Assembly (NCBI GenBank): GCA_003971905.1
Contig: RSEE01000022.1
Coordinates: 682,001 to 746,000, forward strand
DNA from: Moniliella sp. 'wahieum'
Taxonomy: Eukaryota > Basidiomycota > Moniliellomycetes > Moniliellales > Moniliellaceae
Direction: 5' to 3'
Length of the DNA: 64,000 nt
Both the position numbers and the translations under genes were made by a program. The notes beneath the pieces are model-generated. The model saw only the letters and a list, made by a program, of their open reading frames with translations. It searched no databases and was not told the DNA's origin. Of the stretch, positions 1 through 64,000 are shown in pieces; position 1 is the first letter of the stretch, and each line of letters starts with the position of its first letter.

Positions 1-1
1 G

Positions 2-538
2 TGGGCTAGCTGCTCAGGGTTCTCGTGCCTCGGTCGCAGCAGAACGGGCCGTGGTGTGTCCCCCCTGCCAACTGCCTTGTCGCGTGACGAGGTGAACCAA
101 TTTATCGAGGTCGCCCTGCCGTCGACCGCGGCGGGCGGGATGAGCGGCCTTGATCTCGCACAGGACAATACCTTGTACCCCGTCGTGCGGTTCGTGAATG
201 GCAAGGAATATCTAGTGGTGCATGTGGAGCATCGGGTGGAAGACCATCTTGGGCGGGAAGAAGGTGCACGAGCACAGGTGCCACTCATGTTAGCGTGGTC
301 CATGTCGATCCACAAGGCACAAGGAATGACGCTGGATAAAGTGTCTATCGATTTGTCGCGCGCGTTTGAAAAGGGACAAGCGTACGTAGCGCTTTCGCGT
401 GCGACCGACCTCAATCTTCTTCAGGTCCGTGGGTTTTCCGTGGACCGCGTGCGTGCCGATCCGCTCGTCGTCGCGTGGGAACAACAAGTCCTTCAAGCTC
501 AAACTCTTTCTTCGTCAACGCGCTCACAGGAAACGTAA
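2..538 (+). CDS. PIF1: PIF1-family DNA helicase, C-terminal part (truncated by window edge)
   Basis: Only the C-terminal end of a 5'-3' DNA helicase of the PIF1/RRM3 type is present; the frame is already open at base 2. PIF1 enzymes are ATP-dependent helicases that maintain nuclear and mitochondrial DNA. Seen here: a beta-rich segment with PVVRFVNGKEYLV, then LAWSMSIHKAQGMTLDKV, which is the SF1 helicase motif containing the conserved H-K-x-Q-G-M, then AYVALSRAT, which is helicase motif VI with the arginine finger. The ATPase Walker A and B motifs lie off the left edge. After the stop at 538 another frame stays open to 752 with basic, low-complexity sequence, so a frame break near 480-530 could hide a longer tail. 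The family call is secure; ortholog within PIF1/RRM3 is not. Confidence 0.85.
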   Translation, partial: WASCSGFSCLGRSRTGRGVSPLPTALSRDEVNQFIEVALPSTAAGGMSGLDLAQDNTLYPVVRFVNGKEYLVVHVEHRVEDHLGREEGARAQVPLMLAWSMSIHKAQGMTLDKVSIDLSRAFEKGQAYVALSRATDLNLLQVRGFSVDRVRADPLVVAWEQQVLQAQTLSSSTRSQET

Positions 539-949
539 ACAACAAGCCCTCGCCGCTCAGCAGCAGAGTACCCGTGGCGATGCACTGCGCTTGACGTTCA
601 AAGACAACACGACCCATGCCTCGGCACATTCCCTCCTTGCCAACCACAAGTCTTCTGCTCCCGCAAGAAGCGTCGTATATATGATTGAGAGGGATACGGC
701 TAGTCAGGCTGTCCTATCATCATTACCAACCTCATCCCGTGGCGGGAGCTGAAAGGAAAGAGGAATTGCCATCAACGTCTATAGTTTATACATCCCTTGC
801 AAACAAAAACCGTCGTCGCCTCACATAGAGCCATAGGTACCTCGAGTGTACAATGTTCGATGATCATTATGGTCTTCTACTGTTACCAAACGTTCCCTTT
901 CATAAGGATTGCCATGCAATGATTAGTGCGTAAAGCCTGTTTGACCGAG
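539..949. other. Convergent intergenic stretch between PIF1 and carnitine acetyltransferase
   Basis: The two flanking genes converge here, so this should hold both 3' ends. Apart from the possible extended PIF1 tail up to about 752, I see no further gene or repeat. Confidence 0.5.
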
Positions 950-3167
950 TCACGCTTTGGGCGCTGCCCCTGGAGCACCTTTTTCCGTCACGTCACGCAA
1001 GAGGTGGAGCGCCTTGACGACGTTTGGACAAACGCTGATGTCGACGCAGTGGAGCGCTTGGCCTCAATCCCAAACTTGAGCAGCTTCGAACCAGCAAGGT
1101 AGTTGCACCCGTACCCATCTGGATAGCCCGCGCCAAAGCCCGTACCGGCAATGCGGTCTCCCGCACTCAAGCCCGAAGTGGACAAGGTCCAGGTCTGACT
1201 CGCCCCCAACGCTTCGTCCGCCAAGAGCGCTGGGACGGGACCGTCGCGCGTCGGATCAAACACCAGTCGTAACCCCGTAATGTGACGGTCAATTCCCTTG
1301 CCAAAGCTCGCGTTGCGGGTCTGGACCGTGTGCGCCGTGCAGGCCTTGACCAGGCGCTCGTACAACTTGGCAGGATCTGTCCCGTCGCCCCGGACGAGGT
1401 CACGGACAAACTCGTAGCTCTCAATCGAAAACGACCGAATCACATCCGTCCGTCCGTTCTTGAAGAATCGCGTAGAGGCCGTCTCGTAAGTCGGCGTCTG
1501 GCTGCCATAGTCAAGGCCATAGCTACTTGAAGCACCGTTTGAAGGTAGGCGTCGGGGCTGACCTTGGCCACCTTCTTGATCCACTCTGCGCCGTACTCGT
1601 CAAACCAAAGCACCCGCGCATCACTTTCGACCGCCATGGCCAGCGCCTTGCGTGTCGATTGGTCAATCGCCTGGGTTAGGCTGGCGTCCAGATCAAAGTC
1701 TCTCCGTACAAACGTAGCCGAGGCGAGCGACATGTCTTCCTTGGTTGTCAACGGCGACTCAGGGAAAGGCTGGTCGGGCGGTGTAGCAGGAATGGCTGAA
1801 GCATAGTCCGACATGATGCCTGGGATCAGAGCGTCCACCGGCGAGTGTTCCCCCATGATCCCGGCCCGTCCGTTGGGCTCCACAATAGAGTCAAAGATTT
1901 ATCAAACCATCGGTTGTGGCCACCGCGACCCGTGCCATTCTCGTTGCGCGCATGCGCATCAATCCATCTCGGCGAGCTGCTACCCCTTGCCCAGTTCCCT
2001 CGGGAGAAGGCAAGATCGATGTATCAATAGCCAGGGCAAATAGCGAACGTTGATCGACTGAACCGATTCCACGTTCTGCTCCGACACACGTAACAGTTCC
2101 TCCCGCTTTACCGCCATGTGTCCCGTTCGTCGCTGCTCAGCACCCCTACCCCGGACCATCGGGACGCGTCTTGGCGTCGGCCACTAGCGCTTTGAGCCCC
2201 TCCTCAATCGCCCCGGGGGTCAGGATCTTGCCTGTGGCAGGGTCGATGACTTGCAGCTCGTAGTAATTGTTGCGGATGGACACGGTGATAAAGTAGGCAG
2301 GAGGGTCAGATGCGACCGCTTGAGCCGCAGGCACAGTAGGTGGGGCAGGACGTGTGTTCCAATCGTGCGGCAGCGCCGGGATGCGCGTCACACCATACAC
2401 ATTGGCGTATTGGTGCATGCAGAACGGCCCGGCGCGCGTTACATCCGGAGCAAGCGTTTCCGCATCTAGGCGCAGCTTGAACTCGACGTAACGCCATGTC
2501 AGCCAAGCTGCCCGTCGCAGTCCCACGTCCAACTGGTCCCAGTTGGCTGGGCCGAGGAGCGCACTCGTGTCAATGGGCGTCTCCGCCGACGTTGTGGCTA
2601 GATCAGCGAGCGAGACAGAGGGATCACCGGCATGTGCGATATCAGCCTGACTGCAGGTTGGAATCGGGCGCGAACATGAACCACCAGTTGGAATTGATCA
2701 GGAGCGGGACCCGCCACTCGATACGCCTTTTGGAGCCAACCGGTCGTCCAACCAGTTATTGGGGGTCGAAGCATCAACATCGTGCAAACGTAGCTGAAGG
2801 GTATGCGCAATGCTCTTGTCGGACAAGAACTCTTCGGCCCAAGCCTTACGTTTGGCCAGTTCCGAAGCGGCGGTCGCCCCGGGAGGCAACTTGCCCAGTT
2901 CCTCCTGTTGGGCAAAAATGGGCTCGAGAGACTTGAGATACTTTGTCACCGTCTGCTCGAGCGGTGGGATGGGGAGGCGAGGCAGACCGCGTTGGTACTG
3001 GAATGTGCTGGCTGCCGTCTTGTCATCGGGACGGACGCGCGTGGGGAAACGCAGACGGGCAACATGCGCCTGGTGAAAGAGGCGGGTGGGGCGGGAGCAA
3101 AGGAGCGAAGGACGTTCGGCCGGGCTGCCAGGCCAGAGGATGAGGTGGCTGCAACGACCGACAACAT
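950..3167 (-). CDS. Carnitine O-acetyltransferase, probably mitochondrial
   Basis: Transfers acetyl groups between CoA and carnitine, moving acetyl units between compartments during growth on fatty acids or acetate. The choline/carnitine acyltransferase fold can be followed end to end: LPRLPIPPLEQTVTKYLKSL, NNWLDDR, GPFCMHQYANVYGVTRIP, SIRNNYYELQVID, NRWFDKSLTL, the catalytic-His segment GEHSPVDALIPG, PTYETASTRF with GRTDVIRS, and LADEALGASQTWTLSTSGLS. The start at 3167 gives an Arg/Ser/Ala-rich N terminus without acidic residues that looks like a mitochondrial presequence. The most plausible end is the stop at 950-952 (C terminus ...APKA), reached by a frame change; another frame stops at 988. 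Frame changes also occur near 3050, 2720, 2620, 2130, 1900 and 1500. No PTS1 tripeptide is visible. Whether it is the Cat2 or Yat type is not settled. Confidence 0.88.
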
Positions 3168-3597
3168 GGCGACGGGCGAGGGCGGAGGTGGTGGTGGCAG
3201 TGGTGGGGGGGGGCGTGGATGACGGGGTTCCCTGTGAGCCAGCAGGGAGGAGCAGGTGAGCGCCGGTGAGCACAGGCAGCAAAAGCGACCACCACTCGGC
3301 CCGACCGGTCCGGCGCGGTCGTTAGTGGGGCTAAAGGGCGCACAACGCAGTGTGAAAGTCGCCCGTGTACGTAATCGGCAGCACGTGCCGCGCACCCCCG
3401 CCTATGGCTCTGATTTCTGATTCCTGTGCTCCACACCTCCACGCCCAGGCGAGCTCTTCCAGCTCCACCCACGTGCACGCGGAGATCGCCGAGCGCGAGG
3501 TGGCGGCCAACGCGCATGTTTGTCTATTCAGCTCCTGCTTCCCCCTTGTTCCGATCGTTTGCATGAAGGAAGAGCCATACCACTTCAACAGTGCCAC
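3168..3597. other. Intergenic, tail-to-head spacing of two minus-strand genes
   Basis: Lies between the carnitine acetyltransferase start and the YRA1 stop, both on the minus strand, and should hold the acetyltransferase promoter. It includes a GGT/GGC-rich run just upstream of the start (about 3183-3220). I saw no other gene. Confidence 0.5.
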
Positions 3598-4665
3598 TAC
3601 AGTTCCATCTCAACGTCGTCCTCCGCCGGAGCAGTCGCGGCGGGGCCGCTGGCGCCGACACCTCGACCGGATCCGCCCCCGCTCCCGAGGTCGCAGCCTG
3701 TGCCCCAGAGGCCTCCGTCTGCGCCCCAGAAGTCGTCGTCTCCGTCTCATTCGCTTGCGGCTCACGCCCCACAGGCGGAGCATTCATGAATGCATCCAGC
3801 TCCGCATCCAGGTCATCCTTGGTAGTGGGTGACGCCGCTCCCGATTGCTACGGGGAGCACGGGCTCCCGCACGGCCCCCCTTGGCCGCACGGCCGCCGCG
3901 ACCTCCATCTCACCACGTGCATCACGGCGTCCGCGGCGGCCACGGCCGTCCTTCCCTCCTCTTCGTGAAAGCGGTCACGCAGGCCCCGCCGGTCTTCCTC
4001 CCGCGTTGCGAGGCGGGTGTTTAGATCGGGTCCGGCCAAGCGGGAGTCCAGCCCATCCCACGGCCATTGTTGAAGCGGCCATTTGGTGAGCGGGAGCGGG
4101 AACGGCCATGGCCACGACCATACGACCTTGTCGTCTGTTCTGATCAAAGGCGACATGGATCGTCTGTCCCTTGGCCTTGGCGCCGTTAAACTCCGAAACA
4201 GCCCGTTCCGCATCAGACAGTTGGACCATAGTTACAGTCGCCTTTCCTGTCGACCGGCCTGAGCGGTCAAACTAGGAACAAAATTAGCTAGGGGGTTCGC
4301 AAAAACGGAACTATTCCCAAAAGGCACGTACTTCGATCTGTGGTCCCGCTTCGACAGGACCAATTCCCTGGAATAAGCCCTTGAGCTCAGACTCGGTCAC
4401 CTCGTAGTGCAAGTTGGTGATGCTCAGGTGCCGCGAAGCTCTGGGACGCGCGGGTCGTGTAGGTCATGGCTCCACGTGCCGTCAGAGCGCCCAACTCGTT
4501 GCTTCGGGGACACCGGGCGGATCAGTACTAGCGCAGGAGCAGCAGCAGAACAGACGAACCGATTCAGGATCGTTGTAGGGGTTTCGGTATTGGCGAGGGG
4601 CCGCGACTGCGACCGCCAACAAGACTGCCAACCGAGCGGGAATACTTTTCGTTGTGGTCCCCCAT
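3598..4665 (-). CDS. YRA1: mRNA export adaptor of the ALYREF/Yra1 (THO subunit 4) family
   Basis: Binds nascent mRNP with TREX and hands it to the export receptor. Seen: a WSHDLHD N-terminal segment; an RRM beginning LSITNLHYEVTESELKGLF and, after an intron, FDRSGRSTGKATVTM and AVSEFNGAKAKGQTIHVAFD; an Arg/Gly/Ser-rich stretch in an adjacent frame (GRGHGRSRSRS, NNGRGMG); and KDDLDAELDAFMNA, the classical C-terminal motif that binds the DEAD-box protein Sub2/UAP56. The intron is 4272-4331 (60 nt, GTACGT...TAG) and rejoins the RRM exactly. The last residues, in the frame ending at the TAG at 3598-3600, read EDDVEMEL, a typical acidic tail. The N-terminal start is unsure: 4665 is an ATG, but a second intron upstream of about 4480 is possible. 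Frame breaks occur near 4110, 3850 and 3640. Confidence 0.85.
4272..4331 (-). other. Intron in YRA1
   Basis: Donor GTACGT and acceptor TAG on the minus strand. Removing these 60 nt joins ...GPQIE to FDRSG... and restores a complete RRM RNP-1 region, so the boundaries are well supported. Confidence 0.85.
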
Positions 4666-6089
4666 GATTCTGCACAGCGAAGGCAAGACGATAGACGGGA
4701 TGCGGGAGGGGGTGGATGAGGGAGAAGGAGATGGTCGCCTGTCCAGTCCGCCAGGTTGTCCCATTCCAGCTGACTGCGTCCTTCGGGGCCAAGAAAGCGA
4801 TGCCGTAATCACTGTCACGTGCCGGTAATGTTGCGGGGGCTGGTAATTTGACGTCGTGGACTGGACGTCGTTATATACTGGAGGATGGAAGGGGATCAGG
4901 CGCCGCCGTCTTAGGATGCGCCTCCGTGGCCCTCGAACGTCGTTAATGCATCCCTAACTACCATCCACTCTCCCTCTCTCAAGCAGCGTGCGATTGTTCA
5001 TTATGCGTCACGTAGTAAGCCAGCCAAATTACGGCCGCTTTCGTGTCCGCTCCCGCATTTGTTGCGTTTTCTGTCTCCCGTCCTTTTCCTTTTTTGCAAC
5101 AGGCCCTGTGACCGCCTTGCCCTCGCTTGGTTCAGTCTCAGCTTGAAGAGTGGTAGGTATCACGTACAGGTGCTGGTCTGTGAGTGTCATGAGAGAACAG
5201 GGACCTTCCCGCTTTCTGAGCTTGGTTTATTCATTGTTCTTGTGGTGTCCAAAAATCCAGTGTAGCCCTGCTATATTGGATCTTCCTTTACCTCCAGTTC
5301 CACCGCGGCTAGTTGGACTACGGACTTGGCAACACTCCCGCCATTTTTTCAACAAGGACAATACGAGCTCCATGAATTCGAAGGGTCGGCCAATTCTCTC
5401 ATCCCCTCCTGTACTACCCCAACCAAGCAGGCTGCAAAGGAGCCACTGAACGCAATGGGATTGAGCACAGTAGTGCCCTCACCTGCATCTGGTTCTCTTC
5501 TACGCCAACATTCATTGAAACTATTTTAAGCCCCTTAAAACGATGCTGGTCCACTGGAAAGAACGAGCTAGAAAAACAATTTGGAGATGAGCGTTCCCTT
5601 CCATGTTGTCTATGCCCCCATCCGTATCCACTCACGCACCATTCTGCCCGTCGAGTTCGGGAACGAAAGGTGACATCCATGCCTAAGTCTCCATGTCGGC
5701 ATAACGCGTTGGGGAAGCGAGGGTGGAGGCTACAAAAGAGACACGGGACGATGATCGATCAGGGGCATCGACTATTGACATGCACGCATGTCACGTGGAC
5801 CAGCCTGGCGTGACGATTGAAATGTGAACTCGAGAAGCAAGAACAAGACGCGGGATCATCGATCAGATCGATCAGATCGATCATCGCTCAGTACTCAGTA
5901 GGGTTGGGTGGTCGATCCCCAGAGAGCAGGGCGCCACTGTGTCAATTATTGCGCCATGCAAATACGGCGGGCAAGCGACGATGTGCCTCGCCGTCCGACG
6001 CTCTAATCCAGGCCAAGCTCCGGGAGAAGCCAGTCGACTCGGCTTGCGTCCTGCCCTCTGTCTGCGCTACCACCGACCGATCCACCACA
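4666..6089. other. Divergent intergenic region between YRA1 and RPS10
   Basis: About 1.4 kb that must carry both promoters. Open frames here (for example 5059-5265) have no recognisable domain. At about 5856-5888 a 9-bp period repeat of GATC-containing units occurs, followed by AGTACTCAGTA. I saw nothing else of note. Confidence 0.45.
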
Positions 6090-6682
6090 ATGATCATCCC
6101 CAAGGACAACCGCAAGAAGATCTACTCGGAGCTCATCCAGGAAGGTGTCTCGTCGCCCCCAAGGACTTCGAGATCACCCACCCTTACTCGAGCTGCCCAA
6201 CTTGCAAGTGGTCAAGGCCGCCAGTCGCTCACTCGCGCGGCTACCTCAAGACCCAGTTCAGCTGGCAGTGGTACTACTACACCCTCACCCCTGAGGTACG
6301 TACCTCCTTCTTCCTCTCCTTGATCATTTTCCCCCCTTCCCCCCTTGCGCGCCTACGTATTCGTGGTGGGATATCTTCCCTAGTGCCTCCTAGTGCATCA
6401 TCCTTTCGTTCTTCTGACACGCACACTTTCACCCTCTAGGGCTTGGACTACCTCCGTGAGTACCTCCACTTGCCGGCGGAGATTGTGCCTGCGACGCACA
6501 AGCGTCCGCGCCCGGCCCGCGCTGGTCCCCCGACCGGTGCCCCCGGTGCGTACCGTGCCCCGCGCCCGGACCGCGGCGAGTACCGCCGCAAGGAGGAAGG
6601 TGCGCCGGGTGACTACCGCCCCCGCTTCTCGGGCGCTCGCCCCCTCGCGAGTAAACGCTTGTCCTACCCGGTAACCCTGTAG
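6090..6682 (+). CDS. RPS10: 40S ribosomal protein S10 (eS10)
   Basis: Component of the small ribosomal subunit beak. The ATG at 6090 opens MIIPKDNRKKIYSELIQEGV, the standard eS10 start; further on come GYLKTQFSWQWYYYTLTPE, then, after a 144-nt intron (6296-6439, GTACGT...TAG), GLDYLREYLHLPAEIVPATH and the low-complexity tail rich in R, P, G and A (PRPARAG, DYRPRFSG). Single bases appear to be missing near 6147, 6186, 6222 and 6231, each needed to keep LVAPKDFE, YLELPN, AAQSLT and SRGY in one frame. The natural stop may be the TAA at 6652-6654, one frame over; the frame as given ends at 6682. About 150 residues, the normal family length. Confidence 0.93.
6296..6439 (+). other. Intron in RPS10
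   Basis: GTACGT donor and CTCTAG acceptor. Splicing joins ...TLTPE to GLDYLREYL, exactly the eS10 consensus. The intron is pyrimidine-rich. Confidence 0.9.
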
Positions 6683-7993
6683 GTTGGGCGCCAGACCCTC
6701 CCCTCCCCTCTGGGGACGCTCGTAGCCCTCGGGCGCCTGACTTGTTTCCTCGTTGTGGTTGCGGTTGCCTTGGTGGGCTGGCGGTGGGCGGTTGCTTGCC
6801 GCCCGGGTTCGAAAAGATCGCGGGTAGCGCACCATGTTCGGTCGTGGTTTAGACCTGGCGCTGCCATCGGCCCCAAAACGCATGTCTGTATCGACCATGC
6901 CATTTTTCTTCTGGCGGATTTTTGATGAGTAGGGCGATAGAGGCTTGGGTAGAGATCATCGATACTTGATAACATCCGACCACCGCGTTTCGGGCCACTC
7001 CTTCATGGTGCTGGGTGCTGCCTCTGTACGGTTGAGCGCCCGTGCAGGGTTTCGCCTTGGTCCTTTGGTGATGTACAGGCGTGGCCTTGTCCCTGGAGGT
7101 ACACCAGGTGGGGGTACACCAGGTGCTAGTGGGTCAGAAGCAGATGGGTGGCAGCTAGGGGCCGCGTTTGCCTATTCCAGATCCGTCATCTCTGCTTCCG
7201 ATGAATATTCAGTACCTTCCCCCGGCCGTCGTGAACGAAAGAGGCGTTAACTGAGGTGTTAACAACGATGGGCTGGATCTGTGCCCAACTGCGCTGGAGG
7301 GGTTATGCGAGTTACGGTAACCGGTAACACCCGAACCCGCTCGTTTTGGCCAGATACAGGATGCTCTTACCTACTAAGTGCCCGTCCGTCCGTTTATCGT
7401 CAGTCATTCTTCCCCCTCTCATTTCAACACCCAGCCATCCAGCCAACCACTGGGCCAACCAATCAACCTGCTAACCCTCTTCCACTCGTCAATCGCAACG
7501 TCGATACAAATTACACATCGTATCGGCTGGACAGAGCAGCCACAAGAGAGAGAAACAGAGAAACAGAGAAATGGAGAGATGGAGAGATGAAAGAGAATGA
7601 GAGATGGAAGAGAAATGAGAGATGATGAGAGATGGAGTGATGGAGAGATGGAGCGAGTCAGACAAACAGAGACAAACCGACGGGAAAAGCTAAGAGTGAG
7701 CGATGAAGAGATGAAGCTTGAGCTTGAAGAGGCTCGAGATGCCAAGCACAGGAAGCCAACAAGGCAGCGAGCAAAAAAGGGAAACGAAAGCGTGCGGGCA
7801 ACCGAGACAGGCACGCTTATTTTTTTGGTAAGCAAACGACGAGATGGCACATGATGCATGAGCCACGAGTCATGAGCCACGAATGACGAGGCAAGAGAGA
7901 GACGGGGATCCGCACTCGACAAGAGATGGGGTGGGATGGGATCGAATGGGATGGGATGGGATGGGATGGGATGGAATCGGATCGGATGCAAGG
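6683..7993. other. Convergent intergenic region between RPS10 and SFP1
   Basis: Contains the 3' ends of both genes. About 7540-7730 is a purine-dominated tract on the + strand (AGAGA, GGAGAT units), and 7925-7988 is a GGGAT repeat. I found no convincing gene in it. Confidence 0.45.
7925..7988. repeat. (GGGAT)n pentanucleotide microsatellite
   Basis: About 60 bp of GGGAT units with a few variants (TCGAA, GGAAT, CGGAT), immediately beyond the SFP1 stop codon, so it probably lies in its 3' untranslated region. Confidence 0.9.
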
Positions 7994-10217
7994 TTACAAA
8001 TCGGTGTCCATCGCATCTAGGGCCATCTCATGATCCTGCTCCTGTTCCCGTTCCCGGTCTCGGTTGCGGTCCCGGTCCCGATCCAGGTCGGGATCGTGAC
8101 CAAACTGTGGCGCGGTATCGGCATCAACGATGGCCTGCATTTCCTGGGTTTGTTTATGGTTGTGGCCGGGACCTCCGCCGGCCAAAGCGTGGGCTTGGAT
8201 CATCTCGACGGTGCGAGGGGTGACATGCGCTTTGTGAGCTTGCATCTCTGCTGCCAAACGAGCTGCACGAGCCACTTCTTCCGGCTCCATCGTTGCCGTC
8301 GACACGACCGCTTTGCCATCCTTGCCCATCTTGGCTGAACTCCCTCCCCCATACGCATGCAGCACTTGTAACCCCAACAAACCATGCGACCCAGAGTGAA
8401 GGTAATGGTACCGCAACCCATTCAAGTTCTTGTACGTCTTGCCACACGTACCCACTTGACATACATATAGCATCCGTGCGTCTTCTGTCCCCATCGCGCT
8501 TCCCACAGCGGAGGAGGTACCTGCCCCTGCCCCTGCCACGGGTGCTGAGAACACCAACGAGGGCTGCACACCCACTGTGTTCAAAGACACCGTTGCTCCA
8601 CTGTTTGAACCCCCAGGTCCTACCGCCGCAACGCCCGGAACAACCTTGGATCCTGGAGAGGAGGCAGCTGGCCCTGTCCCGCCTCCACTTGGCAGCCCAG
8701 CCAGCCGACTGGGACCGCCCGTGTGGACACGGACGCCTACGGGGGCCGAACCAACGGAACCCAAAGCACTGGGATGCGTAAGGCCAGGCGACGTGTGCGG
8801 GGTAGAACCTGGCGGGGTCGCACCGGCACCGGCTGGCACAAGTAAATTTTGGTTGCAATGACCATGGACCCGATGGTACTTGAGTCCGTTCATTTGCTTG
8901 TACGCCTTGTCGCACCCGACTGACGGACACTTGTACGGTTTGTCCACTTTGCCAGGCGCAACAAGCAGCGCGTGCGGATCCACCTCGCCTAGGTCCACAG
9001 CGCTCCGTTCGTCCCGATTCCGGTTCCGGGTCCGGTTCGGTGCGCCCCACCAGCGGCAGCAGCGTGCGCAGAGCTAAGCGGAAGCATGCTCAGTTTACTC
9101 GTACTGGTACTGGTGTTGGTATTGGTATGGGTATGGGCACTGTTCGCGTGCGGGGTGGCTGAAGCAGAGGAGCCAAAGGGGAAGGCTACGCTCCCAGTCG
9201 CAGTCCCAAACGTACCGGTCGTCGCAGCTGCAGGCTGGCCAGACGCGGCCCCAGTCCCAGGAAAGAATAAGTTGGGTGGCGCACAAGAAGGAAGAGCATG
9301 TTGTTCTTCCTGGGCGGGCGAGCGCAACGAAAAGCCTCCGGCCCCTAGGAATCCTGAGGTGGCACTGTGTGTGCCAAGCAAGGCGCCGGGGCCAGTTGCT
9401 TCTCTGCGGCCAGTGCTAAATGGCGAAGCCGAAGCAGTACGACGCGACGCCGACAGGTGCTTCAACGAAGTGGGCAGCCCACTGTGCAAAGTGCTGGACG
9501 GGGTGGGGTTGTGGAACGTGCCAAGTGCACGTTTGCGCTGGTTGACAGCGGCGAGAGCAGCTGCGTTGGCGGACAAGGGCCGGGTACCGTTCGAGTGGCA
9601 TGGCGCTTGGGGTGTCGCGGTAGAGGTAGCTGCGGCTGCGGCTACAGCAGCTGCGGGACTGGACGGGTTGGACGAGTGGGAAGAGGAAGGCTCGGAACTT
9701 GTGTCGTCCTGTACCATCCCAGGTGGCGGTGTGTCGTCGGGATCGTCCAGACGCACATGGTGCTCCTCGTAGTGCTGCAGCAGGTCGTGCAGGTCAAGCA
9801 GGTCCAACCCACAACAGGTAAAGTTGCGGCAAAACGTAGATTCGAGTTGGTTGATCGCCCGGAGTGAGTCAGGAGCCCAGCCAGCCTGGTCCGAACCGAT
9901 CGACGTGCCAAACTTGGCCATCTGAGGGTCGTGCGGCCTGGAAGACGAGGAGGAGGTAAGGGTTAGGTGGACAGCGGACGGTGAACGGGCGGGAGGGACA
10001 AAAAACAAGAAAAAGAGACATACTCGATCATCATGCTGTCGCGGCCGTAGGACATGCCTGGACCGCCAAAGCCAGTGCCGCCGCGCCAAGACGAGGCAGA
10101 GGTGCCAGCAGCGTAGAAGCGGAAAGACTGGCCACCCATAAAGGGGGAGCGGCCGTAGGAGTTGGTCAAGGACATGGGCGCAACCGAGCCGCTGAGAGAG
10201 CCGGCGCCAAAGCTCAT
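7994..10217 (-). CDS. SFP1: Sfp1-like C2H2 zinc-finger transcription factor
   Basis: In yeast Sfp1 couples TOR signalling to ribosomal protein and ribosome-biogenesis gene transcription. Seen in order: a Gly/Ser-rich N terminus (MSFGAGSLSGS); an 86-nt intron at 9938-10023 (GTATGT...CAG) that restores MMIEPHDPQMAKFGTS; the conserved module STFCRNFTCCGLDLLDLHDLLQHYEEHH; a long Ala/Ser/Thr/Pro-rich middle; a first split finger YKCPSVGCDKAYKQMNGLKYH; a second YVCQVGTCGKTYKNLNGLRYH; and a C-terminal tail of alternating D/R and E/Q. The two fingers in this K-x-Y-K-x-x-N-G-L-K/R-Y-H form are diagnostic. A frame change near 9000 joins the two halves. 10217 is the first ATG of the supported exon; coding could extend upstream towards 10577 in the same frame. 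Spliced length is about 710 residues. Confidence 0.85.
9938..10023 (-). other. Intron in SFP1
   Basis: 86 nt, GTATGT donor, pyrimidine-rich tract and CAG acceptor. Splicing joins SMMIE to PHDPQMAKFG in frame. Confidence 0.8.
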
Positions 10218-10875
10218 GGGGGTGGCAAGCGAGGACCCCAACAACGAGCCACGCCGGCCGGGAGGCAGGCTGGGGTGGGCCTCGTCGGGGGCGTGTGCCC
10301 CAGGTGGAGGAGCTGGCGTGGATGGGGATGGGCGTCGGCATCCTCCGGGACGCGGGACGGGAGGGTGGGGGTGGTGGTGGCGGTGGGTTGGTGGGTTGGG
10401 GGTGCGCGCTGGACGGTCGGAGAGAACAGAGGGAGACGGCCGGGTGGGTATTCGGCGGCGGCTATGCAATCCAACCAAGCACCGCACCAGAGCGCTGTGC
10501 CGCACTGTGCCCGCGCCCTTGCAGGCCGGAGCGCACTGGCCTCGTCTACTCGACTTGTCCACTCGCCTGCGTTGCACTTTGCCCTCGGGCCTAGTTGCCT
10601 AGTAGCCTAGTTGCTAGTTGCCCCCGCCGCATTTCCAAAAAAAAGTCGCGCCCAGCCGGCACGCCCATCATGCATCAGCATCACCATTCCCACCCCATCA
10701 CCATCACCGTCTCCATCACCATCACCACTCCGTCTGAGGACGTGCGTACACTCGCTCTCCGCCCCTCCGCCACCGGCCACCAGCTGTCGTCACCCATTCG
10801 CCCGTACCCGCCTGGCGGCAGTGTCAGTGCCACATGTCATCGATCGTCCGTCGCGGCAGTCACCCACTGGCACAG

Positions 10876-10898
10876 TCACATGTCACATGTCACATGTC
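10876..10898. repeat. (TCACATG)3 heptamer cluster
   Basis: Three exact 7-bp units, each holding the self-complementary hexamer ACATGT plus one spacer C. A two-unit copy in inverted phase (ACATGTG) lies at 11157-11174. Confidence 0.9.
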
Positions 10899-11033
10899 CC
10901 ACGCCGACGCTCTGCCAGCGTCGCTGGTCGCATGGCTGCGCCGTGCCTGGCTGCCTGGCCTGTGCTGTGTCGCCCACGTACCGACTCCAGTGCACCACGG
11001 CAGGACGGATGAGCGCATGGGCCTCCTCGACCT

Positions 11034-11054
11034 CAGTCACTAGTCACTAGTCAT
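11034..11054. repeat. (CACTAGT)n heptamer cluster
   Basis: ACTAGT palindromes spaced exactly 7 bp apart and flanked by partial units. The same unit recurs at 50868, 58441 and 59739. Confidence 0.85.
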
Positions 11055-11573
11055 CCAATCCATCAACCCTCGCAGGCCAGAGGGAGAACATCAAACGTCG
11101 AGGGGCGAACGGCGAACGCCGACGTCTGGACCCAAGATGCCGAAGACACGTGATCGTGTGACATGTGACATGTGGCATGGGATCGATGATCAAGCAATCG
11201 ATGATGCTGGGGAGACAGCGCGCATGGGCGGGATCTGCGATCGGAGGATCTGAGATCGCAGTCTGAGATCGGACAGTAGAGCTGGCACAAGCATCCAGAA
11301 GGGGGGCTGTGTGTAGTTGGTGCATGATCACCATGCATCATGCATGATGCAGCCGCGTGGGTACGTAGCGCTCAGGCAAAGCACACAATTGATTTGGGGC
11401 TGGAAGACTGCTGCAGTGGGAGCGTCCCGCGACTAGTGAGCTAGTGCCACTGAGGGTCCTGAGGCCTGAGTGTGACATGCGGAAACAGTGGCCTGGTGGC
11501 TGGTACAGTGACCTGTGACTTGATGCGGTCGAGACCCCCCAGACCCTCCCACTGGCCCACCACTCTATGTCCC

Positions 11574-11615
11574 ACGTCTACGTCCATGTCCACGTCCATG
11601 TCCATGTCCATGTCC
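11574..11615. repeat. (CCATGT)n hexanucleotide repeat
   Basis: About seven 6-bp units of CCATGT/CCACGT in a row, upstream of nothing recognisable. Confidence 0.85.
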
Positions 11616-11681
11616 AGTGTATTGACCAGCATCTTTTGAGCAGAATTATTAATTAGTCAGAATCCTTGGTCCTAGCGGACT

Positions 11682-12191
11682 TTCAACGTTCAACGTTGGC
11701 GCAGGTTTGCGTTCGCTTTCGGCTTCTCGGAACTGCAATTCGGCGCAGCGTGTAAGCGTAAGCCGTAGGTACTAGGTGCGAACGCTGTGAGAAAACTGTA
11801 CGGCACCAGGGCACCAGGGCATCGGGGTTTCTCCTTCCTTCTTTGTGCTTGTACGTTAGTGTGTCGTGGTTAGCGTCCGAGTACAACAATCGATCCAAGA
11901 GCGTTTTGGTATTGAAGTTTGAAGCTTGAAGTACAACCGTTAATGTGGCACATACGTCCTCCTCAAAAACGTCCTTTTCAGTTCGACGAAGCTTGAAGCA
12001 ACTCGCAAAGCAACCTCCCCTCAGATCGAGCTCGGGGATACAATGGGGTGGCAAGAGCAGGAAAGGGACCTGAACGTACTGAACGTGTAATGAGCGGGAG
12101 CGGTGGACGCCTGCACTTTGAAAGCCTAGTTTCGGAACAACTAAGGAACATAGCGAACATTCATATCCAACGTCCAACGTCCAACGTTGAA
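11682..12191. repeat. Segment bounded by inverted AACGTT heptamer arrays
   Basis: The left end (11682-11698) is CAACGTT repeated; the right end (12166-12191) is CCAACGT repeated three times and then TTGAA, which on the other strand reads as the left end does. The 0.5 kb between them is open on the minus strand for 177 codons (11683-12216) with no recognised domain. It could be a small inverted-repeat element or merely two of the local heptamer clusters. Confidence 0.4.
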
Positions 12192-14194
12192 CCTTGAAAC
12201 TTGAAGTTCCAGCCACATGTCGCGGTTATGTTGCCATCGATCGGGAGGTGGCACACCGTGGGAGCAGAATGCGGATGGATGTCGCATCGGGGTGGTGCGT
12301 CGCCAGCAGCCAGCCAGACCAGCCCAGTCATTAATTCGGACCCGCCATATGTTGATTCTACTCCCGGACCCAACAAGTACGCAAGAAGGAAGCAGCTTCC
12401 CGCTGTTCCTCAGTACTCTTATTCTCTGCGCAGCAAACCATTACAGAGTACAAGAGAGTACATTGGTCATGGGCATTATGCGTATTCCGGGGAAGAGTGA
12501 CGAATAAGTGGTAGCCAGGAGGTGTTGACATTTTGGGGGTTCAAGTTGAACGTTGGACGTTTTTTTGAATGTGTTGGACGTTGGCATGTTGACAAAGCCA
12601 GAATCTGACCCTGTGTGGGAATTGGGTTACATGGTGATGTGTGTGGATGTGGTAGAGGGAGGGGAGCGAGGGGAGTGTGTATGGAGTTAGGTCCCAGAGA
12701 CTTAACCTCCGCAATCCCAACACTAACTCTTGTAACACACCCGGAAGCTAACTGAAGAAGTCCTACTAAGTAGCCAACAACGCGGCAACACATTACGTGT
12801 GCATGTTACATTTTGGATCCATTTTAAGAACAAAACCCCCAACCCAAATCCTTTTTCTCTCCCTTTTCTTCTGCGCAGGTACACAAAGGGCCCAAGCGAA
12901 GAGTGCAACTCCGGGACCGAATCACTGTGGTATAAACAATTCCAAGTTGGCAGTGGTCATGCCGGTCATGTGTCTCCCTCCAAAGGGAGAAAGAAAAGGA
13001 TGTCCAAGAAGAATTTTTGGTCATTTTCCGTCTTCTCACATCTCATAGCTCATCCTGGCACACATCCCGCACCTTCCAACTACCTGTGCGGATCCAAACG
13101 GGCAGGGGAAATAGACTGGATGGGGGATGTATAGGTTCAACACATTCAAGTCGAACGTTCGTTGAACCGTGAGGCCTTGAGGCCGGAGGAGGCACAACAC
13201 AGTGACTTGTGGACACCCCTTCCGCACCTGTGTAGTTGACTAACAACTGGGAGAGAATTTATACCGGCACGTGTGGGAGGCGTTTGACTGCTGCGGCTAG
13301 TTTTATACCTCTGCTGCTAGACGTTCAGAGGCTAACGGAGATACCCCCATAACACCCACATCGATTCGTGTTCATATGCGCACGAGAAGCGCAAGCTGTA
13401 GCTATAACCAAGCCATACAATCATCATGCTGGAAGGCGGAAAAGGCAGTTGGGCGGGGAGAGAAAGGTGAGGAGAGGACAGTTAGGAGAGAGGACAGTTA
13501 CACTTAATGAGTCTCATCCCTCTTTTTGAGCCATTTATGCCAAAGGAGGAGGAGAATGGAGGGTGTGGTTCTGAGGAGAGATACTGGAGGCTACGAGAAG
13601 CTGGCAGGACCTTATATAGCCGAGGGTACCGGGGAACAGAGGGAACCTCCGGGTCGATAAGAGGGGTGATGTCTATATCATGCAGACTGGTGTGACGGGG
13701 GCATCCACCCAACACCTATACGTCCTTTTTATACCCACACGTATACACCCCCATCCCACACCTGCATGAAGGCCACCTTCATATACCTTTTGCACACTTC
13801 TGCAGCCCAAACCACAGAAGGAAGGGACCAACACGATTTGGTTGGGGCCATTCGTTAGCCGTTTCTTGGCTGAGTGGAAGATGGATGTAAACTGAATACG
13901 TGGGAAATGGCACCTGACATTATCTCGCGGTCGGAGGATTAAAAATAAAAGCCCTCTGGACGGTCTCTGTGTCTCCCTGTCTATTCGTTCCCTAGCTGGT
14001 TGGTACTATCGAGAGGTGCAAAGAACACAGAGACCAAAGGGCTTATACGGGCGTGTGCATCTTTAGAGTGATGTGTGGGCAGATTTCTGAAAAGCGGCTG
14101 TGCCAACGAAAGAAACAAAAAAGTGGCTCAAAGAGGGGTTCAAAGAGCATGATCATTCCCATATGTATATTGGCCTACAGATCTCGAGTCCACA

Positions 14195-14300
14195 CTGCTC
14201 GTATGAAAAAAAGGCTTTGCATGGCTTTCTGCTCGTATGAAAAAAAGGCTTTGCATGGCTTTCTGCTCGTATGAAAAAAAGGCTTGCATGGCTTTTTTTT
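14195..14300. repeat. 34-bp tandem repeat, three copies
   Basis: Copies start at 14195, 14229 and 14263, each beginning CTGCTCGTATG and containing an A7 run and GGCTTTGCATGG. The third copy has lost one T, and its tail runs into T8. Not part of a recognised gene. Confidence 0.9.
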
Positions 14301-15103
14301 CCAAAGTCAACTCAGTAACATCCGGTATGAAGGGGATTAATCCGGTCGTGACATGTCCCCAATTGAAGAAGTCAGTCGCAATTGAGCTAGAATAGGACAG
14401 AGAGATGGGAATGCGAAAGGTCTGTTGTGGCTTGAAGGGGATTGCTAGCTTGCCTAAGTATTGTTGCTTGTCTCGTTGCCAAGGCCACATCTTTTCTCCA
14501 AATCCGTAACGTCGTTCCGCTCTTTGCTATTTCCGGAATCACCTTACACACCTTGGAGACTGTACTAAGTATGCTCATCGAAGAACGTGTGCTCTTCTGT
14601 GGCATCCACGGCGCAACAACCAGCATAATGAGAGTCCTCGACAACATTGCCTTACTATTAGGGTCTGTGGTTACTGACAGGCACAGGTGGCCGCCGTTAG
14701 ACGTTCCTACGGCGGATGCAGGCAAAGGCAAGAGAGAGACCATGGCAAGGACCGTGGCAATTGGCCAACGCGAATGCGACCGAAGATGGCAGAAGAACCG
14801 GGTGGTGCCATTTGCCCCACACGGTCTGGGCTGCCCCCAGCCGCAGCGCGGCAGCACGACGCAGCGACAGTGTCTCACGAAGACGCAGGCACGGGGGCAG
14901 TATGACGTCAGGTTGGGAGCCATTCTTCTGGCACGGCCCCTCCAGCTCCCACGGCGGCAGTGTCCCGTAGCCGGAAGGTGGCGTGGCCTGGCCACGTCCG
15001 GGGGGGTACTTGAACCGCACCCGGCTTCTTCCTCAAGCGGCGCCTTCCCCCCACCACCATCTATCCCCACCAGGACGACCAGCGAACTGCTACTTTCCGC
15101 CCA

Positions 15104-16461
15104 ATGTCTGCTCCCCATCTCTCCTCTACCGACATCTACCGCCTTGAGGCCGAATATGGCGCTCACAAGTACGTTCGCCCTCTTGCGCTAACCCTGACCT
15201 TCCGACACGCTAACGTGATGGACCCGCACCAGCTACCATCCGCTTCCCGTGGTCTTTGAGCATGCGAAGGGCGCACGGGTGTGGGACCCTGAAGGCAAAG
15301 AGTACCTCGACTTTTGTCCGCATACAGTGCCGTCAACCAGGGTCACTGCCACCCGCGCATCGTTGGCGCGTTGACGGAGCAAGCGCAAAAGCTTACGCTG
15401 TCCAGCCGCGCATTCTACAACTCGACCTTTGCTCCCTTTGCGGAGAAGGTGACCAAGCTATTTGGGTACGATATGATGCTCCGATGAACACGGGTGCCGA
15501 GGCGGTCGAGACGGCATTGAAGTTGGCCCGCAAGTGGGCGTACGAGAAGAAGGGTGTGCCCGCAGACAAGGCCAAGATCTTCTCGGTCGACGGCAACTTC
15601 CATGGTCGCACTCTTGGTGTCATCTCGATGAGCACGGACCCTGAGAGCCGCGGGGATTTGGCCCTTTCCTTGAAGGTGTGGGACCTGTTGTGGACAACCA
15701 CTTGATTCGCTTTGGGCATGCGGAGGACCTGGAGCGCGCCCTGGACAAGTACGGCAAGGAGACGGCCGCCTTCCTTGTGGAACCAATCCAAGGCGAGGCC
15801 GGGATCGTCGTCCCTCCTGAGGGATACCTCCGTCGCGTACAGGAGCTGTGCAAGAAGCACAATTTTGCTCATTTGCGACGAAATCCAGACCGGCCTGGCG
15901 CGGACGGGCAAGATGCTCGCTTGCGACTGGGACGGCATCCGGCCCGACATGATTACTCTGGGCAAGGCCTTGAGCGGGGGCGTGTACCCCGTCAGCGCTG
16001 TCCTGGCCGACAAGGAGGTGATGCTGTGCATCAAGCCGGGCGAGCACGGCAGTACGTATGGTGGCAACCCCCTTGGCTCGGCGGCGGCAATTGCTGCGTT
16101 GGACGTGCTAGTGGACGAGAAGTTGGCGGACCGGGCTCAGGAGCTGGGCGAGTTTTTCCGTGCCGAGCTGGAGAAGCTCAAGCCCCAGTTCCCGGCCTTG
16201 ACCACCGTTCGTGGCCGTGGACTGTTGAACGCGATTGTGATTGACAAGACGCAGTCCAAGAAGGGCCGCTCGGCATGGCAGCTGTGCTTGCTGTTGAAGG
16301 AACATGGCTTGCTCGCCAAGCCCACCCACGAAAACATCATTCGTCTTGCCCCGCCGCTTGTCATCTCGCGCGAAGAGTTGGCCCAGGGAGTGAAGGCTAT
16401 CGCAGCTGCTCTGACCGATTTTGACACGGTCGAAACCATTCCGGGCGATGAGGCGCACTAA
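15104..16461 (+). CDS. CAR2: Ornithine aminotransferase
   Basis: PLP enzyme converting ornithine and 2-oxoglutarate to glutamate-5-semialdehyde and glutamate in arginine catabolism, cytosolic in fungi. Exon 1 (15104-15168) gives [21 protein letters not shown]; a 64-nt intron (15169-15232, GTACGT...CAG) joins it to [20 protein letters not shown]. Also seen: [73 protein letters not shown], the PLP-lysine segment [16 protein letters not shown] and [12 protein letters not shown]. About 430 residues, the family norm. Four frame changes sit at homopolymers near 15312, 15480, 15652 and 15863; repairing them needs one base each (two, or one removed, at the last). No missing catalytic residue was noticed. 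Confidence 0.95.
15169..15232 (+). other. Intron in ornithine aminotransferase
   Basis: 64 nt, GTACGT donor and CAG acceptor; a TAAC branch-like sequence lies inside. Splicing yields GAHNYHP, matching the family. Confidence 0.88.
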
Positions 16462-18527
16462 GGTACTCTACTACCGTCATGTCGCTTATCCCTCCCCTCG
16501 TTTTCTATCTCAACGCCTACGATCTATGATCGCTGGTGCTCCGTTGGCCCTCGTGACCAAGGTCCCCGGCCTCTTGTCGCACCTGTCACGCGAAACGACT
16601 TGCTCCTTCGGGTGCTGTATTTGTACGCTTCTCCCGCACGGGTCCACGGCCTCTTGCCGCACCCGCCTCATGACACTCTTCCTTTGACCTTGCCGCATCA
16701 TCGTCATTCACCATCGTCGCATCGGTCCACGGCCACTTGCCGCACCTTGCCTTGCCTCCTTGGGGTTCTCTCAACCCCCCCCCCGCCCCAAAGCATTGGG
16801 TCCAATCCACCTCCCTTCCCACCCCCACCTACCCTTTTGGCCGTTCTTCCTTCCCGGCCACCCGTACGCATACACTTACCCGTCCTGTCCTTCTGTACGC
16901 CCCAGCCCACGGCCTCTTGCCGCGCTGGTCATATGCATCACCGATTATTGTTGGCAACCACTGCATGCACTGGTGTGCGTGTCATGTTGGCGAATCTGAT
17001 CATAGTTTTTGTCTGTTTGTTTGTTTTCGTTTTCTCGTCCCGGGCAAGATGGATAGCATGGCACTGAAGCGCGCAAGAAGAGTAGGTGCACAGAGAAATT
17101 GGCATCGTCGGTGAGACCGGTGAGAGTGAGAGTCTCCGTCAGGCTGCAAAATGGTACCGGCTTATTGGATCGATGGGCACACAATGAGAGAAGGGAGGAC
17201 TCAACTGGGTATTAACTGCATGCCTATAAAAGTACAAATGCAGAGGGGGAAGATGTTCATGCGCGTGCTCAAATACTTGATACGCCGTCAGCGTGTCTCT
17301 TGTATGCGGTGGGAAAACTCTCTTTGTGGTATGGCAAAAGAGGCCGCGTGTCGTGGAGCATGATGCATGAAGAGCATCGTAGAAGACCCGCATCAGAAGG
17401 GAAACACATAGTCAATCAGTGACTTCGTCAGAGGCGACTATAGCACCTTCCAGTTGGTTCACTCTCACTGCCTCCCCCTCTTCTCTGTCTATACCTTTCT
17501 CACTTTCTTCCATGCGACTCGGCTCGCATGTTGACCTTTTTCTTTCTCCGAGAGGAACATATACCCCGCCTCTTTCCACTCGATGAATACGACTCATTGT
17601 GAGAGAAGAAGAGAGGACGATAACAGAGGGTAATTCTCTTTTAAGAAAGGAGCCTGCTGTTGGCAGATATCGAGTTGGTGATTGTTTTGCTGTTGATTAT
17701 AGCGACTAGCTAAGCGGCGGAGTCTACGTAGGCAAGGAAAAAATGGTGGTTGTGGTAAAGAATAACATTGTACCCGCGATGGGCCGCCCTACTTTTATAT
17801 ATGTGACGTAGGGAAGAGAAGAGACGGAGACAACCCAAACAAAAGAAGCTAGTCACTATTATAGAGTTACTGCCTTGGCCAAGCTCGTTCTATCTGCCCC
17901 GCATTCGAACCGGAAACTGATACATCGGTTCACGGCCCTGCCTCCCGCCCTTTGTCCCAAAAGTTGGTACTAGAATCGATTCGTTCGGGACTTGGGGGCC
18001 AGTCCCACACGGGTCATACTTCTCCGTGGTGTATCGAGGTGGGGAAAGAGAATGGCATTGGGGCTTATTAGTATATGAGAGCTAGTTCTTTGTGTATAAG
18101 GAGCTCTCCGCCTACAGTACACACTCTATGTTGGTGTAACTACTATAGTTCAAGCTGTTCAAGCCCATATTCCTTCTCAATGTCTTTTTCATCATCGACA
18201 TCATGATGTGCATCTCCTCTCTTCAGGGGCCGTGACTACCACCTCCCGCGTTTCTCTCTAACCCTACCTTCTCTCCTGATCCACAAGTGTTCTGGCTTAT
18301 AGCTCACATAGTACCATTTAGCAAAAATAGAGAGAAACCAACAGTCTCCTCCCCATTCGTGGCCCGCCGCCGCCGCTGGACCAACATAGCCGGAACACTG
18401 ATCATAAATCAATTCCATCCCCATCCAACGTCGACGTTCAACGCGTCAATATCCAATGGAGAGTAACTAACGACTAGTAATGCAGTGGTGCAGCGATGCT
18501 TCCAGATCAGACCTCAGACCTCAGACC
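16462..18527. other. Convergent intergenic region between OAT and CK2 alpha
   Basis: 2.1 kb without a supported gene. The first 500 bases contain four copies of a GGCCTCTTGCCGCACC-like motif (about 16566, 16646, 16730 and 16910). From 17130 to 18430 the composition is closer to 50% AT, with several short purine-rich stretches but no repeat I could define. A CAGACCT 7-bp triple repeat lies at 18508-18528, abutting the CK2 stop. Confidence 0.45.
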
Positions 18528-19817
<1,290 letters not shown>

Positions 19818-20575
19818 GAGAGCAGAAGAAGGAGAGGGTGTGGTGGGGCGCAGGACAGAGACGCGGACGAGCAATGGCGATGGCGGGCGGGGCCGAGCGG
19901 GCGCGGGGGCTTCCCAGTGCAAATGTTCAACTGAAGACAACGACCACGTAAGCGTCGGCTTACGTACCCCGAGGCTAGAGTTTGCTAGGCCAGTCATCCA
20001 TCGCCGGATCATCCATCCATCGCGTCATCTATCCATTGGGGATGCTGCGCTCCTGCCTCCGTCGGCCGTTTCCTCTCCCCCCACTCCCGTATTCTCACCC
20101 CCCACCACTGCCCCGCGTCGCCCCCGCTTGGCGAGCAGGCATTCCCTGTCCGCTGTGTCCGCTTAGTAGTGTTGTGGGGTGGTGTAGTGTACTTCGTACT
20201 TATGGGCTGAAAAGTTAAATTACGCGCTCGCCTCGCTCACGGGGGCCAGGCGGAACGCGCGCCCTCATTCCGCCCTGCAAGGGGCCGCTCAGTGATGTCA
20301 TCTGTGATGCCATCGTCACACGGAAGCCGCCGCCACACTGCCCCGGTGCGGGAGCGTGCCAGTGGGGTGACAGCCGCGCTGGCTCGCGCCACACCCACGC
20401 GTGACGCGTGACGTTCCCCGGCTTCAGTCCTGGCGTCGCGTCTGGCCGCCGCGTTTTTTTTTGCCTCTGCTCCACCACCACCACCACCACCACCCTCAGC
20501 ACCACCACCGCCACCGCCAGCCCACGCCGACGTGCCCTGCTTGCTGCGCCACGCTCCCCCTCGACGCTGTCCAGA
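19818..20575. promoter_or_regulatory. Divergent promoter region shared by CK2 alpha and the BET protein
   Basis: 758 bp separate two start codons pointing away from each other. It contains a T8 run followed by an ACC/CAC-rich stretch at 20470-20520 just upstream of the BET start. No TATA box was assigned. The sharing is inferred from gene orientation only. Confidence 0.5.
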
Positions 20576-23025
20576 ATGAGCCATCACCACCCCCCTGCCT
20601 GCGCCACTCCCTCCCGCTTCGGATCCAGCCGCCGCACCCGCGGTAGCACCCGCTGTCGCCGACCCGGAGATGCGGCCCTCTCCACCAATACCATCACCGC
20701 CACCCATCCCACCACTGCCTCTGATGTACAACCCCACCCACCCCAGTCGCCTCCGCCACTTACTTTCCCCAACCCAACCGAGCCTGCCCCCGCGTCCGCC
20801 CCCGCGTCCGCCCCTGCGGCCGTCCCGCGCCCGCTTCGGCTTCCGAGCCCGCTCCCGCATCCGCATCCGCACCTGCGTCCGCACCTGCATCTGTGTCTGC
20901 ACCTGCGTCTGCACTTGCATCCAGCCCCATTACGGCTCCTGCCCCCGCCTCCGTACCCTCTCCATCTTCAAACTCTCAACCCCCACCTCCCCCAGGAGCA
21001 CCCACTGCTGCCGTCCACTCCCCACCTAAAAAAGAGGTGCCCCCATGGGACCCGAGCCTCATAATTGGCGGATTGGCGCCCCGACCGATCAAGATCACCG
21101 GTGCGCAGGTCAAGTTTCTGCAAAATGTCGTCAAGGCATCAAGGGCCGCGCCGAGGCTCGCGCCTTTCTCTCCCCGTTGACCCCATCGCATCGGGCGTGC
21201 CCCATTACCCTACCATTGTTACCCATCCCATGGACCTTGGTACGATAGACATTAAGCTCGCTCTTACTGCCGCGGCCATCAAGGGAGGTACCAAGCCTAC
21301 GGAAAAAGTCAAGGCCGCGCCCAGCTGGGGGCTCGACGTGCGGAAAGACGTGTACTTAACCCCGCTCCAGTTTGAAAATGATGCGTCTCGTCTTTTCCAA
21401 CACGCGTTTGTTCAATGGGCCCACCCACCTCATCTCGCTCCATGCCGACGTACTTGAGTCGGTGTTTGACAAGCACTTTGCCAATCTTCCCTCGGCCACT
21501 TCGACGCTCCCTGCCGCCGCAGCATCGTCTCGCGCTCCCTCCACCTTTGATCTCACCCGACCTAAACGGGACGTTCATCCACCTCCGTCAAAAGATGTTT
21601 TGTACGACAATGCTTCCAATGGGCAGGTGCGGCGCAAGTCCCGTATGGTGGAGGCAGCTCAATCGGAGGCCGAGGCTGCGCATTGGGATAAAGTGGCTGC
21701 CAATGAGCTCAAGTTTTGCGGCAAGGTACTGGAGGAATTGTTTAAGCCTTCCCACTCGGATGTGGCGTGGGTATTTTATGAACTGCCTGACCGGTCGTTG
21801 GATTATGCTCCGGCATATTATGCCATGATTCAACATCCCTCCGCTTACAGAGGTGCAGGACAAGTTGCGCCATGGCCGCTACGCTGACGCGGATGAATTT
21901 GATGCGGATCTCCAACTTCTCTTTCGCAACTGCTTTACTTTCAACCCGCCTGGATCGGACGTATTTGTCATGGGCCAGCGAGTGAAGGAGGTGTACGATC
22001 GAGCTTGGGCCAAGCGACCCCAGCCTAAGCCTTTCCTGCCTCACCCTCTGGAACCGTCATCACCACACCACCACCACAATCCGTTCCGGAATCCATCCTG
22101 TTGGCACAAGCTCTGCGCCAACAAGCTGATCTCCTTCTTCGTCAAGCTGAGGAGGTTGATGTGGCAAACCTTCCCCACGCGCCTTGGCCCATGCAAGGTC
22201 AACCTTGTCCTTGCTCGGCGCCTTGCCCGAAGGCGCCCTATCTTCCCCTAGCGGCTATGGTGCCGGTGGCACCGGAGGTGGCAGCTTGCCTAGTGGCACC
22301 AAGCGCCGCAAATCCGTCGCGACGAGCGAGGGTAGCGTGAAGCGGCCGCCTGCTAAGCGACCCAAGAAGAGTGCTGGTGCAGCGCCTAGGACGACGGGAC
22401 CTTCTGGCCGTCGGTCGAGCACGCCGGGTGAGAAAGTATTGGGGAGATGACGCGGCAGCTGGCTCGGTTGCTGTGGCACCCAAGCGTCCTACCAAGAAGT
22501 CTACTGCTCCGCGTGCTCGGAAGTCTCAGGCGGGTGCATCGAACGCGTCGGATGATGAGGATGTACGATTGGTCACGTACGAACAAAAAGAGGAACTGGC
22601 CAACAAGATTACCACTCTCCCTGAAGATCGACTGGAGGGGGCGCTCAAGATCATTGGAAGACAAGCCTGGTTCCACCGTCGAGGAGGAAGAAATTGAGTT
22701 GGACATTGACGATTTGAGTCCACGGACGCTCTACCGACTGTACCGCTATGTGGTCCGGCCCAAGGACAAGAAGACAACGCATAGCAAACCAGTCAAGAAC
22801 GCTAATGATGGACGCAAACGTGGCACGGGCGGGTTGAAGGGAAAGACGCTCGATGAGTCGGAGGAAACGGCACGGATTGAGCGGCTGCAGGCTCAGTTGC
22901 AACAGTTTGAAGGTATCGGCGAGGAAGTAGGAGCGGGAAGGGCTCTCCCGCTCCCAGGTCATGATGATCTGGTCAATTCGGAAAGCTCCGATTCCGAAAG
23001 TGATTTGTCGGGCGAAGACTTTTAA
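20576..23025 (+). CDS. BDF1: BET-family double-bromodomain protein
   Basis: Reads acetylated histone H4 and supports TFIID-dependent transcription. Order: Pro/Ala/Ser-rich N terminus to about 21030; bromodomain 1 from KFLQNVVK through LSPVDPIASGVPHYPTIV, THPMDLGTIDIKL and VRLVFSNTRLFNGPTH; linker; bromodomain 2 from ELKFCGKVLEELFKPSH through DKLRHGRYADADEF and LLFRNCFTFNPPGSDVF; Lys/Arg-rich linker; an NET domain, VTYEQKEELANKITTLPEDR to ELDIDDLSPRTLYRLYRYV; and an acidic Ser-rich tail. The acetyl-lysine-binding Asn is present in both bromodomains (FNGP, FNPP). Bromodomain 1 has a roughly 30-residue Lys/Gly/Ala insertion after TIDIKL. Frame changes occur near 20850, 21140, 21380, 21840, 22030, 22230, 22430 and 22670. 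Start chosen at the first ATG after the CAC-rich promoter (MSHHHPP), not certain. Confidence 0.9.
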
Positions 23026-23718
23026 CTTTTGGACCCTCCCCCCCCCCCTTCTCTTCGCTGTTCTGACAGCTTTGGTCCCCTTTGGGTTCGGTGCGTTCTG
23101 TGAATCGTGACGCACAGGTCTCTAGCCTCCCCTCCCTATGCGTCCGCGTCCTGAAACACGTGCCTATGCGCCCCCCCCGTCTCTCCATGTGTTGCATGTC
23201 GTTCGGTCGCCTATGCGAATAGAAACTATTTGGCGTACTTAGTTGCGTAGCTTCCGCTCGCGGTTGCGGATGTTGGTCCAGCCGACGCACATGGCATGTT
23301 TTGAGAAGGCCAGCGAGCCAGCGCAGGATGCAGGGCGAGTAGAAGGCGGGCTTGGACCAAAACCAACCACGAGGCCAACCAACGTGCCGGCAGCAGGGCG
23401 GTGGTGGTGGTCATCATATAGCACGCATCGATCTAGGCTGGGCCACGAGTGTAGCACGCACCATCCTGCATCTTTCAGTTTTCATTTCCTCCCGTGCGAG
23501 GGATTCAAACCTCAGACTTCGAAGCCTGGACCGGAGGGTGGGTGGCCGGGTGGCCGGTGATCCCGGTGATCGTCGCAGCCGGTCAGCCGGTCAGACTTGA
23601 GTTAGACAAGAGTTGGTTGGCCGCTGGTGGCCGGTAACCTTCACCTAAGGATCCACCAGATCCGCCTCGTTTTGTGTTTCTCTCCCAGCCCTCCCTTGCC
23701 CTGCTTGTTCCCGCCGCG
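23026..23718. other. Intergenic region between BDF1 and NPY1
   Basis: About 690 bp that should carry the BDF1 3' end and the NPY1 promoter, with a C10 run at 23039 and a short stretch near 23500 that imitates half a tRNA (rejected elsewhere). I saw no gene. Confidence 0.45.
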
Positions 23719-25280
23719 ATGGGTCCCCCGCTTCACACCTTCACCACCGCCAATTTCTTCGCCGCCTCCGAGCTCAACCGTCTGTCGTGGCTGCGGGACG
23801 ATGACGCGTTCCTCAACCGCGCTCTCCAGGCCCCTAGCACCCGTTTCCTCCTCTTTGCCCACGGCTGTCCTCTGATCCACGACACAGACGACCAGAAAGG
23901 CCGGCTCGCTACCCTGCCCTGGACCCACGTGGCTCGTGCGCTCGACCCACAACACCACGGCGCCGTCTTTGGCGCCCAGCCAAATGGACACGAGCAAAGC
24001 AAGCAACAGAAGGGTTGGTGCCCCATGGCTTGGCCCTCGTCCTGCTCGGGATCAAGGAACATCCCACTACCACCACGGGCTCTCTCACATCCCTCGCTCT
24101 CGGGAGCCACAAGGCACAGTTTACTTTGCCCTGTCCCTCTCCTATGCCCCTCCCGACGAGCAGGTTCCTAAAGAGATCGAGCGTCTGTGTGCGGAGCTCG
24201 AGGACGATGCCCAATACACATTTGGTGATGCACGTGCGATTGCCTCGCTCGGTACTTGGCCTAGCTTGGACGCTGCATTGGTCGCCCAAGCTATGAGTTT
24301 GCTCGATTGGAACAAGCGCAATAAGGTATGTTCAATCTATTCTCCCCCATCCCATTTTGTTTGGGGGCAGGAGAAAGAGAGAGAGGGGGGGAGGCGGCGG
24401 TCTGCCAGCCCAGTCCAAAAAAAAAAGGAAATACTGACGCAGCATATGTACTCGTTCGTCAACGATGTCGATGATGATGGAATTGGCACAGTTTTGTCCA
24501 GCCTGCGGACGGACGCAGTACAGTCAATGGGCAGGGTACAAGCGCAGTTGTTCCTCAGGGTTGGATCGGACACTTGATCCACTGGATGCGTCCCTGGCTT
24601 GTCCTTCGTCCCAAGCAGTGCACAACTACTCCTATCCACGCACCGACCCGGTGACCATCATGGCTGCCCTCAGTCCTGATGGCGAAAGCATCCTCCTAGG
24701 CAGGAAGAAGAATTGGCCACCCGGCTTCTACTCCTGTACGTTCTTCCCCCTCGCGGGATACACGTCGTAAAGATAAAATTAGTGGCGCGGAGTGGTGTAC
24801 TGACCTACCATGCTTTTGCTCGGACGTTGAATACCAGGCCTGGCCGGGTTTGTGGAGCCAGGGGAATCGTTGGAAGATGCGGTGCGAAGGGAGGTGCAGG
24901 AAGAAGCGGGTGTCAAAGTGGGGGATGTGATCTACCACTCTTCCCAGCCTTGGCCCTTCCCAGCTAACTTGATGATCGGCGCATTTGCCCAGGTCTTGCC
25001 GGGACACGATACCATCCGACTCGATCTCGACAACGAGCTGGAAGATGCCCGCTTTGTCCCAAGAGCAGAAGTGCTGGCTGTCCTGGCTCGGCAGACGCGG
25101 GGCACTAAGCACTCTCCCAGTTCGGCCCCAAACCCAGCTGCGACACCTCCGATGCAGTTCCAGTCGTTGCCGACTGATGTCAAAGTCCGCTTCCCAGGTC
25201 CTACGGCGATTGCTCATACACTCTTGGCTGCGTGGGCAAACAAGCAGGCTCTCATGCCCCCTGCTCGGGCCAAGATCTGA
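23719..25280 (+). CDS. NPY1: NADH pyrophosphatase (Nudix hydrolase, NUDT12/Npy1 type)
   Basis: Hydrolyses NAD(H) to NMN(H) and AMP, and the same enzyme class removes NAD caps from RNA; peroxisomal in yeast. Start [20 protein letters not shown]; an N-terminal domain; then the zinc ribbon [20 protein letters not shown]; a [20 protein letters not shown] strand; the Nudix box beginning [13 protein letters not shown] and ending EEAGV (G-x5-E-x7-R-E-V-x-E-E-x-G-V); and [14 protein letters not shown], the SQPWPFP signature that separates this family from other Nudix enzymes. Introns are 24326-24491 (166 nt) and 24736-24837 (102 nt); both restore these motifs exactly. One to three frame changes lie at 24000-24120. 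The C terminus is ...ARAKI, a possible non-canonical peroxisomal signal. About 425 residues. Confidence 0.93.
24326..24491 (+). other. Intron 1 of NPY1
   Basis: 166 nt, GTATGT donor and CACAG acceptor; joins NKRNK to FCPACG. It contains a GAGAGAG stretch and an A10 run. Confidence 0.85.
24736..24837 (+). other. Intron 2 of NPY1
   Basis: 102 nt, GTACGT donor and CCAG acceptor; joins GFYSC to [10 protein letters not shown], completing the Nudix box. Confidence 0.88.
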
Positions 25281-26439
25281 AAGACCCGGTCGCGATTCTA
25301 GCTGCGCCAACCGCGGGCTGATCAATGAAGGCTGGAACGATTATAGTATTGCTTCTCAGGTCAGAACGCTTGCGTTTTGGTACTGCCACATATTATTGGA
25401 TCGAGCACCACGATGCACCATGGGGAAAATGGCGAAGCTGAATGGCGAATTAATCAATGTCCAACGTCAAGGGACTGCGTTGGTTGAGAACAAGCTGGCA
25501 CAGCCTAGTGCATAATGCATAAGAACTAATAGCTATGTTGGCTCAAGCTTCAAGGATAGTAGACCTCATCGACTGATCGATCGCCTTGGACAAGGCTCGA
25601 GACGCTCGTCCGCGCGAAGGTGTCGTGAAGCTTGTTGGCTTGAAATTGACATACTGATGGGCTCGATTGGCGATCATTAATCATTAATTAGTCGATCATT
25701 AATCGCAATTAATCCAGTCGATCACCAAGCGCGAATATCCAACACGCGTCGCACGCACGGATCGCCTCAAACAGCCCCTTGATAAGTCCCTCTTCTCAGG
25801 GGCTTCTGGCTCACATGTCACACTTGTCGAAAAAGCAAAACAAGGAATCGCGAAAACATACCAATGATCAATAGATCATGCACTGCGCACTTAAGCACTT
25901 GCCCCTCCTGCACTGACGCTGAAGCGTCAGGGGCTTATCGACATCGTGGTCCAGACAATCGTTGCACCGATGGTGGTAAAACCCACAGATTGGGCTAGAG
26001 AGAGAAGGTTGGGCCAGAAAAACATAGAGAGAGGTAAGGCCTAAGGCCGGTAATCGCAGCAGTGGCAGGAGCAGCAGACATCCCGCAAACCCACAGCCTA
26101 CAGTTGGAGCGCAGTCGCCTCTACTCCTTTCGGCCTATTGGCCCCTTGCAGCTGGCTTCACACACACACGGACGTTGCTCAGGGCGGTCGATCGCAGCTT
26201 TTACAAAAAAAAGAGATAGAGAGAGATCGAGGGGTACGCTTCCACCACCAGCACTTCCCTCTCCCTCTCAGCTTCCACTTCTCGCCACCACCTCACCATT
26301 TTCCCTTCCATTCGTTTCATCCACGCTCCCAGTCTACCTCTTCATCCCGCTTCATCTCTGTCTTCGATATACCCTCTGCATCCCCCCTCCCAGTCGTCCG
26401 TGCGCCCGCTACACCACGGCATTTCATCCATTTGCCTTC
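25281..26439. other. Intergenic region between NPY1 and the R3HCC1-like gene
   Basis: 1.16 kb. Holds an ATTAATC/GATCATTAATC reiteration at 25672-25705, a hairpin at 25901-25934, and a pyrimidine-rich run at 26240-26400 (CTCTCC, TTCC) that probably is the core promoter or leader of the next gene. Confidence 0.45.
25901..25934. repeat. Inverted repeat with CTGACGCT/AGCGTCAG arms
   Basis: A perfect 8-bp stem (25913-25920 with 25923-25930) around a GA loop, flanked by GCCCCT on the left and a complementary AGGGGC on the right. Position is about 630 bp beyond the NPY1 stop; function unknown. Confidence 0.75.
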
Positions 26440-27326
26440 ATGACCGTCGCTCTACCTCATCCGGTTATGCCCTCTCGTCCCTCTGCAATGGCCAATTCTC
26501 CCCTCATCACCCGTGTTCTCGTGCTGCGCGACTTTCACGTCGAGCTCAAAACTCACGACATCGTCGCTATCTTCCATCCCTGGGAAGATGACCATGGCGG
26601 CTTCAAGATCAAATGGTTCGACGATTCCTGCGTCTACGTTATCTTTGCTGACCCTGCAACCAGTACGTTTGCTTAACCCTCCCCTCCCTCCCTTCCCCTT
26701 CCCTCCCTTCCCTCCCCTCCTCCCCTCTTCCTCACCACCCCCATCCCATATTCATACTGCATAATGCTCACGCTGTCCTCACGCGGTACTAGCCAAGCGG
26801 GATATCTTACCCGTCTCCTCCACCCGCACCCAGGATTCAAGAATGCTCCCGGAAAGAAGGCCCTGATACGGCCTTATTATGGTGCCAATCTGGACGCCAT
26901 CCTCGCAGCGGTCCAAAACCGATCGCCGAGCCGGATGCGGGGCGTGCATGTTCGCAAGAGCAGCTCGGCCAACTCCTTGACATCTATCCCTGAACACCCT
27001 GAGCTTGTTGCACCGGGGCTTCTACCGAAAGGTTTGCACAACCACATTGTCTCTCCGAGCGTCGTTGCGTCGACAAGGTCGCCTGTGTTGCCCAACTCCG
27101 TCGCTCCGACATCCCAAGGTGGCCGGATGACAGGCCTGCCCGCCAAACCTTCCCATTCTACCATACCGGCGGGCACTCCGGTTCCCAGCAACAACTCTCA
27201 CCGATCCAGGCACAGTGTCGCCTCGGCTGCAAGTCGCAATGTGCCCCTGTCCCGCTGGGCACAGACGCGCAGGACTCGGACAAGAAGACGATGGTGACTA
27301 GCCCGCCTGCGTTGTCGGCGTCTTGA
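26440..27326 (+). CDS. R3HCC1/R3HCC1L-like RRM-fold protein
   Basis: Small conserved eukaryotic protein of poorly known role; human R3HCC1L has been linked to RNA-associated complexes. Seen: LVLRDFHVELKTHDIVAIF, then GGFKIKWFDDSCVYVIFADP, then after an intron KRGYLTRLLHPHPGFKN and KALIRPYYGANLDAILAAV, the usual order of the degenerate RRM in this family. The intron is 26663-26792 (130 nt, GTACGT...TAG). A missing G near 26800 (GGG for GGGG) is needed for KRGYL. The tail is Ser/Pro-rich and unconserved. The frame 26764-27297 ends in an Arg-rich stretch; one frame over, ...PPALSAS ends at 27326, which looks more natural. The start at 26440 (MTVALPHPV) could instead be the ATG at 26488. Confidence 0.7.
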
Positions 27327-27753
27327 TGGCTGTCGTTGATTGTTGGCCATTGTTCTACCCATTTTGTACACACTCCCCACCCACTCTAGGCCCATTGCGA
27401 TTGCGGTAGTAGCAGTAGATAGGAACATCTGGGAAAGCCACGTTCCCCCCAGCTAGCATGGCAGATGGGGCATACGAGGGCTGCTTGGCTTGTCCATCTC
27501 CTCAGGCTTGACTTGGGTTTGATGGCCGAGCATCGTATGTTTTGTGCGCAGCTAATAAAAGCTAGGCCGGTGTCACACGCCAGACAGCGGAATGGGCGGA
27601 ACGGGGCCGAGAAGAACACGCTGGATTTTTCAAAGTGCCCGTCAGAACAACTTTTCTTTTTTTTCCTTCACCCAGCCTCCTTGGACTCGTCTTCCTGCTA
27701 CTCCTTTTTGTGCACCTCCTTCTCCTCCTCTTCGTCCCCTTCTTTTCGTAAGC
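27327..27753. other. Short intergenic promoter of the ankyrin/CCCH gene
   Basis: 427 bp between two same-strand genes, ending in a CT-rich tract (27700-27745), a frequent fungal core-promoter and leader feature. I saw nothing else. Confidence 0.45.
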
Positions 27754-29627
27754 ATGGCCGACTCTGAGATGCACAACCAGGCGTTTGCTGCCGCGCGCCA
27801 GGCGACCTGCCTGCTCTTCATGCTGCGCTCGCCGCGTCCAACGCTCCTGCGCTCACCACCACCGACCAGGGCCAGACGCTGCTTCAGGCTGCCTCCAGCG
27901 CCGGCCAGGCCGACATCGTGCGCGATCTCTTGGCTCGTGGTATGTTGCCAACGTCTTGTTTCGGCTGCCGCCCCCGTCTCTCTTCCACTGACACAGCCCA
28001 TTTCGTCAGGTGCCGATCCGGCGCAGGTTGACCTCGAGCAGGTCCGTGCTCACCCGGCTGTTGCGGCTGTGCTCACCCACTTTTCCGCCGAGCCTGAGAA
28101 CCCGCCCCCACCTGCTCTTCCCGTTCCCCTGCACCTCATATGGTGGTTCCTGGGCCTGGATACTTCTACCCCCCTCCTCCGGGCCAAGTTCCGCCCGAGT
28201 TCCCGCCCGCGTTTGTTGGGCCGGACGGCATGATGTTGCCTCCTCCGCCGATGATGCCGCATGCCATGCGGCCTCCACCTGCTGGTGCGCCGCCGGAATG
28301 GGTTCGCTTCCTCCTCCGAGGTGGCACGGACTATCCCCTGCCGCTTCTTCCCGCAATGCCGGTATGGCGATCAGTGCTATTCTTCCACCGCCCACCATGG
28401 CCAACGTCCCACCGCCCGAGGGAGAAGAAGGTGTGCCAATGTTCTACCCGCTCCCGGCTTTGCGTATCCCTTCCCGCCCGCTCCGGGCCAGATGTACATG
28501 CCACCTGTGATGGGGTACGGGGCACCGCCGCCGCCGCCGCCACCCCACGCACCGGGCCCGCAAGTGGCTGTGCCCGCTGCCCACCCAGGCTGCGCCCGTC
28601 ATGCACTCTGTGCCGTTCCTCCTCGCCCCTCCGACAGGGGAGAGTGCTGCCGTACCAGAGCCTTTGGCCCCTGGCACCCTGCCTCAGGCACTGACGCAGC
28701 CCCGGCTGTGCCACAAGCCGCCGCTGCGGCCCCGACAGCGGTCAAGCGGATGCAGCGCCGTTTGAGCCTTCGCTGCCGCGAATGGGTGCGCCGATGCACC
28801 TGCCTCTCGAGGGCCGTCCCTACCGGAAACTTCGTGGCACGGGCCGTCCTACGAAGCGCTCCGGACCCATGCCTCCCTGCCGCTACTTCCCTCATGGCAT
28901 CTGCAACAAGGGCGACGATTGCGCCTTCCCTCACATCCTGCCCGATGGAACGGATGTATCGGGCCGCTCGGGTGCTGGTCCGCACGGCGGCCCACCCAGC
29001 GCATCCGCGCAGGAAGGGCGATCGGCGTCTGACGCGCCCAAGACGGACGACGAACCCCGTTCGACTCGCCCGGCCTCCGGCACCGTACTCGCAAGCCCGC
29101 GAAATTGGCTCCTCAACCTTCCCTCTCTTCCGCTGACTTCCCTGCCCTCGCCGGTGCATGAACCCCTGCCACCCCGCCCGCGGAAGAGAGACGAAGGAGC
29201 CCAAGAAGAATTTCTCTGACATTGTCTCTGCTTCTGCCGAAAAGGCCGAGGCTGAGAAGCCCGAGCCCAAGGAGCCCAAGGAATCTCAGGAGCCAAGAAG
29301 CCCCAGCTTGATGCCAAGACGGAGACTAAATCTGAAACCAAGACCCCGAAGGAGTCTCAGCCCGAGCAGACAAACAAGACGGGCCTCCCGCTCGGCGCCA
29401 GTGAGTCCCAGACACCGACCACTGCCCAACCCTCGAAACGGGAGCAGCAGCAGTCTCAGCCTGCCTCTGCTGATACGCCTGCCCCGACGACCAAGGTGGA
29501 GACCGAGGATGAGTTCACCTTGGTCAAGGCGCGTAACACCAAGCGGGGATCCTATGGCTCGTGGGGACGTTCCCGCCCCGGCCGCACGTTCCAGAAAAAC
29601 GGCAAACCGGCTGCAATGGCTGCTTGA
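27754..29627 (+). CDS. Ankyrin and CCCH zinc-finger protein
   Basis: Probably an RNA-binding protein, judged from two CCCH fingers; specific role unknown. Order: start MADSEMHNQAFAAAR; ankyrin-like repeat with QGQTLLQAASSAGQADIVRD and LLARGADPAQVDLEQV, spanning a 70-nt intron (27940-28009, GTATGT...CAG); a long Pro-rich region (PPPPG, PMMPH); finger 1 CRFFPQCRYGDQC-x3-H (spacing 5-5-3); a second Pro-rich linker; finger 2 CRYFPHGICNKGDDC-x3-H (7-5-3); Lys/Glu-rich stretch with FPALAG and KKNFSDIVSAS; and a C terminus TEDEFTLVKARNTKRGSYG ending AAMAA. Frame changes occur near 27800, 28130, 28330, 28440, 28580, 28780, 29050, 29170, 29300 and 29450. The stop at 29625-29627 belongs to the frame that carries the conserved tail. 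Confidence 0.75.
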
Positions 29628-30392
29628 ACGGTGTCACCCCATCAGCCCTACCCATTCCACGACCCTTTCCTCAGCTTTGGCCCTTTGCTCTTTGGGACAG
29701 CTTTTGGGTTTTAGCTCTTGACTCTTTGAGGTATGCCGTTTGGATCTTGATTCAAGGCTCGTGGTTTACTCCCTTCCCCGCCTTTTCGGCCCTTCAGCGG
29801 TGTGTGTTGAGAGGCGCGAAACCTTGGGTTTCTTCTATGCCTGCACCCCTCTTGCCATGAGCTGGAGGTGGCCTCTATGGTTTCCCCGTTGCCTGCGCAG
29901 GTCTTGCGAACCTCGTATCTGCCCCCTCTCCCCCCACCTCCACCATCTTATCTCGAGCTGGCTCAGCGACGCGAGTGGGACTGGCTCGCTCTATGCTTTG
30001 CTCATTTCGTTTGCCCACTCTCCCCCCGCCTCTCCCTCGCGTCTATGTCTTTGTGCAATGTAATCTTGCCTCCTCCCCGTTCCCTATGCCGCTATCCCTT
30101 TCCCCTCCCCTTACCCCCCCCCCCCCCCCCCCGCCCCCCTTTTCCTTTTCCCTTTGCCTTTTCCCCTTGCCCTTTCCCGTACCCCTCCTGCCCCCATCCA
30201 GCATCGCCCCATTTATCTGCTCCCCACCCTGCATGTGGGCTGCCTAAAATGATGCTCATCTGCAGTGCGCATTTCCTCATCAAAATTGCCCATCATCTTA
30301 TGATGGCCGGTAGAATATATCTTTGCTTCAGGATTCGCGATTAAGCTTTAAGGTATACCCACGTCCGCAACGAACCTGCTGGAGGAAGAGGG
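29628..30392. other. Intergenic region with homopolymer C tract
   Basis: Pyrimidine-rich downstream region of the CCCH gene. Open frames here are translations of CT-rich sequence. The C19 run is listed separately. Gene content seems to end here until about 39.7 kb. Confidence 0.5.
30114..30132. repeat. Poly(C) run of 19
   Basis: Nineteen consecutive C, interrupted by one G and followed by C6. It sits in a CT-only neighbourhood (30060-30180). Confidence 0.95.
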
Positions 30393-30902
30393 ATGGGTCA
30401 AGACGCGGGCGGAACGCGCGCTGCGCACCGACTACCGCGTGATGGGGCCTGGAGCAATCGGAGGATCAGGAATGGAGGTGGACCACACATGCTGTTGCGC
30501 GACACGGGATCACAAGAGGCGCAGAGCGCGTACCGGAGAGTGGTGCATGAGAGCACCGCGACGCCTTTGGAACGCCGCCGGGAGAAGGAGCTGCATCGGC
30601 TGCTGGAACAAGCAGAATGCGACAAGAACGCCAAATGTCAGAGACACACTCAAGAGCAGTTTTCCCCCTTGGTTTTGACGACACGAGGATACTACGGCAC
30701 CAAGACAGCGGGCAAGATGTTTGCGCATTGGAAGGAGTTGGCTACTCTCAATGGAAATGGTTCCTCGCTCGGATGTCTACCACGTTCATCCGTGTCCACA
30801 CGCGCTACCTTGGGTACGGACCGGATGGCGATAGCGCCAGAGGGTCCTGATATCCTGGCGATCCCCCCCTGGTTCCTTAACATTGGTGGTGCTACCAAGT
30901 AA
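30393..30902 (+). pseudogene. Possible relic of a retroelement reverse-transcriptase tail
   Basis: A 169-codon frame of which the second half (FSPLVLTTRGYYGTKTAGKM to WKELATL, and in the neighbouring frame FIRVHTRYLGYGPDG) resembles the region following the reverse transcriptase in fungal non-LTR elements. The similarity is weak and no YxDD box or integrase is nearby. It stands immediately upstream of dispersed repeat copies, which fits a transposon origin. It could equally be a chance frame. Confidence 0.3.
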
Positions 30903-30959
30903 CTCACGCAAAATGAATGGTTCGGTTTATAGGCGTAGCGTTTCCCTGTCCCAGCCTTA

Positions 30960-31650
30960 AGCTCTGTCAATGGTATGGATGAAGAATAGAGGCGGCTGCA
31001 GGTGTGGCAAGGCTGCACATGTACCAGCTTGGGCGGTAGTAAAACGCGCCTGAACCCTTCTCGGGGTTCAGGGACGGGAAGTGGCACAGCGGAGGACAAA
31101 CAGTGCCCGAGTTGGAGCTGTAGGCTGAAACTGGAGTTTGCTTATGGGGATCCACGCGGAGGGACTAAACTTGGTTTCGGCCTGGCATGAGGAGGGCAAA
31201 GCGATTTGGTTGGCTGAGAAGCTGAGAGCGGGATACGGGAGCTGGAGGGCGAGGTCGAAGAGAGGGGGGAGCAACTAAGATGAAGAGAAGCTGTACCTGT
31301 ACTGGGCTGATCACACAATTGGCGAGGACCGGAGAGGAAGACCCCAAAATGGACCGTGGGGGAACCCTACCAACCATGACTTTTACAGACAGGGACTAAA
31401 ATGGAAGCAAAGCAATAGACGAAGAACGGGAGGCAGGGAAGAAGAGGGTGAGAAGGTTGCCAGGAGGACAGCCTAGAAAGAGTGAAAGTAAACAGGCACG
31501 CGAGGCGACTATAATTTGGCAACTATACTGACACAGTTCGTCAGATGATACCATTGTGGCCACCAACGGTTCTGCTTGGGCAACACAGGGCACCTATATT
31601 GTCACGCCGATCCGTAGAACTGGCGGTCGTGTTGGTGTTTGCGCTGACCA
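30960..31650 (+). repeat. Dispersed repeat family, copy A
   Basis: Aligns by eye with copies at 31850-32440, 36270-36990 and, inverted, 57590-58210. Shared landmarks in order: a GCTGCAGGTGTGGCAAGGCTG block (A and B only), TCAGGGACGGGAAG, TTGGCTGAGAAGCTGAGAG, TGTACTGGGCTGATCA, AATGGACCGTGG, ACAGGGACTAAAA, CCTAGAAAG followed by TAAACAGGC, and GGCGACTA. Probably a degenerate LTR or non-autonomous element. Confidence 0.7.
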
Positions 31651-31849
31651 CCGCGAGCTCGGATCAGGTCCGATCTGACCCATGACCAACCTGGGAACTG
31701 GGTTAGAAAGGTGATGTCACGGGCCGGGCCCCGCCAGGGGACACGCCCGGGGTTTGGGGGTTCGATCCCTTAGGCGACGGTAGGTCGACTCACGGCAGTT
31801 TCGGGCTTGGGCTGGTTGGTGAATCCGAGCGGAGCTAGGGACGAGGTGA

Positions 31850-32440
31850 GGTCTTTGGTGAGGCAGCTGCAGGTGTGGCAAGGCTGCGTCTGCACCGGCT
31901 TGGGCCGTAGTAACATGACTGAAGCTTCCGGGACTTAGGGACGGGAAGAAGCAGAGGTGGACAAACATTGCCTCAACTGACACTGGATAGAGGCTAGAAA
32001 TCGACGCGGCCGAATGAGGGCTGGCGCGACGGTGGACTGACGGATTGCTGGAGGACGAGAGGTTGGAGGAGGAGTCGCGACCTAACAAGGAGGAGACTGT
32101 CTGTACTGGATCAATTGGCTAGAAAACGGGCAGGAGTCGGACAGGATAGACGGGAAAGGACGAGGGGGATGACGAGAGGATGGCGAGAGGATGACGAAAG
32201 AATGACGATAATGGCAGGTGGGGAAAAGGATCCCCATGAACCACAGGTGTACAGGCAAGATCAAAAGGGAGACGGATGCAAGAGGGCGTGCAGAAAGGAA
32301 GACACGTCAAAAGCGGGGTTGATCCCCGCAGGCGCGACCGAGAAAGGAAAAGGAAACGGCAACGGGGCGACAGACGTCGCAACGGCACTGGAAGCTCGGC
32401 GGCCTTTTATTTAGGCCACCCCACTTAGTTGGACTTGGGC
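31850..32440 (+). repeat. Dispersed repeat family, copy B
   Basis: Begins with the GCTGCAGGTGTGGCAAGGCTG block also found in copy A, about 890 bp away in the same orientation; continues with GGACGGGAAG, CTGTACTGGATCAATTGGC and GGCGACAGACGTCGCAAC. More diverged than the others, with a purine-rich insertion at 32130-32230. Confidence 0.6.
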
Positions 32441-32464
32441 GGGGAGCGACTGTTGTTGCGCGGA

Positions 32465-32640
32465 TGCACGCGGCCCTTCGGACCACGGTATCTAATTTAA
32501 CCAACCATCATCACACATGGTTGTTGGCCTGGGGAACATGCTCTACTGGACATGTGCGGAGCAGGCGGGCCTTAGCTTGGATCGGACGGCATCTCGGGTT
32601 CTCAGCAGCCCGTGACCAAGCCAGGGTGACTCTGATGCCC
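32465..32640 (+). repeat. Dispersed repeat fragment E, copy 1
   Basis: Matches 44365-44530 in the same orientation: TAATTTAACCAACCATCATCAC, CATGTGCGGAGCAGGCGGGC, TTGGATCGGAC and CAGCCCGTGAC. About 80% identical by eye. It directly follows copy B here, so it may be part of the same element. Confidence 0.65.
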
Positions 32641-35600
32641 CCGCCATTCGTCTAAAGCATGAGAGCAAAGAAAATCATACCCAAAATCCTTTCCTTGAAG
32701 TTTCTGCCTGCGCTCGAATATCCTCTTGACAATCATAGTGGCACTGGACCCACTCATTGTTATGACCATTGAGGGAAAAAATGTCTTCCTGCTAAGTGCT
32801 CTGTGGCACTTGTCGTTCATTTGTCGTCATTCAGTAAACCGATGGCACTCCTTCTCCCAGAATTCCACAAACTTGTAGCTATCCATTTGTTTATCACCTC
32901 TGGAATGCAGTCCTGACTTCCTTCGTCACCGAGTCCTAAATGTGGTCTACCTCCTTGCTCTCACCATCTGCCATTGCTCCTATGGTCCAAAACCTACTAC
33001 TACTGACCGATGCTGGGCGAGCCTGTGAACGCGTATCGATATACCCTCATTAATCCCCCAGACCCGCGCGGCATACGCTGGGTACGTTGGCCGGCGATCA
33101 GGAGAGCCGGGTTCTCTTTCAAGGCCCTCAAAGGTGAGCATTTGCAATGGTTGGCGGGCCAACAGAGAGCCTCCTAATTTGTTTCCGTTTCCTAATAGCC
33201 TTAGTCTGAACAACAGCAACCGCTGTGCAGTGACATTTTCAGTGCCATCACTGTCTCTTTTTCCGATCATAAGTACGTCGCTACCCCGTTGTCGCCCAGC
33301 AGGTCATCTGACTTTTTTCACTCATCGCCCCGCAAGCTATCTAATGGGTTGGACGAGTGGATGAGAGAATTTCTAGGGCATTGCGGACACGCATCTTCCG
33401 TAAGATAACCCTGAAATTTGTACCGCCTGGCGTGCGACCCGTGCACAACTCACCCACATCTCCGTCAATCGTAGTAACCTGGGAAAATAACAGACGAGGA
33501 GGATGCACGGGACAACGAAGGCACTGCAGTCAACCTCTTTGACACAGCGGGCACAGATGGCGAGGACGACGACCGCACAGACGACACTTGAGACTAAAGA
33601 GTGATTTGGCGCCTACACATTCCAAAGACCTCTCAATGGCAAGCCCCAAGTTCATTTGACCCATCGCAATGCAAAAAGTACCCTCGAAGACGATTGCACT
33701 GCATTCGATGGTGCTAGAATGAGTAGTAGTATAAAATGTAATACCAATAGTAACCCAGGGAGAGCGAGCATAGGAGGATCAGATTCGTCAGATACGTCGC
33801 CCAGGGGCACATCATAACGTTTCTGACGTTCAAGGGGGTGACGTCGGCGACATAACTGACCTGCAGGGGATGACATCGAGGACATCTCTGACGTTCAGGG
33901 TGGTGACATAGACGACGTCACTGACCTGCAGCGGCTCACAGAATTGCCTCACCCACGGCAAATTACTCCTCTGACATTTTGAAGGTATTTTATATGAAAA
34001 ACATAAATGATGTCTTTGGTGATCCGCTGTGTTTATCATGGAGTGGGGAAAATGTACGCCCATGGATAAGCCGTACACTAGTTTACTATACATCCCCCGG
34101 TTGGTATGGCGGGAACTTTGGCATGATTGAAGAGGATGTATATGCCTTGCGAAGAGGAGCATGATTGCTCGGACGAAGGCGGGCCGGGGAACTTGATTTA
34201 GTGTAACGCTCTGTTCGCTTCCGCTTTTCTCTCTCAGCTCTAGAATGTTATCAGCCGCTAAGGTTTTTGGCGTTGCTTGCTAAAGCGAAACTGTGGAGCT
34301 TTCAGTCAAAAAGTCTTCAGTTCCAGCGGGAAAAGGCGAACAGGCCAGGGGCGTTTGTCATCGCAGGAGGGATACGTATGGAAAGCAATTATACCCGGCG
34401 AGTATGGGACCATAACAATACTTCCCGAGGTCATTGGAGTGTGCGCCTTTGGGATTGCAAGAAACAATATTACTAACAACCGGGCGGTTCAGCGCGGATT
34501 CGATCGGGCGGGAAATATTTTCTCTTCTTGGATGATGTGCCGTTTATCTTTTCGCCTGCCAGTTCGATTCACTCGGCTGAGGCTCACGGAGCCATATCTC
34601 TGCTTACCTTCCCTATTGACGTTGGCTTAGCCGATCGCTGCCAATCCCCCGGATACGTCACGCGCACTGCCAGTGCGGCCAATTTCTTGATCCCGACGAT
34701 AGCTCAACTTTGCAATGAGGGTATCATTGTTTCTCCTCTAACCTTGCATGAAGGGACCAAAAGGGAGCCCGCCCTACGCTCCGCGGTTACGCTGGTTGCA
34801 TGCGCCCAGTGGTACTTCTGCAGCGATGATCTGGTTCTTCTTCTTCTTCTGCTGAAGAGGGAGTATTACCCTTAGGATGTATGCAACGCAAGTTTCACTC
34901 AGCTGCACTATTCTGATTGGATGGCCACTAGGCCAGAAGGATATGCTCCGGTGCGAAGAGAACGTGCTCGCAAACAGTCGCCGCTTGTTGGGTTCTGCAG
35001 AGACTTGTTTGGAAAGACAAACGCTCCAATGTAGTGTTCGTACACAGCAATTCACACAACTGAATGTCGACATGGCATATGAGGTTACTTAATAGAAGCT
35101 CAAATATTGCGACAAGCTAGTACCTGTGCAACAGAATAGCGTCAGTTTCAGCAGAGCACACCCTTGCCGCAGGCTCTGCATACAACGGCATGTATGTACA
35201 AGCATATACAATTGCCTCGCGTCTTTACTTGACGAGGCCGTTATGCATAGGTTAATTGGGCTTTGCAACAAATTAACCCGTAAGCCTGGTTAAGTTACTC
35301 GCGAAACACACCATCATCCTAACTGCTCACTTGCTCGTTTCGAACCCTCTATCATACACTCAGTTGCCCTTCCCTTCATTGCCTTGCGCATCTCATACTT
35401 CTAGTTCTACGTTTGCAGCCATCAAGTGATTTTGATGTTTTTAAATCACGTAACGACCCCCGGGTCAACTGCTTGACTTGCATTCCATGCCCCATGGCTC
35501 CCATGTCGTAACGTGCTATTATGCCAGAATTGAAATATACCGTCCTGTCCCGTTTTGCTATTTAGCACCCGGAATGAGCTGCTTGGATTGGTTAAACAGG

Positions 35601-36269
35601 CTGAACCGGACAAATTGCCAAGTGTCAGGCCGAACTCCAGTTCTTTTTTCCCTTTGGTTATTACAACTTGAGGATGTCGTCCCAACAAGACAATAATATT
35701 TTTGTTTGGGCACTTAAAAAAAGTAACCAACTCAATGGAGATTCTTCACCATTGATACTTTTCCGGTTTCCCACTTGGTACCTTCAGTTCAGAGATGGAT
35801 GGCGGTCGTCAGAGGGTTCTGAACTGCCAACAATCCACCTATTTTCCTACCGGGGAGTGGCCGAGTCAAGCAGCATGGGTCAGTGTAGGCGCCGCGTCTG
35901 TTTTGGTCCCAGCCTTGCTCTGTATATGTGATGTGACTACACTATAAGGATGTGGAGGCAAGTGTTTGCTGTTTGCTACTCGCACTGATACTAACTCTCA
36001 GTGATATGAGCACGTTGAGTTCAAGGATTGTTTCTCTTGTGGCAGAATATTACATTATCAAAGCCTCTGTATCTTCTTCAGTCATTCACTGCGAAATGGT
36101 TCATTTCGTTGTATATACCGGTATTTGATTGTATTCAAGCAGCATCGAATGACTTGGGCCATCAGTTCTTTTTTTCTCTACCCTCTTTGTTCTTCTGCGC
36201 GACATCTATATTTGGAGCCCTTTCCATCGTATTTGCTCCCGGCTATGTAAACCATCGCTTGGGCGGCGG
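32641..36269. other. Non-coding, transposon-relic territory
   Basis: No recognised protein family on either strand. Composition is nearer 48-50% GC than the 58-60% of the genes. It contains the 33-bp minisatellite at 33823 and, at 34790-34850, a short match to copy C (CCAGTGGTACTTCTGCAGC then TTCTT repeats). Frames of 60-120 codons (for example 34528-34875) look incidental. Confidence 0.45.
33823..33953 (-). repeat. 33-bp minisatellite, about 4 units, translatable as 11-residue repeats
   Basis: Units begin CTGACGTTCA or CTGACCTGCA on the + strand at 33823, 33856, 33888 and 33921. On the minus strand the period is three times eleven and the frame reads LQVSDVVYVTT, LNVRDVLDVIP, LQVSYVADVTP, LNVRNV. 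The open frame continues upstream to 34162 with unrelated sequence. Confidence 0.7.
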
Positions 36270-36990
36270 TAGCGTGTCTGAAGCTTTCTTGCTCAGGGAC
36301 GGGAAGGAGCAGCGGAGGGCCTATGCTGTTGGACTGAGGGTGGATTGGGAATGGGGGCGGCGGGGCTGTACGCAGGATCGCACCCGGTTGAACTGGGCTG
36401 GACTTGGGCTGGAAGCTGAGAAACTGTGAGCTGAATGTTGCGCGGATGAATTGCGTGCTACACTGGTGGCATGAGGCCAGTGGTACTGCAGCAGTAGTGT
36501 TCTTATTTTATTCTTCTTCTTCTTCCTTCCTGCGAATGGAAGCATAGCTCTCTTGGGAGTTAGTATGCAGTGAATGTTATGACTTTGCCACCACCATCCC
36601 CGCAGTTAGCTGCACAATACTGACGACGGGTGCTGGAGGAGCAACCATGAGGAGTTGCCTGTAGTGGGTTGATCAATTGGCATGGAGAACAGGGGGAGAC
36701 GCCAATGGACCGTGGTGGAAAGCCACGAACCATTGCTGACAGGGACTAAAAGGAAAACAAGGCAACAGAGAAAGAACGGGGAACAGGGGAAAATAGGCAG
36801 ACAGCTGCCGCACGGGGGCAACCTAGAAAGGTAAGGTAAACAGGCGTGGGGCGACTAGTGTCGCAACGACAATGGAGACAGGAGGAACCATGAAACTGGG
36901 GTTCCCAATTCACTGCGACTATATTGTCGCTCGGATACGTAGACTGGTAATCACCCCAGTGGCGGTCGAGCCAGCCGCGATGGAACTGAA
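36270..36990 (+). repeat. Dispersed repeat family, copy C
   Basis: The best preserved plus-strand copy over its right half: GTTGATCAATTGGCATGGAGAACA, GACGCCAATGGACCGTGG, CGAACCATTG, GACAGGGACTAAAAGG, CCTAGAAAGGTAAGGTAAAC, GGGGCGACTAGTGTCGC, followed by a tail shared with copy A (GGATACGTAGACTGG). Confidence 0.7.
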
Positions 36991-39029
36991 TTGAATCTGA
37001 GGGCGCGCACTATTATTGTGGAGGGACGGCCCTCAGTTGAGATCGGATCAGTTAGAATCTGACTCAATGACCACAATCTAAGACGGGGTTAGGAAGGCGA
37101 AGGGCACACGTAGGCTCTGTCGGGCTTTTGCAAGCCCGTCTTCGCCCGTGACAATCGAGAATACGCCAGAGGCCATGCATCAGCCAGCCACAGGCTCTTC
37201 ATGAGATTGGAGCACTCACTGTAGGACATTGAAGGACGACCAGGTCAGGATGCTTGGAGACGACGATGTGGTCAATGTACCCTCCACGGTCTGTCCACTC
37301 TGGCGGGTGCAGAAATGGCACAATAGGCGTGTCCGTGGGAGAGCGCGTGGAGTCCGCGGGTAGATCGGGGGGGGGGGGGGGGGGGGCAGCTCGCCCAGTC
37401 CGCCACACCTCGGCAATGACCTCTTTGGTGTCGTACCGAATCCGTCAAGAATTGAATCAAATCTTTGACGTGAACCGGGCAGTGAATTTAGGTAGCGGCA
37501 TCCGCGAAGGGGAGGCCTTTCGTTCGCATGAGGCACACCGCTGTGAAAGCAAACTCTATAGTGCCTCCTTGTTGGCCGCAACGTCGACGAATAAAAGCGC
37601 ACGTGAGTTCTGAAGCAGAGCGTTCGTCAACTGCGTGGACCTGGTGCGCGAGTGCAGTCGTGGGCGTGCCCTCCGGGGCAAGCTGATGGGAAACAGCACC
37701 TGGGTGGATAACTTCGGGTACAGGGTGACCCTGCAGGGCGACCCTGTTGAGCGGGCGCAGCATTGGCGGCATCCATTAGAGACACGGCTTCGGTTCGCGC
37801 GTTAGGACAGGTTGCCGAAGGGTGGAGGCTAGGTTATATCGAAACCAGAGGACTCCACCTCTCTATCTACGAGTTGAGCCCGCGAACAATCATTAAGGCG
37901 GCCCCCGCAGCAGCTCTTGGACCCCCTTCAACGGATCCTCATGAACCATACTTACGCATTTACCACTACGCTATCGAGCCGCGATAGGAGCAGCTGTAGG
38001 ATCACAGAGTCTCCGCTGCGAAAGCACAAACCAAAAGGGTAGAAGGCGAACAAGGCAGACATCTCCTCCACTATTACTATAGGTTGCATGCTGGACTAGT
38101 ATATCAACGCCTCTGGCGTTCCAGTGCTCGACTATATACCCAACAGAGAGAGTTTTGTCCTCGTCGCTGGTGGTTCATACACCTGCTTCACAGTTTGATG
38201 CGGCATTCCTATTGAGACTCTTCATCCTCGTTGGTAGCGTCCAAAACAGATGCGTGGGACGGGCGAATGGTCCGCGTAATGGGCCTATGCCGTCTCGCGC
38301 CCTCCCAGCGGTATGCTGACGGGGCAGCACCCACAGCAGCCCGGCGGTGTTAAGCTATCACTTGAGCCAGTGTGTCGGCTTAGAGCTGCTCTGTGCTCGC
38401 TTGTCCCAGGCGCAATAAATCGAGGTTTCCGTGGCCCTTTGGAGGGATTTTCAATGCGTACTTCACCAGGACATGCTTGAGATGCGCAACGTGCCGAATA
38501 GTACCGATTCAAACCAAGATTTGGTGGTTGATGCTGATGGCTTTTGAAGGTAACATATCCTGTCAGGCAATGCATGCGCGGCTAGCCACGAGCAACCATT
38601 GAATCGCCAAATGCTTTGCGGAGGGGGCGTACTGGGCGTTCTTTTGGCCCGGATATCAGCCAAGTATTGGGCGATCAGATTCGGCGCACCGGGGGGGCGA
38701 GGGAATTGCACCCTCTTGTTTCCTTGCCATTGAGGTAAGGCGAAACCAGAAGTCAAGCAGTGTTGGATTACTTCTTTGCGCAAAAGGACGTGTGAATAAT
38801 GTCACGGCTGGTGGGGTTGTGTCTGTTTAACACGATTTTGGAAACGGGAGACTCTCTCCAAGACATCAATAGTGATGCCCTGGTATCAAGCTGGTCCCTC
38901 ATCTGTTGTGTCTTGGCCCTTGCGTGCCCGGTGGATTCTTGAGGTGACTGATGTAGATGGGACCCAAGCGTAGCGGGGGGGCTCTTTGGACAGCACACAC
39001 ATCGATGATACCTGGGAGTCCGGATGGCG
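36991..39029. other. Non-coding, transposon-relic territory
   Basis: Contains the G20 tract. Several 70-130 codon frames (37488-37772 minus, 38463-38783 minus) could be degraded element genes, but none shows a recognisable motif. Confidence 0.4.
37367..37386. repeat. Poly(G) run of 20
   Basis: Twenty consecutive G. Together with the C19 run at 30114 these are the two longest homopolymers I saw; both lie outside recognised genes. Confidence 0.95.
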
Positions 39030-39265
39030 CTTGAGGGTGATGCAATCGCACTGGTGGTGGTGGTGGTGGTGGTCTCATCCAACCAGAGCAACACCTCCAG
39101 AGGAACAGCAAGCAGCGAGTCGCCACCGGGGGCTCAGCTGCGGAACAAGGAAAAACAGGAGAGAAAACAACAGAACTCCCAGGCCTGAGGAGGAACTGAA
39201 GGGACACATTAGCCAAAGCACGAGCCACCCGATGGCTCAACATGAACTGTCTGTCCGTTTACCTA
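39030..39265 (+). repeat. Dispersed repeat fragment F
   Basis: Matches 57985-58205 inverted: GATGCAATCGCACTGGTGGTGG, GCGAGTCGCCACCGGGGG, CGGAACAAGGAAAAACAGGAGAG and CCAAAGCACGAGCCACCCG. In the 58-kb copy this block is directly joined to a family A/C sequence, which shows that both blocks belong to one element. Confidence 0.75.
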
Positions 39266-39735
39266 TTTCTCCCCATGCCAGGCAGTATGCGGGTCTTGTT
39301 TTGCAGGGCTGTGCGCTCGCTGAGCGTCCACCCGGAGCCCGAAGGCTGAGATTACCGTACGGTTACCAGTGACCGGTGAACAGTTAACGTTAAACGTACT
39401 TTAACATGCTTCGTGCGAGCGACCCTGCCTCGCACGGGCTTCAGCCGCCTCGCGTCGCAGGGCAGCACAGCATGCTCTCCAGCACCATGCTTCTGTTTTG
39501 GGGGTGATGCAGGATGCAGGATGATCGATGATCGCTGAAACAGCGGCCCCAGGCCTCAATTTGATGTGTACAGTCAATTCACGCTCCACAAATCTCAGCT
39601 CGATCGATCCCTGGGAATCCGACCCCTGGTGGAGAAGCGACCACACAGCTGCATCCCTTTTAGGCGAACTGCATGCCCCCGCCCACCACCTTTCCTGCCA
39701 TCATCTTTCTCTTGAACCAGTACTGCCACTCTACA

Positions 39736-40519
39736 ATGCCTCCCTCCCGCACCGTCAGGACGTCCCAGGCATCTCGCACCAACAACACCGCTCGCCGCCG
39801 AGGGGCACACGACGTATCAACCCTGAGCCGGAGCCCGTGGTGGAGACTGTCGAAGGCGACGAACCGTCCCCTGAAGAACCACCTGGTGGCACCAGTGGGC
39901 TCAACAGCGATTCCGACGGCGACTCCGACGGCGGAGAGGGAAAAGAGGATACGGACCGAGAGTTACGTTGTAGTCCCCCCCCCCTGGTTCCCGTGTTGGT
40001 TCGTGAAATGATTATGCGGGGTCAATTAAACCAGCAGACGACGACGATGTGAACAACGAAGAAGTTGCGCTGGATCTTGACGCTGACACCTTGTTCCCCC
40101 GCACAATGGACGCTGACGAAGAGAACTCCGTTAACCAGGACGAATTTGCTAGCATTCCCTCTCCGATCTGGCCCTTTCGCCGGGGAATTGGATCCATAGT
40201 TCATCGATCCGCTCGTTACAAGGGCAACATGGATCACTCAGCGAGGGAATTCTATGCGATATATCAAGACTCTTCGGGTGCTCTTTTTTGTCAAACAATG
40301 CGAAGCAGGAATCGTTGGCTAGGGGCTTTACCATGTCTCCAACCCACACGCCGGTATTTCGAACGCTTGCTGGAGCACAAAAAGGTCAGGACCATCACAG
40401 CTCTCGCCGCACACTCCAGGATTACTTTGTGCTATACTGACTCGCCACTGACAGAAATGGTACAAATGGCTCGCGGTATGGGTTTGTCTGCATCCCTAGA
40501 GCAGGATCGGCAACAATAA
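39736..40519 (+). CDS. Hypothetical acidic protein, possibly element-encoded
   Basis: Three overlapping frames join with two frame changes (about 39815 and 40030) into one sensible reading: MPPSRTVRTSQASRTNNTAR (basic), then EPEPVVETVEGDEPSPEEPP and SDSDGDSDGGEGKEDTD (acidic), PLVPVLVREMIMRG, DDDDVNNEEVALDLDADTLF, and a folded-looking part with PIWPFRRGIGSIVH, NMDHSAREFYAIYQD and PLTEMVQMARGMG. About 260 residues. No known domain recognised. The basic-then-acidic start in a repeat-rich setting resembles ORF1/gag-like products of fungal retroelements, but it could be a lineage-specific gene. Confidence 0.35.
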
Positions 40520-41660
40520 GGATTTAGGCTTGGTTTTCCGTCCGCGAGCGGCTTGTTCCCCGCGAGGCCTGGAAGAGTTCACTTTTGACGGACAACTCCT
40601 GGCCCATATCGGTGGTGTGACAAAAAGTTTGTCCAAATTCTGTTGACGGTGTTCCTGAAGCCGACTTGCATGGTCGACCCTGCGTCGTCGCAATTTCGAT
40701 TTGGCGGTACGTTTTATGTGCTTACACTGGTCATGACCTTGCTACCCCCTAACCTAACCCATTGCTTTGGAGAAGGTGGTCACAGGAGAGATGGTGGATG
40801 TGGGGTCCTGGGTGCTGAGGGGGCATCAAGTTTGAAGCGCAACGTTTAAGGCAGCGATGGCGGAAGTTGATGTGTGGCCGCAGGCCAGCCAATGGACACC
40901 CTAACCCACCCCAAAATGCATTTGATCGAACTTAGGATTAAACAAGTGCGAATTGCTTGGATATATACCCTTGGCGCAAACACGAGGTTAAGCTAAGTAC
41001 TTCTATTATAGCGAGATTTGGATACTGGCCAAACGAGGTACAGATTATGGCCGTGCTTTTAAACCATTTTTTCCGGGAACTTGGTTTATCCCATACCCAC
41101 CCCGCAGCCGTGATTGAAACGGCAACCCAGCAAGACCACACCTTGGTCGTAATATATGGAAGGAAGCTGTCCAAACGAAAGCGGAAGAACCGGCCAAGCA
41201 GAAAAGGAATTGATAACCTCAGTCCCTGCGCTCCAGGCTCAAGCTAGCGCCACTCTTTTTGTGGAGCAGTGGCGTGTATAAAGCCTGGGTGGCGAGAGCG
41301 AGAGACGGACGCCGATTTGCCAAGACAACAAAACGTGGGGCCGCGTGTGGTTGAGACAACGTCGATCATGCGGCAACGCACGGCGGCAGCCATCGCTGCT
41401 TTCTCCATTTCATTTCCGCTGGCTGTGCGGGGCACTGCCTGGGGCGGCTGAAATGTTGCAAGCCCCGCAGGGGGCCACTGTCTCCGTCGCCGGGTGGCCC
41501 GCGGACGATTCCACATGCCACGCCCGGTGGCCAACCCTAACCGCCGCTCCCCGAGCGCTGAGCTAAGCGCAGCCGGAGCTGAGCAGCGCAGCCACCCCGC
41601 CCGGCTGCCGCGGCCACCACCACCTGTGCCGAACTGCTTCCCCTGCGCGCCTCGGCGACG
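40520..41660. other. Intergenic region upstream of SSH4
   Basis: About 1.1 kb. The last 250 bases are GC-rich and lack in-frame ATGs in the SSH4 frame, as expected for a promoter and leader. The 96-codon frame at 40957-41247 has no recognisable motif. Confidence 0.45.
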
Positions 41661-43874
41661 ATGTCCGCCACCCGTCGCGTGTCGTCGCGCTGGGCGCACC
41701 TAGTGCGCTCCGCTTCATGCATGCCAGCCCTGCTCTCCTTCGCCCTTGTTCTCGCTGCCGCGCCCGCACCCGCCGCCGCCGCCCCTGTCCCGATGGTTGA
41801 AGACCCCGGCGAGACGCTGATCATTGTGCTCCCGTTGCTGATCCTGCTGGCAACGATGATGTGTGTATTGGTGCTCTTTGCGATCCTAGTCCTTATATTG
41901 CGTCGCAACGCCCGCATTGCCCTTTCGGATCTTCGCATGCCTGCCGACATTTTGCGCGATGAGGACGAGGCCGGTCCGCGCGCACTGCAGGAGAGGCAAG
42001 AGGCTTATCTTTCCTCCCTCGACGACGCTTCGCGCCGTGGCTTCTTGCGTAGCCAAGCCTGGGCTCGCACTCATCCGATTGGCAGCGTTCCTACCGACAT
42101 TACGCTCGGCCAGCTGCTGAGCATCCAAGAAAAGGGCGTAGCCGCCTGGTCTTTTGAGCCCGACTACGAGGCCAACCCACCTCTGTACGTCGAGGGTCGT
42201 ACAGAAATCACATTTCTATCCGATGGAGATGGTCTTGCTCCTCAAGAAGGCGGTGCCGTGTGTGTACAGAGCAACCTGCCAATCCCGAAGCTCAACGAAG
42301 TGTACTACTTTGAGGTCAAGATGTTCAACAAGCCCGATTCAACCAACGTTGCCATTGGGCTGACGACCAAGCCGTACCCGAGCTTCCGTTTGCCTGGTAA
42401 GCGACCTACTCTCCTTCGCAACAGTAAAGACACTAACTTGACTTTTGTATGCAAAGGCCTGCTCAAGTACTCGATTGGCTACTATAGTCTAGATGGCACC
42501 AAGTGTCACAACCAGCCTTGGTCTGAGGAGCCATACAGTGTTCCTTACCGACAGGGGGATGTAATCGGTCTTGGCTATCGTCCTCGGCTGGGAGTGTCTT
42601 TTTTACCCGCAACGGCAAGCGTTTGAAGATGCGTTTGTGGGACTTAATCGACACAACTTCTTCCCCACTGTCGCCGCTGATGGGCCAGCTGAGGTGCATG
42701 TCAATCTGGGACAAGCCGGGTTCGTCTTTATCGAAGCAAATGTGAAAAAGTGGGGTTTGGCTCCCATGGTGGGTAACTTGCCTCCTCCTCCGGCCTACGG
42801 CGTGGACGGAGGTAGTGTCCTCATCCAAACCGCCGATGATGCTGAGGCTAGCAGAACAGCTGGACCGGCAGATGCGGAACTGCTACAGTCTCTCCCGCCT
42901 CCTCCCCCCATTTCACCTTTACTTGGCGCTGTGGAGGCGCTTCATGCCCCGTTGGAGGGAACCGCCCACCTTTTGCGCCCAGGAGTTAGCCAGGCTGGAC
43001 CCAGTCGGGTTCCGATGCTGGACGAGGCGGAAGGGGGTGACGACAGTATGTCTATCTCCTCGGATCCGTCTTACTATGCTTTACCCACGCCACGGGAACA
43101 TGGCATGGACATTTCTCTCCACTCGCTTTTGCCTCCCTCGGGCCCAAGTGACGGAGAGCAACGTACTCCACCCCCACCACCGCATGGTGTTACAAGTCAT
43201 ACCACCACCCATGCCGCGCCGAGAGATTACTTCTCCCGTCCAACTTCACCGCCACCCTATTCTCCTTTTGCCAATGACCGCCGTCCTCCGTCTGGATGGG
43301 GCTCTCTCTTGAGTTGGATACGTCCAAGGACCGGAGGAAGCGAGGAGGCACCTTTAACTGGGGCTGGTTCCCTCCGCTTCCCTGCTGATCGTGCACAAAT
43401 TATGCATCCTTCTGGGTCCGACACTAGCGGCGCGGGCCAAGTCAGCACTGCGTCTCGGGTGCCCCCACGGTCGCACACCTTGGCTGCGGCCTTGGTCAAC
43501 TCACTCGAGCAGAGCGGACTATTTGTCCCCCTCCACCAGGCTCCGCACCTACAGCCCATCGCCCTCGCGTTGAGCCCCCACCACTGTGCCCCACGGGTAC
43601 CCGCCCACCTGGTCCCAGCCCAGCCACTCGACGACCTTCATCCATTGCGGTGTCCTCTCCTGCTTCGGTAACCTCACCTCACCCACCCCCGCTTGAAGAA
43701 AGGGCCGAATCCAATCATGGTCTAGGGTCTGATTCGGACTCGAGCAACCTTCTCGCACAGCAGGAGGAGGGGACGCAATCATCTCACATGGACCCACCAC
43801 CTTCCTCTTCCAGCGACCTCACACCTACAATCTTGGTTCATGCGCCGTCGTCCGGGCCGTTGGGCTCGCCCTAG
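41661..43874 (+). CDS. SSH4: SPRY-domain ubiquitin-ligase adaptor, Ssh4/Ear1 type
   Basis: Membrane adaptor that recruits the Nedd4-type ligase Rsp5 to endosomal and vacuolar cargo. Start MSATRRVSSRWAHLVRS followed by a hydrophobic Ala-rich stretch (possible signal), then one transmembrane helix (ETLIIVLPLLILLATMMCVL onward, about residues 50-80) and RRNARIALSDLR. The SPRY/B30.2 domain runs from GVAAWSFEPDYEANPPLYVE through SIGYYSLDGTKCHNQPWSEE and GDVIGLGYRP to VFFTRNGKR and FPTVAADGPAEVHVNLG. The intron is 42397-42456 (60 nt, GTAAGC...AAG). Two PPxY motifs, PPAY (about 42793) and PPPY (about 43253), fit Rsp5 WW-domain binding. Frame changes occur near 42597 and 43630; the C terminus ending SGPLGSP at 43874 looks best. 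About 715 residues. Confidence 0.9.
42397..42456 (+). other. Intron in SSH4
   Basis: 60 nt, GTAAGC donor, CTAAC branch-like sequence and AAAG acceptor; joins SFRLPG to LLKYSIGYY. Confidence 0.88.
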
Positions 43875-45505
43875 CAACCCCATCTGGTCTGATCGAACTT
43901 TCTTTCGTACTTTGCCCTGTCCCGTTTTCCTTGGTTGTGTTGCATGCACGGACTTCTCTATTGGTTTACGTGGTTGTGACGTAGCTCTGAAAGTTCTGTG
44001 GCTCACTCGTGACAGTCATGGGTCATGCACGAATCGATGTAGTTGATTCAAGTTGGAGACGACTAACAGGTGTTGTGAATAAGTGTGTATAGAGTACTAC
44101 TAGTAGGATCTCAATCGTTAAAGGTTGAGGGTTTCTCAGAAGTCCGCACTTAGGTTCGATGTCGGTAGCAAAAATCTGCTGTTTCGTTCATAGCCTGAGC
44201 ATCACCGTAAGTTTCCGATCGACTCTGCAAGTGGCCTGGCGAACTGATGGATCCTCAAAAAAGGACACAAGAAGGCATCAGGCAGAGAACAGAAGCAAAG
44301 GGAAGGGAGAGCGAGAGACACAGGATGCAGAATTGGAAATTGGAGCGAGCTTAGTCATTCGGTGACACCACACCTACTAATTTAACTAACCGTCATCACG
44401 CTTGGTTGGCCTGCAGAGCACAGCACAGTTCTACTGTTCGCCATGTGCAGAGCAGGCGGGCCTTCGCTTGGATCGGACCATCTCGTGTCCACCGCAGCCC
44501 GTAACACAGGGAGGACGGGCAAGTAAACATACGAGGCAAACGAAGGCCAGGGTGTGAAGAACTCTCTGCGTGCGTGCGAGGCTCTGTCGCTGAATCGAGG
44601 GCAATGACGGGAAGAATGAAGTCGGTATAAGTGACCAGTGGAGAGACTGCATCGCCACCACACGTCTGGTACCAGCATTGACAGTATTAGTACCCTGGCC
44701 GAAAAACAAATGGAAGCCCGGCTAAGCCTTCTCCGGCCTCAATGGTTGGATCGTCTGTGGGCTACCTCATCGATGCATATGCCGATTTATCGTAGTGAAT
44801 GAGAAGTGGCGGAAGCCTGGGCAAAGCCAGCACCCACACCTTTCGATATTGAGAGGGATGCGTTGAGTGGGCCAAAACTGGTCCCAATTGCAAGAAGTGC
44901 TGCATTTGGGAGGTCATTGTCAAGTCAAGTGGGAAGCGGATGGTTGGTGGTAGCAGTATAGTCGTTTCCACCTGCAATTCAAAAACAGGGGCTCTGCGAG
45001 GTGCGAATATATAGCCGAGCCAGAGAAGAGGCGCCCGCTGACCCTCTCACAGCACAGGCGGAGTGGGGATATATAAATATCCATTCCGAGGATGCCCAGC
45101 TGCGGCGCAAGACCAGTGGTGCAGCTGGAAAGTTGCCTGTCTCAGGCTCAGCGCTAAGGGACGATCGGTAGGGCAGGTAATGTGCAGACCCATGAAGTGC
45201 ATGAAGCGAAGCTCGACCGTCGCGGGTTTTGTTGTCCCGGACGTGAATATATGAATCTCTTCTCGATTAGTCTTGAGAGAGGCCTGGGAGTTTTTGCCGA
45301 CTTCCCATCCGTATACTCCTCGGTCACATCTCAATCACTCCCTGCTCCCATAGTACCTATGTCAACCAACCTCTCTAAGCCAAGCTTTCACTGCGATACA
45401 CGCAATCGACTGTGATTTCGCCGCCATTCAACGGTGTCATTTATTGGCGGGAACGTATATAGATTGGTTGTAACCGTAAATTTAGAGCCTTCAGGTGTTG
45501 TGACA
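43875..45505. other. Intergenic region with repeat fragment E, copy 2
   Basis: Downstream of SSH4. Apart from the repeat at 44365-44530 I found no family-recognisable sequence. Short open frames at 45047-45415 look incidental. Confidence 0.45.
44365..44530 (+). repeat. Dispersed repeat fragment E, copy 2
   Basis: Same orientation and order as the fragment at 32465-32640, including TGTGCAGAGCAGGCGGGCCTT and GCTTGGATCGGACC. Confidence 0.65.
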
Positions 45506-45605
45506 GTTCGGGTTAGCTCAGATGGGAGAGCGTGAGATTGAAGTCTTCTTCATAACAGATCCTTCGGATTCCTCAAGGTCCCCGGTTCGATCCCGGGACA
45601 CGACA
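45506..45605 (+). tRNA. tRNA-Phe(GAA) with intron
   Basis: D arm TTAGCTCAGATGGGAGAGC, anticodon arm TGAGATTGAAG with GAA at 45540-45542, an intron of about 26 nt starting after 45543, then CTCAAGGTC, the T arm CCCGGTTCGATCCCGGG and acceptor strand ACACGAC plus discriminator A. A T8 run 3 nt downstream is a Pol III terminator. The 5' acceptor strand (GTTCGGG) pairs poorly with the 3' strand, and the anticodon stem needs one base adjustment, both plausibly indel or substitution errors. Confidence 0.8.
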
Positions 45606-45797
45606 CTTTTTTTCACTTTTTGCCATTCCCAACGCAAATGACCAAAAATCGCCTTTCAATCTTTTTCAAGTCTTCAATGGAAACGGCAGGTGGGTGAGAA
45701 GCTCAACAAACAAAGCATTTATCGTGTCGCTGGTAATGTTGGCGGATGATTTTACAAATGCAATGGGTCCACAAACACAGGTTAGTTGGGAAAAAAA

Positions 45798-45887
45798 TGC
45801 TTCCAAGGGGAATCGAACCCTGTCACATCGACGTCGTTTAGGCACGGGGCCAGTCTGGCAACGTGTATACCACTAACCCATGAAAGC
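45798..45887 (-). tRNA. tRNA-Gly(GCC) with intron
   Basis: On the minus strand: acceptor GCTTTCA pairs with TGGAAGC plus discriminator A; D arm GGGTTAGTGGTAT; anticodon loop TTGCCA with GCC; an intron of about 24 nt; 3' anticodon strand CGATG; T loop GGGTTCGATTCCCC. The 5' anticodon strand lacks one T (CACG for CATCG), and the T stem lacks one G (AGGG against CCCCT). T7 follows directly as terminator. It is convergent with the tRNA-Phe 192 bp away. Confidence 0.8.
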
Positions 45888-46270
45888 GCTGTATCGTTCG
45901 CTGCGGAGTTGTTTAATTTAACCCTAGAGGTGGTGGTTGTCTTGTTTCTTCGTATGTGAAAGCTAAACTATGGCCTGTATTGGAATAGCGAACAGGAAAC
46001 ATTAGGAAGAGGTCTAGAGTGATTGTTGGGTACAAGAAGCCATCCTGACACAACCACGTCCGCCGTGCCACTCTTTCATCGACGTTCACCTGGTTCTCTA
46101 TCGTGCCGAGGGCCAGAGAATGGACATTTACCCCACCTGCAATTATGGCCAAAAGGGTTGCACCGATTGCCCGAGCTTCTGTGGCAATTCTTTTCGCAAG
46201 CTCGTCGAAGCTCTCAGCCTCGGCCACGCCAACGACCAGCCCAGCGCCGCCCGGATGATGCGGATCGTGA
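45888..46270. other. Upstream region of the MRH4-like gene
   Basis: 383 bp. A frame open from 46023 may contain an earlier start of the helicase; otherwise nothing was seen. Confidence 0.35.
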
Positions 46271-48598
46271 GTGCCCGCGCACTTGCGCTGCCCCTCGCGT
46301 GTCCCTCTGCGCGCCAGCGAGTGCCCGAAGACTCCATGTGTACCCTGCATGTCTGAACCGGCGATGCGCCCTAGGCCCATGGGCAACGCCTGCCGCGGAA
46401 AGCCAGCTCGACCTCGGTACCGTCGCCGCTACTGTGGTGGCCTCCCTCGCACGGGAAGACTGACTGTTGCGTCTGCCGTTCCTTCTGATGCGATACCCTC
46501 ACACGATGGGTTTCGGTGCCTACCCATCGACAGGGGCCTCGTCGAGAACCTGGTTCGGCAACTTACTGCCCGCAATGCCCTTCGTCTCGATACCAACAAT
46601 AGCACTGAACCGTTGAAGCCCTCCTCCGTGCAGCGTGCTGCCTACCGACACTTTTTTACCGAGCGTGAATCGTTCAGGCATCGCAAGAGCCTTCCTTGGG
46701 CGTCTCTGTTCCGCCGCGAACCTGGCTTTCTCTCCCCATGCTCCGGGCACGTCGACCCTGATTGGGGGCGAAAACCGGCGGGGGCAAAACACTTGCGTAT
46801 TTGCTTCCCTTGCTGCAACGATTGTTGGCAACGCCGATTGATTCTGAGAAGAGTACGGAGGTGCTCCAAACGGGCGATCGGGGGATGGAGATGGAGAGGA
46901 AGAGGAAGGTGAAGAGGAATGGACCGAGGAAGAAATGGCCTCGTTTGACCCTACGTCCGGCGAAGAGGACATGGGGATCTTGTCGGGTGGTCGGATGAGG
47001 AAGTGGAAGACTTGGAAGCGTTTATGAAGGCCAAGGCCAAGGCCCAGTTCATTCCCAAAGCCAGCGATGTCAGGGGGGGATTCGAATCCGATTCGGAGGC
47101 TGCGATGCGCGAACGAGAGGCGGTCGCATTGAAAGAGGAGTTAAATGCGTGGAATCCCAAGACCAAGAAAGAGCCTGACTTTGTTGTTTTGCCGCGGAGC
47201 GTCATCCTTGCCCCGACGCATGAACTGGCGCGGCAAATCGAGGCCAACGTCAAATCCTTAGCACGGAAGGTGCCGCTCCGTACTCTCTGTACCAGCCGAG
47301 CCAAGTGGATCGAAACGCTGAGGAAGGACGTGCGAAAGATGAAGGAGGGAAATGGGGCGAGGTGCGGCCAGTGGATGTGCTGGTCAGCACCCCGGCCGGC
47401 TACTGGACTTGGTCACTTCGCCAACCGAGAGCCGAGAAGTTCAAGGCACTCCATGAAAAGCATACCCGCTCCCTCGATGTGCTGGCAGCCGAGCAACTTG
47501 AGAAGCAGTACGAAAAGGCACGAAAGAATCAACTTATCTCCCTTGATGGAGTAAAGGCATTTGTGTGTGATGAGGCGGACACGTTGTGGGACGTGTACCA
47601 CTACGAGAGCACACGTCAACTTGTCCGGATGGTGTACGATGACCGTATTCAAGCCTGGCGAGAAGGGGGGGACTTTCTACCCCTCGCTCCGGCCGATGTC
47701 ATTCATGTTACGGCATCGGTCACACCGCCTTTAAGAAACAGCTGACCAACCGGTTCCCAGCGACGGTCAATGTGTTGTCCAACTTCCTTCACCAGCTGCC
47801 CTCCACGGTGCGGGTTAAGTATGTTCCTACCCTACCCACCTTCAACGATGCGTTTGTCAACCAAGTGGCGGAGGCACTCGATTCCGATCCTACTGGCCGG
47901 TCCAAAGTCCTGGTCGTAACAGAAAAACGCGAGTCGGTCCAGTGGGCGGCCAAAGTGCTCGACCGGGTCAAGATTCCGTATGTAACCTAAATTGCCCTTG
48001 GTGTGATTCGAGCCAAACTAACGTTCGAGTGCAGGAACTGTTCTTTGGTGAGCGAGTCGCGCGAATACAGTATCACCAGCAACGAGGATATGGCCGGGTT
48101 TGTTCTCGATCCGCGGCGGATGACGCTGGATGGCGAAACAGGTTCCGACGCGGGTGCTATGAAACGGAAATCTTCTCCCCTGCTCCCAAAAGAAGAAGAA
48201 GGAAGAACCTCGTGTTCTCATCACCACTTCTCACCTAACTCGAGGCATTGACTTTTCGCCTTTGGTGACCCACGTGATTGTGCCCGACTCGAAGCCCAAG
48301 GCATTGGCCAAAATTGTGCCGACCATGTCGGAGCGACATGTGACGGACACGATGGAGCTCTTGCACCGTGCTGGCCGGGTGGGACGGGCGGGTGAGGGCC
48401 ACATTGGTGTTGCTGGACAAGGTGGATGTTGAGACTGGCCAACCGTTGATCAGCAAGCAAGATCGCGCCCGTGGTACCTCCTCGGTCCGGTTCCAGAAAG
48501 GTACGTACTATCCGGCCGACCAAGCTGAGCGATTGGGAGAAAAAGGTGCACCGGCCTCAAAAAGACTGGACAAGCTACAAGAGACGAAAGTGATGTGA
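46271..48598 (+). CDS. MRH4: DEAD-box RNA helicase, Mrh4-like (mitochondrial)
   Basis: Mrh4 is needed for assembly of the mitochondrial large ribosomal subunit. Seen in order: CLPIDRGLVENLVRQL; motif I GAKTGGGKTLAYLLPLLQRL; an acidic insertion; motif Ia ILAPTHELARQIEANV; VDVLVSTPAGYW; motif II CDEADTLWD; motif III-like HVTASVTP; QLPSTVRVKYVP; KVLVVTEKRESVQWAAKVL; motif V LTRGIDFSPLVTHVIVPDS; and motif VI HRAGRVGRAGEG. DEADTL followed by this spacing, and TAS in place of SAT, fit Mrh4. The intron is 47978-48034 (57 nt, GTATGT...CAG). Frame changes occur near 46730, 46920, 47300, 47370, 47720, 48180 and 48390. The start is uncertain: 46271 is the first ATG of the frame, 46349 (MSEPAM) another; both give a basic N terminus compatible with import. 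Confidence 0.8.
47978..48034 (+). other. Intron in the MRH4-like gene
   Basis: 57 nt with GTATGT donor, ACTAAC branch-like sequence and CAG acceptor; joins RVKIP to NCSLVSESREYSIT. Confidence 0.8.
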
Positions 48599-49955
48599 AC
48601 GCATTGCATCGGGTTGGTTCTTCCCTCCGTACTTGCTTGCATACACACGCACACACACTTGTTATGTACACTACTTCAACACCACATTGGACCATCTATA
48701 TCTTGTTTTGGCAGGCTCCACGGAGCCCATGCTGGTGTTAGAGTAGAAGGAGGGAAAGTATAAACAGTATGGGTACACTATAATAAAACAAGAGTCCGTA
48801 GTCCTTACAGTAAGAGGTTGTAAGTCTTGGTCCGAGAAGTCGGGAGCTAGGACCTTGGAGGGGGGGTGGATCAGGATGATCAGTTACTGCATGGGGGCTC
48901 GAAACCCCGAGCCGACAGGGGAGGGAGGAGGCAACGTGCGTCCAGATGCGGAGGCTTCCATTCGCTGGGTGCATCTGGCCACCATGGGTCCAGCCAGGCG
49001 GAAATTGAGTCGGCCAGCCCGGCCATTGGCTGCCCACCCGAGGAGGGCGTGTGATGGACTTGATTGCGGGCGAGTGCGGGGGGTGGAGAGGAGAGGATGC
49101 GTTTCTTGAGGGGGGAGACGCGGACGCGGAGCCGGTGCGCTGTGAAAGGAGCCGACGGAGGAGGCAGAAGAGACTGTTGTAGTGGGAGAGGAGGCCGATG
49201 AGGCCTCGGAAGCAGAGGGAGTGGGGGGGGGTCGCAAGCCATCGGTGGAAGGTGGACGAGACGCGGCGGACTCAGAGCCCGAAAGGCAGCAGGCGGCTGG
49301 GGCGGTTTGCGGCTGAGCTCAGTCCAGCCCATTGCAGGGGGGGAGGAGAGGTGATGTTCGTGCTGGGTGCCACTGCACAGAAAGCCACGGCGCTCGCAGG
49401 AAAAGCAGCGGTAGGTGGTGGATGCGCCTCGGCTGGAGTACACTGGATGGGCCCGAGGTGGGTTATTGTCGACCGTGGGGGCGAGGGGCAGGTCGCAGGG
49501 GGCGTGTTGGCGCAGCAAGGAGGCGGTCTGGTGTGTGCGCTGCATGATGCCAGCGCTCGGGCGGTGGTGGTTGGGAGGCAGAAGTGGCTAGGGGCCTACG
49601 AGCAGTACAGATGAATGGCGGACGGAAGCGGGGATGAGAGGGCCCAAGGGCGCGGCAGCGAGAGGTGCGATATGGTCTGGATAACCCACAGCTGACAGAT
49701 CACGGTGATCGGACGGGTGAGGGTGTGGCGGTCGCTTCGGCTTCGTGGGCGCTGCGCAGCACGGGGAGCAGTGTACGCTCGGAAAGGCGCGATGGGGAAC
49801 CGGCAATGGCCAGTGGCCAGCTGAGTGTGGCGGGGGCGGGGGCGTGCAACCGGCACGCGGTGACTACGGGACTTGCGGGCAAGTGTCGCTCTTGGCCGGA
49901 CGGAGGTGTCGAGGCCGGAGAGGGGCAGGGGTGCGCTGCGGATGGATGACTGGCT

Positions 49956-49972
49956 CATCGATCATCGATCAT
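49956..49972. repeat. (ATCGATC)n heptamer cluster
   Basis: Two 7-bp units with the self-complementary core ATCGAT, followed by ATCATG. Confidence 0.8.
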
Positions 49973-50867
49973 GTGTATTGCCGACGGGCGGGCCAGCGCT
50001 AAAAGGAAATCTTCCGGAGCTGGGTTTTGGTGGTTCAGCTTCGGCGCTGAGCCGCCCAGGTGAGCGCTGAGAAGTTCAACGCATTCAGCAGGCTGCGTTC
50101 GCTCTCGCTCTACTCCGCTGCCAGCCCGGTGAATTCACCGGTGCCCCGTGGTTCGGAGCAGCGGGGAGCGCGGGAGAGCAGGGGAGAGCGGCCCCTCCGA
50201 CTCGGTGGAATCTGGGATGTGACGCTGACGCCCAGGCCAAGATTACGATTCTGGCCACTGGCCAGCCACTTGGAGCTTGGCTAGCCACTAGCAGCTGGCT
50301 TTTTATGCACCGACAACGGCTCAACGGGTCGTCAATCGCCGATGCCCGAATTAATGACCGATGACGGTCATCGTCATCCGACATCCAGTCATCGAGTCAT
50401 CAGGCTTCAAGCAACAAGCTTCAAGTCTTCGGTTTTCAGCAAGCAATCTGTCACGATTGCACGGTAATCGAGAACCGATCTAGGCCTAATCATTCATCAA
50501 CGACCCTTGATTGCATCAGTCAGCTACCCAGCACCGAGCGACCAACAGCAACCGGCCTCCCCCACAGGTGTGTGTTCCAATTTCGGTCGCCATCCCCTCC
50601 GACATGGCACGCGGAGCCCCGTGGCGCGTGGCGGGGCCTGGCTGGCCCCAGTTTGGCCGTCTGCGTGACCTTGTGTGGCCAGGCCTTGCGCACGGCCCAG
50701 GCACACACACACGGCTCAGGAGGGTAACCGGTAAGCTGTAAGAAAGCTTTGATATGCCAGGTGTCAGATGTCAGAAACCAGCCTGAGGCCTGGGCCTGAT
50801 GGTTCCCTTTGGGGCCGCGCACACGACGCTCAAAACGCCAAGCGCTCTCAGGGTATAGTCAGTACAG

Positions 50868-50900
50868 TCACTAGTCACTAGTCAGTACTCAGTACGCTCA
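50868..50900. repeat. (CACTAGT)n and (AGTACTC)n heptamer clusters
   Basis: ACTAGT at 7-bp spacing, immediately followed by AGTACT at 7-bp spacing: two different palindromic hexamers back to back. Confidence 0.8.
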
Positions 50901-51779
50901 CTGCTCCAGTCTGCTCCAGTACTTCTCTGGTGGTGTGGGGGAACTCCGTGGACTTGCTTCGAGTTGCTACGTGCTCTTTTACTTCCCTACAAACAACGGG
51001 ATGCAATGGTGCCCCAGATCTGAGCGATGATCGTTGATCGATGATTCATTATCTCTATGCTCGATGGTCAACAAAATCTCAGTGTCAGCTGCATCTCGCG
51101 TATCATAATGATAACTCAGTCCTCAGGCGCCTCATCAGCCTGCCTCACAAGCCCCCAGACCCCAGGCCTCAGGGGGGACTCCAGGGGTACTCAGGCTTGA
51201 GGACGGACTCAGTTATAAAGCTTTGACAAGTCGTTGTGTCACATGTAATAGCTAGCAACCCGCGCCGGTGATCGGGACAACAGGTCACTTCGGCCCGCTT
51301 GCGGCCTCCCGCTTCCGTATCGATATCTTCCGGGTTGTATAATAAGAAGTAACATGTAAGCCAACTGACCTGCCCACCCCCGGCAGTCCCATCAGAGATC
51401 CCACCCTTCTCAGATCCCCCCCTTCTCAGACTCATATCTCACCGGTCACCGCGCTAAGCCCGTCGGGCCATTTCACCTTCGCTAGCTCAGAAGGGGGCCA
51501 GACCTTATTAGACCTTAGACCTTAGGATGGCCACGTGTAACTCATCAGTATATGCTTCAGTACAGTAAAGTATGCCAGGAAACCCCTATCACATATCACA
51601 TGGGACGCCGTTTTCTATACTGAGTTTTGGTCGCTACTATACTGCGCATCGTACCATGCATACCGCGTAACACACAACGGGCTGTTAGTTGGTGGGCATT
51701 TTGGTGACGGACCCATACAGCGCAAGAATGCGGCACAGCTGAGCGCTGGTATGTGCATGAGCACCCTCCAGACCGTCGC

Positions 51780-51805
51780 TACGCGTTACGTGTTACGCGT
51801 TACGT
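51780..51805. repeat. (GTTACGY)3 heptamer cluster
   Basis: Three 7-bp units with cores ACGCGT and ACGTGT. Confidence 0.85.
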
Positions 51806-53817
51806 CCGTCGCCACAAAAGATGGGAACAGAGCGGGTCTGGAGTACGCGTTCTCCGTCTGTGGTCCGCAAGTATTTTGATTACCGGTATAGTGTTCCCGG
51901 GACACACCCGCACTGCCCTGCCCCTCCTTCTGTCATGCATCATGGGCGGGCGGCGACCTGGAACCCCATCCCGGGTGTAGGGGTACTTTCCCCTGAAGGA
52001 GAGGGTCCCCCTCACGGTTTACCGAGCTTGAAGCTTGAATGCTATTGGCGGATCCGAACGAACAGAGCCTAGAGACGAGAGGTGACCGGTGAGGCGTCAC
52101 GATTGGGGCGTCGGCTGGGGTGGCAAGGCAAAGTAAGGCTGTACGTGTTAAGGAGGGAGAGAAGAAGATGGAGACGATAACAGAGTGGGTACGTGGGCTG
52201 GCCAAGTGACCATATGGTCTGTACGAGATCACCATAATCAGACAGTGTATATGCACCGGAACGAGCAGGGCTATAGCCCGCATGTAGACGCAGAATCTTG
52301 AACGGTTTTGGCTAGGAGGTCGGCCCATACCAAGACTGAAGGTGGGATAGGCCCTGTCCTGTCCCCGAACAACTCAACTATTGTAGGATGGTAGCGAGAT
52401 CCGTACAGAGGAGATCGTAAACTAGACGGAGATCGACGATACTAGTAAGGATGCCGAGACGAAAGGATTCAGGAAGATTCAGAGGTGGTTGCGGAAGCAG
52501 GTCGGTGGGACTGCGGGTGAACTGGGTAGTAACGCGGGTATTGCCTGGTGGGTCAAAAGGATGTATAGTATTCGCAAGGAGTTGTTGGTACAAAATGACC
52601 CGCTCTAGGGGGAAGAATATAGAACAAAAGGCGTACAGTATACCGATATGGGACCGTTAAGGCACCCAGATACAATGTTGAAGGAAGAGGAAGGAACAAA
52701 GGCGAATGATTAATGACTGTCAACAAGAGCACAAACCAAATAGGGAAAGGTCTGGGAAATTAAAGATCCCCACGTTCAGAGTTGGGACAGCAACTTACTA
52801 GTAAAACACGAAAAAGGCCCAAAATATAATGGGCAGGTTCTCCGCCCCTTCCCGCAGCAGCAACGTCAAAAGCACCAGGGGAGAACCTCACAAAATGAGA
52901 ACGAGACACTCGGATCAGGTCGATCAAGAAACAGACATAATACACTGACATCTCGATTCGGCAGCTCAACGTTGAGCTGATTTGCTTTGAAGACCAAAGA
53001 CGAAATACTTGAAGTAGGATAAAATCACAGTTGAGTTGTTGGGACTTGAAGCCCAACACTCGCATAGACCTCCTCAGCCGTACGGAAGGGCCTCGATCTT
53101 GGTCGCACAGATCATAGGAAACATGCTCCAATTAGGCTCAACGGAGTAGATGAGTCGTTTAAATAGAGGCGAGCCACAGACTGTAGTGACCCATACTACC
53201 TTCCCTCCTCTCCTTCTTGGCTGTTCCTGCTACTATTTATATAGTATAGTTGGTGTGTGGGCGATTTGGCCACAAGCCAGCAAGCAAGCGGCAGCGCCCG
53301 AGGCAGAGAGAAAGAAGGATATAGGGTGTAGTACGAATCACTGATGTGACGATCCGTGTTCATCTGTCGCCATTTACACGTGTGCGCCAATACATCAACT
53401 TCATCAACACAGGCGAATGGAAGAACAATCACATCGGGCACCCTTCTGATTCAGACGTACTACTACTAAATATACTGCTACCACTGATGTATAATCCCAC
53501 GTTGATCCAATTTGTGCAACAACGGCCGCGCCTAGACCGAAGCCACCGGCATGTCCCCAATTACATCAGAGGCAGGGGGCGAAACAGACACGGTTGAGGA
53601 CTGTGGGACTCAGGTACCAACTGGCTATATACGGACTGGATGAAGAGTGGATAGATAGAATGCATGGAGAGTGCAAGATGGTTGCTGGCATATGGCTGTA
53701 GATTGGATCAATACCCAGGATACTCGATGGGCCACGATGCACGCGGCTCGACGATGAATAGATCAATCGTCATCGCGTCATCTCAGCCGTCCTTCAACTC
53801 CTTTTTCTTCAAGTTCT

Positions 53818-54213
53818 TCTCTTCTGCTTCTGCTTCTGCTTCTGCTTCTGCTTCTGCTTCTGCTTCTGCTGCTTCTGCTTCTGCTTCTGCTTCTGCTTCT
53901 GCTTCTGCTTCTGCTTCTGCTTCTGCTTCTGCTTCTGCTTCTGCTTCTGCTTCTGCTTCTGCTTCTGCTTCTGCTTCTGCTTCTGCTTGCTTCTGCTTCT
54001 TCTGCTTCTGCTTCTGCTTCTGCTTCTGCTTCTGCTTCTGCTTCTGCTTCTGCTTCTGCTTCTGCTTCTGCTTTGCTTCTGCTTTGCTTCTGCTTCTGCT
54101 TCTGCTTCTGCTTCTGCTTCTGCTTCTGCTTCTGCTTCTGCTTCTGCTTTGCTTCTGCTTCTGCTTCTGCTTCTGCTTCTGCTTCTGCTTCTGCTTCTGC
54201 TTCTGCTTCTGCT
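53818..54213. repeat. (TTCTGC)n hexanucleotide array, about 66 units
   Basis: Nearly pure TTCTGC for about 400 bp with a handful of 3-5 base phase slips (near 53868, 53985, 54000, 54070, 54080 and 54150). Every frame is open on both strands, giving Ser-Ala, Leu-Leu and Cys-Phe on + and Glu-Ala, Gln-Lys and Ser-Arg on -, so the long frames over it are uninformative. Confidence 0.97.
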
Positions 54214-54403
54214 TTTTCTCGTCTCGCATGGTACCTTGTTTCGCATGGTACCTTGCACCCTTAACCCGTAAAGTACTTCTACTGTGACAGTTCCGTGACT
54301 TGCCAGTGACTAGTGTGGTTCTCCTCCACACTCACGTCCACACCAATCTCTACCACCTTGTCCTCACCTACTTCCCTCCTCACCTCCTCACCTCCTCACC
54401 TCC

Positions 54404-56896
54404 TCACCTCCTTCCCTCCTCACCTGCACCCGCCATCGGACCAAAATAGGAGCCCAACAAGCCCAACCCCACCTCGATCCCTGACGAGGACAACCACGGA
54501 GCCCACTCGGCCCAACTGTCGCCTACGCCTACCGCTACCCCATCCGGGGAAGCCAAAGTAGACGTGGCAGAAGCAGAAGTGGAAGCATCCCAACCCGTTG
54601 GTGGAGCCAGCATGTCCAACGGGAACAGGAGCGGGGCCAGTCCTGCCTCGTCCGGTCCCTCCTCTGGCCCTTCGTCCGGCACGGCCGAGAACAAGTTGGC
54701 GGGGTCCAACGCTGCCTCGTCCGACCCGGACCACAAGCGGTCCAGCTCCAACAGTGGGTCAGGCAAGCCGATCGGTATCCCACTGGCGGCGGTAGTACTG
54801 CCGGCAGTAGTACTGGCCACGGTACTTGCGTCGGTGGGAGTCGGGATTGTCGACCTGGCGGTCCGCGTGGTGGGATGGTGGTCGTCATGGCTCCCGCTCG
54901 AAGGAGTCTCGACGGTCCAATTCAACGTCCCATTCAACGTCGAACCCAGAGCCGGGAGGATGGGACTGAGAGGAGGGGGCGCCTGTGTTGCGTCCCCCCG
55001 CCCGGGGGTGGGACGAACGAGAGGGAAGGAAGAGGTGGGGCTGGTGGGGTAGGTGGGATATGTGCGGTAGGGTGAGAAGCGGAAGCGGACGCGCGTTGGG
55101 CCCGGCGGACGAGGGAGCGCAGCGCGTCCACCAATCCATCCTTCGATCCTGGCGGCCGGGAGAATGTGAAGCGCATGAATCAAGGTGGAAGCAATGGTGG
55201 GTAAGTGAACAACGGTAGAGGAGGAGGGGGGTTCCGTCGTGTGTTCCCTCTCCACGGGCGGACGGAGCATGGCACGGACAAAGTGACTCGAATGGTCTTG
55301 CAACGACGTCATCTCCTTTCCACGCCTGCCGTCGTAGTGCCCATGGGCGCTTCGGTACGTTCAAGAGCCATCATTCGCACCACATACAGGACGAACGCAG
55401 CCATAATGCGTACAAATGGGGGTACATATCGGGGTCGGTTTTGGGGCTTGATCAGGACTTGGGCAAGGTGGGCCATGCGTTGCGCGCTCAGTTGAACCTC
55501 GGCATCCACTTTGGCCAACGCCACCGACCCTTGAGAAGCGGGGTAGCATGAAACGTGACCCACAGCAGCAAAACGATCCATTGGCACTCGACCAGAAAAT
55601 TGATCTTTTCGTCCAAGCGCAGCACTAGGTCATCCGTCATGGCCAGACCCGCCGGGTCGGGTGGTGGAGCAGAATGTTCGTCGCCTCCTTCCGGTCCAGG
55701 CGCGCGACCAAGTCGAGATCAACCTCCATCTTGATCGGAAGGGCACGTGCTTCGTCCACGAGGGCCAGTGCGGTGGTCACATCCAACTTACCCCCTCGCG
55801 CCGCTGGCGACAAGGCCTGCGACAAATCGACCGACCATCTCCCCCAGCATGAGCCACGGTCGACTTCGTTCGCCCAAATTAGCCCAGCCAACGACCATCC
55901 CACCTGTTCGTCCGCTATGCGAAACATGACGCCCGTCGATGCGCTCCGCAGCGCATCAAACACCCACAACGTCCAAAACAACACCGCCCGTCGTTCCGTC
56001 TCGAGGGGCGAGAAGGACTTGTGAGGCAAGCTAGGCTCATTGAGGTGATGGTACAGAGCGAATTCGACAGGGAAGCACTTATCCCGAGGATGGAGGTGGA
56101 GGGGCGAGCGAACATAGTGGGCATACGCTCCCTTGCCATGCTGCTTCCTCCGCCCACGCACGATCCAGGATGAAAATAGCTTCGACCGCATCCGTCTCCC
56201 TCCTCGAGCACAGTGGAGTCGGTCGCCAGGGCATGCGCACGCTATGTAAGCGTTCGGACCAGGGTTTGAGGTGGGGCGAGACAGAGGCCCTGGGCGGCGA
56301 CTGCAAGAATCAAGATTGGCTGTAGGGGCGCCGGATCGACCGGATCGACGCTGTCTCGCTCCGGAGGGGAGGGGGGCGGAGGGCGCATGGCAAGGTGGTA
56401 GCGTGCATAAAGTACGATTGGGGCATGCTCAGGGGTACACACGTGCCACCGCGCCAAAGTACTGGTCAATGCACGCGTCGAGCACGGGACGTGTCAGGCC
56501 CGGCACGCCGCACAGGCTGGCACAACCTGGAGAGGAAGGGGGGAGCTGTGGTTCCTCGGACGGAGTAGGATCAGCGAGGGGGAGGGCGTGACGAGTTCTT
56601 GCTGGAGCAGGGCCATGATGCGTTTGCCGCGCTTGTGGCGCCCTTGGGCAGCGGCGGGCAGGGTGGCACGGGGCGGGGGGGAGGAGGCGGAGGCGGAGGG
56701 GGTATGGGCGGCGGCTGGCGGGGCGCGGACGGGTGGGGAGGGCGGCGGCGGCGGCGGGGCTGGCGCTGGGGGACGGCAGGGGATGCCGAGCGAGTGGCAG
56801 AACTGGCAGCTGGGCGGGGGCGGTGGGGGTGGTGCTGCTGGCGGGCAGGCACGCACTTGACTTTGCGTCGCGGCAGGCAACACAGACGGTGCGCAT
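54404..56896 (-). CDS. Zn2Cys6 fungal transcription factor
   Basis: Sequence-specific regulator of the Gal4 class; target unknown. Start MRTVCVACR; with a frame change this runs into RRKVKC, then a Pro-rich spacer, then CQFCHSLGIPC: the six cysteines C-x2-C-x6-C ... C-x2-C-x6-C. The second loop is unusually long because of the Pro run. The fungal-specific regulatory domain follows: DACIDQYFGAVARVYP, LQPILILAVAAQGL, FPVEFALYHHLNEP, ETERRAVLFWTLWVFDALR and GVMFRIADEQVGW, then VDLDLVARLDRKEATN. The C-terminal third (MTSLQDHSSHFVRAMLRPP onward) is Ser/Thr/Pro- and Asp/Glu-rich, likely an activation region. Frame breaks or introns near 56860, 56470, 56220, 55640 and 55310 were not resolved. About 800 residues. 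Confidence 0.75.
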
Positions 56897-57061
56897 GGCG
56901 GAGCACGCGCAGGGCAACGCGAGAGCCAGCGAGGATGGTCGATGGGGGCGCAGCCGAACAGCGTGGTGGCGGGCCGCATCCAAGCGCGCTGCAATCGAGC
57001 GCGCGCACCAGCCGCCCGCGGGGTAGGCCTTAGGCTTATGGTGCCCGCAGCAATGCGTGGC

Positions 57062-57110
57062 GCGGGGTGCGCCGCAGCTCCGACGGCCTGACAGCTGCGG
57101 CGCACCCCGC
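57062..57110. repeat. Perfect 18-bp inverted repeat
   Basis: Left arm 57062-57079 (GCGGGGTGCGCCGCAGCT), 13-nt loop, right arm 57093-57110, exactly complementary. It lies about 170-210 bp upstream of the Zn2Cys6 start codon, in promoter position. It could be an operator for a dimeric factor, or a hairpin. Confidence 0.9.
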
Positions 57111-57589
57111 CCACGGCGCCCCCCCGGCACAGCGCCACCCTCGCTCGTTCGCGGCGTTTCGTTCAAATTTCATGCCCCCAGGGCCACAGGGGCAACCCTA
57201 GCACCCCCACACATCGCCGCCAGCCAGCGCCCCAAGCAAAAAAACTATATAACACAGCCCTTGCAGCACGCGCACCGGTAAGGCTACCCCAGTCCGAGCA
57301 CGCTCCTGTTGGGACGAGCCGTCAATGACGTTCCTTTCTCTTGGCCAAGCCTTCTACGCGCTCACCTCGCCTTCCTCCCCCCGCCCCCAGGTTGGTCTAA
57401 CCGACAACGCCGCCTCCTTCTGGGAGTAGATGAGCTGCCTGCTGCCCAACAAGGCGTGAGCATTGGGTCAGCCAAATTAAATCCGACAGTTCTGGTGGAC
57501 AGCCCAAACACCAGAGAGCGATCCCCAGTCCTACGTGTCTGTGCGCCAATCGTCGCCTCTTGCCCAGGTGAATCGGTTGCCACCGCGTG

Positions 57590-58210
57590 GTCTCACCCAA
57601 TTGTCAATATTTCCTTTGCGACGATAGATATAGTCGTCCCGTGCTGGGGTTTATCTTTCCTTTCTATGGTTGCCCGTGCGGCAACGCCCTGTTCTCCCTG
57701 CATGTCCCATCAGTTCTTCCTCTATTGTGTTGTTTCCCTATCTATAAGCAATGGTTCGTAGTTTTCCTCCACGGTCCATTGGCGTCCTCCTCTCTGTTCT
57801 CGCCAATTGATCAACCCAGTACATAGATGACTTCTCTCTCTTATCAGGTTTTGCTCCTCCGCTCCTCGACCTCGCCTCCAGCATGGTATCCCGCTTTTAG
57901 CTTCTCAGCCAGCCAAGTCGCATGTGCCCCCCTCGCGCCACGTCGAAACCAATGTTACCTGATGGTTATGAGCCAGAAGTGGTCGTAGTCTGTGGGCATT
58001 CGATAACATGCTCTTGTTGAGCCTCGGGTGGCTCGTGCTTTGGCCAATGTCCCTTCAGCTCCTCCCAGGCCTGAGTTCCGTGTTTTCGCTCTCCTGTTTT
58101 TTCCTTGTTCCGCATCTTACCCCCTGGTGGCGACTCGCTCCTTGATTCCTCTGTAGGCGTTGCTGGTTGGCTTAGACCACCACCACCACCAGTGCGATGC
58201 ATCATGCATC
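57590..58210 (-). repeat. Dispersed repeat family, copy D (most complete)
   Basis: Minus orientation. It begins (58205) with fragment F, whose minus frame 57966-58205 reads ESRSESPPGGKMRNKEKTGE and looks coding; it then passes directly into the A/C-type block with TTGGCTGGCTGAGAAGCT, TGTACTGGGTTGATCAATTGG, GACGCCAATGGACCGTGG and CGAACCATTG. A run GAGGGGGGCAC at about 57930 could be a polypurine tract. Confidence 0.7.
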
Positions 58211-58440
58211 AGTCTCATCAGCTCCCCTGCCCAGCGTTTCCCTAGACTTAGTAACTGCCACCATTTACTCTGAACTATTAGCCCGACTGTTGATGAATAG
58301 CTCGCCAATCGAGCTCAAGCAAGAGCTTCAAGCTTCGCTTGAAGAGTCACTCTTCCGTGCGCTATACCAGGCTATACCCATGCCCCTGCCATAGCAGGCT
58401 ATATAGCGTGCGAGCCGAATAGGGACTGTAGCCAAGCTCA

Positions 58441-58540
58441 AGTGACTAGTGACTAGCTAGTGACTAGTGACTAGTGACTGTGACTCTTTAATGACTAGTT
58501 GACTAGTGACAAGGTGGCAAGCTAGTGACATGCTAGTGAC
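58441..58540. repeat. (GACTAGT)n heptamer cluster
   Basis: At least five ACTAGT cores at 7-bp steps with a few interruptions, then several TAGTGAC partial units. Confidence 0.9.
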
Positions 58541-58595
58541 ACACACGCACGTGCCATCATGCGTTCCAGTCACGGTCACATATGCGGGGGTGAAA

Positions 58596-58612
58596 TTGAA
58601 TATTGAATATTG
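58596..58612. repeat. (GAATATT)2 heptamer cluster
   Basis: AATATT palindromes 7 bp apart. Confidence 0.8.
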
Positions 58613-59234
58613 ACGATCGATGTAGAAGACACGGATGACACCAATGAACATTGGCTGACTATGCACGAAAGGGCTTCTTCCGTGTATAACGAGGGCGAAC
58701 GCCGTGAAAGGAGAGGGAAAATGATGGATGACGCTCAGTTGAGCGATGAGCCTCATCGCTGAGCCTCGATGCTCGCATGCCACACATGCATGTCACATGC
58801 CACACCAACGCCAAGGCGTGGCGCTGTCTTTCTTTTTCTCTCTTTTGCGAATGGTAAGAACGAAGTAGTGGTGCAGTGACCAGGTGAACCCCAATGTTGA
58901 GTTCAACTTGAACGCTCACCTACTCAACAAGGCAACTGCCTGCGAATGCGGTACAGTAGTAACTAGTAACAACTTTTTGAGGCAACAGCTCCGTACGACA
59001 AGGGCCATGTGACTAGTGCCAGGTGCCACCACGCGCCACGGGCCCACTTCGACGTTCGACGATCAAGTTGATCGAGGATCGAGGATCGATATCGAGGATC
59101 CCCGCATGCCGCGGCCGAGCCACACTTGCTTGTGCCTCCCGGCCCGCATCGGGTAAATGCAAGGAATTGCGCTGAAAACAGGAAGCTGGGCGAGGCAAGA
59201 CACCGCCGACATCCGACCCCGCTCGGTTGTTGCA

Positions 59235-59257
59235 ACATCATGCATCATGCATCATTG
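59235..59257. repeat. (ATGCATC)n heptamer cluster
   Basis: Core ATGCAT at 7-bp spacing. A relative at 59432-59465 mixes ATGCAT, ATGCGT and ACGCGT cores in the same 7-bp register. Confidence 0.85.
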
Positions 59258-59354
59258 ATCGACCATCTGCATCAGTACATGAGTATACTGAGACTCAGTT
59301 GAGTACCCTGCTCGTTCGATTCCATCCTTCACTGCCTTCATCCACTTCATCGAC

Positions 59355-59380
59355 GTGAACGTTGAACGTTGAACTTCAAC
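59355..59380. repeat. (GAACGTT)n heptamer cluster
   Basis: Two AACGTT cores at 7-bp spacing, then TTGAACTTCAA, itself a palindrome. Confidence 0.85.
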
Positions 59381-59697
59381 CTGGGCTCTCTGCCCGTCCA
59401 TCTGGGAAGAGAGAAGACAGGGCAGATTGGTCGCATCATGCATCATGCGTCACGCGTCATGCGAATGCCCTGTGCATGTGATTTCGAACCCCTCTCTCCT
59501 CCATCGCCCCTTCCCCCCACTGCCACCGGCCACACGCCTGTGCAGCTGTGCCATCGCTACTGTTTCCGATTATCGAGTACCCGCAGAAGCACCACCGCCA
59601 CCCCTGCCCCTCCCCCCCGCACATGCCAGCCCGCGTTTCACTTTTGCAACCGCCTGTGTGTGCTCGCGGGGACTAGCTCTACTAGGGCAATGCGAAC

Positions 59698-59800
59698 GAC
59701 TAGTTGCTACAGAACAAGTCACTAGTGGTGCGACTAGATGACTAGTGACCAGTGACTAGTGACTAGCTTGACTAGTAGTGATGGTGACTAGTGACGAGGA
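59698..59800. repeat. (GACTAGT)n heptamer cluster, second
   Basis: Several ACTAGT cores, some in exact 7-bp register (59739-59766), others separated by short unrelated bases. Confidence 0.85.
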
Positions 59801-59975
59801 AGTGACGCGGTGACGCGGCACGTGCCTGCGTGCCCAGCACACGCCGATCGCTGTTTCCTTGGTTTTTTTCTTCGTTGGTTCAGACCTTTTCAACGCTGAA
59901 GGGCTAGAGGCCTGCGGGGCTGAGGGGATGAAAGGGCTGAGGCGCTGAGGAGTTGACGATCGTTCCGGCTGAACT

Positions 59976-59995
59976 GAGTATTGAGTTCAATACTC
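59976..59995. repeat. 20-bp palindrome
   Basis: GAGTATTGA, GT, TCAATACTC: nine-base arms around two bases. Confidence 0.85.
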
Positions 59996-60184
59996 ATACT
60001 CACTAGTATAGTACTGTGTGGACGGAGGACACAGTGCAGCACTTGAACCCCCCACCTCGCACCTTGCACCTCGCACCCTTTCTTCCGACTACCATCTTGC
60101 TTTGCACGAGCCACCAACTCGCTGCCATGACGGCCGTCGCAGCTCCATCTGGTCGAACACTTCTACCACACCAGCCGCCAACCG

Positions 60185-60287
60185 CCACAACCACAACACA
60201 ACACAACCACAACCACACCACAACCACAACACACACAACCACACCCAACCACCCACAACCACAACCACAACCACACCAACCACAACC
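60185..60287. repeat. 103-base stretch of only A and C on the + strand
   Basis: Irregular CAACCA/CACAA units without a single G or T. The complementary strand is purely T/G, like a degenerate telomere-type repeat, but no regular telomeric unit can be defined. It may be translated if the downstream gene starts at 60127. Confidence 0.9.
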
Positions 60288-60470
60288 GCAGACACCCCCC
60301 TCGAACCGCGCCGCCGCCCCCTCTCCTGCACCCAGCAAGCCCGTTCCCAAGGCGCACCTCCCCCCCTCCCTCGCCCTCTGCTTTACAAGGTGGAGGAAAG
60401 GCCTCTTGTCGCTCCTGGCCAACGGATACGACGAACCAAGCGATCTAGCACCCAAGTTCATGCTGCGCTG

Positions 60471-61142
60471 ATGAAAGCCCAAGCGGATACCGATTGGTTG
60501 GCGCACGTGTGCACGGTGTGTGCGCAACCAGTGTCTGCAACGCGAGAATTGTACTGTTCGACGGAATGTCGAGGTGCGGATGCAGGAAGTTTACAGGTGC
60601 CTCCTTCGGTGTGCAATTTCCTGTTTGCGCGTCGGAGTTCGGGCTCGGTTCGGTCCAGCTCGGCACGGTCTTTCTTCGCGTGCTCTACTGGCGACCGGCG
60701 CAATTCTGCTTGGACCGAACGCACGGACGAGTGGGAGGACCGCGCTACGCCGTCCACTGTTCCCGTTCCCGTTGCCGTCGTTCCAACAGGAGTACGGTGG
60801 ATGCCTGCCAGCCTCCATCTACCTGCGGCGCTGATGGATCGTCGCTCCCCGCGTGCTATGGGGCCGTTCAAGGCACCCTCCCACCTCCTGTCATCATGGA
60901 CCAGACGGCGTTGCCTACCTTTATCCACCGCTTCCCGTCGTATTGCAGACCAACAGGAGGGATGGACGCCCCGAGTACAGGGGAAGGACACTCTGCGCTT
61001 CCTTTTGCTTTGTTGCCATTTTGCACGACGGCCGTACTGCAACAACCTACCTTCGGAACCTCTGGTCCTGAAGCTCAGCACGACCCGCCTTCCTACCCCC
61101 ACGTTCGTAGCGTGCCATGCTCCAGTCACAGCTCCTTCGTAG
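60471..61142 (+). CDS. Ecl1-family zinc-binding protein (lifespan regulator type)
   Basis: Small fungal proteins of the Ecl1 family bind zinc through a short Cys motif and respond to nutrient starvation. Seen: MKAQADTDWLAHVCTVCAQP, then LYCSTECRGADAGSL, that is C-x2-C ... LYCS-x-EC-x3-D, the family core. What follows is Ser/Arg/Pro-rich and unconserved; frames change, and PPPVIMDQTALPTFIHRFPS in the frame to 61246 may also belong. The start at 60471 is the nearest ATG to the motif; an upstream start at 60127 (MTAVAAPSG) would add a region translated from the A/C-only repeat through a frame change. The 3' limit is approximate. Confidence 0.55.
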   Translation: MKAQADTDWLAHVCTVCAQPVSATRELYCSTECRGADAGSLQVPPSVCNFLFARRSSGSVRSSSARSFFACSTGDRRNSAWTERTDEWEDRATPSTVPVPVAVVPTGVRWMPASLHLPAALMDRRSPRAMGPFKAPSHLLSSWTRRRCLPLSTASRRIADQQEGWTPRVQGKDTLRFLLLCCHFARRPYCNNLPSEPLVLKLSTTRLPTPTFVACHAPVTAPS

Positions 61143-63112
61143 GTGGTGCGATAACGCATGTACTACCACTGTCGGACGGGAACCGTCGGGTACTTTTTTG
61201 TTTTTTCTTCTTTTTTTTTGCCTCTCGTCGTCGTACCATTCATTGAACATCACTCTTTCCTTCCTTTCTACTGCCCTTCCTCTCGCTTTCGTTCCTGCAT
61301 CCACGCTCTGCTCTGGCAGCCGCAACCCATTTTCGTTCGCATCGTCGCATCGTCACATCGTCTGTCGTATCATCGCATTTCCCCTTCCCCCTCTCGCCTT
61401 TCCTATGTCCTATGTCCTCTTTTCCTTTTCCCCTTCCCTTATCCCTCGACACCATCGATTCTCTTGCAAACTACTCTCCTACCTTCTTTAACCATGGCCG
61501 TACTACGCGGTCACACAACCAACCAACCCAAAATCCTGGCACATTGCTCTGCGAGCTAGCGTGTGCACCCTACGTCGCCCTGCCCTCTATCTTCCGATTC
61601 CCTTCTTTCTTGTCCTCTCTCCAATCGCATGAGTACTGGTGAAGCACAGCCTACTAGTAAATCCCACTGGAAGAAAGTCACTGTTCCAATTCTAATTACA
61701 CCTCCTCGGATTGCCTCGAACGGTCGATCCAACATCCAGTTTGCCGGCTGTCCCACTGCATGATTGGCCCCACCACACAAAAAGAATTGACTCCATATAG
61801 GGACTAGAGTGAGCGAGTGATGTGCACGATGCACGTTGCAGGATCCAAATGACTCTGATGCTAGACCGCACAAGCCACCTGCCACCTGGATCGGGGTCCG
61901 TGAAGGTTCTTCACTCCATTACTCATCAATCATTGACAGACCATGGACGGATGCCCCCCCACGCACACTGATTATCAATAGTCAATCCAATCTCTGATAG
62001 TGTCCTTCGTTCGTCGCAGCCAAGCTGTCCCATTGCACGCTAACATGCAAAAAGATCAAAGACTCACACAGTCAAGGGGAGACGCGCGTTCGTTTCTCAC
62101 TTCGGGCGACAACGTGACACGGGCAATTGAAGGTGGGCTACAACGAGAACGCTAACTAAGGAAACTAAGGATCTCTCAGGCTCCACTGGCATGCCTACTG
62201 TCTTCCCTGGGTGCCAAGGGTCTACGTCAAGGCCGCAGTCTGCCACTCGATTGGTACGTGACCTCGGGGACTGACCACCAAGACCTGATCATGCTGGCAC
62301 AGAACGCGGTCCCCAATCCCCAATCGGACGTGCTATTCTCTCTCCACGCCTGCAAGCTGCAGCGGTCGAGCAGGGGAAGCCCAGTCTTCATTGTTCGTCC
62401 CGCGGCAAGGATATCTATATCACTGATATCTATATGTTATGCTGTTCCCACCAGTTCTGAGTCTGCAATATAATGATGCTGTTGCAACTTGGTCGATCCT
62501 ATTTACCCAAGAGGGCTTCATGAATCTCTTGCTCCCCTACCCGATGAGATAACCTGAACACGCATCACTGCATCATATGCATCAGGTATGCTGGTTCCCT
62601 GAGGAATGCAGACATTCATACTATGCGCCAATTTGTTTATGCAATGCCATGACATTATTCACATCCGGCTGGAACGAAAGCCGCAGGCAGTTATACTAGA
62701 GTAGCACGTAGCAGAAAGTAGCGAAGTAGTAAGAAGTAAAGAAAACCGTTCTTGCCAAACACGCACAGCCCGTCCGCACCGGACGGGCCCAGTGAGATCG
62801 ATGAGAATGCCCTCCGAGCCCAACCAGTCCCAGAAGGATGGGGGTGGGGGTGGGGCGGTAGAACTGTGGTCAGAGAGCCAGCTAGCGGAGAGACGAGGTC
62901 GTTGATGTTTTTTGCCTCCCCCCGTGCTTCAATTGGCTGGCTGCAAGAAACAAGAAAAAGGAATCCAAAGTATTTGATTTGTGGATTTGTGCTGTGCCTC
63001 CCTGGACCAGGTCCTGAACAGAGACCAGCATGCAAGGCAAGCGCTTCAAGCTTCAAAGGTTGAGTACTGATTACTGACGTTAACCGATGGACGATGGTCC
63101 GGCGGTAGGATC
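61143..63112. other. Intergenic region
   Basis: About 2 kb. 61200-61500 is a CT-rich run typical of fungal leaders or 3' regions; 61500-63000 is plain sequence. A CTTCAAG/CTTCAAA heptamer pair lies at 63043-63056. I saw no gene. Confidence 0.45.
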
Positions 63113-64000
63113 TTACGGCGCTTCGTCCGCCTTCTCACCCAAGGACGGGACCGGTTGGGCCGGGGTGGTCGCAGTTGCCTTAGGCTGCGACGGGCGAGGT
63201 AGCTGCGGCCGACGAACGCCGTCTTCCCACGCCCAACGCACCCAACACCGTATCCTGCACCACGTCGCCTGTCCAACGCATGGACTAGGCCATCGTGACG
63301 TACCGGCCCCGAAGCAGGGGGAGGTGGGGAGGTAGTAGATTTGTGCGAAAAGCACCGTGTCAAACGTCCCAGTGGGAAGGACCCGAGTCACTGCCTTCGC
63401 CATCAGAAGGAGACGTGGGGCTTGGTTGTCATGCTCATGCTTCGAATGGGATACGAAACCAGGAGCAACGGGGCAGCATGCTGCAGCGACGCTTGTCCTT
63501 CTTCCGGTGGTTGGAGGATGCGTGGGAGTGGTGAGCAAAGCCCAAGCCGGCGGCTGTGATGGTAGCTGACCGATGAGGTCGTTCGGCTCTTTCCTGTTGC
63601 TCGACTTCTTTCTTGAGCTGCTTAGTCTCGCGTTCGAGTTCTTTTTCGTGGAGCTTGGTTTGGCGCTCCTGTTCCAGGCGCGCAGCCTTGGCTCGGTCCT
63701 CTTCCCGTTCGAGGGCTAAGGCTTCGTGGGCATGCGTGTCGGCCACCTCGGTGTGCTTTCGCTCCAACCCGGCTTGGTCGCGCACCAAGGTGCCGTTTCA
63801 GATGCACGGCGCGGATGACGCAAGCGCGCCGCCGCCTTGAGCACATGATCTTGTACAAAGTCCCCCGTGTCCAGGAGGGTGACGCTGCGTTGCGGGTGAT
63901 GCGGTTCTTTGGACGTGGGACTTTCGACGCGGTACAGGGGGTTGGCCTGGTAGGTGGATTTGCTGCGCGGGAGCGCATCGGGATTGCCATTGGGGGAGTG
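63113..64000 (-). CDS. Unidentified protein with a coiled coil (partial, runs off the right edge)
   Basis: Several minus-strand frames look like one gene broken by frame changes or introns: from the edge NGNPDALPRSKSTYQANPLY and LLDTGDFVQDHVLKAAARL; then, one frame over, RDQAGLERKHTEVADTHAHE leading into a charged helix (EREEDRAKAARLEQERQTKL, ELERETKQLKKEVEQQERAE), a strong coiled coil of about 60 residues; then HHSHASSNHRKKDKRRC. The C-terminal part (63113-63538, ending SLGEKADEAP) is less certain and may be another gene or 3' sequence. I do not recognise the family. Confidence 0.4.

Follow-up and report, generated by a model that had tools for sequence, protein, structure and literature searches.

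Period-7 arrays in the window

The window, by which we mean the whole 64-kb stretch of DNA analyzed here, belongs to a 69.5-Mb genome that is fungal (PF04082 has 45 matches in it and none in 14 control genomes). It holds 42 copies of a short element in which a pentamer, NNTNA, occurs twice, separated by the reverse complement of the two bases with which it begins (NNTNA-N'N'-NNTNA); we refer to these two bases of the pentamer as the stem and to the last three as the loop. As read from open frames, clusters at 10.9 to 12.2, 49.8 to 52.1, and 58.2 to 59.8 kb lie in noncoding DNA beside apparent 5' ends. Diverged second genomic copies were found for all three regions for which they were sought. 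Listed below, without strand, are 24 of the elements and two related arrays.

5854 to 5865: GATCA-TC-GATCA
7316 to 7327: GGTAA-CC-GGTAA, TAA loop
10876 to 10894: ACATGT-C array; second copy 7 bp longer, with imperfect units
11035 to 11053: AGTCA(CTAGTCA)2, two added units; aligns poorly to second copy
11157 to 11170: TGTGACA array; second copy shorter by exactly 7 bp
11644 to 11655: AATTA-TT-AATTA; AATTA alone in second copy, an exact 7-bp indel
11683 to 11694: TCAAC-GT-TCAAC array, common to both copies
11766 to 11777: TAGGT-AC-TAGGT, CTA loop and hence not a TNA element; TAGGT in second copy, an exact 7-bp indel
11919 to 11931: TTGAAGCTTGAAG; second copy shorter by exactly 7 bp
25674 to 25685: TCATT-AA-TCATT
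39520 to 39533: GATGATCGATGATC
49955 to 49971: ATCGAT-C array in both copies; second copy adds a TGACTAG array directly 5'
50866 to 50893: ACTAGT-C array fused with AGTACT-C array, TCA phase held while the core differs; both copies
51793 to 51804: TTACG-CG-TTACG
52027 to 52038: CTTGA-AG-CTTGA, both copies
58197 to 58211: ATGCAT-C array within a dispersed repeat
58441 to 58479: ACTAGT-C arrays; second copy differs in length
58595 to 58613: ATTGA(ATATTGA)2; ATTGA in second copy, an exact 14-bp indel
58958 to 58969: AGTAA-CT-AGTAA, TAA loop
59236 to 59254: CATCA(TGCATCA)2; second copy longer
59356 to 59374: AACGTT-C array, longer than in second copy
59434 to 59459: adjacent elements CATCATGCATCATG and CGTCACGCGTCA
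59751 to 59764: ACTAGT-C array, with an ACTAGT-C array at the matching place in second copy
63044 to 63055: CTTCA-AG-CTTCA, same in both copies

A preliminary description of this DNA had reported intergenic arrays of a self-complementary hexamer plus one base, repeated every 7 bp. The arrays are real at or beside 10875, 11035, 11157, 11682, 49955, 50866, 50882, 58441, 58595, 59236, 59356, 59433, 59751, and 63043; the one placed at 51780 is present but imperfect, with an exact core only at 51793 to 51804. At 59432, where the core was said to change within one array, the cores do differ, but the site resolves into CATCATGCATCATG and CGTCACGCGTCA side by side. Among exact arrays of at least 14 bp, periods 7 and 6 are equally common in the window (49 each), followed by period 8 with 31 and period 5 with 20; the predominance suggested for period 7 thus holds against 5 and 8 but not against 6.

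The enrichment of palindromic cores over composition was borne out. A palindromic hexamer plus one base forms the unit of 28 of the 49 period-7 arrays in the window, versus 10.5% of random window 7-mers, of 48 of 115 in 20 stretches of 10 kb taken elsewhere in the genome, and of 85 of 187 in our full sample of the window and 25 such stretches (binomial P = 7 × 10−27 against a null of 13.2% from local 7-mers). The other 102 of the 187 are nonpalindromic and resemble general background. In the window and 20 stretches, periods 4 to 6 and 8 to 14 displayed no clear palindrome enrichment: palindromic arrays number 1 of 29 (window) and 6 of 91 (stretches) for period 9 (null, 3.4%), 2 of 15 and 0 of 39 for period 11 (null, 1.2%), and 0 of 7 and 2 of 38 for period 13 (null, 0.3%). 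Six-base palindromes overall are not in excess (observed/expected, 0.98 for all and 1.13 for ANNNNT). The cores are self-complementary as claimed, but not just any palindrome serves: the hexamer is ANNNNT in 79 of the 85 palindromic arrays, 67 of which (of 85) combine it with a C or G spacer, and by our own tally of the first 264 kb, 14 of the 16 possible ANNNNT cores occur as arrays of at least 14 bp.

All sites had been placed between genes. Judged from open frames rather than gene models, 48 of 209 palindromic A..T arrays (at least 12 bp) lie mostly within open frames of 170 or more aa, which cover 60% of the sequence; the arrays are thus about fivefold sparser there but not confined to the intervals. 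Both this lower density and the noncoding position of the window clusters beside apparent 5' ends would suit binding-site clusters for a dimeric regulator, kept by selection for an upstream function. We consider this improbable, as a binding protein needs no self-complementary inner four bases and 14 of the 16 cores are used, the arrays turn over fast between copies, and neither the 5+2 boundaries nor the exact 7-bp indels described below are predicted by it.

No known RNA family reached its gathering threshold in the window, and no plant-type telomere repeat of four units was found. Cyanobacterial STRRs are heptamer direct repeats with one fixed unit that, like the present arrays, are numerous and intergenic; repeats of this type in a photosynthetic host were considered and rejected, as PF00504, the chlorophyll-binding family, has no match here. 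The TAACTGA heptamer direct repeats of Beggiatoaceae and others (PMC4679880) share these features, but as portrayed in the part of that report used here they have one fixed unit with no 6-bp palindrome in any rotation, whereas in our arrays the unit varies and the palindrome is the rule.

Element architecture and the TNA loop

The shortest arrays are 12-mers made up of a single element. Where two TNA trinucleotides with equal middle base flank four bases (TNA-N4-TNA), N4 is palindromic in 43 to 51% of cases, versus only 2 to 9% in the corresponding GNC, CNG, and ANT contexts. In scans for the pattern S-L-S'-S-L, a stem of 2 with a loop of 3 gave counts of 235, 121, and 103 for a middle that is the reverse complement, the reverse, and the complement of the stem, respectively; a stem of 3 with a loop of 1 gave 179, 70, and 84, these being identical objects with the T:A counted in the stem, and no comparable reverse-complement excess was seen for other combinations of S = 2 to 4 and L = 1 to 8. 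With both strands scanned and longer arrays possibly counted twice, TNA loops go with the reverse-complement dinucleotide 228 times versus 116 for other dinucleotides (7.7 expected from the others), and non-TNA loops go with it 196 times versus 2810 (187 expected). Rates per 10,000 seeds, counted in the same way, are 114 for TGA, 106 for TCA, 59 for TAA, 43 for TTA, and 23 for the next loop, ATG; among non-TNA loops, GGA, TAC, TGG, TCC, and ATG include some ratios of 3 to 4, on 6 to 23 events. The product architecture and the TNA requirement are direct observations.

Palindromic A....T units with a C spacer begin at the two predicted phases in 47 of 66 cases at run length 5 (2/7 if uniform) and in 11 of 13 at run length 12. 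Arrays of one, two, and three units number 288, 54, and 8, respectively (both strands, longer arrays possibly counted twice). Among the matches listed, all on contig C1, N2 is AG in 37 of 47 instances of CTTGA-N2-CTTGA, CC in 16 of 22 of GGTCA-N2-GGTCA, and AG in 1 of 7 of the control CTGCA-N2-CTGCA. CTTGA-N4-CTTGA is frequent too (15 of 100 among the matches listed). Genome-wide, GGTCA-N(0-10)-GGTCA has 2997 + 2946 matches versus 2022 + 2047 for the reversed pattern, and the non-TNA control CTGCA has 2412 + 2371 versus 1508 + 1508, so that control patterns are not flat.

Element density in the 25 samples is 0.53 per kb, which extrapolates to about 37,000 elements per assembly. Composition bias or an assembly artefact, for which the use of a single assembly might speak, is scarcely credible as the source: the samples hold 133 elements versus means over ten runs of 0.9 and 7.8 in order-3 and order-5 Markov sequences, 50 kb of Escherichia coli DNA has no element and three period-7 arrays, none palindromic, TGACTAGTGACTAGTGACTAG has 130 + 129 matches versus 0 for its reversed-pattern control, and 11 of the 39 arrays compared recur identically in a second genomic copy (see below).

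Differences between genomic copies

The preliminary description had proposed comparing copies for gain and loss of units, and this revealed exact 7-bp differences, 9 of 17 of which have the 5+2 architecture, as against 2 of 42 indels of 5, 6, and 8 to 12 bp (Fisher P = 8 × 10−5), in a sample that is biased because the compared stretches were picked for dense arrays (L038 and L039, the most extreme, supply 6 of the 17 indels and 4 of the fitting ones). Eight of the nine have a TNA loop and one has CTA; the other 8 of the 17 fall outside the architecture, and in the window copy pairs alone 5 of 11 fit. Among four 14-bp indels, one has the architecture and is explained as two rounds. The size lock and these many 7-bp copy differences of one form are, like the architecture, directly observed.

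The short copy is a single NNTNA pentamer in seven of the nine fitting indels (AATTA, TAGGT, CTTCA, TCAAA, TCAAT, TCATC, and ATTGA are the single 5-mers seen in short copies), mostly without a hexamer palindrome; at TGATTAATGATT, it is TGCTT, which is not a seed. The palindrome appears to arise with the insertion and is best read as its by-product, not its target. The preliminary description had suggested that palindromes are copied or bound in a 7-bp register, whether in a binding-site array, by templated repair, or by end addition; templated copying is supported by the exact 7-bp indels and the fixed 5+2 architecture, while binding or copying of preexisting palindromes is not.

Simple slippage had been judged insufficient, and we concur, because the first two bases of the pentamer reappear in the middle as their reverse complement, a dinucleotide that need not preexist and is mostly missing from the short copy. 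Ordinary replication slippage expanding chance repeats, perhaps hairpin stabilized as for CNG triplets, has in its favor a unit that self-pairs with one mismatch per 7, the existence of multiunit arrays, whose expansion after birth may well be slippage, and the nonpalindromic majority of period-7 arrays (102 of 187). As the origin of the elements it is nonetheless unlikely: slippage copies what exists, yet the complementary dinucleotide is absent from most of the short copies (AATTA becomes AATTA-TT-AATTA), and hairpin stabilization should also favor the odd periods 5, 9, and 11, which have no clear excess.

Of 39 arrays compared, 11 are identical in both copies, most simply by inheritance, 4 are changed, 13 occur only in the window, and 11 occur only in the other copy. 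Gain can be separated from loss only at 58197, where the array looks derived in the window because the second copy and three other copies of the repeat (L030, L031, and L033) carry a single TGCATCA; elsewhere, insertion is mostly the presumed direction. The window copy there is a net 18 bp shorter than the dispersed repeat. That repeat, which ends near 58204, was considered as a source and accounts for the background of one array, not for the class.

Some PIF/Harbinger and IS5-type elements have TNA as a 3-bp target. The likeness of the loop to this target raises the possibility of cut-and-paste transposon footprints, in which a 5-bp target duplication of NNTNA would be joined to two P-nucleotides from hairpin opening; P-nucleotides from one flank would indeed leave a pair of bases that is palindromic to one side and enclosed by 5-bp direct repeats. 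We hold this to be very unlikely: the P-nucleotides would always have to come from the NN side and never from the TNA side, tandem units would demand repeated insertion at one spot, a roughly 250-bp insertion between copies near 58964 (one indel, judged by eye) lacks such flanks, and no element with NNTNA target duplications was noticed in passing.

A foldback model and related processes

Taken as a whole, the arrays are probably the products of one recurrent, size-locked NNTNA insertion mutation that proceeds by foldback. The seed would be a pentamer NNTNA on either strand, most commonly with TGA or TCA, to which 7 bp are added. At a break, a nick, or a small gap, a 3' end in ...NNTNA would fold back on itself, TNA forming a tiny loop, and would be extended by two bases templated by NN to give a 7-nt mini-hairpin. 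The end would then go back to the original template at a point five bases upstream and synthesize NNTNA again, and replication would fix the looped-out hairpin as a 7-bp insertion. Further rounds at that TNA, from either side, could yield longer arrays and change the core while the TNA phase holds. Each event inserts two bases that are reverse complementary to sequence close by; the foldback intermediate, and any enzyme, are what we infer from such products. Judged from its sequence, the seed can form just one pair, the T:A of TNA. Base pairing alone accounts neither for the success of T..A where G..C, C..G, and A..T fail nor for a stem of exactly 2; the T/A polarity could reflect a Hoogsteen mini-loop with a T:A pair.

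Among known processes, this one belongs with short template switching, as a variant that is locked in size and specific in sequence. As far as the parts of the reports drawn on here go, four-point short-range template switching likewise involves a transient switch and return with reverse-complement insertion; its fragments have a median of 12 nt and reach 128, 65.0% of gold-standard events lengthen the sequence, and return points before the switch point are reported (PMC7954356). One switch and one return explain 9 of our 17 7-bp indels, and one 14-bp indel as two rounds, but not the remaining 8. No fixed size or TNA site figures in that material (PMC7954356), whereas here the 2 nt copied, the 3-nt gap, and the 5-nt step back are fixed, and instead of variable fragments and sites there is one clearly enriched combination, a TNA loop with S = 2 and L = 3 (equivalently, S = 3 and L = 1). 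The small inverted triplications of rad27/FEN1 mutants, as partially sampled, share the direct-inverted-direct order with a spacer, but with medians of 148/160/148 bp, a 30-bp spacer, a 6-bp junction, and an inverted part of at least 20 bp (PMC13334657) versus 2 bp and a 3-bp spacer in a genome that is not a known mutant. Local foldback insertions at yeast breaks are also inverted and very short, mostly about 5 to 34 bp, with an imperfect 10-bp inverted microhomology and a 41-nt loop; there, the other end is captured by end joining, and neither a 7-bp ruler nor TNA is described in the portion consulted (PMC11724301). Pol theta, the best-studied foldback polymerase, extends a folded-back 3' end that is then usable in joining, as proposed here, but according to the part of the account used, it works with two terminal base pairs and is nearly blocked with one (PMC11292364), whereas the seed offers no two terminal pairs. 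The family-A polymerase profile PF00476, which covers the Pol theta polymerase domain, has no match in this genome in a six-frame search that ignores introns; it matches 10 of the 14 control genomes, the named ones all being prokaryotes. Titles and the beginnings of abstracts yielded no description of 7-bp NNTNA insertions, though such absence is not provable.

To judge from the same partial accounts, known foldback and template-switch insertions have been described in cancers and repair mutants, at induced breaks, and in broad surveys; their sizes vary, and they are not tied to a particular site. The genome studied here, a natural one, seems by contrast to carry a form in which insertion size and loop rule are both fixed and which is very frequent, pointing to an unusually stereotyped mutation process. 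The 12-bp signature offers a test bed, being countable in any genome and predictive of exact insertion alleles, and could reveal the polymerase or nuclease responsible; it also cautions that upstream clusters of palindromic "motifs" are not necessarily binding sites. Rather doubtful, though worth stating, is the stronger proposal that in this lineage a dedicated process with sequence specificity, such as a TNA-specific nicking enzyme coupled to a gap-filling polymerase, writes mini-hairpin insertions of 7 bp throughout noncoding DNA. With tens of thousands of them in each genome, it would have become a main source of new upstream sequence.

Outside frames of 120 or more aa, events per 10,000 seeds are 157 (21 events) for stems with two G/C, 289 (82) with one, and 111 (11) with none, a mixed preference on too few events to carry weight. 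TGA-palindrome-TCA 10-mers are enriched (16 of 44), which lies outside the predictions of the foldback model. The flanks of 67 one- and two-unit elements consist mostly of in-phase neighboring units (T at +5 in 31 and A at +7 in 39). C occupies +3 in 31 of these 67.

Palindromic arrays and the element beneath them

The window is C22:682001-746000 of an assembly of 69,493,810 bases in 223 contigs. To characterize the period-7 arrays (exact tandem repeats of a 7-bp unit), we combined it with 25 stretches of 10 kb, taken from the largest contigs at set positions (C1 to C20 at 200 kb and C1 to C5 at 800 kb), and further used second copies of some regions and pattern counts over the whole genome. 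By gene content, the assembly is fungal: the fungal transcription-factor domain PF04082 has 45 matches in it (vs 0 in 14 control genomes), and the chlorophyll-binding family PF00504 has none. The window holds pieces of the following:

carnitine acyltransferase
class-III aminotransferase
BET domain
S10/plectin domain
SPRY domain

A 34-bp tandem unit in three nearly identical copies also lies at 14195-14295.

The preliminary description noted palindromic cores in period-7 arrays, and their excess lies well beyond chance. In the window, 28 of 49 arrays have a unit made of a 6-bp palindrome plus one base (vs 10.5% of random window 7-mers); with the 25 stretches added, the figure is 85/187 vs 13.2% of 7-mers taken 40 to 300 bp away (P = 7e-27). 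Period 7 itself is not the commonest, as period 6 equals it in the window (49 arrays each). Across the window and 20 stretches, no clear enrichment was found at periods 4 to 6 or 8 to 14, with a weak effect at periods 9 (7/120), 11 (2/54), and 13 (2/45) still conceivable at these small numbers.

The palindromes have the form ANNNNT in 79 of the 85 cases, 67 of these with a C or G spacer. The pattern can thus be restated as TNA every 7 bp, with the intervening four bases self-complementary. Where two TNA with an equal middle base flank four bases, these are palindromic in 112/222 (C), 110/217 (G), 18/42 (A), and 17/34 (T) cases, vs 2 to 9% for GNC, CNG, and ANT contexts that likewise have an equal middle base.

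Start phases reduce this pattern to a smaller object. Among 12-bp arrays (run length 5) with a palindromic A....T and a C spacer, 47 of 66 start at two of the seven possible phases, which are one object, NNTNA-N'N'-NNTNA, on opposite strands: a 5-mer repeated around the reverse complement of its own first two bases. The same two phases begin 11 of the 13 19-bp arrays (two added units). We scanned forms in which a stem S and loop L are followed by the reverse-complement stem and then by S and L again (S, 2 to 4; L, 1 to 8), with reversed and complemented versions as controls. A clear excess was seen at S = 2, L = 3 (235 vs 121 and 103) and at S = 3, L = 1 (179 vs 70 and 84), the latter being an alias of the former in which T:A is assigned to the stem; no other combination in these ranges clearly exceeded its controls. 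In 50 kb of Escherichia coli, the S = 2, L = 3 form occurred 2 times, vs 8 reversed and 2 complemented.

With TNA loops, 228 elements carry the complementary dinucleotide (7.7 expected) and 116 carry all other dinucleotides together; with non-TNA loops, the counts are 196 complementary (187 expected) vs 2810 other, in a tally that scanned both strands and may count longer arrays twice. A slight rise is seen for ATG (23) and CAT (16) loops, some of which may be the same arrays in another reading phase, and GGA, TAC, TGG, and TCC loops show ratios of 3 to 4 on 6 to 11 events.

Abundance over the genome

The window contains 42 elements, and 133 occur in the 250 kb sampled elsewhere, where 22 of 25 stretches are positive; Markov sequence for the 25 stretches yields means of 0.9 (order 3) and 7.8 (order 5). 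Extrapolation gives about 37,000 elements in the assembly, both copies together. Over the whole genome, CTTGA-N(0-10)-CTTGA occurs at 6099 + 5813 places (vs 677 + 637 for the reversed pattern) and GGTCA-N(0-10)-GGTCA at 2997 + 2946 (vs 2022 + 2047); the non-TNA control CTGCA-N(0-10)-CTGCA occurs at 2412 + 2371 (vs 1508 + 1508). For each pattern, the first 100 matches in the list all lie on contig C1; among them, the gap is 2 bases in 47 for CTTGA (AG in 37/47), 22 for GGTCA (CC in 16/22), and 7 for CTGCA (AG in 1/7). The listed GGTCA matches include ordinary tandem arrays of GGTCATCCT (9 bp) and GGTCAT (6 bp) at C1:115645-115766 and C1:505577-505617.

Differences between second copies

A diverged second copy was found in the assembly for all three regions sought.

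Regions and their second copies
window 46567-64000; C20:509632-527000 (aligned extent at least this); reverse
window 10500-12132; C20:493626-495198; forward
stretch L001:2900-5500; C25:598468-601147; reverse

Such rearranged copies suggest a hybrid or the presence of two haplotypes or two nuclei. Over 17,869 positions, aligned columns of the window pairs show 96% identity; 11 elements are identical in both, 4 differ, 13 occur in the window only, and 11 in the other copy only.

Comparison of the copies for unit gain and loss, as the preliminary description had proposed, bore out the architecture. In the window pairs plus two short L001/C25 stretches, 9 of 17 exact 7-bp indels carry it (8 of the 9 with TNA), vs 2/42 at lengths 5, 6, and 8 to 12; 14-bp indels carry it in 1/4. 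This sample is biased, since the compared stretches were chosen for arrays: the two short ones, picked for dense arrays, supply 6 of the 17 indels (4/6 fit), and the window stretches, likewise picked, supply 11 (5/11 fit).

Examples of indels with the architecture (short copy, long copy)
AATTA, AATTATTAATTA
ATTGA, ATTGAATATTGAATATTGA
TCAAA, TCAAATTTCAAA
TCAAT, TCAATATTCAAT
TCATC, TCATCGATCATC
TAGGT, TAGGTACTAGGT (loop CTA)

Another fitting indel has TGCTT, not TGATT, in the short copy. One further 7-bp indel, CATCATACATCA, is one base off the rule, another is simply a duplication (TCATCGGTCATCGGTCA), and the remaining six lack any such form.

At 58197, a dispersed repeat appears to give the direction of change. 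A single TGCATCA stands in the C20 copy and in three other repeat copies (stretches L030, L031, and L033), so that the two in the window would be derived; the window copy is also a net 18 bp shorter. The repeat end (58150-58204) has at least 39 further scored genome matches besides the window and C20 copies.

Two larger differences were also noted. A CTTCTG hexamer array at 53816-54214 (about 67 copies, 399 bp) has a counterpart of only about 120 bp in the second copy. That copy also has about 250 bp that the window lacks near 58964 (the corresponding place is in stretch L034, reverse), at a AGTAACTAGTAA element; no clear target duplication was seen there by eye.

A proposed foldback route and its relatives

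The mutation rule NNTNA -> NNTNA-N'N'-NNTNA is well supported, and foldback is its proposed physical route. Read as a product, a 3' end at NNTNA would gain two bases complementary to NN and then NNTNA again. Most likely, as the simplest path, the end would fold back with TNA as the loop, two bases would be copied with NN as the template, and the end would then pair with its original template again, immediately ahead of NN, leaving a 7-nt hairpin as an insertion, which would account for the fixed 7 bp. Arrays might lengthen by repeated rounds or later slippage. The earlier suggestion of a mechanism that copies or binds palindromes survives in part, as templated copying of two bases from NN, while the palindrome ANNNNT itself would be a by-product of foldback at NNTNA. 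The changing of cores at a constant period, also described earlier, is seen in phase-locked arrays at 50866-50893 and 59434-59459; the model would account for it, and also for a single TNA serving on either side.

The foldback model does not explain why T..A is used rather than G..C, or why exactly two bases are added. It also leaves unexplained the CTTGA-N4-CTTGA class (15/100 among the first 100 matches listed, all on C1). Outside its account, too, is an excess of self-complementary TGA-palindrome-TCA 10-mers (16/44, vs 5/59 for TCA-palindrome-TGA, which is not enriched), found at:

window 5752
window 7202
stretches L007, L013, L021, L022, and others

Polymerase theta, the best-known foldback polymerase, is reported to be almost inactive when there is a single terminal pair (PMC11292364), and a six-frame search of the genome, with introns disregarded, detected no family-A polymerase domain. 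The kind of event is already known from short template switching (PMC7954356), from the small inverted triplications of rad27/FEN1 mutants (PMC13334657), and from insertions made by foldback in yeast (PMC11724301). As far as those accounts were consulted, they describe neither a size lock nor a TNA requirement, nor such abundance in a natural genome. Bacterial heptamer repeats such as TAACTGA (PMC4679880), as described there, have only the period in common with the arrays here.
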